A stretch of 64,000 bases of DNA, from positions 116,152 to 180,151 of the forward strand of contig NW_008705580.1 of NCBI RefSeq assembly GCF_000186865.1, written 5' to 3'. The notes beneath the pieces were generated by a model. The model saw only the letters and a program-made list of their open reading frames with translations, made no database searches and had not been told where the DNA came from. Made by a program: the position numbers and the translations under genes. Position 1 is the first letter of the stretch. Every line of letters begins with the position of its first letter. This DNA comes from Aureococcus anophagefferens (Eukaryota; Sar; Pelagophyceae; Pelagomonadales; Pelagomonadaceae). This document shows, one piece after another, positions 1-64,000 of this stretch.

Positions 1-579
1 GAGCTCGCGGAACGCGAACGCCGCGTCGACGGCGCCCGCGGCGGCGACGAGCGGCGCGGCGTCGGGCGCCGCGGCGAAGCCGGCGAAGGCGAGCCGCGGC
101 CGCCGCGCGCACTCGTCGCCGACCTCCGCGAGGAGCGCCGCGGCGACGCCCCGGTAGCCGAACGCGCCGTCGCACGCGACGACGCAGCCCGAGACGCGGT
201 CGCAGGCCTCGAGCTCCCGGCGCAGGCGGTCGCAGGCGTCGTCCCACCACGCGGCGCCGAGGCCGCCGCCGTCGCGGCAGCCGGCGAAGAAGCCGCCGAA
301 GCCGCTCAGCGCCTCGGCGCCGCCCCAGAGCGGCAGCGGCACGAGCGCGCCGTCGAACGGCGCGCGCGCGGCCGCGGCGACGGCGGGCGGCGCCGCCGCG
401 TCCCACGCGGTCGCCGCGGACGCGACGACGGCGCCGCGCCGCGCGTCGAAGACGAGGCGCCGCTTGCGCCCGTCGCCGCGCCGCCGGAACGGGTCCTGGG
501 CCGCGTCGACGGCGCCGTCGGTCCAGAAGGCGTCGAGGGCCGCGCAGGGGCCCACCTCGAGGGCGATGAGCTCGCCCAT
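1..579 (-). CDS. Misato/DML1-like tubulin-fold protein, N-terminal part (runs off window)
   Basis: Reading the minus strand from the ATG at 579 gives 193 codons without a stop up to the first base of the window, so the gene continues outside. The N-terminus (MGELIALEVGPCAALDAFW) resembles the Misato/DML1 segment in which a tubulin-like start precedes a conserved FWN-type motif. It is followed by KRRLVFDAR, matching the family's 'PRlvlfD' segment. Near residues 140-165 comes GCVVACDGAFGYRGVAAALL, like the family's GF..L.D..GGfgg. DML1/Misato acts in mitochondrial distribution and, in animals, in TCP-1-linked tubulin assembly. The gene lies head-to-head with the RING gene about 130 bp away. The assignment rests on pattern recognition over a partial protein; a divergent tubulin relative is the alternative. 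Confidence 0.6.
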   Translation of the reverse strand, partial: MGELIALEVGPCAALDAFWTDGAVDAAQDPFRRRGDGRKRRLVFDARRGAVVASAATAWDAAAPPAVAAAARAPFDGALVPLPLWGGAEALSGFGGFFAGCRDGGGLGAAWWDDACDRLRRELEACDRVSGCVVACDGAFGYRGVAAALLAEVGDECARRPRLAFAGFAAAPDAAPLVAAAGAVDAAFAFREL

Positions 580-710
580 GAGCGCCGCAGCGGCGGGGAA
601 AGGCGTCGCCGGGTGGACTTCGCTGTGGTCGCAGCGGGCACCAGAGCAGCGACGGGGCGCCGCCGCGGCAATCGCCGCCTTTGTTTGATGTGCACGTTGA
701 CGAATTGTTG

Positions 711-1724
711 ATGTTGATTAGCTCTCTCGCACGACGAGCTCTTCGGGGCTGCCTCTCCTGCCCCGAGGGGTTCCGTGCGATGGCCTGCGCGCTCAACATG
801 TCGCTCCCCGTCAACGCGTCGTGCGCCGGCGGCGCGACGGCCTTCGCCTGCACCTGCGACGCCGCGGCCTTTTGCTGCGACGACGACGACGACTGCGCTT
901 GTCTGGGCCGCGACGGCGGCGACGAGCTCTTCTCCTTCAGCTGGCCGCTCGTCGCCGGGTGGTACGCCATGTTGGTCGTCCTCTTCTGCGTCGGCCGGCG
1001 GGGCCGCTTCGCGGCGCGGCTCTGCGGCCGCCGCGCGGCCGCGCCCGCCGCGGCCGCGCCCGCGGCCGCGCCCGCGGCCGCGCCCGCGCCGCCGCCGAGC
1101 GTCCGGACGCGGCGCCTCGCCGAGGGCGACGAGCGTGGCGACGCCTGCACGATCTGCCTCGGCGCGCTCAAGGCGGGCGACGCGGTCGCGATGCTGCCGC
1201 GCCCGCCGGGGCCGCGAAAGGGCGACGCGAGGTCGCTTCGACTCGCGCGGTCGCGCGACGCGTCGCCGAGAGGGAACGCGTCCACGCTTCGAGCGATGAT
1301 CGCCCGTCCGAAAGCGAGCCACATCGGAGCGGGACGCGACCGCGAGCGGCGCCTCCGAAGTTGGGAGCGTCGCGCCCTCGTTAGGTGCCCGCACGTCTAC
1401 CACGAGGAGTGCCTCCGCACGTGGCTGAAGCGCAAGGCGAGCTGCCCCCTCTGCGCCCGGCCCATCGTCGATGACGTCGAGGCGCCCGACGACGCGCGAG
1501 AGGGCGGCTGCGACGCGGCGCGCGACGTCGAGGGCGGCGGCGACGCCGCGGCCGACGCGGACGCCGCGCCCGCGGAGGCGGAGCCGGCCGCGCCCGCCGC
1601 GCCCGCCGCGGCGCCCGCCGCCGCGCCCGCCGCGCCCGCCGCGTCCGCCGCGCCCGCCGCGCCCGACGCGCCGCCAGCCCCGGCCCCGCCGCCCCCGCCG
1701 GCCGAGGAGCGAGACGCGATCTAA
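711..1724 (+). CDS. RING-H2 transmembrane E3 ubiquitin ligase, one intron
   Basis: Two exons (711-1198 and 1385-1724) encode about 275 residues. The N-terminal part is cysteine-rich (residues about 30-65), then comes one hydrophobic span (WPLVAGWYAMLVVLFCV), an Ala/Pro/Arg linker, and a RING-H2 finger. Removing the intron joins AMLP to CPHVYHEEC and gives the exact spacing C-x2-C-x14-C-x-H-x2-H-x2-C-x10-C-x2-C, ending in CPLCARP. The C-terminal tail is a low-complexity Ala/Pro repeat. RING-H2 proteins of this layout are membrane-bound E3 ligases that recruit a ubiquitin-loaded E2. The unspliced frame stays open because the intron is 186 nt (a multiple of three), so a naive gene call would insert 62 spurious residues into the finger. 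The ATG at 780 is an alternative start that would drop 23 residues. Confidence 0.8.
   Translation: MLISSLARRALRGCLSCPEGFRAMACALNMSLPVNASCAGGATAFACTCDAAAFCCDDDDDCACLGRDGGDELFSFSWPLVAGWYAMLVVLFCVGRRGRFAARLCGRRAAAPAAAAPAAAPAAAPAPPPSVRTRRLAEGDERGDACTICLGALKAGDAVAMLPRPPGPRKGDARSLRLARSRDASPRGNASTLRAMIARPKASHIGAGRDRERRLRSWERRALVRCPHVYHEECLRTWLKRKASCPLCARPIVDDVEAPDDAREGGCDAARDVEGGGDAAADADAAPAEAEPAAPAAPAAAPAAAPAAPAASAAPAAPDAPPAPAPPPPPAEERDAI
1199..1384 (+). mobile_element. Introner intron, diverged copy in the RING gene (GC-AG)
   Basis: The intron starts with GC at 1199 and ends with TAG at 1384. It is flanked by imperfect 8-bp direct repeats: gcgcccgc (1199-1206) and gtgcccgc (1385-1392), one mismatch. 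The interior (about 1285-1370) keeps the introner core in eroded form: cgcttcgagcg, cgtccgaaagcgagcc, cctccgaagttggg. Terminal inverted repeats are no longer clear. The phase is 2. Splicing restores perfect RING-H2 spacing, which is strong independent evidence for the boundaries. Confidence 0.72.
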
Positions 1725-2271
1725 TGATCGAAGCCGCCGCCGGTCGCTCTCCGGGAGCGGAGGTTGTTGTGGAAGCGCCCGTCAGAGGGAGAATGGCCCT
1801 CCGCGAGACTCGCCAGGACGGCGCGTGGAGCGACGAGGTCGGCGCGGCGGTCGGCGGCGAGATCGTCGAGGAGGCCGCCAGCGCCCGGGCGAGGAGGCCT
1901 CCGAGCCGGCTGTGTGGCGAGGGGGCGGCAAATTCGAGGACGTCAGAGGAAGAGGAGAACCGAGCAGTCACCGAGCAATCAACGAACGCGCGTCGCGGCG
2001 TCCGCCCCCGCCCGACGTCCTGCGCTCGCTCGGGGCACACCTCCGAATCCTGCGAACGGGGGAGACGCCGCGCGACGGGGGGGGGGAGAAGCGCCGAGAT
2101 CGACCGCGCCGCCGCCCGCGCCGCCGCCCCGGGCGCCGCGCCGCGCCGCCGCGCCGCGCGCCGGGCGCCCGACCCGCGGGGGGAGACGCCCCGCCCCGCT
2201 CGGCGCCGCCCCTCTCGGCGCCGCGCGCGCGCGCGCCGCCGGACCCGCGCCGCCGGCAGGTGTTTTCGACG

Positions 2272-5200
2272 ATGCGCGCGCTCCGCGTCGCGGCCCTCCT
2301 GGGCGTCGCGCGGGCCTACATCTGTCCGGTCAAGAACTCCGTGCCCCACGAGGCGTCGGGCGACTCGTCGCCGGACGACTGGTACGACGCCGACAAGGAG
2401 GCCGAGGACGAGAGTCCGCTCGTCCACTTTAACGTCGGCTACGTCGGGGACGGGTACCAGGCGCAAAAACATCGCGCCGTGACCACGGGGGACATGGACG
2501 GCGCGCGGCCGCGTCCCGGGCGCGCGCGCGCGCGCGCGCGACGCTTCGATCGCAGGCGACGGCTCCGTGGACGTCATCGCGATCTCCGAGGTCGCGTCGA
2601 AGCTGCGGCTGACGGTCTTTCTCAACGACGGCAGTCCCAGCGCCCCGAGCTTCGTCGGGACGACGATCCGGGACGGCACCATCTGCGACGACTACAGCTC
2701 CGTCGCCGTCCTCGACGCGGACGGCGACGGAGACCTCGACATCCTCGTCGGCTGCGTCGAACACGTCGTCCTCTACACGCAGGAAGCGGGAGGCGTCGCC
2801 GAGCGCTTCACCAAGAGCGAGCCCTTCGAATTTGGCTGGGCCTTCGACGGGGCGGCGGGCGTCGCGCTCGCCGTCGGCGTCGCCGACGTCGCGGGCGCCC
2901 CGGGCGTCGACCAGGTCGTCGTCGTCACCGGCGGGCCGCCGCCCGAGTCGGGCAACGGGGCGGGGAGCCTCGGCCTGCACTGCCAGAACGTGGACGCTCC
3001 CGACCACACCCCGGTCGATAATTGGGTGACGGTCGACCTCCCGACGGACTACGCGACCGTCGACGTCGCGCTCGTCGACGTCGACGGCGACGGCCACGTC
3101 GACGTCGCGCACGGCCACGCCGACGGCGTCGAGTTCTTCTCCATGGACGACCCGACGGCGAACCAAAAGTTCCGCGCCTGGTCGCGGCGCCACGCGCTCG
3201 CCGTCGCCGACTTCCAGGGCTTCGCCTTCGGCGACGTCGACGGCGACGGGTGGCCGGACATGGCGACGGCGACGTCGACGGGCATCGTCTCCTGGCGCGC
3301 CGCGTATGGGGCGCGCGACACCATCGAGTGGGAGGCGGGGTCCGACGCGGGCTTCGGCACCTCGGTGTCCATGAGCGCCGACGGCGCCACCGTCGCCGTC
3401 GGCGCGCGCGGCCACGGCTTCGTCCAGGTCCTCGACTGGGACCCGGACGCGGACGAGGGAGCGGGCTCGTACGTCCTGCGCGGCGACCCCGGTGACTCGA
3501 CGATCGTCGACCCGACCTGCGATGTCTCGCCGTGCGTCGACGGTGGTGGCTTCGGGAGCGTGGTGTCGCTGAGCGACGACGGTCTCACCGTCGCCGTCTC
3601 GGAGCCGTCGTACGATCGTCTCTGCCCTACCCCCCTGTCCTGCCCGGAGGGGCAATCCACCGCCAATGAATCGGGGGCGGTGCACGTCTTCGAATGGAAG
3701 AGCGGCGAATGGCAACAAAAGGGCGACCGCATCTACGGAGAAGACGCGTACGGCGACTTCGGAACCGCGCTCGCGCTCAGCGGCGACGCGACCGTTCTGG
3801 CCATCGGCGCGCCGCGCGCCCCGGCGCAATCGTCCGACGGCTTCGTGCACGTCTACGCGTGGGACGGCGCCGCGTGGACGAAGCGCGGCGACGACGTCTT
3901 TGAGCTGAAGCCGGCGCAAGGAAAATTCGGCTCGTCCGTCGCGCTGAGCCGAGACGGCGCCGTCGTCGCCGTCGGGTCGAGCAACCACGGGGCGACGGCC
4001 GGCGTCGCGCACGTCTTCGAGTGGGACGGCGCGGCCTGGGCGCAGCGAGGCCAGGCCCTCGACGGCGAGGCGGGCGACGAGGCGGGGCATTCGGTCGCGC
4101 TGAGCGCCGCCGGCGACGTCGTCGCCGTCGGCTCTCCCTCCAGCGACGACGTCGCCGACGCCACCGTCGAAGACGTCGGCCGCGTGCGCGTCTGGGCCTT
4201 CGACGCGGACACGGACGAGTGGGTCCGGCGCGGCGCGGACGTCGACGGCCGCGCCGAGGAGAACTTCAAGGCGGGCGCGTCCGTGGCGCTGAGCGCGGAC
4301 GGCGCCGCGCTCGCCGTCGGCGCGATCGGGAACGACATCGCCAGCGCCAACCCGGGGTGCGTGGGCGTCTTCGTCTGGGACGGCGCCGCGTGGGCGCAGC
4401 GCGGGACGTGGGACGACGCGGCGGCGCGCGACGACGCGCGCGGCGGCGACACCGTCGCGCTGTCCGCGGACGGCGGCGTCGTGGCCTTGGGCGCGCCGGA
4501 GGACACGGGCGGCTCCCCGACGGGCGCGCCGACGGGCGCCGTGCACATCTACGCGCGCGGGCTCCCCTACGCCGCGGAGCGGAGCCAGCAGCTCACTACA
4601 GACAACCGACACCAGGTCCACCTCGCGGACCTCGACGGCGACGCGGACCTCGACGTCGTCGCGATCCACCGCGACCGGTCCAGCGTCGTCGAGCACGAAA
4701 ACCTGGGTCCCGGCCGGGGCGAGGCGACCTTCGCCACAAACACCGGCCCCATCTGGTCGGACAAACTGGACAGTTCGGTGCGGAGCGTCGCCGTCGCGGA
4801 CCTCGACGGCGACGGCGACGTGGACATCGTCGTGGGCGCCGACGCGTACCTCCCCCGCCACACGCACAAGTACGTGGACTGGCTCGAGAACCCGTGCGCG
4901 GCCAACCCGACGGCCGCGCCGACGGCCGCGCCGACGGCCGCGCCGACGGCCGCGCTCGTCTGCGCCGACGGCGAGCGGCGCTTCCTCAACACGCACGCGG
5001 CGTTCGCCGACGAGGCGGACGCCGCGCCCGCGCTCATCGAGGTCTCCGGGACGGGCCACGACGCCATCGACGGGCGCTACTTCCGCAACCGGGACGACGG
5101 CTTCGGCGGCGATTCGTGCGACCTCCTGAGCGGCCTCCGGTGGGACCACGAGTTCACGGCCGGCGTCCGAATCCAACGCGCGGACGCGGACAAGTACTAC

Positions 5201-8200
5201 ATCGACGAGGCCGGCTTGGGCATCTTCTACGAGGCCCAGGGCTCGACCTGCGACCCGAGCGCGCTCGCCTGGACGGCCAAGGCCGGCGATCTCCACGCGC
5301 CCTGGAACGGCTACGGCTGGGTCCCCGAAGTCCCGGACGTGACGGCCTTCCGCAAGCGGGCCCGCGCGTCGTTCGCGGACGCGACGGCGAGCAACGCGGC
5401 GGCCGCGTGGCAGACGATCGAGCGCGTCGCGAGCGAGACGGTCTACGAGTACCTCGAGTACCCCGGCGTCGGCCTGGGCATGGGCTGGTGCGAGTCCGGC
5501 TACGTCTTCGGCGAGAGCAGCGGCCGCGCCGATTACGAGGGCCCGAAACCGATCCCGCTCGTGTACTGCAAGGCTCTCTGCGACGCGGCGCCCAACTGCG
5601 CGGGCTTCGACTGGAGCACTCATGGGTGGGAATGCCGCGGCTACGGCGCGGTCGAGCCGGAGGCGGGAGGCGGATGCTATCCGAACTCTGGGTACAACGT
5701 CTACGTGCGGTACGCGGCGGCGGAGGACGTCGCGGCCGTGTCGCTCTACCTCGCGGGCTCGGGCACCGCGCGCCTCGACGTCTACGACGCCGACGACGTC
5801 GACGACGGACGCGCGGCGAGCGCCGACCCCGCCGTCCGCTTCGCCGGGCTCACGTCCGTTGCGGCGTCGGCGGCGACGGCCTTCGATTCGGGGGCGACGA
5901 CGGCCTTCTCGGAGGTGCGCTTCGCGGACTTCTCGCCGCCCCTGAGCTTCTCCGACGCGCGGACCGAGTTCTACGTCTGGCTCCGGGCCGTCGGCGACGA
6001 CCTCGACGCGTCCGCGCGGCGGGGGGGCGCCGACGCGCTTGGGGGCGCCGGCGCCGCCGAGGGGGTCGCCGGGCGCCTCGACCACGCGGTCTACGTCGGC
6101 GACGCCGGCTGGACGTGCCTCCCGTGCCCGGACGGCGCGTTCACCGACCCGGACGACGCCGGCGCGTGCGCGCGGCACGACCCGACGCCCGCGCCGACGC
6201 TCGCGCCGACGGCCGCGCCGTCGACGGCCGCGCCGCACGCGCTCGCGCCGACGGCCGCGCCGACGGGCGAAGTCGCGCCGACGCCGTCCCCGACGGCCGC
6301 CCCGACGGCCGCGCCGACGGCCGCGCCGACGGCCGCGCCGACGGCGGCCGCCGCGCCGGTGACCTTCGCGCCGTCGCCCACGGTCGCGTGCGGCCCCCAC
6401 CAGCGGCGGGCAACGAACGCGGGCGCGGGCCTCTGCGAGGACTGCGGCGCGGGCCTCACGTACGTACAAGGCTGCCGCGCGACGACGCTCGAGGCCGCGT
6501 GGGTCCACGCCGACGGCGAGGCGACGGGGGAGGCCGAGCGCCGGTGCGCGCCGTCCGGCGGCGGCTGCGCGCTCGCCGTCGTCTACGACGGCCGCGCGGA
6601 GGACTGCGCGTCGTTCCGCGTCTCCGCGTCGTGGGCCGCGGACGTCGGCGACGGCGCGGGCGCCGGCGGCGGCGCCCGCCGCCTGACGGAGGGCGTCTAC
6701 GCCATCGGCGCCGCCCGCGAGGCCTGGCCCGACTACGTCGCCGGCGGCTTCGACGACGTCCACGGCGCGGCCGCGGGCGACCACGGCGGCAGCGACGACA
6801 ACTCCGGGTGGCTCGCGCTCTCCGCGGACGGCGCGACGATGGCCGTCGGCGCGACGCGGGCCGTCACCGTCCTGGCCTCGGGCGACGTCCAGGCGGGCCA
6901 CGTCCGCGTCTTCCGCGGGACGCCGTGGACGCAGCTCGGGGCCACGCTCGACGCGGCGAACGTCGACATCGGCGCCGGCGCGCGCTTCGGCGCCAGCGTG
7001 GCCCTGAGCGCGGACGGCGCCGTGCTCGCCGTCGGCGCGCCGGATTCGGGGGCGGGGGGCGCCGTCTTCGTCTTCGAGTACGACGCGTCGGTCGCGGGGG
7101 GCTGGGTCGCGGTCGACGCCAGTCCCGACTTCCAGGACTTCCAGGCGGGCGCGAGCTTCGGGCACTCCGTCTCGCTCTCGGCCGACGGTGCCGTCCTCGC
7201 CGTGGGGGCGCCCTTCTTCGACGACGGCGAGATCAACCGGGGCCAGGTGTCCGTCTGGGAGCGGCAGGCCGATGGCGCGTACTTCTCCGTCTGGGCGCAG
7301 CGCGGCGGCGACGTCGACGGCGAAGACGGCGAGGGCGCGCTCGGCTGGTCCGTGGCGCTGAGCGCGGCGGGCGACGTCGTCGCCGCCGGCGCGCCCGGCG
7401 ACGCCAACGACAAGGTCGGCCACGTCTACGCCTGGGAGTGGCGGGGGCGGTGGGTTCCGCGGCGCACCGCGGGCCTCGAGCGCGTCGGCGGCGAGGAGGT
7501 CAACGTCGGCCGCGCGATCGCGCTCTCCGCGAACGGCGCCGTCCTGGCCCTCGGGTCCTACCGCAACGACGGGAGCTCCGGGGGGGATTGCTGCGACCGG
7601 GGCGTCGTGCGCGTCTACGAGTGGCGCGGCGACGCCGCCGGCTGCGCGCAAATAGGCGACGACCGCGATCCCCCCTGCTGGGCGCTCCGCGGCGACGCCA
7701 TCGACGGCGCGGCGCCGTACGACAACTTCGGCCGGTCCGTCGCGCTCTCGGCCGACGGCCTCGTCGTCGCCGGCGGCGCGCCGGGCCACGACACCGGGGG
7801 CTTCCGCGTGCCGGCGTCATTCACAGACAACCCGGAGCTGGTCGGCGAGTACCGTCTATTCCCGTATTCCTTCGACAAGACGGGTGCCGTCGTTTCGGAC
7901 CCGCTGGTCGGTCTGTACGAGCGCAGTGAGGACGATGGGAGCGAGGTACGAGTGTACGTGGCGGCGCTGTTTACAAACGACGGTTGGGACATGTGGTCGG
8001 TGCAGAAGCGCACGTTTGCGGGCGCTGATTACGCCGACGCGCTCGCTCTTCATAATGCGGGCACTGGGCATGTCGACTACTCGAGCGGCTACGACTTCAC
8101 GGCGTCTCCGTGGCAGCCTATCGGTACCGCGAGTCATCCGATGGAGGCCATGCGCGCGTATCAGGCATTCGCCGACGGACGGCGCCACCCGGCCCAGATG

Positions 8201-11200
8201 CAAGCCGACAACAGCCCGACGGAGACGACGCCCGCCGCCGATGCCGCGGGCCACGCGCGCGTCCTCGCCTGGGACGGCGCGGCGTGGCGGCCGCGCGGCG
8301 CGGACGTCGACGGCACGCGCGCGTCGCCCGACGGCGCCCGGGACGGCCTCGGCGTCGCCGTCGCCCTGAGCGGCGACGGCGCCGTCGTCGCCGCCGGGGC
8401 CGCGACGGACGAAGACCAGACGGCCCGGGGCTACGTCGCGACGCGCGCGTGGACCGCGTCGTCGGACCCGCCGGTCGCGTCCGTCGACCTCACGGACGGC
8501 CGCACGCTCGCCGCGGACGGCGCGAACCACGTCTACGACGTCGTCGTCTCCTGCGTCGGCTCGGACGGCGGCACGACGAGCCCCGAGGCCCCGAAGCTCA
8601 CGCTCGAGATCGTCGGCTACCCGACGGCCGCGCCCACGGGCGCGCCCACGGGCGCGCTGACGGCCGCGCCCGCGGCCGCGCCGACGGCCGCGCCGACGGC
8701 CAACCCGACCCCCAACCCGACGGCCAACCCGACGGCCGCGCCCACGGGCGCGCCGACGGCCGCGCCGACGGGGACGCCGACGGCCGCGCCGACGGCTGCT
8801 CCCACGGGGACGCCGACGACGCCCGCGCCGACGTCGCGGCTCGTCTGCGGCCCGCACCAGCGCGTCGAGGTCCCTGTCGTCGGCACCAACGCCTGCGTCG
8901 ACTGCCCGGCGGGGGAGACCAACGACCCCCAGGACGACAGCGCGTGCCGCGACGCCTCCTGGACGATCGAGTCCGTGAACGACGCCACCACCGCCCCCTA
9001 CGAGTGCCCGCACGCGGGACCCTGCGCCATTCTCGTCGCGTACGCGGGCCGCTTCAGCGAGTGCTTCGGCATCGAGCTGACGGCCCAGGTCCAGGACTGC
9101 GTCCAGGACTGCGATGATGTCCGCGAACTCGCGCCCCCCGCGGATCCCGAGGACGGCTTCGCGCTCACCGTGCAGCTCATCGACGAGGACTGGAGCCCCG
9201 CCTTGCATCCGTCGATGGTCGTCGAACGCGTCGCGGTCACGGTCCGCTGCACAAACGACGCTCCCACCGCGGCGTCTTCGGCGACGGTCACCGTCGTCGT
9301 CGTCGACATCCCGACGCCGGCGCCGACGGCCGCGCCGACGGCCGCGCAGACGGCCGCGCCCACGGCCGCGCCGTCGGCCGCGCCGACGCCCGCGCTCGTC
9401 TGCGCCGACGGCGAGCGCCGCTTCCTCAACGCCGTGCCGGGCTTCGCCGAGTCGCCGGCGCTCCTCGTCGTCGCCGGCACTGGCCGCGCCGACGTCGACG
9501 GGCGCTACTTCGCCGTCGTCGAGGAGGCCGAGCGAGTCGTCGGCGACGGCGCGTGCAACGTGGAGAACGGCCTGAGCTACGTCCACGAGTTCGAGCAGAG
9601 CACGCTGCGGCGCAGCGACGCCGGCAGCTGGGCCATCCTTGCCCTCGTCCAGGACAGCCTGACCACCGTCTACACCGACGCCGGGGGCGAAACCTCCGTG
9701 TGCGACCCCGAGGGGTTTTCATGGACCGAGTTCCACGAGTCGGTCTTGGACAACCCGACGGTGACCGCCTTCGACGGCGAGCCCGGCTGGCAGTGCCTCG
9801 ACTGCCCGGCGGGGACGAGCACGGACCCGGACGACGCGGACAAGTGCCTGCGGCCCGACCCGACGGCGGCGCCGACGACGTCGCCGACGGCCGCGCCCAC
9901 GGGGACGCCGACGCAGGCTCCCACCGTGACGCCGGGCGAGCCGACGCTCGCGCCCGCGACGCCCGCGCCCACGGCGGCGCCCACGGCCGCGCCCACGGGG
10001 ACGCCGACGACGTCGCCGACGGCCGCGCCCACGGGGACGCCGACGCAGGCTCCCACCGTGACGCCGGGCGAGCCGACGCTCGCGCCCGCGACGCCCGCGC
10101 CCACGGCGGCGCCGACGGCCGCGCCCACGGGGACGCCGACGACGTCGCCGACGGCCGCGCCCACGGGGACGCCGACGCAGGCTCCCACCGTGACGCCGGG
10201 CGAGCCGACGCTCGCGCCCGCGACGCCCGCGCCCACGGCGGCGCCGACGGCCGCGCCCACGGGGACGCCGACGACGTCGCCGACGGCCGCGCCCACGGGG
10301 ACGCCGACGCAGGCTCCCACCGTGACGCCGGGCGAGCCGACGCTCGCGCCCGCGACGCCCGCGCCCACGGCGGCGCCCTCGGTCACTCCGACGCCCGCGC
10401 CCTCGGTCACGCCGACGCCCGCGCCCTCGGTCTCTCCGACCCCGGCGCCCACCGTGACGCCGGGCTCGCCGACGCTCGCGCCCGCGACGCCCGCGCCCAC
10501 CGCCGCGCCGACGGCCGCGCCGACGCTCGCGCCCTCGGTCGCTCCGACGGCCGCGCCCACGGGGACGCCGACGCCCGCGCCCTCGGTCTCTCCGACCCCG
10601 GCGCCCACCGTGACGCCGGGCTCTCCGACGCTCGCGCCCGTGACGCCCGCCCCCACCACCACCGCGCCCTCGGCCACTCCGACGCCCGCGCCCTCGGTCA
10701 CTCCGACGCCCGCGCCCTCGGTCTCGCCGGCCCCGGCGCCCACCGTGACGCCGGGCTCGCCGACGCTCGCGCCCGTGACGCCCGCCCCCACCACCACGCG
10801 CCCTCGGTCACTCCGACGCCCGCGCCCTCGGTCACTCCGACGCCCGCGCCCTCGGTCTCGCCGACCCCGGCGCCCACCGTGACGCCGGGCTCGCCGACGC
10901 TCGCGCCCGTGACGCCCGCCCCGACGCCCGCGCCCTCGGTCACTCCGACGCCCGCGCCCTCGGTCACTCCGACGCCCGCGCCCTCGGTCTCGCCGACCCC
11001 GGCGCCCACCGTGACGCCGGGCTCTCCGACGCTCGCGCCCGTGACGCCCGCCCCGACGCCCGCGCCCTCGGCCTCCCCGACGCCCGCGCCCTCGGTCACG
11101 CCGACGCCCGCGCCCTCAGTCACGCCGACCCCGGCGCCCACCGTGACGCCGGGCTCGCCGACGCTCGCGCCCGCGACGCCCGCGCCCACCGCCGCGCCGA

Positions 11201-14200
11201 CGGCCGCGCCGACGCTCGCGCCCGTCGCGCGCGAGCCGCCGCCCCTCGAGCTCTTCGAGGAGGGCGCGCCGAGTGCCGCGCCGACGCTCGCGCCGACGCT
11301 CTGCGCCGACCGGCCGCCCGAGGACCCGCCGGGCCTCGCGGCCGTCTCGTTCGACGCGACGGGCGCGTCGATCGTCGCGACCCGCGCGGAACCCAAAACT
11401 TCAACCCGACTTGAGGGAGGACGACTCGTCCGAATGACCGCGATTTTTACCGAGCGAGAGAGTTCCGAAGTGTGGTCGGGAGACCCCGGCTCACTCGTCG
11501 ATGTCCGCGCAGGTCGCGACGTTCGGAGGCGCGACGGACCGCGCGGGCCTCGCGGCCGCGTTCGCCTGCGGCGACGTCCTCGTCGTCGACGGCCTCGGCG
11601 AGGGCGCGACGTGCTACTTCGAGGACGCGTATACGCTGCGCGTCGTGCCCGGCGCGGCGAGCGCCGCGGCGCCCGGCGGCCGCGCGTGGCTCCGGCCGGA
11701 GCCGCGGCCGCGCGGCGTCCGCGCGTTCCCCGGGCCGGCCTGCTGGGCCGCGGCGGCGGGCGGCGAGGCGACCGCCGTCGTCGTCGCGGCGCCGCGGGAC
11801 GCCGTCGAGCCCGCCGTCGCGCTCGCGGCGCCCGCGGCCGTCGCCGCGTGCGGCGCCGTCGCCGTCGACATCCTCGCGTCGACGGGCGACGGCGGCCGGC
11901 CCTGGGCCGACGTCGTCTGGACCGTCCCCGCGGGCGCGGTCCTGGCCGACGGGGCGCGGGGCGCGCCGTCGGCGACGCTCGCCGACGTCTCCGCCTTCGC
12001 GGGCGGCGAGCTCGCGGTGAGCGTCGAAGCGACGAACTTCCTCGGCGGCGCCGACGCCGCGTCCGCGACGATCGCCGTGCGCGCCGCGGCCGTGCCCGAC
12101 GTCGTCGTGCCCGGCGACTTCTCCGCGGAGCGCCGCGGCGACGTCGTCGAGCTCGTCGCCGAGGCCGTGGCGAGCGCCTGCCCCGGCGAGGCGCCGGACT
12201 CCGCGCGCCTCGTCTACGCCTGGGCGTCGACGGCCGGCGGCGAGCAGCTCTCGGAGCCGAACAAGTTCCGCCTGCCGGCGCACGCGACGGCCGCGGCCTT
12301 CGTCGACGTCGAGGTCACGGTCACGGACCGCCTCGGCCGCGAGAACGCCGCGTCCGCGCGCGTGACCTACGCGCCGAGCCCGCTCGAGGCGGCCATCGCC
12401 GGCGCGGACCGCCGGTCCGTCGCCGTCGGCGCGGTCGCGGAGCTCGACGGCGCCGGGAGCCGCGACCCCGACGTCGCCGCGGGCGCGCCGGCGGCCCTGG
12501 CCTACGCGTGGTCCTGCGTCGACCCCGCGGGCGGCAGCTGCGGCGCCGCGTCGACGGCGACCTTCGCCTTCACGCCGGCCGCGGCGGGCGACCACGTCGT
12601 GACGCTCGCGGTGTCCGGTGGCGGCCGCGTCGCCGAGGCGACGGCCGAGCTCGACGCCGCCGTCGTCGTCGACCCGCGGGGCGTGCCGGACGTCGGCGTC
12701 GTCACGGCCTTTGAGCGGGCGACGGCGTCGGGCCTCTGCAAGTTCCAGGCGGACGTCGGGGGCGACTACGTCGACGAGGGCATCAGCTACGTCTGGCGGG
12801 TCGTCGAGGGCGCGCTCGAGGGCTCGCTCGCGTCCGTCGCGGCGTCGCCCGCGAGCGGCGACGTCTTCGCCTACCGGCTCGTGTCGCTGGACGTGCCCTG
12901 CGACGCGCTCACGGCCGCGGGCGGCCCCTACGGCATGGAGCTCTCGGCCAAGTACGCGGACGGCGACGAGGAGGCCCGGGCCGTCGTGAGGTACGCGCCC
13001 GCGAGCCCGCCCAAGGCCGGCGAGCTGCGCGTCGACCCGCCCCGGGGCGTCGAGGCGACGGACCTCTTCCAGCTGAGCCTGCCCGACGCGGCGTCGTTCG
13101 TGCCGGATCGGCCCAAGCTCGAGTACGCGTTCTTCGAATCCGACGAGGCCTGCGAGTCCGAGGCCTGCGAGTTCGCGATCGTGCAGCGGGGGCCGTCGTC
13201 GCGGCCCGGCCCCGTGACCCTGAGCGCGGGCCTCGCCGCGATGGCCGGCGAGGCCGCGCGGAAGCGGGTCGTGGCCTACGTCTGGGACGCGGACGGCACG
13301 CGCGCGCGCGCCGAGGCCTGGGTCGACGTCGTCCCGCTCGCGGACCTCGGGGCCGTCGAGGAGGCCGCGGCGGAGGCCATCGAGGAGGCGCTGGAGACCG
13401 ACGACGTCGACGAGCTCGTCAACGCCATCCACCAGACGGCGACGATGCTCCGGCGCCTCGCCGCGGTCGACGCCGCGACGTCGGCGCCGAGCCGCGCGCC
13501 GACGACGCTCGCGCCGACGACGCCCGCGCCGTCCGTGACGCCGGGCGCGCCGACGCCCGCGCCCGCGACGCCGCCGCCGACGACGCGGTCGCCGACGACG
13601 CGCGAGCCGTCGCGCGCGCCGACGGGCGCGGCCGCGCGCGCCGAGGCCGAGGCCGCGGCGGCCGCGGCGTTGGAGATCAAGGTCGAGGTCGTCGCGGAGC
13701 TCATCGACGCCTTCGAGGCCGTCGTCGAGCTCCAGGCCGACACGGTCGACGAGCAGGAGACGATCAACACGCGCGCGATGATCGCCGACGCCGTCACGGC
13801 CGACGTCGAGGCCCTCGAGGCCCAGGCGCCGGAGGAGCAGGACGCGCTCGCGGCGACGGTCGCCGACGTCGTGAGCTCGCTGCGGGACGTGCCCGTGGCG
13901 GCGGACGCGGCGGCGAGCTTCCTCAAGACGCTCGGGCGCCTCGACGGCCTCGGGCTCTTCGCGGGGAGCGAGAAGATTGCGACGCCGGCCTACGGCGACC
14001 GCGCGGCGGCCCCCGCGGCGGCGGCGCGGCGGCTCGAGGACGCGCCGGCGACGTTCGCGTCGCTCCTCGACGACGTCGCGGCGTCGCTCCTCGTCGAGGC
14101 GACGCCGGGCGCTGACGCCACCGACATCGACGACGGCGCGGGCCTGCGGCTCGTCGCGACGCGGCTGCTCGCGTCGACGACGGGCGCGTCCGCGTCGGGC

Positions 14201-17200
14201 GCGAAGACCTTCAAGAGCGTCAACTTCTACCGGCGCGTCGGGCCCGACGCCAAGGTCACGACGGGCAGCGACGACGCCGACGTGTCCGTCGTCCGCTACG
14301 CGCGCGACCCGCACCCGTCGGCCGCGACGCCGGTCCTGTCGGAGGCGCGGCGCGTCGGCGTCGGCAGCGGCGCGGCCGCGACGTTCAAGCTCTCGCTGCC
14401 GACGACGGCCGGCGGCAACGCGACGCTCGGCGACCTGCCGCCGGCCTCGGATGCGACGATCTTCCTTGTTTGTGGTGAAACAACTTCGGCGACGTACTGC
14501 GAGGGCGCCGTCGCCGAGGCGGACGTCGCCGCGGACGTCTGCGCGGGCTGGAACGCGTCGACGCGCGTCGCCGTCGCGCTCTCCTGCGCCTACGCGGCCG
14601 CCGTGCGCTGCGAGGTCTTCGACGAGGACGGCGGGGACTGGGTCGACGCGGACGGCTGCGCCGTCGACGAGGCGTCGTCGGACTCGGAGCAGACGACGTG
14701 CGCGTGCGCCGCGGCGCCGGGCGCGCCGCCGCGCGACTACGCGGCGATGTCGTCCGCGGACGCCTACGCGGCCTACGCGGCGACGTCCTTCAACGACCCC
14801 CTGTCGACGAGCCTCCTCACGCAGAGCTGGGTCGTCTTCTCCTTCATGGCGTCGTGCGCGGCCGTCTGGCTCAGGGCAGGAAAAGGGTGCGAAATTCCCA
14901 ACTTCAAAGGCTCCTATCTCGGCCGTTTTCCACTCGTTTCGGCTGATTTTTGGACGAGCGATCATCTCTTGGAACGGTCTCGAAGCGTGGATGCTTTTTT
15001 TGGAACGCGCGGGCGCGGAACACTCACGTTGAAGCGAACTTGAATCTCTCTTTTCCTGCCCAGGTCTGGCTCGCGTTCGCCGCCGTCGGCCACGCGCTCG
15101 ACCGGCGCTTCGAGAAGCGCGAGGCCGCGCGCGAGGCCGCGGCGTCGCGCGCGGCGGCGACCAAGGCGCGGCGGCCGTCGTCGGCGCGCCAGCGCACGCG
15201 GCTCCACCAGCTCGAGAAGTCGCTCGCGAAGCAGAAGCTCAAGGCGCAGCTCACGCCGGCGTCGTCCGCGCGCGACCTGAAGGCGCACGCGCGGTCCGTG
15301 CACCGCGCGGTGCTCCGCGCGTCGCTGCCGTCCGTCGTCACGAAGCACCGCCTCGTGCGGCGCACGCTGCGCAACCCGGACGAGGCGGAGGCCAAGTCCT
15401 TCAAGGAGCTGCGCCTCGTGCTCTGGACGGTCTACTACAACCACTCGTGGTTCTCCATCGCGTCCGTCTACTCGCGGGACCACCCGCGGTGGCGGCGCTG
15501 CCTCCTCGCCTTCTTCGAGACCATGATCATCGCGGTCTGCGAGGCCGTCACGGCCTGGGTGTCCTACCCCGTGGGGCTCTGCAAGGTCGCGGACGACGCG
15601 GCGAGCTGCGAGAACATCCGGTCGTCGACGTCGTTCGGCACGGACAACAACTGCCGCTGGGACGTGTCCACGGAGCCCGAGTGCGTCTTCGACCCGCCGC
15701 GGGGCTCTGGCGAGATCTTCTTCATGCGCCTCCAGATGGCCGTCGTCTCCGTGGCCATCACGCTGCCGCTCCTGAAATTCGCGAACTGGATCTTCGACTC
15801 CTACGTCTTCGCGCCCGTGGTCACCGCGTCCGAGCTCGCCGCGCGGCGGCGCCGCGGCTCAAACGCGGGCGGCTACCCGTCGGAATTCCTCGCCGGGCGC
15901 CAGCTGCTGGCGAACCTGGGCATGGACGAGGTGCCCGACCCGCGCTACAAGCGCGACGACCGGCTCACGCGGCTCCTCCAGCGGGCCTTCGGCGGGTCCG
16001 CGGCGGCCAAGGAGGTCAAGCGCGCGCGGACGGCGGAGCGCATCGCCCACGCCTTCGCGTCCCTCGCGCGCTGGCAGACCATGCGCCTCGTGCTGCGCCA
16101 GCGCCAGGAGATCCGCGACGCGATCGCGGACCTCGACGACGGCGTCTACGACGGCGCGGTCGCGCCGCCGCCGCGGCGCGGCGCGGCGCCGCCGCCGGCC
16201 GCGGCCGGGCCCGACGTCGTGGGGACCGTGGCCGCGGCGGGCGGCGCGACCTTCGACCGGCGCGCGCTCCTGCGGCGGACGGCGAACATGCGGAGCCTCC
16301 GGGACTTTCTGGACCGGCGCGCGGCGTCGCCGTACCGCAGCGCGCTCGTCGCGCTGCTGCGGCACCACGGCGCGTACTGGCACCTCGACCCGGACGCGTT
16401 CTTCTGGCAGCGGACCTTCGCGACGCGCGTGCACGCGGTGCTCGTGGACTCGATCACGGTCGCGAGCCGGTGGATCGACAGGATCCACGACGGCGACGCG
16501 GCGCACGCGAAGCGCCTGCTCGCGCTCTACCAGCTCAAGGTCGCCGAGGAGCTCCACGGCATCGAGCGCGACCTCTTCTACCGCCACTGCTCCCTCGAGG
16601 CCGTCAAGGACGCGGGCGCCGCGGGCGCGGACGCCGTGTCGCCCAACGCGCGGCGCGCCGCCGTGGGCGTCGTCTGCCTGGCGCTGGTCGGCATGGGCTA
16701 CTTCATGCTCTTCTTCGCGCGGGCCTACGACCGGGGCAGCATGCAGGAGAACTGGCTCTACGCGACGGTCATGACCATGTTCCTCATCATCTTCGTCTTC
16801 GAGAATCTGCGGTCGCTCATCCTGCTCATCTACCTGCCGGCGCTGCTCGTGCCCAAGCTGCGCCACATCCGCGACCCGCTCCACGTGCCCCTCGTGCCCT
16901 TCCGGCACGAGACGCCCGTGACGCCCGTGCAGCTCGTCGACGTCCGCGAGGCGCGCGCGGTGCTCAAGGCGTCCGCGGTGCCGCGGCGGCTCCACGCGCG
17001 CCTGGGGACCGTGCGCCGCGAGAGCGGCCTCTTCGTGTCCACGGACGACCCGACGGACGTGCCCCGGCCGGTGTTCTGGCGCGCCGCGGCGGACCGGTGG
17101 GCGCGGTTCCGGGACCGGCTCTTCGAGGACGACGACGAGCTCATCGTCGACGCGGACCACGACGACCGCGACGTCAACCGCGACTTCCGCCGGGGCCACG

Positions 17201-18232
17201 CGGCGGGCTGGAGCCTCGACAACGTGCGCGAGCGGCTCGGCTACGTGAACTGGGAGCGGCCGCGGCTCCACGCGGCCGCGCTCGTCTGCGGCGGCTTCGT
17301 CACGCGCTGCGTGGAAATCAAACAGTGGTTTGGGGGGTCCCCAGCAAACTTCAGAACTCTCTATCTCGGTCAAATCGAAGTCGATGCGGCTGATTTTTGG
17401 ACGAATCGATTGCTCTCGTCGAGCTCTCGAAGCACAGCAGAAAGACTCGCACCAAGACCGTCGCATACGCGCACATTGAAGTCGGGTTGAAGATTTGATT
17501 TCCACACAGGTCATGCGGCTCCACCAGGAGTTCCAGGAGCTCTTCCTCGAGGAGACGGCGAATTTGCTCACGATCATCGTCGCGTCCGTGTCCGGCGAGG
17601 TCTTCGACGTCTTCCGGCGCGGCCGCGGCTCCGCGACGGAGGCGCGGCGCCGCGGCGCGTCCGTCATGGTCTTCTCGTTCCTCGTCGTCTTCGCGCTCGT
17701 CGTCTACGTGGCCCGCGCGTGCGTCTACCCCGTGCTCCGGCGCTCCTGCCGGCGCCTCGCGCGCGCGCTGCGGCCCGCGGCCGCCGTCGAGGCCGCCGCG
17801 GGCGACGGCGAGAGCGACGACGACGACGACGGCGCCGCGGACGCCTACTTCCGCCGCGCGGACCGCGAGGACGAGGACCTCTTCTCCGACGACAGCGACG
17901 TCGACCTCGTGCCGCGGCGCGACGACTACGACTCCGACGACGACGACCTCGCGGAGCAGCTGAGCGCGCTCGAGACGAGCGCGTTCCAGCAGAACATCCA
18001 CGTCCGCTTCGACCGCGAGTCCTCGCTCGCGTCGCGGCCCGGCGACGGCGACGACGACGCCGGCGACGGCGCGGCGCCGGACGACGACGACGACGACGAC
18101 GCCCCGGCCGCGGACGTCGCGCCCGCCGCGTCGACCGCGCGCCGCGTCGGCTTCGTGGACCAGGTCGAGGCCGACGCGGCGCTCCGCGAGCGCCGCACGG
18201 CGAACGCGCGGCGCTTCGACCCCGAGACCTAG
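2272..18232 (+). CDS. Giant polycystin-1-like receptor (FG-GAP, Thr/Pro repeats, REJ, GPS, multi-TM)
   Basis: Five exons: 2272-2500, 2556-11373, 11513-14863, 15064-17298 and 17510-18232, about 5118 residues. It begins with a signal-peptide-like [24 protein letters not shown] repeats of the type D.DGDGDLDI and SxDGxxVAVGAP follow, in two blocks (about 2.55-4.85 kb and 6.8-8.45 kb), separated by cysteine-bearing modules and PTAAPTAAP linkers. After long Thr/Pro repeats come a REJ-like region (about 12.4-13.3 kb), a GPS-like cysteine motif (about 14.59-14.71 kb) and membrane spans resembling polycystin-1. These include [20 protein letters not shown] and a late [18 protein letters not shown]. The cytoplasmic tail is acidic. 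I infer a plasma-membrane adhesion or mechanosensory receptor. One base is missing near 10,791-10,801: the repeat loses one C and the frame moves by one. Without that base the C-terminal half is out of frame; it could be an assembly error or a real lesion. Confidence 0.72.
2501..2555 (+). other. 55-bp GC-AG intron in the polycystin-like gene
   Basis: Joining 2500 to 2556 produces [18 protein letters not shown], a perfect FG-GAP calcium-loop pattern, and connects the signal-peptide exon to the long exon in frame. The intron starts gcgcgcggcc and ends gatcgcag, so it uses a GC donor. No GT donor gives a sensible product. No direct repeat flanks it and it lacks the introner core. Confidence 0.65.
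9871..10378 (+). repeat. 132-bp tandem repeat, four copies, coding
   Basis: Near-identical units start at 9871, 10003, 10135 and 10267 (period 132 bp, 44 residues), encoding [23 protein letters not shown] Thr/Pro repeats in the polycystin-like protein. The period is a multiple of three, so copy-number changes keep the frame. The likely role is an extended, O-glycosylated extracellular stalk. Confidence 0.9.
10379..11228 (+). repeat. Short Thr/Pro-encoding repeats (TPAPSV / [11 protein letters not shown])
   Basis: Many units of about 24 bp (ccctcggtcactccgacgcc type) alternate with copies of a [10 protein letters not shown] segment. Comparing the two neighbouring copies of the PAPTTT segment shows accaccaccgcgcc at about 10,650 but accaccacgcgcc at about 10,791. 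The second copy lacks one C, and that is where the open frame changes. Confidence 0.85.
11374..11512 (+). mobile_element. Introner intron in the polycystin-like gene, copy 1 (139 bp)
   Basis: A perfect 8-bp direct repeat gtcgcgac stands at 11374-11381 and 11513-11520. The element (11382-11512) begins ccgcgcgga and ends so that its reverse complement reads ctgcgcgga (8 of 9 match). The core is recognisable: aacttcaacccgactt near the left end and gttccgaagtgtggtcgg near the right end. The middle is shorter than in other copies. The intron uses the GT of the upstream repeat and the AG of the element end, phase 0, and joins ASI to [12 protein letters not shown]. Frames before and after agree. Confidence 0.88.
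14864..15063 (+). mobile_element. Introner intron in the polycystin-like gene, copy 2 (200 bp)
   Basis: Direct repeat gtctggct at 14864-14871 and 15064-15071 (the next base also matches). The terminal inverted repeats are cagggcaggaaaag and, reverse-complemented from the other end, ctgggcaggaaaag (13 of 14). The core includes ggctgatttttggacgagcg. Phase 0: splicing joins SCAA to [12 protein letters not shown] inside a membrane span. Its orientation relative to the transcript is opposite to that of the copy at 11374. Frame arithmetic agrees with the downstream exon. Confidence 0.92.
17299..17509 (+). mobile_element. Introner intron in the polycystin-like gene, copy 3 (211 bp)
   Basis: Direct repeats gtcacgcg (17299-17306) and gtcatgcg (17510-17517), one mismatch. 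The inverted repeats are ctgcgtggaaatcaaa and ctgtgtggaaatcaaa (15 of 16). The core carries ggctgatttttggacgaatc and ttgaagtcgggttgaag. Phase 0: the product reads [14 protein letters not shown] donor 12 nt further in (gtggaaatc) would also keep the frame, so the exact 5' site needs transcript data. The direct repeats argue for 17299. Confidence 0.9.
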
Positions 18233-18461
18233 GGCGCGCGGAGAACGTGCCCCGCTCCGCGGACCTAAGGAAAACGTGTCCCGCGTGACCTAAGGGGCCC
18301 CCCATCCCCTAAAATCCGAGCGCCTAGGACTCGCTCCGCGGACCGAAGGGTCCCATTCCGAGAATCCGAGAACGTGCCCCGCGTGGCCCGAGGGCCCCCG
18401 GTACCTTAAATCCGAGCGCTTAGGACCCGCCGCGCGCCGGCCGCCGCGCGTCGCGCGGCCC
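18233..18461. other. Convergent intergenic region with short direct repeats
   Basis: This 229-bp spacer holds the 3' ends of the polycystin-like (+) and PDE6D-like (-) genes. It contains two copies of gaacgtgccccgc and two of aatccgagcgc followed by a taggac-like motif, plus repeated cctaag/ccgaag segments. No coding signal was seen. The repeats may be termination or polyadenylation sequence, but nothing proves this. Confidence 0.5.
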
Positions 18462-19307
<846 letters not shown>

Positions 19308-19364
19308 TCACAGTGCACCTTACGAAGGCCGTTGAGCGGCGCGCCAACCCCGTCCGGCCGCGGC

Positions 19365-21695
19365 CTAGACCCAGCTGTCCGAGCCGACGACGACGTAGTT
19401 GCCCTTGACGGACTTCTCGTCGATCTTCGCCTGGGCCTTGGCGCGCGCGACGGCCGACGAGCCCCACTTGAACTTCTGGAGGCCGTTGAAGGGCGAGTCG
19501 GGCTTCCGCTTGTACGTGAAGACGGTCCACGTGCCGCGCGTGTAGACGCGGTAGACCGGGCTCCCCTCGGCCGAGAAGTCCTGCATGTAGACGTCGAGGT
19601 CGCCCTTCCGCGCCGACGTCGGCATGCCCGCGGGCGACTGCTTCCCCTTGAGCTCCGCCTCGAACTCGGCGCTGAACTTGACCTCGCGGCCCAGGATGTA
19701 GCGCGACGGCCGCGTCGTGTCCGTCGCGCGCGGCTCCAGGGAGAGCACGTAGAGGCCCGTGTCGCCCAGCGCCTCGTCGTGGTGGACGCCGCCGGAGCCG
19801 AAGCGGTCGTACGCGAAGTCGTCGAGCTCGACGTCCTCGTGGTTCGCGAGGAGGTTCATCGCGTACTTCTCGGCGACGTTCCCGACGACCGTCTCCGCGA
19901 TGCGGTCGAAGCTCTTGAAGAAGAAGCGGTCCCAGGGCGGCGCGCCGCCGCGCGGGCCCTTGACCGCGAAGCACTTGCGCCGCGGCACGCACTTGGCCTC
20001 CTTGAGCATCTGCGCGTACCGGGCGTTCCCTATGTACACGCGGCGGCCGGCGCGGATCTCCTGGAGGCAGTAGTCGACGACGGCGCGCGCGATCGCGCGC
20101 GCGCGCTCCAGGATCTCGCCCGGCGGCACCTTCTGCGTCCCGGCGGAGGCGCGGATCTCCGCCTCGAGGTCCGCCAAGGCGCGCGCGGCGTAGTACCCCG
20201 CGCCGGTCTTGAGCCACGCGGCCTGGACGCGCGCCGTGAGGTCCGCGACGTCGTCCTCGTCCGCGTCCTCGTCGTCGAGGAGCACCGCGAGCTCATCCGC
20301 GAGCGCCTTGTGCGTCGCGGTGGCGGCGCGGCGCCAGCGCCGCTGCTGCGCCGCGGGCGTGTCCTCCTCCGCGGCCTGGACGCGCGCCGTGAGGTCCGCG
20401 ACGTCGTCCTCGTCCGCGTCCTCGTCGTCGAGGAGCACCGCGAGCTCATCCGCGAGCGCCTTGTGCGTCGCGGTGGCGGCGCGGCGCCAGCGCCGCTGCT
20501 GCGCCGCGGGCGTGTCCTCCTCCGCGGCCTGGACGCGCGCCGTGAGGTCCGCGACGTCGTCCTCGTCCGCGTCCTCGTCGTCGAGGAGCACCGCGAGCTC
20601 ATCCGCGAGCGCCTTGTGCGTCGCGGTGGCGGCGCGGCGCCAGCGCCGCTGCTGCGCCGCGGGCGTGTCCTCCTCCGCGGCCTGGACGCGCGCCGTGAGG
20701 TCCGCGACGTCGTCCTCGTCCGCGTCCTCGTCGTCGAGGAGCACCGCGAGCTCATCCGCGAGCGCCTTGTGCGTCGCGGTGGCGGCGCGGCGCCGTTCGC
20801 GTTCGCGTTGAGCCGCCGCCGGCCGCGCCGAGGGCTTCAGAAACTCCTCCAGCGCGGCGATGCCCTGGTCGTAGGACGCGACGTGCCAGGGGTCCGTGCG
20901 GTCGCCGATCATCTCGTCCCCCGCCATGATCTTCGTGCGCTCGTCCTTGAGGAGCTCGACGGCGCACTCGACCCGCCGCCGCTCGTCGCGCTGGTCCTGC
21001 CAGCGCTCGCGCTTGGCCATGAGCTCCTCCTGGCCGTTGATGGCCGTCTCCAACAGGAAGACGTGGTCCGGGTCCGCGTCGCCGCAGAGCTCGTCCTCGA
21101 GGTACTCCTCGAGCTCGAGGAGCGTGCGCGCCGTCCTCGCCTCCGTCCAGCGCCGCTTCTGCGCCGCGGGCGTGTCCTCCTCCGCGGCGACGGCCTGCTT
21201 CTCGAGCCGCGCGGCCTCGTCGCGCCGCTTCCACGGCGCCAAACTCGCGTCGGCGGCGACCGCGCACGCGTCCGCGCGGAGGTCGATGACTTTCTGGCGC
21301 TTGGCGTCGTCGCGGGTTTTCTGCTCCGCCGCGTGCGTCTTCTCCTTCGCGGCGGCCGCCTGCGCCACGAGGTCGTCGACCTTCTGCTTCTTCGTCGTCG
21401 GCCGGAGCGTGTCGTCGGCGCGCGCGGCCTCGAGCTTCTTGTGGAGGTTGTTGCTCAGCGAGTTCTGCTCTTCGCGCTTGATCTGCCGCTTGCCGTTGTC
21501 GGTCGCCGCGTAGTAGTCGTACCAGTCGTCGTAGAGCTTCTTGAGTTTCTTGTCGCGGTGCGGCCCGGGCGCCGCGTCGGAGTTCTTGAAATCGTCGTGT
21601 TCGTCCTTGAGCCGCTTGCACTCCGCGGCCTCTTCCGCGCGCTTCGCCACCTTCCGGTCCACTTTACGCTGCTCCGCCGCGCTACGCTGAGGCAT
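19365..21695 (-). CDS. Unrecognised coiled-coil protein with tandem 51-residue repeats
   Basis: Intronless, 776 residues. Residues 1-300 are highly charged and helical (Lys/Glu/Ala-rich coiled coil). They are followed by near-identical 51-residue repeats (about 301-490) with the pattern RRAATATHKALADELAVLLD, an acidic stretch, then ADLTARVQAAEEDTPAAQ. The C-terminal 290 residues look globular, with aromatic-rich segments such as PPWDRFFFKSFDRIAE and VYRVYTRGTWTVFTYKRK. I recognise no family. The C-terminal part could be an independent domain. It shares a divergent 130-bp intergenic region with the HELGH gene. Confidence 0.75.
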   Translation of the reverse strand: MPQRSAAEQRKVDRKVAKRAEEAAECKRLKDEHDDFKNSDAAPGPHRDKKLKKLYDDWYDYYAATDNGKRQIKREEQNSLSNNLHKKLEAARADDTLRPTTKKQKVDDLVAQAAAAKEKTHAAEQKTRDDAKRQKVIDLRADACAVAADASLAPWKRRDEAARLEKQAVAAEEDTPAAQKRRWTEARTARTLLELEEYLEDELCGDADPDHVFLLETAINGQEELMAKRERWQDQRDERRRVECAVELLKDERTKIMAGDEMIGDRTDPWHVASYDQGIAALEEFLKPSARPAAAQRERERRRAATATHKALADELAVLLDDEDADEDDVADLTARVQAAEEDTPAAQQRRWRRAATATHKALADELAVLLDDEDADEDDVADLTARVQAAEEDTPAAQQRRWRRAATATHKALADELAVLLDDEDADEDDVADLTARVQAAEEDTPAAQQRRWRRAATATHKALADELAVLLDDEDADEDDVADLTARVQAAWLKTGAGYYAARALADLEAEIRASAGTQKVPPGEILERARAIARAVVDYCLQEIRAGRRVYIGNARYAQMLKEAKCVPRRKCFAVKGPRGGAPPWDRFFFKSFDRIAETVVGNVAEKYAMNLLANHEDVELDDFAYDRFGSGGVHHDEALGDTGLYVLSLEPRATDTTRPSRYILGREVKFSAEFEAELKGKQSPAGMPTSARKGDLDVYMQDFSAEGSPVYRVYTRGTWTVFTYKRKPDSPFNGLQKFKWGSSAVARAKAQAKIDEKSVKGNYVVVGSDSWV
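20221..20793 (-). repeat. 153-bp tandem repeat, four units, coding
   Basis: Units start at 20221, 20374, 20527 and 20680; the last is partial. They are essentially identical at nucleotide level, including silent positions, which indicates recent duplication or gene conversion. Each encodes 51 residues with heptad-like spacing. The same EEDTPAAQ-RRW motif appears once more, isolated, upstream in the protein (complement of about 21,150-21,185), suggesting the array grew from that segment. Confidence 0.95.
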
Positions 21696-21798
21696 CAGAC
21701 AGCAAAAACCGACGAGCGAGCGCGCACCAAGTTGCGATTCAAATGAAATGCATGCTCACACGATGGCCTCAACTTGCCTTCACTTGCAGGCAGTTTGA

Positions 21799-21889
21799 GG
21801 TCGACGGGGCAGCCTCTCCCGGGACATGGCCCTGCTCCGGAGCCTGGCGGTCGACGGGGCAGCCTCTCCCATGCTCCGGAGCCTGGCGG
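21799..21889 (+). repeat. Imperfect tandem duplication over the start codon of the HELGH gene
   Basis: The 22-bp string ggtcgacggggcagcctctc plus cc occurs at 21799 and 21849. A tgctccggagcctggcgg segment follows each. The duplication creates two in-frame ATGs (21826 and 21871), so the N-terminus has a MALLRSLAV / MLRSLAD doublet. Confidence 0.85.
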
Positions 21890-22860
21890 ATGCCTCGAAC
21901 GCGACGGCCGCGCTCCCGAACGCTACCTACTACGGTCCCGTGACCGACGCGGACCTTTCCCGCCCGGGGATCTTCGCCTGCTATGGGCTGGGCATCGTCG
22001 CCTGGCACCTGCTCATCTACGCCGTCGCGCGCTCCTATCCGCGGCAGCCGCGGCGCGCCGTGCCCGTCGCCTGCGCCGTCGTCGGCGTCTATCTCGTGTT
22101 GCTCTGGGACACGTTCGTGCACGAGCTCGGGCACTGCTTCTGGTTCAAGACGTTCGTCGGCGGCCGCCTCCGCTTCGTCCTGGGGTGGTGGGCGAATCCC
22201 GCGCTGCAGACGCGCGCGGTCGAGCTCCGGTTTCCCTATCTTCCCGTGGCGGGCGTCTCCGGCGTCGTGCTCGAGGAGCGCGAGCCCGCGCGCCTCGAGA
22301 CGGCGACCATCGCCCTCGCGGGCAACGCGCACGCGTTTTTGCTGAACCAGCTCTACGTCACGGCGCTCCTGCTCCGCGCGGCCTCGACGAGGCCGTCGCC
22401 GGCGGCCGCGCGGCTCTGGCTGGGCCACGTTCGTCGGCCCTTCGCCGTGGCCGAGGCCGTCGCCGCGCGGCGCGGCGCGACCGCGGGACGCTGCGTCGCC
22501 TGGGCGTCGTTCGTCTCTGCCGTCTTCTACGTGCACCAGGCGTTCTACTTTTGCCTGCCCAACGACATGTTCACCATCGTGCCCACGGCGCTGATCCATC
22601 TCCGGAAGTCGCTGCGCGAGGGCGCGCTGCCGTTTCCGCCGGCCGTCGACGGCACGCACGTGTGGATCGCGGCCGGCGCGCCCGTCGAGCTCGTGCTCGC
22701 CGTGTCCTGCGTCCACTACGTCGTCGAGTGGAGCATCCGATTCCGGCTCATCCGAGCTCTCCGGAGGGCGCTCGGCGCCATCGCCGCCCCGGACCCCACC
22801 GACTACGCGCGCGTCGACGCGGATTCCCCCGAAGACGCGCGGGATTTGGAGCTCGTCTAA
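21826..22860 (+). CDS. Polytopic membrane protein with HELGH motif (M50-like metalloprotease candidate)
   Basis: Intronless, 344 residues with several hydrophobic spans: about 49-70, 80-95, a central one, and 220-260. HELGH at residues 99-103 lies at the end of a hydrophobic segment (LVLLWDTFVHELGHCFWFKT), the placement seen in site-2-protease/M50 zinc enzymes, where the two His bind zinc and Glu is catalytic. The second M50 signature (NPDG-like) is not obvious; LPNDMF near residue 245 could supply the Asp. It may therefore be an active intramembrane protease or an M50-like protein such as a DUF with only the first motif. The start at 21826 was chosen; 21871 is possible. Confidence 0.68.
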   Translation: MALLRSLAVDGAASPMLRSLADASNATAALPNATYYGPVTDADLSRPGIFACYGLGIVAWHLLIYAVARSYPRQPRRAVPVACAVVGVYLVLLWDTFVHELGHCFWFKTFVGGRLRFVLGWWANPALQTRAVELRFPYLPVAGVSGVVLEEREPARLETATIALAGNAHAFLLNQLYVTALLLRAASTRPSPAAARLWLGHVRRPFAVAEAVAARRGATAGRCVAWASFVSAVFYVHQAFYFCLPNDMFTIVPTALIHLRKSLREGALPFPPAVDGTHVWIAAGAPVELVLAVSCVHYVVEWSIRFRLIRALRRALGAIAAPDPTDYARVDADSPEDARDLELV

Positions 22861-23021
22861 GCGACTTGTGCCGGAGAATTCAAGTTGGCTCTTGCGAGGC
22901 CCACTAGACTCACTGAGCTAGAGGGAATTTTACCCCGGCCGAAGCATTTTCATAAATCGTAGCCGAGTCGTAGGACCCTACACGTCAAAGCCGCCGCCGC
23001 CGCCGTCGTCAACGCAACACC

Positions 23022-23459
23022 ATGCGCGTCGTCCTCCTTTCGCTCATCGCGCTCGTGGCTTCAGCGGCTGCAGTGGCGCAGCTCGTCGACGCGCGGTCCT
23101 TCAGCCCGACCGCAGAGCAGCAGGCGCCGCCGGACTCGTCCCTCGGCTCCGGCGCTGGGCCCGGACCCGCTCCGTACGCCTCCTACCTCCGGGGCGCCGC
23201 GCCCGTCGCTGCACCGCCGCCCGTCGTGCCCGAGTGGATCGTCGCCGCGGAGCCCACGGACCTGGACGTCCTGGTGATGGCGCTCGAGACGGAGATGGCC
23301 GCGACGCAGGACCTCGCGCGCGCGCTCAAGCAGGTCGCGTGGACGCAGGACGTCGTCATCTCCTTCTGCCAGGTCGTGCGCGATTGCGTCGTCATCACGC
23401 TCCTCGTGCTCATCCTCGTGCTCCTCCACGTCGACCAGCTCGACCACCGCGCCCAGTGA
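23022..23459 (+). CDS. Small protein with signal peptide and C-terminal membrane span, unknown
   Basis: 145 residues. The N-terminus MRVVLLSLIALVASAAAVAQ is a clear signal peptide, followed by a Pro/Ala-rich linker to about residue 70. A helical segment (LDVLVMALETEMAATQDLAR) precedes a hydrophobic stretch (VVITLLVLILVLLHV, about 121-135), then an eight-residue tail. No family is recognised. It would be secreted with a membrane anchor (type I). The ATG follows aacacc. Confidence 0.65.
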   Translation: MRVVLLSLIALVASAAAVAQLVDARSFSPTAEQQAPPDSSLGSGAGPGPAPYASYLRGAAPVAAPPPVVPEWIVAAEPTDLDVLVMALETEMAATQDLARALKQVAWTQDVVISFCQVVRDCVVITLLVLILVLLHVDQLDHRAQ

Positions 23460-23568
23460 GCGGACCGCGAAATGAGACAAGCAGCCCTGGCCGCGGCTCT
23501 CCCTACGCCCCTCCTCGCCGTTCTCCCTCCCGTCGGTTCTTCCCTGCGCCGCGGCAGTAAGACAAGCC

Positions 23569-25146
23569 CTAGCACGTGGTAAGATAGCGGATCACGAAGC
23601 GGGTCCCGGGGTCGAGCAGCACGAAGGTGAGGTTGCGCCACACGAGCGCCGGGTCCCGCCAGGCCCACCACTTCGTCCCCGGCGGCGCGCGCGCGCGCTT
23701 GAGCTCGTCCTCGGCCGCGTAGCGGTCCTTCACGTTCGCGGCCGCGAGGCCCGCGAGCTCGAGCGCCGCCTCCCGCCGGGGCCCCGGCGGCGGCACGAAG
23801 GGCGACGGCACGCGCGCGTCGCAGCGCGGGAAGTCCGGGTGGTCGTGGGCGGGGGAGCAGATTCGCCGGTACTCGGTCAACGACACCGTCGAGTTCGGCC
23901 GCCGCGCGTCCAGCACGACGGGCGGCCCGCCGTCGAGGGCCGCGGCGACGCGGCCCATGGTCGGGTCCCAGGACGCGAGGAACGCGACGCCGTAGACGGC
24001 CGTCGCCTCCACCGCGAAGGTGATCGCGGCGCCCGCGGCGCGCGCGGCCCAGCCGCGCTTGCCCGGCGCGTCGTCCGCAACCCTCCAGCCGTCGCGCGCG
24101 ACGCCGGCGGCCTCGCCCCCGGCGCGCAGCGCCGCGGCGTCGTAGGCGCTCCGCGGCCGCGTGCAGACGACGTCCGCGGCGGCGAAGGTCCCCGCCGGCT
24201 CGCGCGCGGGCGCCGGGCCGGCGTCGTCGTCCGCCGCGAGGGCGCGCCAGTTCTGCGCGAGCCAGTCGGCGACGAGCTGGTGGAAGGCCCAATTCGGGTG
24301 GCGCTCCGGAATGACGCGGCCCCGGACGGCGACCTCGGGCCAGCGCGCGGGGCGCCGCGCGCCCGGCCAGGACAGCTCCCACGAGAGCGCGGGCACGGCG
24401 AGCGCGTCGCAGGCCGCGGCGTGCGGCGCGTAGGCGAGGGCCCCCGCGGGCAGCGCGAGCTCGAGGTCGACGACGGCCGCGCGCGCGAGGCGGAGGAGGC
24501 GGAGCAAGATCTCGAAGCCCGCCGCGCCCGCGTCGCGCCGCGCCTGGTCGTTGTCGACGTAGTTGACGAAGAAGACGTCGACGCGCCGACCCGAGAGCGC
24601 GGACGAGAGCCGACCGACGACGGACGCGCTCGTCGAGCCGCCGATGGCCCAGTTCTCGACCTCGTGGGCCGCGCCGGGGTACGCGGCGCGAAGCCACGCG
24701 CGAAACCGCCGCGGGAACGCGCACGCGCGGTTGTCCAGGTTGTAGCCGAAGCCCGCGAAGTCGGGCTCGGCCTCGCACCGGGAGCGCGTCGAGGCGTTCA
24801 TGTGGCCCGCGGTCATGGAGCCGCCGAGGACGACGACGCGGAGCGCCTCGCCGCGGCGCGCCCGCGCCGCGGCGCGCCGGAAGGGCCCGAGGTCCGCGGT
24901 TTCCCGGTTCGCGAGCGCGGAGCAGTTCGTCGACCGCGCGCCGAGCGGCCGCAGGGGGCCGCGGCGCCGCGCAAAGCTCGGCAGCGCCGCGTCCGGCGCG
25001 CGCTCGAACGCGCCGGCCCAGGCGTCGGGCAGCGGCACCGCGTCGCAGCTCCGCGGCAGCCGCTGCGCGCGCGCGAGCGGCCGCCACCACTCGTCGGCGG
25101 CGGCGCGCGCGAGGAGCAGCGCGCAGCGCACCGCGCCACGCGTCAT
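23569..25146 (-). CDS. Secreted SGNH/GDSL-like hydrolase
   Basis: Intronless, 525 residues, starting with a signal-peptide-like MTRGAVRCALLLARAAADE. Block I reads RVVVLGGSMTAG (Ser nucleophile context, GGS rather than GDS). Block II is likely NWAIGGSTSAS, block III FFVNYVDND, and block V RHPNWAFHQLVADWL, which carries the candidate catalytic His. The C-terminal 200 residues include a beta-rich region. SGNH enzymes hydrolyse or transfer acyl esters, often on polysaccharides. The family call comes from motif order and spacing; the Asp of the usual DxxH is replaced (ERH-PNWAFH), so catalysis is unproven. Confidence 0.66.
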   Translation of the reverse strand: MTRGAVRCALLLARAAADEWWRPLARAQRLPRSCDAVPLPDAWAGAFERAPDAALPSFARRRGPLRPLGARSTNCSALANRETADLGPFRRAAARARRGEALRVVVLGGSMTAGHMNASTRSRCEAEPDFAGFGYNLDNRACAFPRRFRAWLRAAYPGAAHEVENWAIGGSTSASVVGRLSSALSGRRVDVFFVNYVDNDQARRDAGAAGFEILLRLLRLARAAVVDLELALPAGALAYAPHAAACDALAVPALSWELSWPGARRPARWPEVAVRGRVIPERHPNWAFHQLVADWLAQNWRALAADDDAGPAPAREPAGTFAAADVVCTRPRSAYDAAALRAGGEAAGVARDGWRVADDAPGKRGWAARAAGAAITFAVEATAVYGVAFLASWDPTMGRVAAALDGGPPVVLDARRPNSTVSLTEYRRICSPAHDHPDFPRCDARVPSPFVPPPGPRREAALELAGLAAANVKDRYAAEDELKRARAPPGTKWWAWRDPALVWRNLTFVLLDPGTRFVIRYLTTC

Positions 25147-25237
25147 GAATGCGTCGCCGCGCCGTCCAGCGCGGATGCTTACATCATGGGCACCGTGCTG
25201 CCCCTCGGCACTGCGACAACTTCCCCTTCAACCCACC

Positions 25238-28085
25238 TTAGCCGACGTCGTCGTGGGACGTGTCGCGGTGCTGCTGCGTGTAGTGCATCTCGGGCTGGTG
25301 GAGGACGTGGCCCGTGCCCCGGTCCGGGACGTAGTTCGGGTCGTTGAGGATGGCGAGCTTGGCCTTGGCGCGCTCCTTCTCGAGGAGCTTCCGGTTGTAC
25401 TCGACCATGTTGTGCTCGCAGATGACGTCGAGGAGGTGCTCGTCGAGCCCCCGGTGGTGGCCGCGCTGGTTCGCCCGGTGGACGTGGCGCCGGATGACGG
25501 GGGGCAGCCGGCGCTCCTTCTTGCCGCCGACGCCGCGCGGCGGCCCCGAGAGCGTGCCGTGGCTCCGCGTCGACGACGCGGACGCGGACGAGGCCGCGGA
25601 GCCGTAGGACCCGATGGACGGCGCCAGGGAGCCGACGGAGGCGGCGACGGAGCCGACGTCGTCGTCGGCCGGCGCGCGCCGCGCGCGCCGCGCGGCCCGC
25701 CGCGCGGCGTCCGCGTCCCGCTCCGCGGCCTTCTTCGCGTCCCGCTTCTCGTCGAGGAGGCCGACGCCCCGCGCCCTCGCCGCCGCGCGCATGTCCCGCA
25801 GGGCCCGGTCGAGGTCGCGCTTCGCGGCGTCGACGGCCGCGCCGTCGCCGTCGCGCCACCGCGCCGTGAGCACCATCTCGCGCCGCTTCTCCTGCGCGTC
25901 CTCGTCGTCCTCGTCGCTGTCCCACCACTCCGACGACTCGTCGCCGTCGTTCTTCTCCGCGGGCTCGCCCTCGCCGTCGAGGTCGTCGGCCATCTGGACC
26001 ATGTCGCGCGCGCCGAGGTTGCCCGTCGCGAGCATCGTCGCCATCGACGCGCGCCGGTTCGTGTCGTTGTCGATCTGCGCCTGGACGTCGACCTCCTCGT
26101 GGTTCGCGCGCGCGGCGGCCGCCGCCGGGTCCTGGATGGCCGAGATCACGGAGATGATCTCGTCCTCCGTCGGGTAGCCCATGTTCGCGCCCGCGTACTT
26201 GTTCGCGCCCTTCGACGTCGCGTGGCCGCGCTGGAGCAGCTCGAGGAACGCGACCTTGTCGAGGCTCACGATCGTCGAGTCGACGAGGGCCGCGACCGTC
26301 GCGGCGCGCGTCGTGTTCTCCAAGATGCCCTTCTCCCCGAAGTAGGACCCGGAGTCGAGCTCGAGGAGGCGCACGTTGACGGTCTCCGTGACCTTCTTCG
26401 TGACCCAGGACCGCTTCCCGCTGGGCCAGCGGTTCGTCCGCTTCACGAAGACGTCCTTGGACACGACGCAGCGGCCGTCGAGGATGAAGTAGACGTTGTC
26501 CGGGAGGTCGCCCTGGCGCACGACGACGGTGCCGGCCTTGAAGTAGTTCCACTGGAGCATGTCGCAGAGCCGGTCGAGGCGGCTCCGGCTCCAGTGGCGG
26601 AAGAGCGGGATGCGCTTCATGCACTTGAAGGCCTTGCGGTGCTCCGACTTCTGGTAGTCCTTCATGATCTGGTCGTAGTCGGCCTTGTGCAACACCAAAA
26701 GCTCCGCCAGATCCGACGAGCAGACGATCGTCGCGTTCCGCGGCGGCGCGCCGGGCCCGAGCGACGCCTCGCCGAACGACCTGCGTGGAATTCAAATCTT
26801 CAACCCGACTTCAATTTGCGCATATGCGACAGTTTTGACGCAACATCTTCAGCCATGCTTCGAGAACTCGACGAGAGCAATCGATGCGTCCAAAAATCAG
26901 CCGAATCGACTTCGATTTGACAGAGAATTCTGAAGTTTGGTCAGGACCACCCAAACCAGTGGTTGAATTCCACACAGCGAACGACGAGCCCGCCTTGAGC
27001 GTCGCGAGCTTGCCCGGCGAGCTGTGCTTGAAGACCTCGGCCGTGCCCGATACTAGAATGAAGAACGTGAGGCCCCGCTCGCCCTCCTCGACGATCTTCT
27101 CGTCGCGGCTGCAGCTGTGGAACCGCGCCGCGCGCGACACCTGCGACACGCGCGCCTCGCCGATGCGCTGCGCCGTGGGCCAGACCTGCACGAGGAAGCG
27201 GTCGATGAGCTGGATGTGCTTGTCCGTGCGGATGATGGGCTGGGCCGTGAGCGCCTCCCGGAGCCGCTCCTCCTTAATAATTTGGTCGACGCGGCCGTAG
27301 TCGACGTGGCGCGAGATCCAACCGGGCAGCACGTCCCGCGCGTCGTAGGCCATGGTCACGGGCGCGTTGACCTCGGCGATGTCGAAGGGCACCGTGCCCT
27401 CGGTGGTGTGGAGCATGGCCTTCTTCATGTCGACGGACTCGTAGCGGTGGCTGAACGTCGTCGACTCGCGGCGCTTGCCGTCGCGCTGCGACCGGAGCGC
27501 CGGGTCCGCGAAGTCGCGCGTCGCGCGCAGGTCCTCGACGGGCGGCGACGGCGGCGGCGCGAAGGCGCCGCCGAGCTCGCGCACGGCGTCGCCCGCGCGG
27601 TCGGCCGCGTCGCCGCGCTCGAGGCGCCGCGCGTTCCGCGCGGCGGCGCTGTCGTCGACGAGGCGCCGGCTCCCGTCCGCGTCGCGGACGAGCTTCGTGC
27701 GCCGGCGCTCGGCGGCCTTGGTCTCGTCGACCTTGACGAGGAACCGCGCGCCGCCCGAGCCCCGCGCGATGGTCGTGCGCATCGCCGGCTTGCCCGTCGG
27801 CTCGGGGTTCGGGTCCCGGGCTTCGGGCGCGTCCTCGAACTCGAGGCCCTTGTTCACCTTCTCGAAGCGCGTCTCCCGGCGCCGGCTGTCGGGCTTCTCC
27901 ATGGGCACCATGGCGTTCTTGATGCGCACGGGGATGATGAGCGCGTTGGCCATGGCCGTGAAGCGCTGCTCCCGCACGTCCTTCTGCGAGTCCTGCTTGG
28001 CGAGGTGGCGCTTCATGCCGCCGGGGCTCCGGTCCATCTGCGGCCCGAGGTGGCGCTTCACGCCGCCGGGGCTCCGGTCCATCAT
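25238..28085 (-). CDS. Protein with two cyclic-nucleotide-binding domains, one introner
   Basis: Two exons (28085-26986 and 26780-25238), 880 residues. The N-terminus has a doubled MDRSPGG-KRHL motif. A first CNBD (about residues 300-405) reads FHSCSRDEKIVEEGERGLTF, then LATLKAGSSFGEASLG; the FGE lies exactly at the splice junction. A second CNBD (about 430-560) reads AGTVVVRQGDLPDNVYFILD, then LLELDSGSYFGEKGILENTT and RAATVAAL. The C-terminal 300 residues are charged and low-complexity. The pair of CNBDs resembles PKA regulatory subunits, but no inhibitor sequence (RRxS/A) was identified. The first domain lacks a canonical GE...R phosphate-binding arginine (PPRNATIV supplies an R near it). 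A cAMP/cGMP sensor or effector is likely. Confidence 0.85.
26781..26985 (-). mobile_element. Introner intron in the cyclic-nucleotide-binding gene (205 bp)
   Basis: On the transcript strand the upstream repeat gtcgttcg (26985-26978) and downstream copy gtcgttcg (26780-26773) are identical. The element (26977-26781) starts ctgtgtggaattcaa and its other end, reverse-complemented, reads ctgcgtggaattcaa (14 of 15). It holds the full core, including ggctgatttttggacgcatc. Phase 2. Splicing joins LKAGS to SFGEASLG, rebuilding the conserved CNBD motif. This is the cleanest copy in the window. Confidence 0.95.
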
Positions 28086-28257
28086 CGGCTATGGGCAGCC
28101 CTGGCGGGCCTCTCCCATGCCCGAGAGCGCGCTGCGAGTGCAATATGAGTTCAATGCGGAGGCATCATCAACCCGAGGCATTCGAGCCCTCGGCATGGCA
28201 AGCCCTGCCGAGTACACTAGCGCCCAACTCATGCAAAGCGAGACCGTGCAGTGAGCC

Positions 28258-30993
28258 ATGCCACCCAAGAACAAGCGCCCGAAGCTCCAAGGCAGCGCCG
28301 CCGCGTCCTGCGAGTCGGCCGAGAGCATCCGCCGCGCGGCCCTCCGCGAGCTGCTGGCCTGGGAGCCCGTGCGCGGCGACGTCGACGAGGCCGAGCGGCC
28401 GGCGCCGGTGCTGGCGTCGGCGGCGGGCTACGTGTCCGCCTGGGTCGGGACGTGGCTGCGGGAGACGCGCTGCGAGGTCGGCGCGGAGCTTGCGGACGCG
28501 CCGCGAGCGAAGCAGAACGTCGGCGTCGGCGTCGCGGGCCGCGGCCGCGAGGGCGACCGGGGCCCGCTCGTCGCCGTGGTCGTCAACGGGTTCCCCGATG
28601 GCAAGGAGAACGACCTGCTGGCCATCACCTACAAAGGCGTCGAGCGCCTCTGCCTGCTCACGAGCGGCCACCGGCGCGGCGACAACTGCTGCCAGGCGAC
28701 GATGAGCCGCTGCGGCTGCCGCGCGCTCCTCGGCGGCGAGGACCACGTCCGCGAGGCGACCTGCGCCGTCGTGCGCTGCCTGACGCCGGCCCTCCGCGAG
28801 CTCGACGGCATCGCGAAATTCGGCGAGCTGCCCGAGCCCCTCCGACTCGCGCTGCTGCCCGACCGCGACGACGCGGCGCCGCTGCTCCTCCCCGGCGACC
28901 CACAGGGCTCCCGGCCGCCGGCGCGCGACGACGCCGCGGCGTCCGCGGCCTGTGGCGCGTTCCTCGACAAAGCCTGCGGGGGCCGCGGCTTCTCGGAGCG
29001 GGCGCGCGCGGGCGCGAACGCGTCGCAGCTCGGCGCCGTCGTCGCGGCGCTCGGCGGCTTCGCGGGCGACGAGGGCGCCGTGTCGCTGATCCAGGGCCCG
29101 CCGGGCACGGGCAAGACGACGACGCTGGTCCTGCTGGTGAACGCGCTCCACCTGAGCCACTTCCGGGCCTACTACGAGGGCGTGCGGTCGGCGGCGCGCG
29201 TCGACGTCGAAGACGCCGTCGTCGCCGGCGGCCCCGCGCCGCTCGCGTCGCTCCACTGGGTCGAGCGCCTGGAGGCCCTGCGGCCGCGCATCCTCGTCGC
29301 CGCGCCGTCGAACGTCGCCGTGGACAACGTCGTCGAGAAGATCGTCGAAAAGCAGTTCTCCGGCATGGCGGGCGAGCGCTACCGGCCGGACGTCGTCCGC
29401 GTCGGCGCGCCGCCCAAGTCCCGGGACCGGCCGGGCGTCGCGACGCTCGACGCGCGCGTCGACGACGTTTTACGGCGCGACGTCCGCGAGCTCGAGGATT
29501 TGCGGAAGCGGGCCGCGCGCGACCGCGACCGCGCGCTCCGGTCCGCCGAGGCCGCGCGCGCGCGGCTCCGGCTCTTCGCCGCCGCGCCGCCGCAGCTGCC
29601 CCGGGACTGGGAGGCGCGCGTCTTCCCGCCGCCGCCGGACCCCAAGGCCCTGGGCGGCGGGCCGCTGCCGGACGTGAACCCGCAGCCGCCGTACCTCTAC
29701 TACGTCGACCACGCGCACCAGCGCACGTCGAAGAGCGCGCCCCTCCTCGGCGCGCTCGACGCGGCCTTCGACCTCGCCCGGGTCTCGCCGGAGATGGACT
29801 GCTGCCTCACGTGGCTCCACGCGGCGCTCGAGGCCGGCGTCCGCGCGAAGTTCGACGGCGAGTGCTACCGCTGCGCGCTCGCGTGCAAGCGGCCCGACGA
29901 CCGCGGCTCCGTGGCGCCCGTCGACGCCGCGCGGCGCCAGCTTGCGGCGCGCGTGCTCCACGGCGCGGAGATCGTCTGCGCGACGCTCCACGGCGCGGGG
30001 CACCGGAGCCTGGACGACGCGAAGCGGCCCTTCCGCGCGGTCGTCGTCGACGAGGCGGGCAACGCGCGCGAGGCGGCGACGCTCTGCGCGCTGGCGCGTT
30101 GCGCGGGCGCGCCGGACGCCAAGGTCGTCCTCGTCGGCGACCACCGGCAGCTCGCGGCGACGCGGAAGGCGCGCGGCGAGGCCTGGGCCGGCGCGTCGCT
30201 CTTCGAGCGCCTCATGCCGTCGACGAATTCGCACCTGCTGGACACGCAGTACCGCATGCACTACGCCATCAGCCGCTACGCGTCCCTCGCGAGCTACGGC
30301 GGCCGGCTCCGCGACGGCCGGCCGCGCGGCGACTTCGACGAGAAGCGGTCCGGCCCGCTCGGCGCCGTCGACGCGCTCGCGCCCCTGACGTTCCTGAACC
30401 TGGCGACGTCCGCGGAGGCGCGGGGCGCGGCGTCGCGGTCCAACGAGCAGGAGGCGCGGCTCGCGCGCAACGTTTACGACTTGCTCCGGTCGGCGGCGCG
30501 CGGCGACGTCGGCGTCATCAGCTTCTACCGCGACCAGCTCCGGGTGCTGCGGCGGGCCTTCGACGGCGCGGCGGGCGACCCGGAGATCAACACCGTCGAC
30601 GCCTTCCAGGGCCGCGAGAAGGACTTCATCCTGCTGTCGTGCGTCCGCGCGGACGGCGCCGGCGTCGGCTTCCTCCGGGACGCGCGGCGGCTCAACGTCG
30701 CGCTGACGCGCGCGAAGCACGGCGTCGTCGTCATCGGGTCGGAGGCGACGCTCCGCAGCGACGCGCGCTGGCGGTTCCTGCTCGACTACGCGCGGGACCG
30801 GGGGTCCGTCGTCGACGTGCCGGACGCGGGCGCGGACCTCCGGCGTTTGCGGCGGCGGCCGGGCCGGTCCCGGAGCCGGTCGCCGCCGCCGCCGCCGCGG
30901 TCGCGGTCCCAGTCGCCGCCGCCGCCGGAGCCGGAGCCCGGGGCCCGGCCCGCGGCGCCCGCGGAGGAGGGCGAGCTGTACGACCTCCTTTAA
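28258..30993 (+). CDS. SF1 RNA/DNA helicase, Sen1/UPF1-like, with Arg-Ser tail
   Basis: Intronless, 911 residues. Motif I is GPPGTGKTTT (280-289). Motif Ia is APSNVAVDNVVEKI. Walker B is VVVDEAGNARE (about 596-606; the family usually has DEAA, DEAS or DEAT). Motif III is VLVGDHRQLA and motif IV region LDTQYRMHYAIS. Motif V is VDAFQGREKDFILLSCVR (about 780) and motif VI NVALTRAKHG (about 815). This order is diagnostic of UPF1/Sen1-type SF1B helicases involved in transcription termination, R-loop removal or mRNA decay. The tail has RSRSRSP dipeptides typical of splicing-associated proteins. No UPF1 CH domain is seen, so Sen1/senataxin/Aquarius-like function fits better. It shares a 172-bp divergent region with the CNBD gene. 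Confidence 0.92.
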   Translation: MPPKNKRPKLQGSAAASCESAESIRRAALRELLAWEPVRGDVDEAERPAPVLASAAGYVSAWVGTWLRETRCEVGAELADAPRAKQNVGVGVAGRGREGDRGPLVAVVVNGFPDGKENDLLAITYKGVERLCLLTSGHRRGDNCCQATMSRCGCRALLGGEDHVREATCAVVRCLTPALRELDGIAKFGELPEPLRLALLPDRDDAAPLLLPGDPQGSRPPARDDAAASAACGAFLDKACGGRGFSERARAGANASQLGAVVAALGGFAGDEGAVSLIQGPPGTGKTTTLVLLVNALHLSHFRAYYEGVRSAARVDVEDAVVAGGPAPLASLHWVERLEALRPRILVAAPSNVAVDNVVEKIVEKQFSGMAGERYRPDVVRVGAPPKSRDRPGVATLDARVDDVLRRDVRELEDLRKRAARDRDRALRSAEAARARLRLFAAAPPQLPRDWEARVFPPPPDPKALGGGPLPDVNPQPPYLYYVDHAHQRTSKSAPLLGALDAAFDLARVSPEMDCCLTWLHAALEAGVRAKFDGECYRCALACKRPDDRGSVAPVDAARRQLAARVLHGAEIVCATLHGAGHRSLDDAKRPFRAVVVDEAGNAREAATLCALARCAGAPDAKVVLVGDHRQLAATRKARGEAWAGASLFERLMPSTNSHLLDTQYRMHYAISRYASLASYGGRLRDGRPRGDFDEKRSGPLGAVDALAPLTFLNLATSAEARGAASRSNEQEARLARNVYDLLRSAARGDVGVISFYRDQLRVLRRAFDGAAGDPEINTVDAFQGREKDFILLSCVRADGAGVGFLRDARRLNVALTRAKHGVVVIGSEATLRSDARWRFLLDYARDRGSVVDVPDAGADLRRLRRRPGRSRSRSPPPPPRSRSQSPPPPEPEPGARPAAPAEEGELYDLL

Positions 30994-31098
30994 GCCCGAA
31001 GACCTCGCTTCGCGCGGGGCGCGGACCGGCTTTACGAACCGGGGCGCGCAGTTTTAAGTTGTCTCTCCTCGCCCGACCCCCTCCGAGTGCGTCGCCCG

Positions 31099-32331
31099 AT
31101 GCGACTCGACAGCGCGTGCACGGCCTGCCCGAGCGGCTTCACCTGCGACGGCGCCGCGGCGACCGTGTGCGACTCGACCAAGTACGCCAAGGACAAGGAA
31201 TCGAAAGGAGGGAAGGGCTAAGGTAGTGGAGCGAGGAGCGAGAGCACGATCGGGAGGATCGGCCTAGTGCCCCATGCCACTCGCGTTCGCGTCGACGCTT
31301 CGAGCGCGCGTAGGGAGACGGGGACAACGACGCGCTCATCGTCGTCGAGGGCACCGCCAACCGCCTCTACGTCAGCGTCTCCCGCGTCCATCATCCGGGA
31401 TCCCCATCCATCGTCGCCTCGTCCATCCGGGATCCTGATCCGTCGTCGCCTCGTCCGCGCGCGCGCGGCCCGACGCTCGCGCCGACGCTTTGCGCGCGCG
31501 TAGGGCGGCGACGACAAGGACACGCTCACCGTCGAGTCCGGCGACAAGAACGACCTCCACGTCAGCGTCTCCCGCGTCCATCCGGGATCCCCACCCGTCG
31601 TCGCCTCGTCCGCGCGCGCGCGGCCCGACGCTCGCGTCGACGCTTCGCGCGCGCGTAGGGAGACAAGGGCGACGACACGCTCACCGTCGAGTCCGGCGAC
31701 AGCAACGCCCTCCACGTCAGCGTCTCCCGCGTCCATCCGGGATCCCCGTCAGTCGTCGCCTCGTCCGCGCGCGCGCGGCCCGACGCTCGCGTCGACGCTT
31801 CGCGCACGCGTAGGGAGGCGAGAACAACGACAAGCTCACCATCGAGTCCGGCTCCAACAACCGCCTCTACGTCAGCGTCTCCCGCGTCCATACGAAGATC
31901 CCCATCCTCGTTGCCTCGTCCGCCTGCGCGTGCGCGGCCCGACGCTCGCGCCGACGCTTGGTGCACGCGTAGGGCGGCGACAACAACGACAAGCTCACCA
32001 TCGAGTCCGGCTCCAACAATCTCCTCTACGTCAGCGTCTCCCGCGTCCATTCCGAAAACCATCGCCGCGTTTTTCGACATGTTCTTCGTAGGGCGGCGAA
32101 GGCACGGACACCTTCTCCCGGCCGGGCGGGAACACGGAAGACACCAAGGGTTCCAAGGACGGCAAAGGCAACGAGGTCAAAGACTCCTCCACGCCGCTCA
32201 TCGTCGGCCTCTGCGTCGGCGCGGCCGTCCTCGTCCTCGTCCTCGCCGTCGTCGTCCGCAAGCTCCGCGGCCGCGCCGCGGAGGAGACGTCGGCGCCGCA
32301 GCTCGACGCGGAGGTCCAGGTGGAGGCCTAA
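31099..32331 (+). CDS. Membrane-anchored protein from five tandemly duplicated 63-nt exons
   Basis: Exons 31314-31376, 31504-31566, 31659-31721, 31814-31876 and 31973-32035 are each 63 nt and phase 0. They encode 21-residue repeats with the pattern GGxxxDxLTIESGSxNxLYVS. The last exon (32092-32331) gives an acidic linker, a membrane span (LIVGLCVGAAVLVLVLAVVV) and a cytoplasmic tail with stop at 32329. An upstream exon from ATG 31099 encodes a cysteine module (CTACPSGFTCDGAAATVCD). Its donor is not resolved; a GC donor near 31215 with an alternative acceptor is one option. The true 5' end may also lie further upstream, since no signal peptide is visible. Function unknown; the repeats look like a beta-solenoid ectodomain. 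The start, donor and expression are unproven. Confidence 0.6.
31314..32091 (+). repeat. Tandem exon-intron array (63-nt exons, 56-127-nt introns)
   Basis: Introns are 31377-31503 (127), 31567-31658 (92), 31722-31813 (92), 31877-31972 (96) and 32036-32091 (56). Each starts gtctcccgcgtccat and ends in a (c)gtag acceptor. Introns 2 and 3 are almost identical, so exon plus intron duplicated as a 155-bp unit. The first intron carries an internal duplication of ccgggatcc...gtcgtcgcctcgtc. The last is truncated and has a different interior. A shared gcccgacgctcgcg-cgacgctt segment sits before the acceptor in introns 1-4. Confidence 0.88.
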
Positions 32332-32907
32332 GAGGGCGCGATGAGCCGCGCCTCGAAGCGATGAGAGGTGACGGCCACGCCCCCAAGTCGTCCCGACCCC
32401 GCGTCCGGACCATGGATGCCGCCGCGAGCTTCCTACACCTGACGCCGACGGATCCAACCCCCCGCCCGTGCGCGCGCGCGAGCCCCCGCGACCGACGTCG
32501 CGACGAGTCGGCCCGCCAGTGTTCGCGCGCGCGTTCCCCCAAGCATAACGGGCGAACGTCAAATTGGATAGACAGCGACCGCACGAAGTTGATGGGCACG
32601 TCGTCGGGCCACGCGAGCTCGTGCCGCTGGAGCTCGTCAGGACCTCGCGCTCGAGGAAGTGGCAGTCGCAGGCCGGCAGATTACTTTTGCCTTGACGCGT
32701 CTCTAAACGTAGGGGGCCCGGGAGGAACCGCGGGAGTAGGAGGTTTGGGGACTCGGACTCGACCTCAGGCTCAGCCGGAGCCGGCCTGGCGCCTCGCCAC
32801 GAGGCGGCCGAGGGAGAGCTCTAGAGCTTGGGTTGGGTCGTCCAGTGGTCCTCGATCTTGCAGATTACTTTTGCCACAAAAAAAGAGCGGTCCCGGCGAT
32901 TTTCAAG
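32332..32907 (+). other. Intergenic region, 576 bp, with a 16-bp direct repeat
   Basis: No gene was recognised. The string gcagattacttttgcc occurs at 32676-32691 and 32860-32875, 184 bp apart, the second just before the GT61 start. AT content rises near 32,860-32,905 (acaaaaaaagagcgg), consistent with a 5' leader. Short open frames here look like shadows. Confidence 0.5.
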
Positions 32908-34609
32908 ATGCCGCCGAAGAAGTCCAGATGCACCTGGGCCGCCTGGTTCGCGGCCTGCGTGATTTCCTACGCCCTCGGGGCGTTTAACGGGAGCCATTGG
33001 GCGCTCTCCGGCGAGCCGTCGATTTTTCGCGCGGCGCCGGGGAAGGCCCCCGACGCGCTCGCGGCGGCGGAGCTCGCGGTGAAGAACGCCAACGCCGCGC
33101 TCGCCGCGGCGCGCGAGGACGTCGACCGCTCCCGCGCCGCCGCGGCCGCCGCGCGCGGGGCCGCGACGCGCTGCGAGGCCGCGGCCGCCGCGCCGCCGCC
33201 GCCCGCGCGAAAGCTCCCGCTCGCGCGCTTCGAGCGCGACTGCGAGGCCAAGTGGGGGTCCGGGCTCGTCGAGAGCTACCGGTCGTCGGCGGCGGCCTAT
33301 TGCGACGGCGGCGGCTCGTCGCTCGTGTGCTACGCCAGCCGCCTCGAGCACAACGGCAAGCTCGGCCACTTTTGCGTCGGAAAGAATTTGGTCGTCGACT
33401 TCGCCAAGGTCGCGGGCGGCACGATGCTCGACGAAGCCCGGCGGAAACGCGCGCTACCACGCCTTCGGGGCCGGCGCGCTCTCGGGGACGTGCGAGAAAA
33501 CGGCGGCCTGGGACGCGGCCGCGTTCATGCCGCACGCGGCCCCGCTCCTGCGGGGCATGGCCTTCGAAGCGGACGCCGCCGGCGCGCGCGACGAGGCGGG
33601 GACGACCTATTTGATGGCGCGCGACGAGGACGGCGAGAACATGTTCCACTCGGCCGCGGACTTTTTGAACGCGTACCTCGTGTCCCGCGTCCTGGGCTCG
33701 GACCGGTCCGACTGGGTCACCGTGCTCTTCGACCGCATGCCCGACTTTGCGTACACGTCGCTGATCGAGAAGACGTTCAGCCGCCGGGGCCCGCCGAGGC
33801 GCGCCGCGGACTACGGGGGACGCGTCCGCTTCGAGACGCTCGTCTTCCACCTCGAGTCGCCCGCGGGCATCGTCCGGCGTCCCGCGGCCGCGACGACCTT
33901 CGAGAGATGTCTGAAGCATCGCGCATTCGGTAGGCATCGTCGCGCCCCACTTCGTGCCCAAGGGCATCATGACGTGCCGGCGGTCGAGCCTCTGGCTCGG
34001 CTACCGGAACGCGGTGCTGGACGGCTTCGGGCTGCTGGACGCGGCGCCGCCGAAGGCGCCCCACGTCGTGCTGAGCGTCCGGCGGCGCACGGCCGCGAAG
34101 AACGTGGGCCGCGTCTTCGCCGACGAGGCGGCGCTCGCGGGCGTGCTCGCCGAGGGGAACGCGATGACGTCCGAGGTCGTCGACCTCGGCAGTTTGAGCT
34201 TCGAGGACCAGATCCGGAAGATGCGGTCGACGAACGTCTCGTGGGCGCCCACGGCGCGGGCCTCATGCACGTGCTCTTCCTCGCGGACGAGGCGGTGCTT
34301 TTAGAGATCCACCCGTCCTACCGGCTCGACCGCCACTTCCGGCTCGCGGCGCGCATGGTCGGCGCGCTCTACCTGCCGATGCGGTCCACGGGCCAGGTGT
34401 CCTGCAAGGGCACGTCCGACGCCATCCCCGTCGACGCGAACGAGTTCCGCGCCGCCCTCGACGGCGCGGTGCGCGCCGCGCGGTCCTTCGACGACGGCGT
34501 CTCCGAGTGCGGCCTGACCTGCGACCCGCGGATCCTGGCGTTGGACGAGTCGAACGCGGGCCACCTGCCGCCGGGCGCGAAGGGCCTGTCGACGAAGTTC
34601 CCCTGCTGA
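32908..34609 (+). CDS. GT61-type glycosyltransferase, type II membrane, with two frameshifts
   Basis: Starts MPPKKSRCTWAAWFAACVIS, with one signal-anchor span, then an Ala-rich coiled stem. The C-terminal half carries GT61 (DUF563/EOGT/xylosyltransferase) features. These are RRSSLWLGYRN, VVLSVRRRTAAKN, FEDQIRKM, then VGAHGAGLMHVLFL, the family's nucleotide-sugar and His motif, followed by LEIHP. One intron (33867-33933) is needed. The frame breaks twice more. One base is extra near 33442-33447 (DEARR to NARYHAFGAG). One is missing near 34236-34240 (STNV to VGAHGAGL). The two shifts cancel to a net zero. Either the sequence has two errors or this is a decaying gene. Probable Golgi enzyme. Confidence 0.7.
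33867..33933 (+). other. 67-bp GC-AG intron flanked by perfect 8-bp direct repeats
   Basis: The repeats gcatcgtc stand at 33867-33874 and 33934-33941. Removing 33867-33933 joins SPAG to IVAPHFVPKG in frame and reconnects the two frames of the GT61 gene. The geometry is that of the introners (donor in the upstream repeat, AG at the element end). The 59-bp insert lacks the introner core apart from a short cgacgaccttcgagag. It could be an eroded copy or a different short element. Confidence 0.72.
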
Positions 34610-34733
34610 CACATGGCTCTCCGCGGCGCGAACCGCGCTGGGACCTTTGCCGGCGGCCTCCACGGGCTCTAGGTCGAGCGGCGTTTGCCATATCCCGCCG
34701 GCCGGCGGGATGTGCTTAAAAAAGTGCTTGACA

Positions 34734-36151
34734 TTACGCGGCCGCGAGCCACGCGGCGATGCGCTCGAGGATCGCCGCGTCGCCGTAGGATTCCGGCAGC
34801 CGGCTCTCGACCTTCGGCAGCGACCGCTGGAGCTCGACGGCGCGCGCGACGGCGCCGGGGAACGCGTCGAGCGTCGTCGAGACGACCCAGGGCGCGCCGA
34901 CGGCGTCGGCGAAGTCGTGCTGCGTCCTCCAGGGCAGGCGCGGGTTCACCCACTTCTCGACGCGCGGCTTCGCGTACTTGACCTGGACGACGGCGCAGCC
35001 GTGCTCGAGCGCGTCGAGCGCGTTGGGCCCGAGGACGGGGTCGCCGAGGCCGAGGACGACGGACGCCTCGGCGAGGAGCGCGGCGTAGGCGTCCGGCGCG
35101 AGCAGGCCGCGGTTCGCGACGCCCGCGGGCGCCGAGAAGCCCTTCCCCGACGCGTCGACGGTCGCGACGACGGCCTCGACGCCGGGCAGCTTCGCGACGC
35201 GCTCGAGCATGGACCGCACGGCGGGCGTGAAGTACTTGGGCTCCTTGCCGGCGACGAGGACGACGGGCCGCTTCCTCGCCGGCGGGCGCCGCCGGAAGGC
35301 CGCGTCCTCGGACCGGAAGCCGACCCACGTGTTGCCGCAGGGGTACGGGTACGGCGTGAGGTAGTGCGCCGGCGTCGTGCCCTTGCGCGCCTGCGCGGCC
35401 GGCGTGCCCCAGAAGTCGACGTCGTAGCGCGTCCCGTGCCGCGCGACGCGGTCGACGAGCTTCGCGTCCGTGTACCTGGGGGAGGCGCGGGTTCGGCGGA
35501 GCGAACGGCGGGGGGGCGCGGGCCGCGCGCTGGTCGCTGACGACGACGACCTTCCGCCCGGGCGTCGGCCGGTACGCGTCGGCCTCCCGCGCGTCGCCGA
35601 CGACCGCCGTCGCCCCGCCGAGGGCTTTCGCGGCCCAGAGCAGCGCCTCGAAGATCTTGAACTCGCCGAACGTGTTCCCGTGGTCGTAGAGCTTCGCCTT
35701 GACGACGACGAGGTCCACGGGCTCCGCCGGCCTCGCGGGCGCGCGCGGCGGCGGCGGCGGGATCGCGGCGGCGGGCGGCGGCGGCGGTGGCCTCGCGGGC
35801 GCGCGCGGCGGCGGCGGCGGGATCGCGGCGGCGGGCGGCGGCGGCAGTGGCCGGCGCGGGCGCGCGCGGCGGCGGCGGCGGCGGCGCGGCGGCCGGCGGC
35901 GGCCTCGCGCGCGGCGGCGGCTCCGCGGCGGCCGCGGCCGCGGCGGCGGCGCGCTGCCGCGGGAGCGCGTCCAGCGTGCGCAGCAGCGCGTCCGACAGCT
36001 CCTCGGAGATCTTGACGCCGGCGCGGAGGTCCGCGACGCGCGCCTCGAGCTCCGCCGACGCGTCGTGGCGCTGCGGCGTCGCGAGGAGCTGGTTGAGGAA
36101 CATGCAGCATGTGATGGTGCCGACGACTGTGAGCGCGGTGCGGAGCTGCAT
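34734..36151 (-). CDS. GT18/MGAT5-like N-acetylglucosaminyltransferase, frameshift in linker
   Basis: The N-terminus MQLRTALTVVGTITCCMFLN is a type II signal anchor, followed by a helical stem and a long Pro/Ala linker. The catalytic part reads LYDHGNTFGEFKIFEALLWA, then YPCGNTWVGFRSED, VLVAGKEPKYFTP, then NRGLLAPDAYAALLAEASVV, GLGDPVLGPNALDALEHGC and a C-terminal GAPWVV segment. This series is characteristic of GT18, the beta-1,6-GlcNAc-transferase V family of the Golgi that branches N-glycans. One intron (35476-35530) lies in the catalytic part. The signal-anchor frame and the catalytic frame differ by one base; the change falls in the linker near 35,852. There one of two 60-bp repeat units has an extra base (ggccggcgcggg against ggcctcgcggg). 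Tail-to-tail with the GT61 gene. Confidence 0.72.
35476..35530 (-). other. 55-bp GC-AG intron in the GT18-like gene
   Basis: On the minus strand the intron begins gcgcgcggcc and ends cctcccccag. Joining the exons gives VVVVSDQ-YTDAKLVDRVARHG and links two open frames correctly. It has the same length and same first ten bases as the 55-bp intron in the polycystin-like gene. Confidence 0.7.
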
Positions 36152-36439
36152 GGTGCCTGCGCAATTTCAGCTTCGCATCGTGCTACATCGTCGTTTGGGC
36201 TCGAGACATCATCACCGCCGGCGGCACCAAGGTCATCACCGCGGGCCCACCAAAGCTTGCATGCAATTGCAAGGTCTTGTGGAGATTTGGATCTTCTGTC
36301 CGGACAGAAACCGGTCTGCGATCTTGGCATTGAACAATCGTGAGGCCGGCGACAACCAGCGGTATCCGGTCGGGGTGCTCGGCGACACACCCCTGGCGAC
36401 GTCCAAAAGCTGCCTGTCTATCCCGCTTAATCCACCAGC

Positions 36440-37120
36440 ATGATCGCGCGGCCCCAACTTCTCCTGTTGGCGCTCGTCGCACACACGAAAAGCTTCACCC
36501 TCGCCCCGCCGGCCCGACATACCACCCAGCTCCACGCGGCGGCCGTCAAGCAGCGCACGGCCCTGCCCGCGACGCTCCCCGAGGGCCTCTTCGACGCGCC
36601 GAAGCTCACGGCGACGGAGCAGCTGCGCCTCGGCCGCGACGGCGAGCTCCGGCGGACGAACCGGCGCGGCCGCGGCGGCGAGTGCCTCCAGGTCGTCGAG
36701 ACGGCGCTGTCGCCGGAGCAGTGCTGGAAGCAGATCCGCGACGTCGCCGAGTGGTCCACGCTCATGCGCGGCGTCAAGAGCAGCCGCGCCGCGGCGCCGC
36801 GCGCCGACGGCGTCGTCCGCGCGAATTTTGCCGTCACGAAGCTGCGCCTGCCCTGCGCGCTGCTCCTCAAGGAGGACCGCTCCGGCGCCGGCGGCCACGT
36901 CCTCGACTTCACGCTCGACCCGGAGAGCCCGCGCGTCGCGGTGCAGCGGTGCTCGGGCCGCTGGACCGTCGAGCGCGTCGCCGGCGGCCGCACGCGCGTG
37001 TCGCTCTGCGCCGAGATCAAGGCGACGCGCCTCGTGCCGGGCCAGGTCGTCGACTACGTCGCGACGCGGGCGTTGGACCGCGCGGTCGCGTGGATCCCGC
37101 GCGCGCGGTCGTCGCGATGA
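36440..37120 (+). CDS. SRPBCC/START-like (polyketide cyclase/Coq10-type) protein with targeting peptide
   Basis: Intronless, 226 residues. The N-terminus MIARPQLLLLALVAHTKSFT is a signal sequence, followed by a basic, hydroxylated segment. The Phe after KS resembles the bipartite plastid presequences of red-lineage algae, so plastid import is possible. Residues about 80-220 fit a helix-grip domain: ECLQVVETALSPEQCWKQI, VAEWSTLMRGVKSSR, DFTLDPESPRVAVQRCSGRW and RVSLCAEIKATRLVPG. Such proteins bind lipids, quinones or pigments. No catalytic residues can be named. Confidence 0.62.
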   Translation: MIARPQLLLLALVAHTKSFTLAPPARHTTQLHAAAVKQRTALPATLPEGLFDAPKLTATEQLRLGRDGELRRTNRRGRGGECLQVVETALSPEQCWKQIRDVAEWSTLMRGVKSSRAAAPRADGVVRANFAVTKLRLPCALLLKEDRSGAGGHVLDFTLDPESPRVAVQRCSGRWTVERVAGGRTRVSLCAEIKATRLVPGQVVDYVATRALDRAVAWIPRARSSR

Positions 37121-37516
37121 GGGCGGCCTATAGCTCGTCTTCTATGTTGCTCTCCCGGCGGGTAACGCGCACGTTGCCTCGACCGCTGGGCCATCGACCC
37201 GGGCTGCGCGGCGCCCGGCCGGCGCGCGCAGCTGGTCGTCGCGACGTCCCGCCGCGAGTCTATGTTGAAGAGGCGTTTGAAGTCCAGAGCTCGGCGCCGA
37301 CGCGACCGTGTGGGACGCGCCGCGCTCCATCGCGAGCGGCGCGCCGCGGCTGCCCTTCGACGTCGGCTGCCCTGGACGCGACGCCGCCGAAGAGCTTCGC
37401 GCTCCTGAGGAGCGACGCCTGGCAGCCCGACACGAAGTACTTGGCGTCGCGGGCCAGTCGCTGTCCAACAACCGGCCGTCGCGGAGAGCTGCCAGGTGCG
37501 CGTCGACCCATCAAAC
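37121..37516 (+). other. Region between SRPBCC gene and membrane-protein gene (396 bp)
   Basis: No complete gene seen. The downstream frame is open back to about 37,480, and the sequence around 37,440-37,490 in another frame reads GQSLSNNR. The membrane-protein gene may therefore have an upstream exon here joined by an unrecognised intron. cDNA would decide. Confidence 0.35.
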
Positions 37517-38242
37517 ATGGTCGACTGGTCGGTCTTCGGCCGGCACGAGGCCTACGGGAACGGCTTGAAGCGCGCGAAGCTGCGCGGCTGGATCTACGGC
37601 GTCGTCGCCGTCGCGGGCGCGCTGGCTTTGGCGTCGCGCGACCTGGGCCCGTCGCGGCAGCCCATGGCGTGCGCGACGCTGGTCGTCTACTGGTGGGGCG
37701 CCGTGCTCCACCTCGTGCCCTTCACGTCCGGCGAGGGCTACTGCGCCGCGCTCGCCGTCGACTTTTGCGTCATCACGAGCGTCTACACGGCGCACGTCGC
37801 GGTCTACTGCGGCCCGTCGCCGACGACGGCGCTGTCCCTGAGCATGAGCGCCGTGCTCGTGGCGTCCATGGCGTCGGCGGTCTTCGCGGGCCGCGACATC
37901 CAGTACCGGCGCGCGGAGCGCCACGTGCGGTCGGCGTTCGGCGTCGCGCACACGCTCCTGCTCTCCGCGGTGGAGTGGAGCCGCTGCGACGAGCCCTGGC
38001 TCGGCGCGACCGTCGTCGTCCTCAAGCTCTTCGCCTTTTGCTACTTTTTCTTCGGCGGCCGCATCGACGCGCCGACGCACTGGACGTTCGCGACGGTGCC
38101 GGGCTACTGGGACGTCCACGACAACTTCCACGTCATCGTCCTCGTCGTCCACGCCTTCCAGGTCCTCGCCGTGGGGCGCCAGGCGCCGCCCCACGCCTAC
38201 GACCACCTCTGCGTCGCGGGCGCCCGGCGCGTCTGGCAGTGA
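37517..38242 (+). CDS. Multi-span membrane protein, unknown family
   Basis: 241 residues from the ATG at 37517 (MVDWSVFGRHEAYGNGLKRA); the frame is open for seven more codons upstream to a GTG. About six hydrophobic segments are visible, e.g. LRGWIYGVVAVAGALALA, CATLVVYWWGAVLHLVPF, CAALAVDFCVITSVYTAHVA, then SLSMSAVLVASMASAVFA and LKLFAFCYFFFGG. The last is NFHVIVLVVHAFQVLAV. Histidines in the final helices (DVHDNFH, VVH) could bind metal, as in PAQR or hemolysin-III-like proteins, but I cannot place it. The N-terminus may be incomplete. Confidence 0.6.
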   Translation: MVDWSVFGRHEAYGNGLKRAKLRGWIYGVVAVAGALALASRDLGPSRQPMACATLVVYWWGAVLHLVPFTSGEGYCAALAVDFCVITSVYTAHVAVYCGPSPTTALSLSMSAVLVASMASAVFAGRDIQYRRAERHVRSAFGVAHTLLLSAVEWSRCDEPWLGATVVVLKLFAFCYFFFGGRIDAPTHWTFATVPGYWDVHDNFHVIVLVVHAFQVLAVGRQAPPHAYDHLCVAGARRVWQ

Positions 38243-38499
38243 CGGCGCCTCGCGCGCGCCGGCCTAACGACGTTTAATCACTCGTGCTGGGTGGTCGTGG
38301 GCGCTTTCCCTTGCTTGCCGACGCCGTCGTGGGTCAGCGCGCGTTCAGCGGTGGAGCTGTATTTCGTTCAAAATTGCCTCGGCGACGTCGCTGTTTCAGC
38401 GAGCGGGCGCCCGCGGGCTGGGTCATCATCTCGTTTCATACAAACAGTTTGTCGCGCGCCGCCAAGGCCGTGAATTCGCCGGGCCCGAGCGACGAAGAG

Positions 38500-40422
38500 A
38501 TGTTTTTCGAACGCATCGCGAGCGAAGCGGCCAACAACGACCGGCTCGAACTGAGTGACCTCTCCTCCGACGAGGCCATCGAGGACGACCTCGCGCCCGT
38601 CGCCGCGGCCATGGAGGACCTCGCGCCCGTCGCGGCGCCCGCGCCGGGGGCGCCCGTCGCCGCGGCCGCGCCGGAGCCCAAGCCGCCCGCCGTGTGGCGC
38701 GCCCGGCCGCGGGAGCCGCCCGCCGCGACCGCGGCCGTGCCGCCCGCGGCGGCCGCGCCGGAGCCGCCCGTCGCGGCGGCCGCGCCGGAGCACAAGCTGC
38801 TCACGGAGCCGCCCGCCGCGGCCGCGCCGGAGCCGCCCGCCGCGGCCGCGCCGGAGCCGCCCGCCGCCGCGGAGCTCGAGGCGCCGCTCTCGCGGCCCAC
38901 GGGAAGAGGCGTTTTGGCGCTCTTGCGCGGCCGCGTGCACCTCGAGATCGGCGTCGCGAAGGGGGAGTGGGTGCTCCCCGGCGACGCCGACTACCGCGAC
39001 GCGGACCGCATCTCCAAGTTCACGTACCGCCTCACGGCGCTCAGCGGGAAATGGGAGGGGTCCTTCGAGCTCAAGCCCGACGAAGAGGACGTGCAGACGA
39101 TCGCGGACGCGATGGACCTCGTCGCGACGAAGAATGCCGCCGGCGGCCACAACCTCCGCGGCACGGGGCGCAACGCCTTCGGCGCCTACGCCATGGCCGG
39201 CACGGTCGACGCCGCCGGCGCGCTCGACCTCGCGCGCCTCGCCGTCGCCGCGCCCAAGCCGCCGAAGCGGCCCCGGGTCAAGGCGCCCGCGGCGCGCGCG
39301 GACCGGCCCGCGCCGACGGGACCTTGCGCGGCCGCGGCCCAGCGGTCCGCGGCGCGCGCCACGGAGCGGAGCCAGCTCGACTCGGTCCTCGCGCTCCGCG
39401 ACGCGGCGCTCTCGCGCGAGCGCGAAGCCCTGCGCGCGCGCGACGCCGCGTGGGCCGATCGCGACGCCGCCATCGCCGAGCGCGACTCCGCGATCCGGCA
39501 GCGCGACGCCGCCATCGCCCAGCGCGACGCCGCCGTCGCCGAGCGCGACGCGTCGGCGGTCGCGCGCATCGAGGACGCGTTCGCGCTCCCCGCCTTTCCG
39601 CCGGCGCCGCCCGCCACGCTCGGCGCCCAGCCCGCGGCGCTGCCCGCCACGCTCGGCGCCGCGCCCGCGGCGCCGCCGCTCGGGCCCGCGGCGCCCGCGG
39701 CCGAGGGCGGCACGAAGCGCAAGCACTGGTGCCTGGGCGACGACGACGACGAGATCGCGACGCGCGTCAAGGCCACGATGCAGGCCGACCGCCGCGAGGG
39801 CACCTTCGGGACGCGCGAGTTCCGCGACTCGTCCAAGTCGCAGTACAACCACGCGTTCAAGCACTTCATCCCCTTCGCGCGGAAGTCGGCGCGCGACCTC
39901 GAGGTCCTCATGACCTTCGTCGCCGAGGACGGCCGCGTCTGCGACGAGATCTTCGTCGAGTTCGCCGAGCACTGCGACGCGCAGGACGACATGACCCAGT
40001 CCGTCTTCGCGAACTGCGTCAAGTGGATGCAGAAGAACCTCGTCTGGCAGTGCGAGAAGAAGCAGCTCCCGGCGCCGAAGAAGGGCTACGTCGGCAAGGT
40101 CCCGGCCGTCAAGGCCGTCGCCGCGCGCCTCAAGGAGACGCAGGCGGAGCGCAAGGCCACCAGCGAGGCCAGGGACGCGGCGCTCCTCGCGAAGCTGAGC
40201 CCCAGCCAGCGCGCCGCGCCGGACACGCTCGGCGCCTCGGCCTGCTTCCCCCGCGCCGCGCCGCCCGCGGCGCCGCGCTACGCCGCGCTCGGCGCGCCCT
40301 ACGCCGCCGCGCCGCCCGCGGCGCCGCGCTACGCGTCGCTCGGCGCGCCCTGGCCGGCGCCGCCCGCGGCGCCGCGCTACGCCGCGCTCGGCGCGCCCTA
40401 CGAGGCCCCGAGCCCCCCCTAG
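38500..40422 (+). CDS. Ala/Pro-rich protein with a helical core-binding-like domain, unknown
   Basis: 640 residues from the first in-frame ATG (MFFERIASEAANNDRLELSD). Long PPAAAAPEP linkers flank a compact domain at about residues 145-245: FTYRLTALSGKWEGSFELKP ... GHNLRGTGRNAFGAYAMAGT. This beta-rich pattern (SGKWEGSF, then GxGxNxFGxyxMxGT) recurs in stramenopile proteins. A coiled segment of repeated RDAAIA/AERDA follows. Near residues 440-550 a helical domain (SSKSQYNHAFKHFIPFARKS) recalls the core-binding domain of tyrosine recombinases. No catalytic Arg/Tyr domain follows, so it is not a recombinase. It ends with three PPAAPRYAALGAP repeats. Confidence 0.6.
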   Translation: MFFERIASEAANNDRLELSDLSSDEAIEDDLAPVAAAMEDLAPVAAPAPGAPVAAAAPEPKPPAVWRARPREPPAATAAVPPAAAAPEPPVAAAAPEHKLLTEPPAAAAPEPPAAAAPEPPAAAELEAPLSRPTGRGVLALLRGRVHLEIGVAKGEWVLPGDADYRDADRISKFTYRLTALSGKWEGSFELKPDEEDVQTIADAMDLVATKNAAGGHNLRGTGRNAFGAYAMAGTVDAAGALDLARLAVAAPKPPKRPRVKAPAARADRPAPTGPCAAAAQRSAARATERSQLDSVLALRDAALSREREALRARDAAWADRDAAIAERDSAIRQRDAAIAQRDAAVAERDASAVARIEDAFALPAFPPAPPATLGAQPAALPATLGAAPAAPPLGPAAPAAEGGTKRKHWCLGDDDDEIATRVKATMQADRREGTFGTREFRDSSKSQYNHAFKHFIPFARKSARDLEVLMTFVAEDGRVCDEIFVEFAEHCDAQDDMTQSVFANCVKWMQKNLVWQCEKKQLPAPKKGYVGKVPAVKAVAARLKETQAERKATSEARDAALLAKLSPSQRAAPDTLGASACFPRAAPPAAPRYAALGAPYAAAPPAAPRYASLGAPWPAPPAAPRYAALGAPYEAPSPP

Positions 40423-40468
40423 CGCGTCCTAAAGGACACTCCGAGCCCCCCCTCGCGTGTCCTCAAGG

Positions 40469-41371
40469 TTACTGCTCGTCGGCGAGCACGAGCGCGATCA
40501 CCACGAGGTCGAAGACGAGGCTCGCGACGACGGCCGCGAGGTACGCGGTGAAGTAGCGCTCGTTGCCCTTGCCGATGGCCGTGCCCGACCAGGGGCAGAA
40601 GTGGTTGTAGTCCTCGACGAGGATCTGGCACTCCTGGCAGAAGATGGTCCCCGGCGGCCGGAACGCGTGGGCGTACTCGCTGTAGGTCCAGTCGGGCCGC
40701 GCGCGCGTGAAGTAGCGCGGAAAGACGCCCGGATCCGCGAGCGCCGTCGCGGCGAGCGCCGCCAAGGCCAGGAACGCGAGCGCGAGCCCCAGGGCCCGCG
40801 CGGCGACCCAGGACGCGGGCACGACGGCGCCGTAGACGCAGGCCGCGATGGCGCATAACAGGAGCACGTGGAGGCATAGGAAGTGGGCGTACGGTCCGAG
40901 CAGCAGCCGCCGCTTCGCGTCGTCGCGGTCGGTCCACTCGTAGACGATGGTCATCGCGCCGACCTTGCGCACGCGCAGGCCGCACCACCACACCTCCTCG
41001 CGCACGGGCCAGTGGAGACAGATCAGGTCGCCGCCGGCCTTGGCGAGCGACAGCGGCGGCGTCGCCGGTCCGCCCCGGAGCGCGTCGCGCCGCGCGTCCG
41101 CGACCGCGGTGTCCGAGAAGCGCCGCTCCGCGGCCGCGGCGCCCGCCTCCGCGTCCGCGACGTCGCCCGCGGGAATCCCCGGGCCCGCGGAGTCGCGCAG
41201 CGGCGCGCGCGCGAAGCGTCCGGCGGGCGCGGCCGCGACCGCGGCGGGCGCCGCGCCCGGCGCCGCGACGCGCCTCGCGAGGGGCTCGTGCTCGAGGTCG
41301 TCGACGGGCTCCTCCTCCATCAGGGCGACGGCCTCGGGGGCGCGCTTCTTCTTGCGCGAGCCGCGCGCCAT
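40469..41371 (-). CDS. Divergent DHHC-family palmitoyltransferase (NHFC variant)
   Basis: 300 residues from the ATG of MARGSRKKKRAPEAV. Two hydrophobic hairpin spans (about 182-235: YAHFLCLHVLLLCAIAACVY and ALGLALAFLALAALAATALA) precede a cysteine-rich segment, FCQECQILVEDYNHFCPW, then SGTAIGKGNERYF. A last span (LAAVVASLVFDLVVIALVL) closes the protein. The order TM-TM-CRD-PW...IG..N..YF-TM is that of DHHC S-acyltransferases. The signature here is N-H-F-C. The acceptor Cys and first His remain, Asp is Asn and the second His (a zinc ligand) is Phe. Several other zinc ligands are also absent. Activity is therefore doubtful. Probable Golgi or plasma-membrane location. Confidence 0.75.
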   Translation of the reverse strand: MARGSRKKKRAPEAVALMEEEPVDDLEHEPLARRVAAPGAAPAAVAAAPAGRFARAPLRDSAGPGIPAGDVADAEAGAAAAERRFSDTAVADARRDALRGGPATPPLSLAKAGGDLICLHWPVREEVWWCGLRVRKVGAMTIVYEWTDRDDAKRRLLLGPYAHFLCLHVLLLCAIAACVYGAVVPASWVAARALGLALAFLALAALAATALADPGVFPRYFTRARPDWTYSEYAHAFRPPGTIFCQECQILVEDYNHFCPWSGTAIGKGNERYFTAYLAAVVASLVFDLVVIALVLADEQ

Positions 41372-41886
41372 GATCGGGCGGCGATCCCTAGGGCGTTCAC
41401 GAGTGCGGCGCTCGGGGTGGCGCCGACGCCGCCGGCGTGGACTCGTCGGTGGAGCGGCGGCGGCGGCGGCGATGACGACGCGTGCGCGCGGGGGGGGAGG
41501 CGTTCGCCGAGCTCGCTCTCGGTGCGGGGGCGATGTTCGAGCTCGGTGCCTTGAGAAATCCAATTTTGGTGGCGAGCGCTCGAGCGCCAGCAAGCGCACA
41601 GCCCCAAGCCGAGCCTGCCGTCACCTTCGGCGAGCGTCCGGTGCTGTGGCTCCGCGGCCGGCTCAGTGGCGAGGCGAAGCGAGCCACCTCACCATGGGAC
41701 TGGCAAGCGCAGCCGGCGAACGTCCTGGCGAGGCGTCCGCCGGCCGCGCCGGCCGCCGCGGTCCGGACGCGTCGCCGTGGCCGGTCCGACCCGCCCGCGA
41801 AGCACGACCTCGCCGCCCCAACGACCGAAGACGCGACGCGAGTCGAGATCTAGAGGGGCGTCGCCGAGCGCGGACGCCGCGCGCGC
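41372..41886. other. 515-bp region between palmitoyltransferase 5' end and CDC27 3' end
   Basis: Nothing convincing was found. An open frame on the plus strand (41482-41853) lacks recognisable features and is probably chance in GC-rich DNA. The part nearest 41,372 should hold the 5' leader and promoter of the minus-strand palmitoyltransferase gene. Confidence 0.45.
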
Positions 41887-44063
41887 CTAGAACTTCTCGT
41901 CCTCGGAGACGTCGGGCTCCTCGAGGCGGTCGATGGCGGACTTGATGAGGTTGTTGTCCTTGGGCTCGAGGTCGAGGGCGAAGGTGAAGTGCATCATCGC
42001 GTCGTCGAGGCGGCCGAGCTTCTTGCAGACCTTGCCCATGAGGAAGTGGACGGACGCCTCGCGCGGCGCGTGGTCGGACACGGCGCGGAGCTCGGCGAGG
42101 GCGTCCTCGTACTTGTCGAGGCTGATGAGCACGTTGGCGCACTGGAAGCGCGCCTGCGGGTTCTTGGGCTCCATGAGCGCCGCGCGGCGGAGGTGGCGGA
42201 GCGCGTCGTGGCACTTCTGGTTCGCGTGGAGCGTCATGCCCAGGTAGCAGTGGAGCACGGAGCTCGTCGGGTTGTGGCAGAGCGCGCGGTCGAAGTGGTA
42301 CTCCGCGAGCTCGTACTTCTCCTGGCGGTAGTAGATCGCGCCGAGGCCGTACCTGCGGCGGGAGGGGGTTTCGAGGGACGACGCGGGAAAACAAGGGGGC
42401 GGCGCGCGCGAACGACGCACCAGGCGTTGTAGTGGCGCTCGTCGATGCGCATGGCGTGGCGGTACATGCCGATGGCCTTCTCGAAGTCCTCGTTCGCGAC
42501 GTACTCGTGGCCGCACAGCGTGTACGCGTACGCGAAGCGCGGGTCCACCGCGATGGCGCGCTGGAAGCAGCGGATGGCGCCGTCGTGCTCCTTCTGGAGG
42601 GACAGGCAGTTGCCGGACGCGCACCAGGCCTCGGGGCTCCGCGCGTCGAAGTCGACGCAGTGCCGCGCCAAGTAGCACAACTCGACGTCGTCCTTGAAAT
42701 GCCAGAGCGCCGTGGACAGGAGCTCGAGGCCCGCCATGCGGTGGGGCTCGACGCGCCGCATGGTCCGCAGGCTTCGCACGGCCGCCTCGTAGTCCGCGGC
42801 CTCGAAGTGGACCTTGCCGACGTGGTGCTGCACCCAGCCCGTCTCGAAGTGGCGCGCGGGCACCGCGTGGAGGTGGCGCAGCGCGTCGGGCCCGCGCGTG
42901 CGGCCGATGCAGTCGCGGGCCGCGCCGAGCCGGCGCAGCACGCGCAGGAGCGCCGCGCCGAGCCGCGCGCGCGCGTCCGCGGCGTCCCCGGGCTCGTCGT
43001 CCGGCGGCGCGTCCGCGGCGCCGTCGTCGCGCGGCGCCTCGGGCGGCGGCGCGGCGTCGCTCCGCCGCGCGACCTTGGCCCGCGGCTTGTCCGCCGACGA
43101 CGCGTCGTCGTAGGCCGACCCGGGGGGCGTCGCGGACGCGAACGTCAGCGCCTTGGGCTTGGTCGTCGCGGTGAGCGGCGGCGGCGGCGCGGCCGCGTCG
43201 GCCATGGCGTTCTCCTCGTCGAACGACGGCTCCTGGCGCGCGACGAGGGAATCCTCGCCGCAGGCGCTGCGCTGGTGCGGCGTGCCCATGTCGAGCGGCC
43301 GCGGCGAGAACGCGCCCGCGGACGACGCCGACGGCGGCGGCCGCGGCGGCGCGTTCTCGTCGTCGACGCGCGCCGACGACGCGGGCCCGCCGAACAGATT
43401 CCCGCCGCCGCCCGGCGGCGACAGGAGCGGCGTCGCGCCGCCCGCGCGCGGCGGCCGCGCGGCCGGCGGCGCCGCCGCGGCCGCGGCGCCGCCGCCGGCG
43501 ACGACGCTGAGCTGGCCCCGGAGCCGCTTCGCCGGCCGGTCCCGGAGCGCGTGGGGCGCGTGGTCGTCGAAGGCCGCGTCGGCGTCGACGGACGCGCCGA
43601 GCTGGCAGAGCGCGTCGAAGCTCACCCACATGAGCGCGTCGAGGCGCAGGGCGAGGCGGTAGTACTCGACGGCGTGGTCCCGCCGGTGCGTGTGCTGGCA
43701 GACGACGCCGAGGAGGTGGAGCCCCGCGGCGCCGTGGGGCACGGGCGAGCCCGGGCCCAGGAGCAGGTCCCGCGACGCCTTGGGGCCCGCCGCGCGCGCC
43801 GCGCGGTCGGGCAGCAGCGCCGTCTCGGCCTCGGCGAGCTTGTCGAGCTTGTAGCAGGCCACGGCCAGCAGGTAGCGCCCGTTGGCGCTGCTCGCGCAGC
43901 CGCAGAGCACGGCGTAGGCCCGCTTCGCCGCGCCCTGGCGCAGGTAGCACGACGCGAGGGCCTCGAGGGACGCCGCCGTGCGCACCTCGGCGTGCGCGCG
44001 CTCGCAGAGGAACGTCGCGTTGCTGTGGAGGAAGAGGGACGCGTAGCGCTCGTAGATCTCCAT
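41887..44063 (-). CDS. Anaphase-promoting complex subunit 3 (CDC27), TPR protein
   Basis: Two exons (44063-42421 and 42352-41887), 702 residues. The N-terminal TPR block is typical of APC3: ASLFLHSNATFLCERAHAEV ... ASCYLRQGAAKRAYAVL ... YLLAVACYKLDKLAEAETAL. A disordered middle follows (about 180-380). Then come C-terminal TPRs including WCASGNCLSLQKEHDGAIRC, AYTLCGHEYVANEDFEKAIG, HYNAWYGLGAIYYRQEKYEL, HCYLGMTLHANQKCHDAL and SVHFLMGKVCKKLGRLDDAM. CDC27 binds the IR tail of the co-activators CDH1/CDC20 in the APC/C ubiquitin ligase in the nucleus. The intron splits the conserved NAW-YGLG motif. The start MEIYERYASLF fits the family. Highly secure. Confidence 0.94.
42353..42420 (-). other. 68-bp GT-AG intron in CDC27
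   Basis: On the minus strand it starts gtgcgtcgttcg and ends ccgccgcag. Joining gives DERHYNAW-YGLGAIYYRQ, a hallmark CDC27 TPR sequence. No direct repeats and no introner core, so it is an ordinary intron. Confidence 0.92.
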
Positions 44064-44351
44064 GGTGTCTCCCCGGGGGCGTCCGCGGGGTCGTTCCCGA
44101 CCGCGTCCCGCTCGCGGTTGGCGCAGCTCCAGACGCTGGGGCCGCGGCTGAGACTGCTCGTCGACGGCAACAAGGTTCTCGATGCCATGCTGCCCCCCCG
44201 CTCGAGCCATCCCATCGTCGAAGAACAAGACCAACCTACGCTACGACGGCTAGCTGCCGGCCTAGCTGTCAGCTAGCTCGGCTCGTCTAGGTACCCCTCT
44301 AGCCCCCCTGGATAACACCCCCCCATCCCATCGTCGAGCCATCCATCGAGC

Positions 44352-44954
44352 ATGGCTGCCGGTCGGAGCTTCACGTTCATCCGGCACGGCGAGGCGGCCC
44401 ACAACCCGCTCATCACCGCCGGCGACAAGGCCGCGGGGCGCGCGATCCTCGACCCGAAGCTCACGGCCCTCGGCACCGAACAAGCGACGGCGCTCGGCGC
44501 CAAACTCACGGAGAGCAACCGTTCGTTCGACATCGTCGTCACGTCCCCGCTGTCGCGCGCGCTGCAGACGACGGCGTTGGCCTGCCCCGCCGAATGCGCC
44601 GCGCGGCGCGTCGTCGTCACGAGCCTCCACACGGAGAACGGCATCCCCGTCGAGGGCGATCCCGTGGCCGGCAACCCCTGCCAGCGCGGCGCGCCGCTCG
44701 CGGAGCTCAGGGCCGACTACCCGACCTTCGACTTCGCGGGCTGCGCCGACGAGGCCCAGTGGACGACGGACGGGCGGGGCGGCTCCTTCCACCCGCTCGG
44801 CGTCGCGGAGCGCCTCGAGCTCTTCCGGACGTTCCTCCACGGCCTGCCCGAGGACGCGGCCGTGCTCGTCGTCGGCCACTCGGGCTTCTGGAAGAAGTTC
44901 CTCGGCCAGGACCAGAAGATGGCCAACTGCGAACTCGTCGAGCGGGCGGTCTAA
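44352..44954 (+). CDS. Histidine phosphatase (phosphoglycerate mutase-like) family protein
   Basis: Intronless, 200 residues. The catalytic RHG motif is FIRHGEAAHN (residues 9-18). The proton-donor region includes SLHTENGIPVEGD, and the second His lies in VLVVGHSGFWKKFL (about 170-183). Branch-1 histidine phosphatases of this length act on small phospho-metabolites or on phosphoproteins; the substrate cannot be inferred. It lies head-to-head with CDC27 across 288 bp and tail-to-tail with the kinase gene (24 bp between stops). Confidence 0.88.
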   Translation: MAAGRSFTFIRHGEAAHNPLITAGDKAAGRAILDPKLTALGTEQATALGAKLTESNRSFDIVVTSPLSRALQTTALACPAECAARRVVVTSLHTENGIPVEGDPVAGNPCQRGAPLAELRADYPTFDFAGCADEAQWTTDGRGGSFHPLGVAERLELFRTFLHGLPEDAAVLVVGHSGFWKKFLGQDQKMANCELVERAV

Positions 44955-44978
44955 GGGCCGCGAAGCGTCCGGGGACTT

Positions 44979-46798
44979 TTAGAGGTCGCTCGCGTCGACG
45001 GCGCCCCTTTGGCGCGAGAAGGGGTTCCACCAGCGCGCCCGCGGCGACGCGGGCGCGTCGTCCGGCGGCGACTCGGCGACCTCGAGGACGTCGTCTTCGG
45101 ACGCGCGGTAGCCGAAGCCCGCGAAGAGGTCCGCGCGGCTCGCGCCCGGCGCGTCGTCGCCCGCGACGAAGAAGGACATGAGCCGCTGCGTCCGCGTGAA
45201 CTGGCTCGCGCGCTCGGCGATCTGCACGTGGAGCGTCGGCCGCGACAGGTCCGGCTCGTCGTCGCCGTCGCCGGGCGCGTCGGCGAGGGAGCCGCGCGGC
45301 GTCGCCTCGAGGTCCACCTGGACGACGTCCCCCGCGGCGTCCGTCGCGCCGCTCGTCTCGAGGATGGACCGCGCGCCCGGCGACGCCGGCGGCGGCGCGC
45401 GCCGCGCGTCGTCGTCGTCGTCGCTGTGGTCGCCGTCGTCGTCGACGGAGTGCGCGCCGCGCGCGAGCGGCGACGCGAGCTCGCGCCGCTCGAGCTTGCC
45501 GAAGTCGACGTCCGCGAAGAAGGCGTGCCGGCGGATCTTCTTCCACCGCGGCCGGTCCGCCGCCTGCTTCCGGAGCAGCGCCCCGACGAAGGCCGTCGCG
45601 ACGCCGTCGCCCTCGACGGCCGGCGCGTCAGCGCGGACGATGTTCGCGAAGAGGTCGCGCGGCGGCCTGCGCGCGCGTCGCGTCTTCCACCCGACGTCCA
45701 CGGGCGCGTCATCGAACGGTTCGGACCCGACGCTTCGAGGACTCGACGAGAGGAAACGACGCGTCCAAAAATCGGCCAAAACGACATTGATGTGACCGAG
45801 CTCGAGAGTTTCGCAGTGACCGGCCGTCGGAATCGACGCCGGCGGCGGCGTCCGCTTCGGGAACGGCCGCTCGAAGGGCGTGTGGCCGCAGCGCATCTCG
45901 AAGACGATGCAACCCAGGGCCCACCAGTCGACGCGCTCGTCGTAGGTCGTCGCGTCCTTGCGCAGGAACTCCGGCGCCATGTAGCTCAGCGTGCCGACCT
46001 GTGTGGAAATCAACCACTGGTTTGGGACGTCCCGACCAAACTTTGAAATTCTCTAGCTCGGTCAAATCGAAGTCGATTCGGCTGATCTTTGGACGAGTCG
46101 ATTGCTCTCGTCAAGTTATCGAAGCGCAGCTAAAGAGATCGTGTCAAATACGCTCACATTGAAGTCGGGTTGCATAGTTGATTTCCACGCGGCGTGCCGA
46201 CGAAGCTCCGCTTCCGCGCGCCGTCGGCCTGCGTGTCCAGCGCGACGGCGAGGCCGTAGTCGGCGATGGCGCAGTGGCCGCCGAGGTCGAGCAGCACGTT
46301 CGCCGGCTTCAGGTCGCGGTGGATGACCCCGAGCTGGTGCAGGTGCGCGAGGCCGAGCGCGAGCTCGCCGGCGGCGAACGTCGCGCCGGCCGCGGCGATC
46401 GCGCGGCCCGGCTCCGCGCGCAGGCGGTCCTCGAGGGACCCGCCCTGGTAGTAGTCCATGACCAGGAACAGCCGCGCGGGCGACTGGAACGCGTAGCGGA
46501 GCCGCGCGAGGCACGGATGCCGCGCGGACCGTAAAATCTCCTTCTCGACGCGCGCGCTCTCCGTGATGTTCCGCCGGATCATCTTCTCCTTGTCCATGAT
46601 CTTCATGGCGAAGGCCCGGCCCGCGTTCGGCGCGCTGCGCTTGCGCACCAGGAGGACGGCGCCGAAGCTGCCCTGCCCCAGCGTGCGCAGCGGCACGAAC
46701 TCGCTCACGTCGACGACCTGCGTGCTCATGGCCCGCGCGCGGCTCGGCAGCGGGCTCGGCTTCAGCGACTTGCGCCGCGCCGGCGCGGACGCGAACAT
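44979..46798 (-). CDS. AGC-like Ser/Thr protein kinase with DYG motif, two introners
   Basis: Three exons (46798-46202, 45998-45850 and 45666-44979), 477 residues. The glycine loop is GQGSFGAV (41-48), the ATP lysine AFAMKIMDKE (K66), and the catalytic loop HRDLKPANVLLD (160-171). The magnesium motif is DYGLA (180-184) in place of DFG. The activation segment is RSFVGTLSYMAPEF and the helix-F region VDWWALGCIVFEM. HTPFERPFPKRTPPRDLFAN reads through the second splice junction, and RPRWKKIRRHAFFADVDFGK resembles the AGC C-tail start. A hydrophobic-motif FxxF is not evident (RLMSFF is a candidate). The acidic tail is low-complexity. Start MFASAPARRK; MSTQVVDVSEF is an alternative. Confidence 0.88.
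45667..45849 (-). mobile_element. Introner intron in the kinase gene, eroded copy (183 bp, GC-AG)
   Basis: On the transcript strand the 8-bp repeat gccgccgc flanks it (45849-45842 and 45666-45659), both copies identical, so the donor is GC. The core is retained: actctcgagctcggtcacat and ggccgatttttggacgcg. The inverted repeats are eroded. Phase 2. Splicing yields FPKRTPPRDLFANIV. The intron is a multiple of three and open, so it is easily missed as coding. GC-rich sequence makes the repeat less decisive here. Confidence 0.75.
45999..46201 (-). mobile_element. Introner intron in the kinase gene, intact copy (203 bp)
   Basis: On the transcript strand the repeats gtcggcac (46201-46194) and gtcggcac (45998-45991) are identical. 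Inverted repeats: ccgcgtggaaatcaac after one extra g, against ctgtgtggaaatcaac from the other end (14 of 16). The core is complete, and its orientation is opposite to that of the eroded copy in the same gene. Phase 0. Splicing joins KRSF to VGTLSYMAPEF, the conserved activation segment. Confidence 0.95.
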
Positions 46799-46969
46799 GG
46801 CGACGGCGGCGGCGGCTGCCGGCGGCGGCGTCGGGGCCGACGAGCAGAGGTGGCTGCGAGAGGCTGCCCGGCAGGCCCGCCTCGACCAAGAAAGGCAACG
46901 CCAGCCGCACCTTTGAACCTGAACCTTGCGCCGGTGCTGCCCCGGTCGATCGATAAAAAAGACGGGGGC

Positions 46970-49900
46970 ATGCTCCTCCTGCTCTGCGTCGCCTTTGCCG
47001 GCCGGGCCGCCGGCGGCGAGGCGCCGCGCGCGCTGCGGCACCTCGAGCCGACGCTGCTGCCGACGTCTGCGCCGTCCCTGACGCCGTCGTCGTGCCCGAC
47101 GGCGGGGCCGACGGCGTCCCTGGCGCCGACGGTCGTCGCGCCGCCGCTGCCGACGGGCAACGGGACCGTCGCCGACTGGGCGTCGCTCCAGTACCTCATC
47201 GAGGCGGGCCTCGGCGCGTCGGGCGTCTTCGTCGCCGGAAACTACGCCATCAGTGACAAGATCACGGTCTACGCGGGCGACGAGGCGCGCGTGCGCGCCG
47301 TCGGCGACGGCGCCGCGGTCTTCGACGGGTCGGGCAGCGACAAGCGCGCGTTCCTCGTGTCCGGGTCCCTCGAGCTCGTGGGCCCGCTCGTCATCGAGAA
47401 CCTGCTTTTAGCCGTCGCCGGCGCGTGCGCCAAGGTCCAGAACGGCGGCGTGCTCACGGCGACGGACGTCGCGTTCCGCGGCAACGCCGGCTCCAACGGC
47501 GTCGCCGTCTACGCGACGGGCCAGGCCGCCGTCTTCCTCACGAGTTGCGCCTTCCTCCGCAACGTCGCGACGTCCCGGGGCGGCGCGATCTACGCGTCCG
47601 ACGCCTACGTGTCGCTCGTCGGTATAAACGCGACGCGGAACACGGGCGAGGGCGGCTTCCTCTACGCGACGTCGGCGTCGCTCGTCGAGCTGAGGTCGAG
47701 CCTCGTCGCCGAGAACGTGGCGCTGACGAACGGCGGCGGCTTCCTGCTCACGGACGCGTCGACGCTCGTCGCGTCCAACTCGACGTTCGCGCGCAACGTC
47801 GCGGACGAGTACGCGGGCGCCGTCGCCGCGGAGGCCGGCTCCATGGTCGCCCTGGACGACTGCGCCGTGACGGGCAGCACGGCGAACTTCGACGGCGGCG
47901 GCCTCCTCGGCGCCGAGTCCTATTTCCTGCTCACGCGGACGATTTTGTCGCGGAACGAGGCCGCGGGCAACGGCGGCGGCGCGGCCGCGGCCGCCGGCGG
48001 CGGCCTCGGTTTGCTCGACTGCGTCGTGGCCCACAACGGTGCGACGGAGGGCGGCGGCCTCTACGTCGACGCGAGCGTGCTCAGCGTCAACTCGACCAAC
48101 GTGACGCGCAACGCCGCGGACTACGGCGGCGGCGTCGGCGCCTGTGCCGATTCCAAATCTTCAACCCGACTTCAATGGGCGCGTAATCGAACGATTTGGA
48201 CCAGACTCTTTCGCTGTGCTTCGAGAACTCGACGAGAGCAATCGATCCGTCCAAAGATCAGCCGAATCGACGTCGACGTGACCGAGAATTCTCAAGTTTG
48301 GCGGGGACCCCCCAAACCAGCGGTTGGAATCCACGCAGGTCGGCGCGCTCGGCACGGGCCACCACATCTTCGACGCGGCCTGGGTCGAGCGCAACGTCGC
48401 CACCGACGGCGGCGGCGTCGCCATCGAGGACGGCAGCGCCTTCTTCACGGCCGGGTCGTCCGTGTCGCGCAACGAGGCCCTAAGTCGCGGCGGCGGCCTC
48501 TGCGTCGACTCCGCGTCCGTGGCCCTCGGGTCCGACTTCCGGGGCCTGGGCAACGTCGCCGACTCCCAGGGCGGCTTCGCGGCGCTCTGGAACGACGCGC
48601 CCGCCATCTACGGCGCGTCGAACGACCACGCGTCCGTCCTCGCGGGCAACGTCGCGTCCGAGGGCGGCGCCGTCGACGTCGTCACGTACGCGACGGGCGC
48701 GGCCGTGCGCAACATCGTCTTTTTACGCAACGAGGCCGAATCCGGCGTCGGCGCGGCCATCCACGTGTCTTTAGGAGCCGCCGTCGCCATCTCGAACTGC
48801 AAGTCGGGCGGCCACTACTCGAAGTCGTCCGGCGCGTCCATCTACCTCGCGTCGGGCGCGGAGGCGAAAGTTATTGATTTTGAGTCCGTCGGCGACCAGG
48901 CGCTGCTGCGGGGTATTATATATCTGGAGCACGACACGTCCTTCGTCGGCGAGCGGCTCACGGTGCGCAACGCGTCCGTCGTCACGGGCGTCATCTTCGC
49001 GACGGACGTGACCTACCTCTACCTCGGCGACTCCCACTTCGCCTACAACAGTGCCGAGGAGGGGTCCTGCGTCTACGCGGAGCTCTGCGAGGAGAAGTTC
49101 GTTTTAGCGAGGACGACGGTGGAGCGGAACGAGGGCTCGGCGATCTTCCTCGACGGGTCGCACGCGCACCTCGAGAACGTGACCATCCGCGACAACGTCG
49201 CGTCGCCCCACGGCGAGGACGTCGGCGCCGCGGGCCTCGCGACCGTGAAGTCGTCCATCTCCATGAAGGGGTCCACGATCGAGCGCAACGAGGCCGAGTA
49301 CGGCGGCGCGTTCGCGGTCACGGAGCAGTCGTCCGTCTTCTCCTACGGCGGCAACGCCATCACGGGCAACGCGGCCGTCGGCGGCCACGGCGGCGCCTTC
49401 CTCGTGTTGTCGTCGAGCGTCGTCGTGCTCCGCGAGGACGACGTCGTCGACTACAACACGGCGACGCTCGGCGGCGGCGTCGCCTACTGGGACTCGACGA
49501 CGGTGGACCGGGCGAATTTGGTGACGTTTGCGACCATCGGCGCACACAACGACGCGGGCTACGGGCCCGTGAACGCCACGGGCATCACCGCGGTGCGCGG
49601 CTACCACGACGGCGTCGAGGAGCGTTCCAACTTCGAGCTCAAGGACGATTTGGTCGTCGAGGCGCTGGACTACTTCGGCCAGGTGGCGGCCGTCGGCGCC
49701 ACGACCTTCGCCGTGGCGCTCTACGAGGGCGACGACGACACGTCGTTCAACGGCCTGAACTCGAAGTCGTTCACCGCGAACGGCCCCGCGATCGCGCGGT
49801 GGCGCAACTCGGAGTCGCCCGTCGTCGTCGGCTACGCGCCGAACCGCAACGCGACGCTCGTCGCCGTGCTGGACCCGGCGAACCTGCCGGAGGAGATGAC

Positions 49901-52592
49901 CTTCGACGAGGGCGTCGCCGACGCCTTCGAGGACCGCTTCCCCGTCTGGCTCCGCGGCTGCGAGATGGGCGAGGAGCTCGTGTCGTGGTACGGCGACGAC
50001 GACACGTGCCAGCCCTGCGGCGTGGGCTTCTACTGGTTCGACCGCGGCAGCGACTACGGCGCCTGGGCCCAGAGCGGCCGCTGCAAGTCCTGCGAGAACG
50101 GCATGATCTGCGAGACGCCCGGCCGGTCCATCGTCGACGTCGCGATGGAGGAGTCCTACTACCGCACCAAGTCGGACTCGCGCCACGTCTACTCCTGCCC
50201 CTCCGAGGCCTTTGGGTGCCCGGGCCACGCCAACGCGACGAGCGCGACGGGCACGACGGGCGGGTCGCTCTGCGCGGAGGGCTACGGCGGCATCCTCTGC
50301 GCGACGTGCCGCGACGGCTACTACGGCCTGCGGGACTCGCACAACCGCTACCGCTGCTACAAGTGCAGGTCGAAGAACTTCTGGCAGACGGCGGCGCTCT
50401 ACGTCGCCGTGGGCATCTGCACGGTCGGCGGCATGATCTGGCTCGCGTTCTCCGAGAGCGGCCAGACGACGTTCCTCCTCATCGCCGACACGCAGGGCGG
50501 CGCCGCCGACGACATCGTCGGGGCCATCAACGACATGGAGGACAACGACAGCCAGGACTCGCGCGACGACGACAGCGACCCGGACGTCGACACGGAGCTC
50601 GAGGCCGCGGAGAACTCGCGGTTCGCGTCGCTCGTCGTCAAGGCCAAGGCGCTCATCTCCTTCTACCAGATCATCGCGTCCGTGCCCTACATCTTCAACT
50701 TCTCCGTGGACGTGCCGGGCGCGTACTCCGTCGTCGTCAAGGTCACGACGATCTTTAGCTTCTCGTTCCGCGACATCGTGTCGACGCGGTGCCTGAGCCC
50801 GTCGACGTCCAACGGCCTCTACTACCTGTGGGGCCTGGTCTTCACGACGTGCGTGCCCATGGTCATGGTCGTGCTGCTCTGGTGCGGCTTCCGCATCAAG
50901 GTCCGGCGCGACCCGCAAAAGTGCGCGTCGTACCGGCAGCTGCACCTCGAGATGGTGCTGCTGCTCATCCACCTCCTGCTGCCCGTGTGCTCCATCGCCG
51001 CGGTGCAGGCGCTGGTCTGCGACGACTTCGACAACGGCGACGGCCGGGACCACGCGTCGTTCCTCCGCGAGGACCTGTCCGTGAACTGCAACGGCGACCG
51101 CTACCTCTACTTCATCCAGCCCTGGGCGAGCCTCATGATCTTGATCTACCCCGTGGGCGTGCCCCTCCTCTACTTCACGCTCCTCTTCCGGAGCCGCAAG
51201 CTCCTGAACCCGACGGAGCACGTCGACCGCGACACGCTCCTCGCGGAGCCCGACGACCGGAAGAACTCCATCGGCGACCGCGCGGACCTCCTGCCGGACC
51301 CGGAGTCCTTCGTCGACCGCGCCGAGGAGGCCGCCGAGGAGGCCATGAGCGACGTGCGCACGGAGCTCGAGCTCGCGCGGCGCCACGTGCGCGACGTCTT
51401 CTACAACGACTACGAGAACGACAACCACGAGAAAAAACTCAAGGCCCACGAGAAGCGGAGCCCGGACTACCAGAGCCGGCTCGCGCTGCACCGCACGACG
51501 CGGGCCATGGCCTTCCACCGCGAGGACGCGTTCACGGATTTGGCGAACAGCGACCAGTCGTGGTACAAGATCAACCACAACGACATCATGTCCTTCAAGT
51601 TCTTATGGATCGACTACGAGCCGCGCTGCTACTGGTGGGAGTGCATCGAGGTCGTGCGGCGCGTCTTCAGCACGGCGATTTTAGCGGCCGTGGGCCAGGG
51701 GTCGAAGCTCCAGATCGCGATCGCGCTCGCCGTGTCCATCGTCTACACGGCGACGTACATCCGCTTCAAGCCCTTCGTCTTCGACGACGACGACCTCATC
51801 GCCGAGATCTCGGGCTGGTCCATCACGCTGACGCTCTTCGTCTGCCTCATGCTCCGCGCGGAGATCGCGCTCGACCGCCACTTCGGCGTCGCAGCCGCGC
51901 TCCTCGTCGTCGCGGCGCTGCTCCCCCTGCTCGCGGCGCTCTTCGTGATCCGGAAGTTCATCCTGAAGCTCGCCCGGGACGGCTTCCTCAAGAAGGAGAA
52001 GGAGGAGATGGCCGAGGAGAAGAGGAAGCTCGCGCGCTACGGCCGCGCGCTCTCGCAGAAAGTCCGCCGGTCGCTCCACATGGACAACGCCGCCGCCGGC
52101 GTGGAGATGGTCGGCCGCGACGCGGGGAGCGGCGCGCCAACCGACAAGGGGCGCGGCGCGCCAACCGACGAGGGGCGCGGCGCGCCAACCGACAAGGGGC
52201 GCGGCGCGCCCGGCGACGACGACGTCGTCGAGGCGCCGCTCGACTCGTCGCCGGACGTCGTCCGCCTGCTCGTGCCGAGCTCCGGCGACGCGGAGGAGGA
52301 GAAGGCCGCGGACCGCCGGAACTCGTCCGTGGACTCGGACGCCTTCGCGGACTGCGTCGCGCACCCGGCCGACGACGCGCCGGCCGGCGGCGCCGCGCGG
52401 CCCGCGCTGAGCGTCGAGGACGTCATCTCGCCGGACCGCGCGGTGCACCTCGACGTCGAGCGCCAGGACACGTCCTCCGAGGACCTCGCCGCGGCCGACA
52501 CCCTCGCGTCGTCGCTGGTCGCCTGCGTCGGCGCGCCGGCCGAGTCGCCGGGCTCGGACCGCGGCGTCGGCTGCCTCGCGAACATCGGCTGA
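46970..52592 (+). CDS. Giant receptor-like protein: parallel beta-helix ectodomain, Cys-rich module, multi-TM
   Basis: Two exons (46970-48133 and 48339-52592), 1805 residues. Signal peptide MLLLLCVAFAGRAAGG. After a Thr/Pro stretch, residues about 70-870 form right-handed beta-helix repeats (pattern NxxxxxGGGLyV.s, many NVT/NAT sequons). Next is a cysteine-rich module (CQPCGVGFYWF ... CKSCENGMICETPGRS ... CAEGYGGILCATCRDGYYGL, then CYKC) as in ephrin-receptor-like regions. At least eight membrane spans follow, from ALYVAVGICTVGGMIWLAF to ALLVVAALLPLLAALFVI. The tail has three GAPTD[KE]GR repeats. I infer a surface receptor or channel-like protein of a large stramenopile family; the ligand is unknown. 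It shares a 171-bp divergent region with the kinase gene. Confidence 0.78.
48134..48338 (+). mobile_element. Introner intron in the beta-helix receptor gene (205 bp)
   Basis: Identical repeats gtcggcgc at 48134-48141 and 48339-48346. Inverted repeats ctgtgccgattccaa and ctgcgtggattccaa (12 of 15). The core runs aatcttcaacccgacttcaa ... gagaattctcaagtttggcg. Phase 0. Splicing joins NAADYGGG to VGALGTGHHIFD, inside a beta-helix coil, and links the two open frames exactly. Confidence 0.94.
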
Positions 52593-52663
52593 CGCGTCCC
52601 CCGAATTCGCACACCTTTGAAAGCGCGAGCGCCCGCGACGGGCGCCGGCAGCGCAGGCGTAGC

Positions 52664-53509
52664 CTAATCGGCCTTACGCTCCGCCGCGTCCTCCTCGCGG
52701 TGCGCGTCGATCTTCTTGAGCTTGGCGACCGCGTCCTTGACGGCGAGGTCGAGGAGGAAGTACTTCGCGAGGGACTCGCGCGTGAACCGCGTCTTCACGA
52801 CGACCTTCTTGTCCGGGAGCTTCGCGCGGTCGAAGTAGGGCAGGCGCCGCTGGAGCTTGCCGCCGTAGAAGAGGGCGAAGGTCGGCAGCTGGCGCGTGCG
52901 CACGGAGACGTCGATGTCGAAGCGCTTCGCGAGGTGCGCGAACGTGGCGACGTCGACGCTCACGAACTTGCGCCGCACGGACGCGTGCTCCGCGGCCAGG
53001 GAGCAGAAGAGGGGGTCCGCGTGCGTGCAGGCGTCGCACCAGGACGCGACGAACGCGACGACGAACACGGGCGCCATGCGGTCCTCCTCCGGCGGCGCGC
53101 GGCAGCAGCGCCGCGCGAACGCGTCGCCGTCGAGGACTTCGACGGCGTCCGCGCCGGGGAAGGCGGGCGTCGGCACGAGCGCGAGCGTCATGAAGGCCGC
53201 GAGGGCCACGGCGAGGCCCGGCCAGAACGTCATGAACAGCAGCAGCCCCAGCGCCGTCTTGCCGTAGAGGAAGACCTTGCTCAGGAACTCGTGGGACGAC
53301 GTCGCGCGCCGCAGCTTGCCCATGACCGCGAAGCCGATGAGCGCGAAGACCTCCTTCTCCCGCGTCATGAGGAAGGACCCGGAGCCGGGCTCGCAGACGC
53401 GCCAGGTCTCCGGCAGCACGTAGCGCAGCGGCAGCCACGCGACGCACACGAGCCCGTTGGCGACGTAGTAGGGCTGCAGGTAGGTCTTCAGCGGCATGCC
53501 GCCGAGCAT
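52664..53509 (-). CDS. TMX2-like thioredoxin-fold membrane protein
   Basis: Intronless, 281 residues from MLGGMPLKTYLQ. Hydrophobic segments near the N-terminus (YYVANGLVCVAWLPLRYVL; LLLFMTFWPGLAVALAAFMT) precede a thioredoxin-like domain. It contains VFVVAFVASWCDACTHADPL and a VSVDVATFAHLAKRFDIDVS segment, then TRQLPTFALFYGGKLQRRLP with the cis-Pro. WCDAC retains both active cysteines, whereas animal TMX2 has SNDC, so this protein could be redox-active. Expected in the ER or mitochondria-associated membrane. The start is not certain; ATGs at 53587 and 53497 are alternatives. Confidence 0.8.
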   Translation of the reverse strand: MLGGMPLKTYLQPYYVANGLVCVAWLPLRYVLPETWRVCEPGSGSFLMTREKEVFALIGFAVMGKLRRATSSHEFLSKVFLYGKTALGLLLFMTFWPGLAVALAAFMTLALVPTPAFPGADAVEVLDGDAFARRCCRAPPEEDRMAPVFVVAFVASWCDACTHADPLFCSLAAEHASVRRKFVSVDVATFAHLAKRFDIDVSVRTRQLPTFALFYGGKLQRRLPYFDRAKLPDKKVVVKTRFTRESLAKYFLLDLAVKDAVAKLKKIDAHREEDAAERKAD

Positions 53510-53682
53510 GGTTGATGCGTGTGGTCTTGCGGCGCCGACGCGACGGTTTCGCAGATCGGTGTGGTCTCGCGACGCCGCGCGCGGCACGACGATGGTCGAC
53601 GGCGGCTACCTGATTTTTCGGCGACCGCTCAGATTTGCCTCAAATTTGCCTCAGCTTGCAGCACAGCGTCGCGCGCGGAGCG

Positions 53683-54435
53683 ATGGCGTCGCAATTGCCC
53701 CATTTCATCCTGCAACCAGCGCTCCCAGCAACGCTCTCCGTCGTCGGCGAGCAGCTCGCGTTCGCCGTGCGGCGCGTCTACTGCGTCGGCCGCAACTATC
53801 ACGACCATGCCGTCGAGATGGAGGCGAAGCAGAAGGACCTGGGCATCAGCGCCGGCGACCAGGTGCGGGACCCGCCCTTTTTCTTCCAGAAGCCGGGGCT
53901 CGGCGCCATCGTCGACGCGTCGCACCCGAAAGCCGTCGCGCGCTACCCGCCGAAGACGCGGCAGCTCGAGTTCGAGCTCGAACTCGTCGTCGCGCTCAAG
54001 TCCGGCGGCCGCCGCATCCCGGCGGCGGACGCGCTAAGCCACGTCTACGGCTCGGCGCTCGGCGTGGACCTGACGCGGCGCGACCTCCAGCACAAGGCGA
54101 AGGCCGACCGCCGGCCCTGGGACGCCGCGAAAGGGTTCGACGACTCCGCGCCCGTCGGCGCTTTGACGCCGGGCTACGTGCCCGAGGGCGGCGTGGGCCT
54201 CGAGCTCACGGTGGGTGGCGAGGTCAAGCAGGCCTGCACGGTCGGCCAGATGATCTACGGCGTCGCCGACATCATCCACCACCTCTCCCACGAGGTCGAG
54301 CTCTGCCCCGGCGACGTCATCTTCACGGGCACGCCCGCGGGCGTCGGACCCCTGCAGGTCGGCGACGAGGTCACCTGCACGGCGACCGACGGCACGCTCC
54401 AGCCCTGCACCTTCACCGTCGCAGCGCCGCTCTAA
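53683..54435 (+). CDS. Fumarylacetoacetate hydrolase family protein (FAHD1-like)
   Basis: Intronless, 250 residues from MASQLPHFIL. It matches the small FAH-family enzymes. VYCVGRNYHDHAVEM is followed by PPFFFQKP, FELELVVALKSGGRRIPAAD and ALGVDLTRRDLQHKAK, with metal ligands in the E.E...D pattern. Next are RPWDAAKGFDDSAPVGAL and, near the C-terminus, GDVIFTGTPAGVGPLQVGDE. FAHD1 in animals is a mitochondrial acylpyruvase and oxaloacetate decarboxylase; the substrate here is unproven. The upstream frame lacks another ATG. It is head-to-head with the TMX2-like gene. Confidence 0.92.
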   Translation: MASQLPHFILQPALPATLSVVGEQLAFAVRRVYCVGRNYHDHAVEMEAKQKDLGISAGDQVRDPPFFFQKPGLGAIVDASHPKAVARYPPKTRQLEFELELVVALKSGGRRIPAADALSHVYGSALGVDLTRRDLQHKAKADRRPWDAAKGFDDSAPVGALTPGYVPEGGVGLELTVGGEVKQACTVGQMIYGVADIIHHLSHEVELCPGDVIFTGTPAGVGPLQVGDEVTCTATDGTLQPCTFTVAAPL

Positions 54436-54482
54436 ACGCCTCTCTAACTTGAAGTGTGTGTGTGAACTTTTGTGGCAAGAAA

Positions 54483-55499
54483 ATGGCAGCGCAGTTTGCG
54501 GGCGACGCGCTCTGGGATCCGGCCTGGACCGAAGCCGACGGCGAGCGCACCATCCGCGCGCGCAGCGCGTCGCCCTCGAAGGTCAACTTCTACTGCTCCT
54601 GGTTCTGCCCCTTCGCGCAGCGCGCCTGGATCGCTCTGGAGGAGAAGGGCGTCGACTACCGCTACGTCGAGATCAACCCCTACGAGGTCGACGCGGCGAA
54701 GCCCGGGGGCTACACGAAGCTGCAGCTGCCCATGGCGGAGAAGCGGGCGCAGAACCTCGGCTTCGTGCTCGCGTCGCCGCGGGGCCTCGTGCCCGCGCTC
54801 GACGTCGCCGGCGGCGAGCGGCTCTGCGAGAGCCTGCCGCTCGTCGAGTTCGTCGACGAGCGCTTCGGCGGGCCGGACCTGCTCCCGCGCGGCGAGCTCC
54901 ACGCCTACGCGCGGGGCCAGTGCAGGCGCTGGGCGTCCGAGTTCGACCAGCGCGTGCAGAAGCCGTACTACCTCATGCTCATGGCGCAGGACCCGGACCG
55001 GGCCGAGGCCTTCCGCGAGAGCCTCGTCCTGGGCTGCCGGTCCTTCGCGCGGGCCATGGGCGACGGCGGGCCCTTCTTCCTCGGGGCGGACTTTGGCTTC
55101 GTCGAGGTCGCGGCGGCGCCGTTCTGGGGCCGCATGCTCGCGGTCGGCGGGTTCTATCGGGACCTGCGGTTCCCGGCGGGCGCCGACGACGACGACTTCA
55201 AGCGGCTCGAGGTCTGGTGGGCCGCGGTGCGCGAGCGGCCGAGCGTGAAGCGCACGCTCGTCTGCGAGGCGCGGCTCGTCGCCTCGTACTCCGACTACGC
55301 GACGGACGCCGCGACGTCCAACTACGCCCAGGGCGCCCGGGCGTCGTTGTCGCCGTCCCCCGTCGAGCTGCCCATGACGCCCGAAGAGGCCGAGTTCGCG
55401 CAGATCGTCGCCGCGGCCAAGGTCAAGGTGCTGCGCGTCGGCGGGCTCCTCCTCGGCGCGTTCTGCGCCGGCTACGCGCTCGGCCGCCGGCGGCGCTAG
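54483..55499 (+). CDS. Omega-type glutathione S-transferase with C-terminal membrane anchor
   Basis: Intronless, 338 residues; the ATG (aaaATGg) gives MAAQFAGDALWDP. The N-terminal thioredoxin fold carries FYCSWFCPFAQRAWIALEEK, with the catalytic Cys (C42) typical of omega/lambda and dehydroascorbate-reductase-like GSTs. LVPALDV (cis-Pro) and LCESLPLVEFVDERF (glutathione-binding E-S) follow. The helical domain runs to about residue 240. An unusual extension ends in LRVGGLLLGAFCAGYALGRR, a probable tail anchor. Such enzymes reduce dehydroascorbate or deglutathionylate proteins. Confidence 0.9.
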   Translation: MAAQFAGDALWDPAWTEADGERTIRARSASPSKVNFYCSWFCPFAQRAWIALEEKGVDYRYVEINPYEVDAAKPGGYTKLQLPMAEKRAQNLGFVLASPRGLVPALDVAGGERLCESLPLVEFVDERFGGPDLLPRGELHAYARGQCRRWASEFDQRVQKPYYLMLMAQDPDRAEAFRESLVLGCRSFARAMGDGGPFFLGADFGFVEVAAAPFWGRMLAVGGFYRDLRFPAGADDDDFKRLEVWWAAVRERPSVKRTLVCEARLVASYSDYATDAATSNYAQGARASLSPSPVELPMTPEEAEFAQIVAAAKVKVLRVGGLLLGAFCAGYALGRRRR

Positions 55500-55501
55500 T
55501 T

Positions 55502-56440
55502 TTATTTAAGCTCCGTGAAGCTCGACACCTTCCTCGCGAGGTCCTGGGCGAAGAGTCGCTCGAGGATGGCGGCGTGCTCCGGGTTGGAATCGAGGTAGTC
55601 GTGGAGCTTGTCGTTCTTCCAGCGGACGAGCTCCACGCCGGGCTGCGCGCAGACGACCGTCGCCGTCGACACGGCCGCCGGGTCCGGCGCGCCGCCCCTC
55701 GCCGCCGCGGCGATGCGCTGGGCCCAGGTCTGCGGCGGTTGCGCCTCTGCTACGACCGCCTCCTCGCGCTGCTCCTCGGCGACGAAGCTGATCTCGCCGA
55801 CGAACGCGCCCGCGCGCAGCTCGCCCAGCGTCGCGCCGCTCCGGCGCACGACGCAGCGCCCGCTCAGGAGGACGTCGAGGTGGTCGTCGACGCAGCCCTC
55901 GCGCGTGAGGCGCGTGCCCGGCGGCGCGAGCACGCGCGCCATGCCCGTCTGTTTGGCGAAGCGCCGGAACTCGACGGGCGTCATGCCGTGCTTGTTGTGG
56001 CCCGCGCCGAAGAGCAGCGCGTGGGTCCGCGCCTCGACGTCGCTCAGGCGGATGGGCCGCCGCTCGAGGGCGAGGCGCAGCACCTGGCCCGTGTTGATCG
56101 CGAGGAAGAGCGCCTGCCACCGGCACGGGCCCCGGAGCGCCGCGCGTAGCCGCGGCGGGTTTTTGCCCGTGTACGCCGTCGCCGCGATGCCGCCGGCGCC
56201 GGACAGCGCCGCGAGGGTCTGGAGCGCGAGCATGTCGCTGCTCAGCCAGGACACGAGCCGCACGAGCTCCGGCGACGACGCGAGGAGCGGCCGCAGCTGG
56301 CGCTTCATGGTCGTCACCTGGGGCCCGCTCAGGAACTTGACCATGCCGAAGGGCAGCCCCCCGCGGCTGAAGCTCGCGGCGGTGGGGTCCGTGAGGGCCG
56401 CGGCCCAGAAAAGGAGCCATCTCATGGTTCTGAGGGCCAT
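55502..56440 (-). CDS. Popeye-like / cyclic-nucleotide-binding-fold protein
   Basis: Intronless, 312 residues from MALRTMRWLLFW, a signal-like start. Residues about 115-260 resemble the Popeye/CNBD fold: LFLAINTGQVLRLALERRPI, RLSDVEARTHALLF, APPGTRLTREGCVDDHLDVL, LSGRCVVRR and LGELRAGAFVGEISFV. The final helix is AAILERLFAQDLARKVS. Popeye (POPDC) proteins are membrane cAMP-binding proteins. The phosphate-binding cassette here reads GAFVGEIS...A, and the usual Arg is not conserved, so ligand binding is uncertain. Its stop codon is 2 bp from that of the GST gene. Confidence 0.72.
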   Translation of the reverse strand: MALRTMRWLLFWAAALTDPTAASFSRGGLPFGMVKFLSGPQVTTMKRQLRPLLASSPELVRLVSWLSSDMLALQTLAALSGAGGIAATAYTGKNPPRLRAALRGPCRWQALFLAINTGQVLRLALERRPIRLSDVEARTHALLFGAGHNKHGMTPVEFRRFAKQTGMARVLAPPGTRLTREGCVDDHLDVLLSGRCVVRRSGATLGELRAGAFVGEISFVAEEQREEAVVAEAQPPQTWAQRIAAAARGGAPDPAAVSTATVVCAQPGVELVRWKNDKLHDYLDSNPEHAAILERLFAQDLARKVSSFTELK

Positions 56441-56610
56441 GCCGATCGGTGGTCGACGGAAGGCCAACGACTTTGAGGCTGGTGTTCGAGGTTCCAGGTG
56501 CGATGTGCGGAGGCTGTGCGGCATGTTGACGTCGAGTATCGGTTGAGGATGTTGAGGCTCGAGCCGGGCCGAGTCTCGAGCTTGCCGAGTTCGCGGTGCG
56601 AGATCGCAGC

Positions 56611-57216
56611 ATGCACCGGAGACGAACGGCTCTCGCGGCCCTGGCGGTCGCGGCGACGGTCTCGGGCCTCGCCCCGGCCCTCCGCGTTTCCCGGGCGCGG
56701 CGGCCGCCGCCCCGTTCGACGACGGCCGTGCGCGCGGACCTGCTCTTCGCCGCCGAGGTCGTCACGGGCACGGCGCTCGCGGGCATGATGTACACGGTCC
56801 TGACCGAGGGCAAGGACACGGAGGAGGCCGCGAAGCGCAAGGCCGAGGAGGCCGCGCGCCTCGAGCTGCGACGGATGCGCGCGTCCATCGAGCCCAAGGA
56901 TTCGTGGACCGCGGCGGAGCTCGCGGCGTACGACGGCACGGACTACGACGGCCCCATCCTCCTCGGCGCCGACGGCCTCGTCTTCAACGTCTGGAAGGGC
57001 CGCCACTTCTACGCGCCCGACGGGCCCTACCACGCCATGGCGGGCAAGGACGCGAGCCGGCAGCTCGCGAAGAACCGGCTCGACGACGACGAGGACTACC
57101 CGGAGGACGACGGCAAGCCCCTGACCCTCGCCGAGGAGGCGGCGCTCCAGGCCTGGGTCTTCTCCTTCAAAACCAAATACGACGTCGTCGGCAAGCTGGA
57201 GTACGCGAAGGACTAG
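56611..57216 (+). CDS. MAPR-type cytochrome b5-like heme/steroid-binding protein, targeted
   Basis: 201 residues from MHRRRTALAALAVAATVSGL, which looks like a signal/transit peptide. A short span (VVTGTALAGMMYTVLTE) precedes a charged helix and the MAPR domain (about 105-195). That reads TAAELAAYDGTDYDGPILLG, ADGLVFNVWKGRHFYAPDGP, YHAMAGKDASRQLAK, matching PGRMC/neudesin-type domains. These bind heme through Tyr. The gene is head-to-head with the Popeye-like gene. Confidence 0.88.
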   Translation: MHRRRTALAALAVAATVSGLAPALRVSRARRPPPRSTTAVRADLLFAAEVVTGTALAGMMYTVLTEGKDTEEAAKRKAEEAARLELRRMRASIEPKDSWTAAELAAYDGTDYDGPILLGADGLVFNVWKGRHFYAPDGPYHAMAGKDASRQLAKNRLDDDEDYPEDDGKPLTLAEEAALQAWVFSFKTKYDVVGKLEYAKD

Positions 57217-57336
57217 CGGCACGCGCGCGGCGTAAGGCGCCGGACACGCCACCCTCGGAGTTCGGAGGTTGCACTCGTGGGTTGAGGATACGCCACCGTC
57301 TTTAGACGCCACCGAATCCAAAGCGGGCGGCGCGCT

Positions 57337-57786
57337 TCAGGCGACGTCCTTGTCGGTGCTCGTGTCGCCGAAGACGTCGCCGAGCTCGAGGTTGGCGGAC
57401 TGGGCGTCGTCGGGCCTGCCGCAGCGCCGGAGCCGCCGGCCGAAGACTCCGAGCGCTGCCGCGACCACCGCGCAGACGGGGATCGCCGCTATGTAGGCTA
57501 GATGGAGGTCCGTCAGGCCGCCTCCATCGGAGGACGTCTTCTTCGGGCTGGCGCTGGGCGCCGCCGTCGTGCTCGTCCGCCGTCGCCCGCCGTCGCGCTG
57601 TCGCCCGCTGTCGTCCATGCGGTCGCTCGTCGCTTCGTCGTGGTCCGTCTTGCGCCGTCGTGCTCGTCCGCCGTCCATGCTGTCGAAGCCGCCAGTGATC
57701 TTCAGGATGTTCACGCTGTGGCTGGTGTCGTCGACGGCGGACGCGATCGAGGCCAGCGCCAGCACTGGCCACATCCATTGCGTCAT
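57337..57786 (-). CDS. Small type I membrane protein, unknown
   Basis: 149 residues. Signal peptide MTQWMWPVLALASIASAVDD, a basic, Ser/Thr/Asp-rich ectodomain, one membrane span (LAYIAAIPVCAVVAAALGVF) and a short acidic tail. No family recognised. The open frame has a single start. Tail-to-tail with the MAPR gene. Confidence 0.62.
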   Translation of the reverse strand: MTQWMWPVLALASIASAVDDTSHSVNILKITGGFDSMDGGRARRRKTDHDEATSDRMDDSGRQRDGGRRRTSTTAAPSASPKKTSSDGGGLTDLHLAYIAAIPVCAVVAAALGVFGRRLRRCGRPDDAQSANLELGDVFGDTSTDKDVA

Positions 57787-57941
57787 AGTCTTCCAGCAAA
57801 CGCGCCGCCCGGCGCGCGCGACGTTGCGTCGCGCTCAGAGCAGTGCGGAGCCGCCGGGCTGCCTGTTCAAGATGCCTTTGTGCGTCAAAGTTGACCCTGG
57901 CGAAGCAGGCAATGGCTCTCTAATCCGACGCCCTGACGAAA

Positions 57942-58805
57942 ATGGCCGCCCAGCTCGAAGCAAAAGGCGAGAAGTGCTACCGCTTCCAGCGCGTCGATGC
58001 CTACGACGGCGGCATCGGCGCCTTCGCGACGCGCGACATCAAACAGGGCGAGCTCATCCTGCGCGAGAAGGCCATCTGCACGACGACGCTCGCGTCCCTC
58101 GACCGCGTCGAGGCGTCCCTCGACGCGACGGCGCGCAAGCGATTGTTCTCGCTCTGCGACTGGCGCGCGACGGCGGCCGGCGCGCCGAAGACCGCGCTGG
58201 GAATCTTCCAGGCCAACGGCTACCCCGCGCCGGCGTCCGCGGGCGGCGACGAGGCGGGCGTCTTCCTGAACTTCAGCCGCTTCAACCACTCCTGCCGGCC
58301 CAACGTGTCGCACACCTGGCACGCCTTCGCCGAGAAGTGCGTCTTCGCCGCGCGCGACGTCGCCGCGGGGGAGGAGCTGTCGAACAACTACGTCGAGCTC
58401 TGCGAGCCGGGCGCCGCGCGCCGCGCGACGCTGGCCGACCGCTTCGGCTTCGCCTGCGCCTGCGTCGCCTGCACCGCGCCCGACGAGGCCGCGAGCGACG
58501 CGCGGCGCACGCAGCTCGCGGCGCTGGACGACGAGTGCTACCAGCTCTGCCGGCGGGGGCGGCACGCCAAGGCCGTGCAGGTCGCGGAGCGGCGCCTCGC
58601 GCTCCTCGCGGAGGAGGGCCTCGACGCGCCGGCGGCGCTCCTGCGCACGTGCCACGACGCCTACCAGGCCATGGACCACGCCGGCGACGTCGAGGGCGCC
58701 GCGCTCTGGCTGCGCCGCGTGCTCGCGCACTCGAGGCGCGTCGAGCCGCCGGACTCGCCCGAAATCGCGCGCCTCGAGGCGCAGCTCGCGAAGCTCGCGT
58801 GCTAA
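57942..58805 (+). CDS. SET-domain protein, SMYD/SET5-like lysine methyltransferase
   Basis: Intronless, 287 residues. SET features: GGIGAFATRDIKQGELILRE (23-42), LNFSRFNHSCRPNVSHTW (109-126), FAARDVAAGEELSNNYV (135-151), with the catalytic Tyr probably Y150. The post-SET cysteines FACACVAC (170-177) would complete a zinc site with the NHSC Cys. A TPR-like helical tail follows as in SMYD proteins, but the MYND finger is missing. The usual E-x-x-x-x-Y of SET is EELSNNY here. Likely substrates are histone or non-histone lysines. Confidence 0.88.
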   Translation: MAAQLEAKGEKCYRFQRVDAYDGGIGAFATRDIKQGELILREKAICTTTLASLDRVEASLDATARKRLFSLCDWRATAAGAPKTALGIFQANGYPAPASAGGDEAGVFLNFSRFNHSCRPNVSHTWHAFAEKCVFAARDVAAGEELSNNYVELCEPGAARRATLADRFGFACACVACTAPDEAASDARRTQLAALDDECYQLCRRGRHAKAVQVAERRLALLAEEGLDAPAALLRTCHDAYQAMDHAGDVEGAALWLRRVLAHSRRVEPPDSPEIARLEAQLAKLAC

Positions 58806-58899
58806 AGACCGCCGTGCGAACGATGTTAAACGGCGGCGCGCGCCTCGACGGCGCGCCGCCGGAGCTCGTCTCGAGCTCGGGGGTCGAACCGCGGCGGCC

Positions 58900-59805
58900 C
58901 TAGAAGTAGGGGCTCCGGGGCCGCGAGCCGGGCGGGCTTTTCGCGTAGCCCGTCGCCGTGAAGTTGAAGGGGCTCCGCGGGCGCCCCCCCGACGGCGAGG
59001 ACGCCCGGGCGAAGAGGAGCGGCGCCTTGGCCTTGCGGCCGTAGACCTCGCGGACCGTGTTCGACTGGGGCGTCGAGTAGCGCGCGCCGCGCGCGTTCGT
59101 CTTCGACGGGCTGTAGAGCTTCCAGTTGTCGTGGCCCGGCGCGTCCTTGACGACGCGCCAGTAGTGGTCCGCGTTGCGGATGCCCGCGTTGCTCGCGGCC
59201 TTGGGCTGCACCGTCGGCGGCCGCCCGTAGGCCAGGTTGGAGAAGAACTCGGTCTGGCACCGGTTCTGGTGGGAGTGCTGGTCGCCGGGGTGGACCTTGA
59301 AGGTCGGCATGGACAGCTTCGACAGCGTCGAGTGCAGCGACCCGACGGACGCGTCGTCGAAGACGCTGTGGCCGCCGCTCCCGAGGCACGCGGCGGCCTG
59401 GCCGCCGCCGCGCCGCGACCGGCCGCTGGACGTCAGTGGCCGGGGCTTCGGCGGGCCCATGTCGACGCCGCAGCGGCCCCCGGACGTCGTCGGCCGCGCC
59501 GCGAGCGAGTGCTGCCGCCCGCGCTCGACGGGGCTCGTCGCGACGTTGCTGCCCCAGGCCTCGGCCCAGGAGCTCGGCGAGCTCGGCCGCGGGTGCGGCT
59601 CGCGGCTCGCGATGCTCACCTCGCTCGAGATGCTCTTCCACTGGCCGCCCTCGAAGCGGTTGCTGCGCCGCGGCCCGCCGCGGCCCGTCTGGCTCGCCGG
59701 CCGGTGCAGCGTCGCGGGGCTCGTCGCGCGCACCGTGCCCCCGCCGGGGCCCGCGAGCCACGTGCCGTTCCGGGGCTGCACCATCAGCGCCGTGCGGCTC
59801 GACAT
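58900..59805 (-). CDS. Disordered Ser/Gly/Arg-rich protein, unknown
   Basis: 301 residues from the ATG of MSSRTALMVQPRNG; the frame extends seven codons upstream to a non-ATG codon. The composition is Ser/Gly/Pro/Arg-rich, with the only ordered-looking parts near residues 175-245 (NLAYGRPPTVQPKAASNAGI and VKDAPGHDNWKLYSPSKTNA). The C-terminal RSPFNFTATGYAKSPPGSRP is repeat-like. It may be a cytoskeletal or flagellar-associated protein, but I cannot identify it. Confidence 0.58.
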   Translation of the reverse strand: MSSRTALMVQPRNGTWLAGPGGGTVRATSPATLHRPASQTGRGGPRRSNRFEGGQWKSISSEVSIASREPHPRPSSPSSWAEAWGSNVATSPVERGRQHSLAARPTTSGGRCGVDMGPPKPRPLTSSGRSRRGGGQAAACLGSGGHSVFDDASVGSLHSTLSKLSMPTFKVHPGDQHSHQNRCQTEFFSNLAYGRPPTVQPKAASNAGIRNADHYWRVVKDAPGHDNWKLYSPSKTNARGARYSTPQSNTVREVYGRKAKAPLLFARASSPSGGRPRSPFNFTATGYAKSPPGSRPRSPYF

Positions 59806-59929
59806 GGCGGCGGGCTCCGGCGGCACCGCGCCGCCGGCCAGCGGCAGCCCGCGCTGTCGAGGGCTGTGTCACTCTCCGGAAATCCGCGTGAAACCGGATC
59901 GGTTCACCGTGGGCCTCGAGGCGCACTCT

Positions 59930-60267
59930 TTACCCCGGCGCCTCGAAGTCGTCGTCGGCGTAGTCGTCGTTTGGCGGCGCCGCGCCGTAGCCGTCGCGGA
60001 GGGCCGTCGCCATCGTCGCGTCGAGGTCGTCGAGGAACGACGCGGCGTTCCGGAAGTGGTGCTCCATGGCCGTCTCCATCGTCGCGGTCGCCTGGCTGTG
60101 GATGGCGTCGATGTCGTCCATGGCCGCGAGGAGCGTCGCCGCCGCGTTCGGCGGCGGCGGCGTCGGCGGCGGCGTCGGCGCCCGCGGCGTCGGCTCGCGG
60201 GGCAGCGCGCCGCGGAGCGCCGAGATCTCCGCGCGGAGCTCCGCGATCTCCGCGTCCTTCGCCGCGC

Positions 60268-60299
<32 letters not shown>

Positions 60300-62392
60300 G
60301 CCAGGGCCGGCGGCACGGCGAAGGCCGGCGGCGGCGGGTCGTCGGGCCGCTCGGCCGGGTCCCGGTCCCGCGCGGCGTCGACGATGCCGTCGACCGCGGC
60401 GCCGATGGCCGCGGGGTCCGCGGGTCTCGGCACGTTGAGCGCGCGCGGGGGCCCGACGTACTGGAAGTGGCAGCACGCGCAGACGTGGATCGTGTCGTAG
60501 AGGCTGAGGCGCTCGCGCCGCGTCATGGTGATGAGCCGCGTCACGGACGCGTCCGGCGGCGGCGCGGTCGCGTCGTCGGCGCGCGGCTTGTCGAAGACGA
60601 CCTTGCGGGGCACCGAGAACCGCGCGCCCTGGTGGAGCGTGTCGCCGTAGACGTGGCGGTGCGCCTTGGGCACGGGCAGGTCGCAGTACTGGCCCGCGCA
60701 GGGCCGGTCGCTCGTCGCGCCCGCCGCGGCGATCGTCGCGAGCTCGGCCTCGCACGTCTCCTCGTAGCGGTGGAGGCTCTGGTTGTCGCGGAGCAGGTGG
60801 TCGTCCGCCGGCGCGCGCGCCGGCGACGCGCGCTCCGGCACGACCGCGACGGCGCCCGGCACTTTGCCCGCGCGCCAGGCGTCGCCCAAATCCGCGCCGT
60901 CGCGCCGCGGCCGCGCGGCCTTGATCTGGAGCATCCACCAGCGGCCGTCCTCGTCCTGCACGAAGTCCGCCGCGAGGCTCCGCAGGCACAGCGACGGCGG
61001 CAGGAGACCATTGACGCCCTGGAGCGCGGCGGCGGCGGCGGCCTTGGGCCCGCGCCAGGACGCGGCCGTCGGCACGGACCTGACGATGGAGCACCGCGGC
61101 GGCGCGGCCGCCGCGGCCGGCGCCTCGGGCCGCGTCGCGCGCGCGGAGTCCGTCGCCACGGGGTCGCCGTCGGAGAAGACCCAGCAGTAGGGCTGGGCGC
61201 CGCGGTGCTTCGAGCCGTCGCCCCGGCGCCAGGGCCCGGGGCCCGGCGCGCCGCCGCCGCCGCCGCCCGCGTCGACGACGGCGCGGACCATCCACGCGGA
61301 CGGGCCCTTGGGCTTCACGTAGGCCTGGAGCGCGACGCCGTACTTGCCCCGGGCGTCGTCGCCGTGGGGCTCGACGTCGAAGAGCGCCTTGAGGGCGCAG
61401 CGCGCGGCGAGCGGGCTCCGGTAGAACGCGCACGCGTGGCCCGTCGTCGAGCCGCGGCGCCGGTGGCCGTCGAAGGTCGCGGGGTGCGCCTCGGCCTCGA
61501 CGCGGTCGCCGGCGGCGCGCGCCTCCATGCCCACGGAGCCGTTCGCGCCGCCGTCGGCGAACTTGAGGACGACGACCGGCGCGCCGTCGAGTCCCACGAG
61601 CGGCCGCCGGTGGAGCCCGCGCCGCGCCGCGCTCCGGCGGCGCCCGTCCTCGTCGGCCTCCTCGTCGCCCAAACTCCGCGGCGCCGCGAGCCGCGCCCCG
61701 AGCAGGCGCTGCTCGATGGCCCGTTTCTCGTCGTCGCCGAGGCCGAGCCAGCCCCGGTGGCCGTCCGCGTCCGCGCCCCAGGCCCAGCTCCGCGCGACGA
61801 GCGACGGCCCGCCGGCCCGCTCGCGGCCGTCGCGCCAGACGAGCGTCGGCGGGTTGCACACGACGGCGAGCGTCGGCGGCGCGCGCGCGGCGACGCCGTC
61901 GGGCACGAGGCCCCAGACGGCGTAGCCCGGGCCGAGGTGCGGGTCGCCCGAGTGCTCCATGCTCGCGGCCTCGGCCAGCTGGCGCTGGAGCCGCGCGCAG
62001 GCGTCGGCGCCCGTCGGGCCGCCGAGGGGGAAGCTCCGCGCGGGCAGCGTGCTGCCGCCCGGCGGCCGCGCCCCCGCGCCCTCGAGCTCGGGCAGCCGCG
62101 CGTTCCTCTTCCGCTTCGGCAGGAGCCGCGGCGCCGACGGGTGCGCGCCGAGCGTGCCCACGTCCGGCGCCGTCGCCGACCGCAGGCCCGTCAGCGGCGC
62201 GACGTTGTGCGCGAAGGGCTTCGCGAGCCCCTTGGCGTAGAGCGCCTGGGCCCGCAGGGCCGACGGCTTCTTCTTCGCCGGCCGCCCGCGCCGGATCCGC
62301 CGGTTCTCCCGGTCCAGCCGCGCGAGCTTCCCCTCGGACGCGGGCACGTCGAGGTCCTGGAGCCACGCGTCGAAGCGGTCCGAGAGCTCCAT
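59930..62392 (-). CDS. Large unrecognised protein with acidic C-terminus
   Basis: Intronless, 820 residues from MELSDRFDAWLQDLDVPASE. A basic N-terminus (RRIRRGRPAKKK) is followed by segments that look globular: about 140-220 (GPGYAVWGLVPDG), about 270-330 and about 420-500. The last ends in LRSLAADFVQDEDGRWWMLQ and IKA, a pattern I have seen in protist proteins without known function. Near 620-640 is a paired cysteine motif (IHVCACCHFQYVGPP). The last 130 residues are acidic with a proline-rich linker. No family name can be given; codon usage matches real genes here. Confidence 0.7.
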
Positions 62393-62811
62393 GGTCTTTC
62401 ACCGGGCTGCCGAGCTATCCATCGTCAACGTCTCCTGCCGGCTGCACTGTGATGGAAGTGCCGACATCGGCGAGCGGGCCCCGCGGGGTTGAGGCAGCAA
62501 AAGCGCCTCCGTCGAGAAGCAGCTGGGCTCGACGGAAACCGACCGCCGCCGCCGCATACCGCGCGCGCCCGCGTCCTACTCATCCCACTCGCCGCACCAC
62601 AAATAAGTCAGGGCCGTCCGTGTTTTTATCAATGACGACGCCGCCCGTTACATTCGTGGGAGATCGACGCGCGGGGGACCTCCGGCGGCGCTGGCGGCCC
62701 TCCGTTTTGGAACCGCCTCGCGCGCCGCCGCCTCCGCCATGTCACGTCGAGAGTTGGCCCGCTCCGCAACGAACGCGCGGCCTTAGCTTCGGACGCACAC
62801 CCAGGTACGCG
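62393..62811. other. 419-bp divergent intergenic region
   Basis: It lies between the 5' ends of the 820-residue gene (-) and the tiny membrane-protein gene (+). Open frames on the plus strand here lack features. An AT-richer patch (cacaaataagtcagggcc, about 62,599) could be promoter-proximal. Nothing further is supported. Confidence 0.45.
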
Positions 62812-63048
62812 ATGCTCGCGCGAATCGCCGCCGCCATCAGCCCGCGCGCGGCCATGGAGGCCCGCGCGCCCCTGCTCCTGTCGCGGACGCAGTCCTGGGT
62901 GAGCTTCGGCCTACCGCTCATGCCCTGGTTGTTGCCCCTCGGCGGCATCGCGGGCTGGATGGTCTACCCCGCGCTGACGACGGAGTTCAAGCAGACGCTC
63001 GGCCTCCACAACGTCGGCATCGTCCCGGCGCCCGCCGAGGAGAACTGA
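62812..63048 (+). CDS. Small single-span membrane protein (78 residues), unknown
   Basis: MLARIAAAISPRAAMEARAP gives a short amphipathic, Arg-containing N-terminus, plausibly mitochondrial. One hydrophobic region follows (WVSFGLPLMPWLLPLGGIAG), then WMVYPALTTEFKQTLGLHNV. The size and GxPxMPWLxPLG pattern recall accessory subunits of respiratory complexes such as NDUFA1-type proteins, but the match is weak. Confidence 0.6.
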   Translation: MLARIAAAISPRAAMEARAPLLLSRTQSWVSFGLPLMPWLLPLGGIAGWMVYPALTTEFKQTLGLHNVGIVPAPAEEN

Positions 63049-63088
63049 GCTGCGGTGTTGGTCTGTGCATAACGTGCTTTTTTCTAGT

Positions 63089-63701
63089 TTATTTCGCGTC
63101 CTTCGCGTCCGCGACGTGGACGTCCTTCGCGTCCGCGTAGTCGTCCTTGGACTCGCCCTTGGCGTCTTTGGCCTCGTCCTCGGGCACGAAGAGCATGGTG
63201 TCCAGGAATCGCTCGTAGCTGCTCGCGGCGAGGATCGCGTTGAGGAAGAACGCGTCTGCGCGGGCGCGTCGATCGAACGCGGCGCGAGCGTCTCTCCCCG
63301 CGCGCGCGCCAGCGAAGCGCGCTCCCAACCGCAGTCCGACGCCGCCGCGCTCCGGCGCCGCCCTTCTTGCCCATCGCGCCGCGGCAGCGGTCGGCGATCT
63401 CCTCGGTCGAGCACCCGGTCTCCTTGACGACGTCGCCTGCGAGGCGCGTCGTCGACGCGGCGCGAGGCGCGGGCGCGGGCGCAGCGCCCAAGATCTCGTC
63501 GTAGAGCGCGGAATACTCGTCGAAGACGGCCGTGTATTCGAGCTTCTGCTCGCCGTCGAGGGAGGCGCCCACGAACTTGTGCCTGTGTTGCGAGAAGAAC
63601 GCCACGAAGCGGTCGGCGACCTCCTGGTTGCAGACGATCTGCTGGAAGAGCTTGAGCACGACAGGGTCGTCGAACTCGAGATCGATGACCGCATCACCCA
63701 T
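63089..63701 (-). CDS. BART-domain protein, ARL2BP-like, one intron
   Basis: Two exons (63701-63362 and 63255-63089), 168 residues. The N-terminal BART fold reads PVVLKLFQQIVCNQEVADRF, VAFFSQHRHKFVG, EQKLEYTAVFDEYSALYDEI. The closing helix AFFLNAILAASSYERFLDTM comes from exon 2, so both exons are needed for the domain. BART proteins (ARL2BP, CFAP36) bind GTP-loaded ARL2/ARL3. Between the helices the loop is unusually long and Ala/Pro-rich. The acidic C-terminus repeats AKDAK/DAKD. The start ATG gives MGDAVIDLEF. Confidence 0.78.
63256..63361 (-). other. 106-bp GC-AG intron in the BART gene (boundaries inferred)
   Basis: On the minus strand the intron would start gcggcgccgg and end cccgcgcag. 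Joining gives AMGKK-DAFFLNAILAAS and matches the two open frames modulo three. The interior has gcgcgcttcgc and gcgttcgatcgacgcg, similar in flavour to other introns here. The acceptor is convincing; the donor is the best of several. Confidence 0.6.
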
Positions 63702-64000
63702 GATGTTGGGCAGCGTTCACCGGGGGGTATTCTCACGGCGCGGCGCTCATAACCTCTGGTTCAACATGGTTTGTTTACAAGTGAATGGTGATGCCACTCA
63801 TGGTGTGTGGGCATCTGTGATGGGCTGCGTTCTATGATGCCTCGACCTCCATCCTCATCATTGTAAGGAGGAGGATGGGCTGCGTCTTGTGATGGCCTCG
63901 ACGTCCATCCTCATCGTCGACCAGCGCGAGGCAACGCAGCGCACGCTCAAGCTGACTTGCAAGACCACTCTGACCGCAGCGAAACTCAAACGCACCTACG
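63702..64000. repeat. Upstream region of the BART gene with an imperfect tandem duplication
   Basis: Lower GC than the rest of the window. The segment gatgggctgcgt ... cctcgacctccatcctcatc (from 63819) recurs as gatgggctgcgt ... cctcgacgtccatcctcatc (from 63874), 55 bp apart. No gene recognised; it should hold the BART gene promoter and continues past the window end. Confidence 0.6.

Follow-up and report, generated by a model that had tools for sequence, protein, structure and literature searches.

Introners with 8-bp target-site duplications as a probable source of introns in a 64-kb window of the Aureococcus anophagefferens genome

The window analysed here is a stretch of 64,000 nucleotides of Aureococcus anophagefferens DNA (contig NW_008705580.1, positions 116,152 to 180,151), in which a sequence-only reading had placed eight introns with a common core, each lying between 8-bp direct repeats. 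All eight were found at, or a few bases from, the positions assigned to them, and on alignment they do share sequence, which resolves into two families, A and B. Coordinates given for the introns take in the donor-side repeat. The family A copies on the forward strand are those at 11374-11512 (GT-AG; repeats gtcgcgac, 8/8, at 11374-11381 and 11513-11520), at 17299-17509 with a 203-bp element at 17307-17509 (GT-AG; repeats gtcacgcg and gtcatgcg, 7/8) and at 48134-48338 with its element at 48142-48338 (GT-AG; repeats gtcggcgc, 8/8). On the reverse strand lie the copy at 26781-26985, whose element spans 26781-26977 (GT-AG on the sense strand; repeats gtcgttcg, 8/8, at 26773-26780 and 26978-26985), and two copies within a single kinase gene, a diverged one at 45667-45849 (GC-AG; repeats gccgccgc, 8/8, at 45659-45666 and 45842-45849) and one at 45999-46201 (GT-AG; repeats gtcggcac, 8/8, at 45991-45998 and 46194-46201). 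Family B is represented by the forward-strand intron at 14864-15063, which holds a 192-bp element at 14872-15063 (GT-AG; repeats gtctggct, 8/8), and by a degraded forward-strand copy at 1199-1384 in a RING-H2 gene (GC-AG; repeats gcgcccgc at 1199-1206 and gtgcccgc at 1385-1392, 7/8). The direct repeats are thus identical in six of the eight and match at seven of eight positions in the 1199 and 17299 copies. The common core is present in seven; in the 11374 copy most of it has gone by internal deletion. The donor had been assigned to the start of the upstream repeat and the acceptor to the terminal AG of the element, and this is correct for all eight, with GT donors in six and GC in two (1199 and 45667). 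Splicing of any of these predicted introns would leave a single copy of the repeat.

When the genome was searched with the 26781-26977 element, all 40 of the scored matches (of 1659 candidates) were 91-100% identical to it, the best being the element itself. The 14864 copy is 97% identical to other genomic copies, and BLAST aligned the 45667 copy with another family A copy at 77% (E 1e-27) and the 1199 copy, over 1209-1390, with another family B copy at 69% (E 1.6e-12). When the window was compared by BLAST with 106 collected copies, among them its own 26781 copy (L001), the same eight places came up together with five weak, short ones of 21-39 bp at 20093, 31454, 31609, 31764 and 39953 (best E 2.2e-4); the same 106 copies gave no match to the reversed window. 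Exact matching across the genome counted 1285 copies of the 15-bp end against 1 for the reversed-pattern control, 2110 of the 17-bp core against 0, and 283 and 406 of the family B ends against 1 and 1. Many near-identical introns occupy unrelated genome positions, one of the features described for transposon-type introners of A. anophagefferens.

The consensus is 203 bp long for family A and 192 bp for family B. Terminal inverted repeats extend over 15 bp in A and, from base 3 on, over 16 bp in B, the two ends of which differ from each other at base 2. Both termini of family A carry AG, as against one terminus of family B; among the family B end pairs that could be matched within the listed exact ends, each of the 47 has one CAG and one CTG end, with 20 CAG and 53 CTG places left unpaired in that list. 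The core of family A varies little, and contig C25 holds a further, diverged copy in which the same internal core lies between ends unlike those of A and B. It is conceivable, if rather doubtful, that the core is a DNA-level module needed for mobilisation that was kept while acceptor-doubling ends were exchanged, and that B is a one-way descendant which lost one acceptor and is still mobile. Inspection by eye for a conserved hairpin about the core gave nothing that we would claim.

We sampled 110 copies, five of them from the window itself; the sample is non-random, as it was drawn from the highest-ranking matches to two query elements, from the ends listed first on contig C1, and from neighbours. 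The sampled DNA contains 82 family A end pairs that enclose a core; their flanking repeats agree at 8/8 positions in 59 and at 6/8 or better in 74. With one side shifted as a control, none of 328 comparisons attained 7/8 and 9 attained 6/8. The duplication is 8 bp long, because among the 61 copies with 8/8 repeats a match at the ninth base occurs in 19, close to the expectation from base composition. Enough flank was available for 91 copies, of which the coding strand was clear in 77 (69 A, 8 B) and unclear in 14 (10 A, 4 B). Relative to the gene, sampled copies of A lie both ways (38:31), and those of B one way (8/8). Multiplication of ordinary spliceosomal introns by reverse splicing or gene conversion would account for intron-like intervals that share sequence, but reverse splicing of RNA would not be expected to produce 8-bp duplications, inverted ends or copies in both orientations, and we regard such an origin as extremely improbable.

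A further possibility is that the intervals are plain MITE insertions that stay in the mRNA and are read through in translation. The 1199 and 45667 intervals have lengths that are multiples of 3 and a stop-free frame available, the 11374 and 48134 intervals would, if retained, meet no stop within 240 bases on either side, and two public gene models (P0003 and P0005) include translated introner sequence. However, six of the eight window introners, those at 11374 and 48134 among them, have lengths that 3 does not divide. In the sampled copies, frame and strand were called on each flank apart, so that the splice join was not presupposed, using a codon model trained on window genes, which border three of these copies; the flank frames agree across the predicted splice in 77/77 callable copies, against 8/77 if the element is retained, and joined flanks gave the same 77/77. 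Within the window, the frame at 14864 is open once the interval is removed and contains two stops if it is retained, and removal of the 26781 interval yields GSSFGEASL in an open frame, which we take to be a cyclic-nucleotide-binding-like motif at the junction. A polycystin-like exon in the window had neither a database match nor a Pfam match.

Two genes allow the predicted splices to be viewed against known domains. The 1199 splice would join MLP to CPHVYHEEC, and zf-RING_2 scores 52.8 bits on the spliced form (profile 2-43) and 31.8 bits on the retained form (18-43); another RING model, zf-rbx1, slightly favours retention (35.0 spliced, 36.1 retained). On the spliced kinase, Pkinase scores 181.8 bits over profile positions 4-263. 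The 45667 splice joins KRTPP to RDLF and the 45999 splice gives RKRSFVGTLSYMAPE; both are contiguous in P0004 and P0007, environmental and more distant relatives that are uninterrupted at both kinase junctions, whereas the first is not contiguous in the models P0003 and P0005, nor the second in P0003 and P0006. A protein named as an A. anophagefferens kinase matches the window kinase almost residue for residue outside stretches that appear to be intron-derived or mis-modelled, which supports the assignment of the window to that species. The A. anophagefferens model P0003 translates pieces of the 45999 introner and has two extra residues at 45667, P0006, from the same species, is likewise off at 45999 and does not include the residues preceding 45667, and in P0005 the entire 45667 introner is retained as protein. 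Because the two more distant relatives are without those residues, we read these disagreements with the predicted spliced kinase as probable gene-model errors. The predicted splicing rejoins both the kinase and the RING domains, which retention would break, and read-through of retained MITEs is in our view very unlikely.

On the coding strand of the 77 callable copies the donor is GT in 36, GC in 40 and GA in 1. The background in coding flanks is 4.2% for GT, 16% for GC and 6.8% for GA, giving an enrichment of about 11-fold for GT and about 3.2-fold for GC, and intron phases track where these dinucleotides occur within codons. The acceptor is CAG in 69/69 family A and 8/8 family B copies. In family A, mutations at base 2 affect the donor-side end in 13/69 copies and the acceptor-side end in 0/69 (p = 1.3e-4). 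We rejected the idea that GC donors mark old or decaying copies, since 43 GT and 52 GC copies show no difference in identity to the consensus (p = 0.62). At the level of sequence, then, one splice site would come from the element and the other from the duplicate, with the mRNA left unchanged (frames in 77/77, GT or GC donors in 76/77, CAG in 77/77).

It is formally possible that GT or GC at the start of the duplicate instead reflects a target preference of the transposase, the element being pre-adapted to land on splice donors. All 63 family A copies with perfect duplicates have GT or GC at one or other end, against a background of 36%, as do all 14 copies with unclear flanks (10 A, 4 B), and the sample contains no plainly untranscribed copy without GT or GC. 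However, with the symmetric ends of family A such targeting would be expected to act on the two ends of the duplicate alike, yet GT or GC stands at the coding-strand end in 69/69 copies and at the antisense end in 14/69, which is about background. In family B the dinucleotide is on the side that fits the single AG end in 30/31 copies, an observation that, taken by itself, is compatible with a directional transposase as well. Since only the coding-strand side of the duplicate is constrained in A, the data favour splicing selection over targeting, which we consider improbable. Hardly any sampled copy lacks a usable donor on the coding strand (a single GA is the exception), and removal of such copies by selection is the simplest explanation.

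We conclude that the eight intervals are almost certainly introners, short non-autonomous DNA transposons that would make introns on insertion. According to this model, insertion duplicates 8 bp of the host gene, and a coding-strand duplicate starting with GT or GC would become the 5' splice site, the AG being supplied by the outward-facing end of the element. Splicing, which we presume to occur in vivo, would remove the element along with one copy of the duplicate and so restore the message. With AG at both ends, A would function in either orientation and B, with AG at one, in a single orientation; insertions that could not be spliced would be purged. The anatomy proposed from the window's letters (inverted ends, 8-bp duplications, an AG from the element, a gene-derived donor and restoration of frame) appears, as judged from DNA, to hold across the window and the 110 copies.

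Mobilisation would probably be by cut and paste, with a transposase acting in trans. In the contigs and loci searched we found no transposase with introner-matching ends. Two long end-to-end pairs on C1 (about 2 kb and about 0.75 kb), considered as an autonomous partner, each proved to be two neighbouring ordinary introners. The hAT, KDZ and MULE profiles (PF05699, PF14372, PF18758 and PF10551) gave no match; the first three gave none in control genomes either, and the MULE profile was positive in 4/14 of these. P-like transposase genes match at three places (C11, C25 and C2). In the flanks of the one near the end of C11, read in pieces on both sides, there is no introner end with fewer than 4/15 mismatches to A or 5/16 to B. 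On C25, read in part, an introner-like core separates the N-terminal part of the P-like gene from a C-terminal piece, and because this core sits inside the gene, the gene looks like the host of an introner and not a source. A viral vector was likewise set aside: the only exact match to the core in viral_contigs falls within an open frame on a phage-like contig and is read as chance because no introner surrounds it, and two longer end patterns had no match in that set, which may omit records near the window's own genome.

The primary paper on introner elements of A. anophagefferens is that of Huff, Zilberman and Roy (2016), in which one splice site reportedly comes from the element and the other from duplicated gene sequence. 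The sequence-only reading regarded the family itself as known, which agrees with passages of PMC9860276, PMC7789003 and PMC9481584 that report introners from this species. The passages give a length of about 210 bp (PMC9481584) and constant-length direct repeats with terminal inverted repeats (PMC7789003), and our elements are alike in all three respects; PMC7789003 also describes the splicing motifs as canonical, whereas here 40/77 donors are GC. Family 4 of Aureococcus sp. (Gozashti et al., 2022; PMC9860276) shares the genus and an 8-bp target duplication, but is described there as carrying both splice sites and adding 12 bp to the message, while the window elements carry one splice site and would add nothing. 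The introners of Symbiodinium microadriaticum, according to the legend of Fig. 2B in PMC9860276, also have terminal inverted repeats, but with a duplication of 4 bp compared with 8 bp here.

The intron-making mechanism is already known; the near-even GT/GC split and the one-way family B appear to be added detail. The window offers a clear and easily read example of intron creation by a transposon. The symmetric ends of A, constrained on the coding side only, together with the single-acceptor B, help to distinguish selection for splicing from a preference in insertion, and the relative enrichment of GT and GC provides a rough yardstick of the tolerance for GC donors. Finally, in one A. anophagefferens gene, that for the kinase, public models disagree with the predicted spliced form, and similar introns may therefore be mis-annotated elsewhere.

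All eight introners that the sequence-only reading had described in the window, named here by their starts (1199, 11374, 14864, 17299, 26781, 45667, 45999 and 48134), were found by eye and by script. Direct repeats of 8 bp flank each of them (identical in six copies, 7/8 in two), and in every copy the predicted intron opens with the leading dinucleotide of the upstream repeat and closes with the terminal AG of the element; the donor is GT in six copies but GC in 1199 and 45667. Judged by element ends and similarity, six copies belong to family A (consensus 203 bp, AG at both ends) and two to family B (consensus 192 bp, AG at one end), 1199 being a strongly degraded B copy. The core said to be common to the eight is present except in 11374, where it is largely deleted. 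A BLAST search of the window with 106 of the 110 copies collected below (four labelled window copies were omitted; L001, which is the window's 26781, was still included) returned the eight known places and five weak short ones (best E 2.2e-4), while the reversed window gave no matches with the same 106 copies. The observation of transposon-derived introners with 8-bp duplications is right, and its interpretation is well supported by the sequence evidence.

For several of these introns, removal makes sense at the level of the protein. With 45999 and 45667 removed the kinase is continuous (Pkinase 181.8 bits, profile 4-263); if 45999 is kept, translation ends within the kinase domain (119.2 bits, profile 4-161). 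Removal of 1199 restores a RING-H2 domain (zf-RING_2 52.8 bits, profile 2-43, against 31.8 bits, 18-43, when retained), although zf-rbx1, one of the other RING models, goes slightly the opposite way (35.0 spliced, 36.1 retained). Without 26781 the encoded protein regains GSSFGEASL, a motif by which it may be a cyclic-nucleotide-binding protein. The spliced joins of 11374, 14864, 17299 and 48134 are each spanned by an open frame, and 11374 and 48134 have no stop nearby even when retained. In GC-rich DNA an open frame over the join is, taken alone, weak evidence for splicing of these four, so that frame statistics over many copies weigh more.

Such copies are abundant in the genome (49.05 Mb, 86 contigs, with the window at C20:116152-180151). 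Where hundreds of similar intervals had been expected, the family-A end CTGYGTGGAAWYCAA occurs exactly 1285 times (reversed control, 1) and the core GGCTGATTTTTGGACGA 2110 times (control, 0); for the two family-B ends the counts are 283 and 406, each with a single control match. From the window and fetched loci we assembled 110 distinct copies, 79 of A and 31 of B, with median identities to consensus of 92.6% and 96.4%, respectively. The sample is non-random, consisting of best matches to the 26781 and 14864 elements, first-listed ends on contig C1 and neighbouring copies, and inclusion required at most four mismatches at both ends and a duplicate of at least 6/8. This filter kept five window copies (11374, 14864, 17299, 26781 and 48134), excluded 1199, 45667 and 45999, and removed one of 20 fetched B copies (L088). 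With the duplicate filter off there were 82 core-containing pairs of A-type ends, whose duplicates were 8/8 in 59 cases, 7/8 in 13, 6/8 in two and fewer in eight; among shifted-repeat controls 6/8 was reached by 9/328 and 7/8 by 0/328. At two loci, L039 (C1:1808500-1816000) and L029, introners adjoin at a spacing of about 0.35-1.8 kb within one stretch.

The coding strand was called from 300-bp flanks with a codon model built from four window genes (2022 codons), which border three of the sampled copies; final calls score each flank separately rather than joined at the splice. Among 91 copies with enough flank 77 were clear and 14 unclear; for another 19 copies, all of B, the flank was too short. 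The frames, claimed to agree across the window introns, do so over the splice in 77/77 callable copies, with flanks called separately, and would do so in 8/77 if the element were retained. The acceptor is CAG in all 77, and the coding-strand donor is GC in 40, GT in 36 and GA in one, against a coding-flank background of 16%, 4.2% and 6.8%, respectively. The GA donor belongs to a family B copy on the reverse strand (L076, at 3832; GAAAAGCC upstream, GAGAAGCC downstream). At the opposite end of the A duplicate, GT or GC is found in 14/69, near background.

A target preference of the transposase could also place GT or GC at the duplicate, and all 14 copies with unclear flanks do carry one or the other at one end or the other, so that no plainly neutral copy was seen in the sample. 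However, the two ends of A share the same 15 bp and the element lies in both orientations relative to the gene (38:31), yet the constraint tracks the coding strand. Such a pattern is hard to derive from a preference of the transposase and argues for selection for splicing.

Intron phases 0, 1 and 2 number 30, 13 and 34, the GA copy being in phase 0; by donor they are 18, 0 and 18 for GT and 11, 13 and 16 for GC. The split is compatible with the codon positions that offer GT (p=0.33) and GC (p=0.63), a pattern of donor availability that agrees with what has reportedly been published to explain introner phase bias.

Base 2 of family A is mutated in 13/69 donor-side ends and in 0/69 acceptor-side ends (p=1.3e-4), as would be expected if purifying selection acted on the acceptor and left the opposite end free. 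Family B starts with CAG on the left and, read outward, with CTG on the right. Of the 283 CAG and 406 CTG places in the genome, 100 of each were listed. Setting all the listed CTG places against the 67 listed CAG places that come no later than the final CTG one gave 47 pairs, each with one CAG and one CTG end, and 20 CAG and 53 CTG places among those compared had no exact partner. A 3' AG is available in B in one orientation only, and 8/8 strand-called copies lie that way; in the AG-giving orientation the duplicates of the 31 B copies start with GC in 18, GT in 12 and GA in one.

The two consensus sequences have a core in common (local score 53; the highest of 500 shuffles scored 32). Mean substitution per column of A is 2.6% in the core (75-128), compared with 14.8% at 16-38, 7.1% at 39-74 and 14.7% at 129-170, so that the interior outside the core is, pooled, more variable (p=2e-6); columns 171-188 are conserved like the core (2.1%). 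Variation in several A columns affects about half of the copies, a pattern more like that of subfamilies than of decay. The families may share the core through simple common descent. Since A works whichever way it lies, a directional RNA signal is a less likely reason for keeping the core than a role at the DNA level in mobilisation, which is proposed tentatively. A third, diverged relative lies inside a P-like transposase gene on contig C25.

A transposase that would mobilise these elements was looked for and not found. Profile models for hAT, KDZ and MULE transposases matched nothing in the genome, and those for hAT and KDZ nothing in the control genomes either, so that for these two the result does not demonstrate absence. 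P-superfamily transposons likewise create 8-bp duplications, and their genes match at three places in the genome. At C25:175500-182500 (L100), a P-superfamily-like transposase frame occupies about 2459-4380 (PF21787, E 3e-12, TAG read as Gln); its first 394 codons hold seven in-frame TAG, no TAA or TGA, five CAG and one CAA, and a C-terminal piece follows past an AT-rich stretch with an introner-like core. By sequence, this gene appears to be the host of an introner. Two P-like transposase genes that match the C25 frame, at C11:1391700-1397372 (L101-L104, read in part) and C2:3449025-3449876, lie near contig ends, with equal match scores and 563-aa open frames. In those parts of the C11 flanks that were read there were no introner ends (best 4/15 mismatches to A and 5/16 to B). 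A second gene, convergent with the C11 copy, distantly resembles (22%, E 6e-11) one that adjoins the C25 copy.

Of 7998 database candidates scored against the spliced kinase, 89 matched with an E value no higher than 1e-20. Two more distant environmental relatives, P0004 and P0007 (aligned to the query at 74% and 58%, respectively), read without a break across both junctions, at precisely the points joined in the spliced form, which supports a GC donor at 45667 and a GT donor at 45999. Three public models of this gene (45667-46201) translate introner sequence or alter the junctions. P0003, the best match, is labelled an A. anophagefferens kinase and has exons nearly identical to those of the window, which makes that species the very probable source of the window; it keeps pieces of the 45999 introner as protein, adds two residues at the second junction, 45667, and has a gap with shifted residues in its C-terminal third. 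P0005 translates the entire 45667 introner, and P0006 differs near 45999 and lacks the stretch preceding 45667. These three run counter to the proposed junctions, and we take them to be probable gene-model errors; they also indicate that these copies exist in other sequences of the species. Introns of this kind, one GC-AG intron among them, appear to be mis-annotated in this kinase gene.

The kind of element and its mechanism are already known, very probably in this same species. Neither the proportion of GC donors nor the one-way behaviour of B is put forward here as unpublished; one report describes introner families in which GC makes up as much as 50.0% of donors (PMC9860276). Our analysis adds 110 tested copies, a near-even split between GT and GC donors, a one-way family B and a constraint on the coding side that argues for selection.
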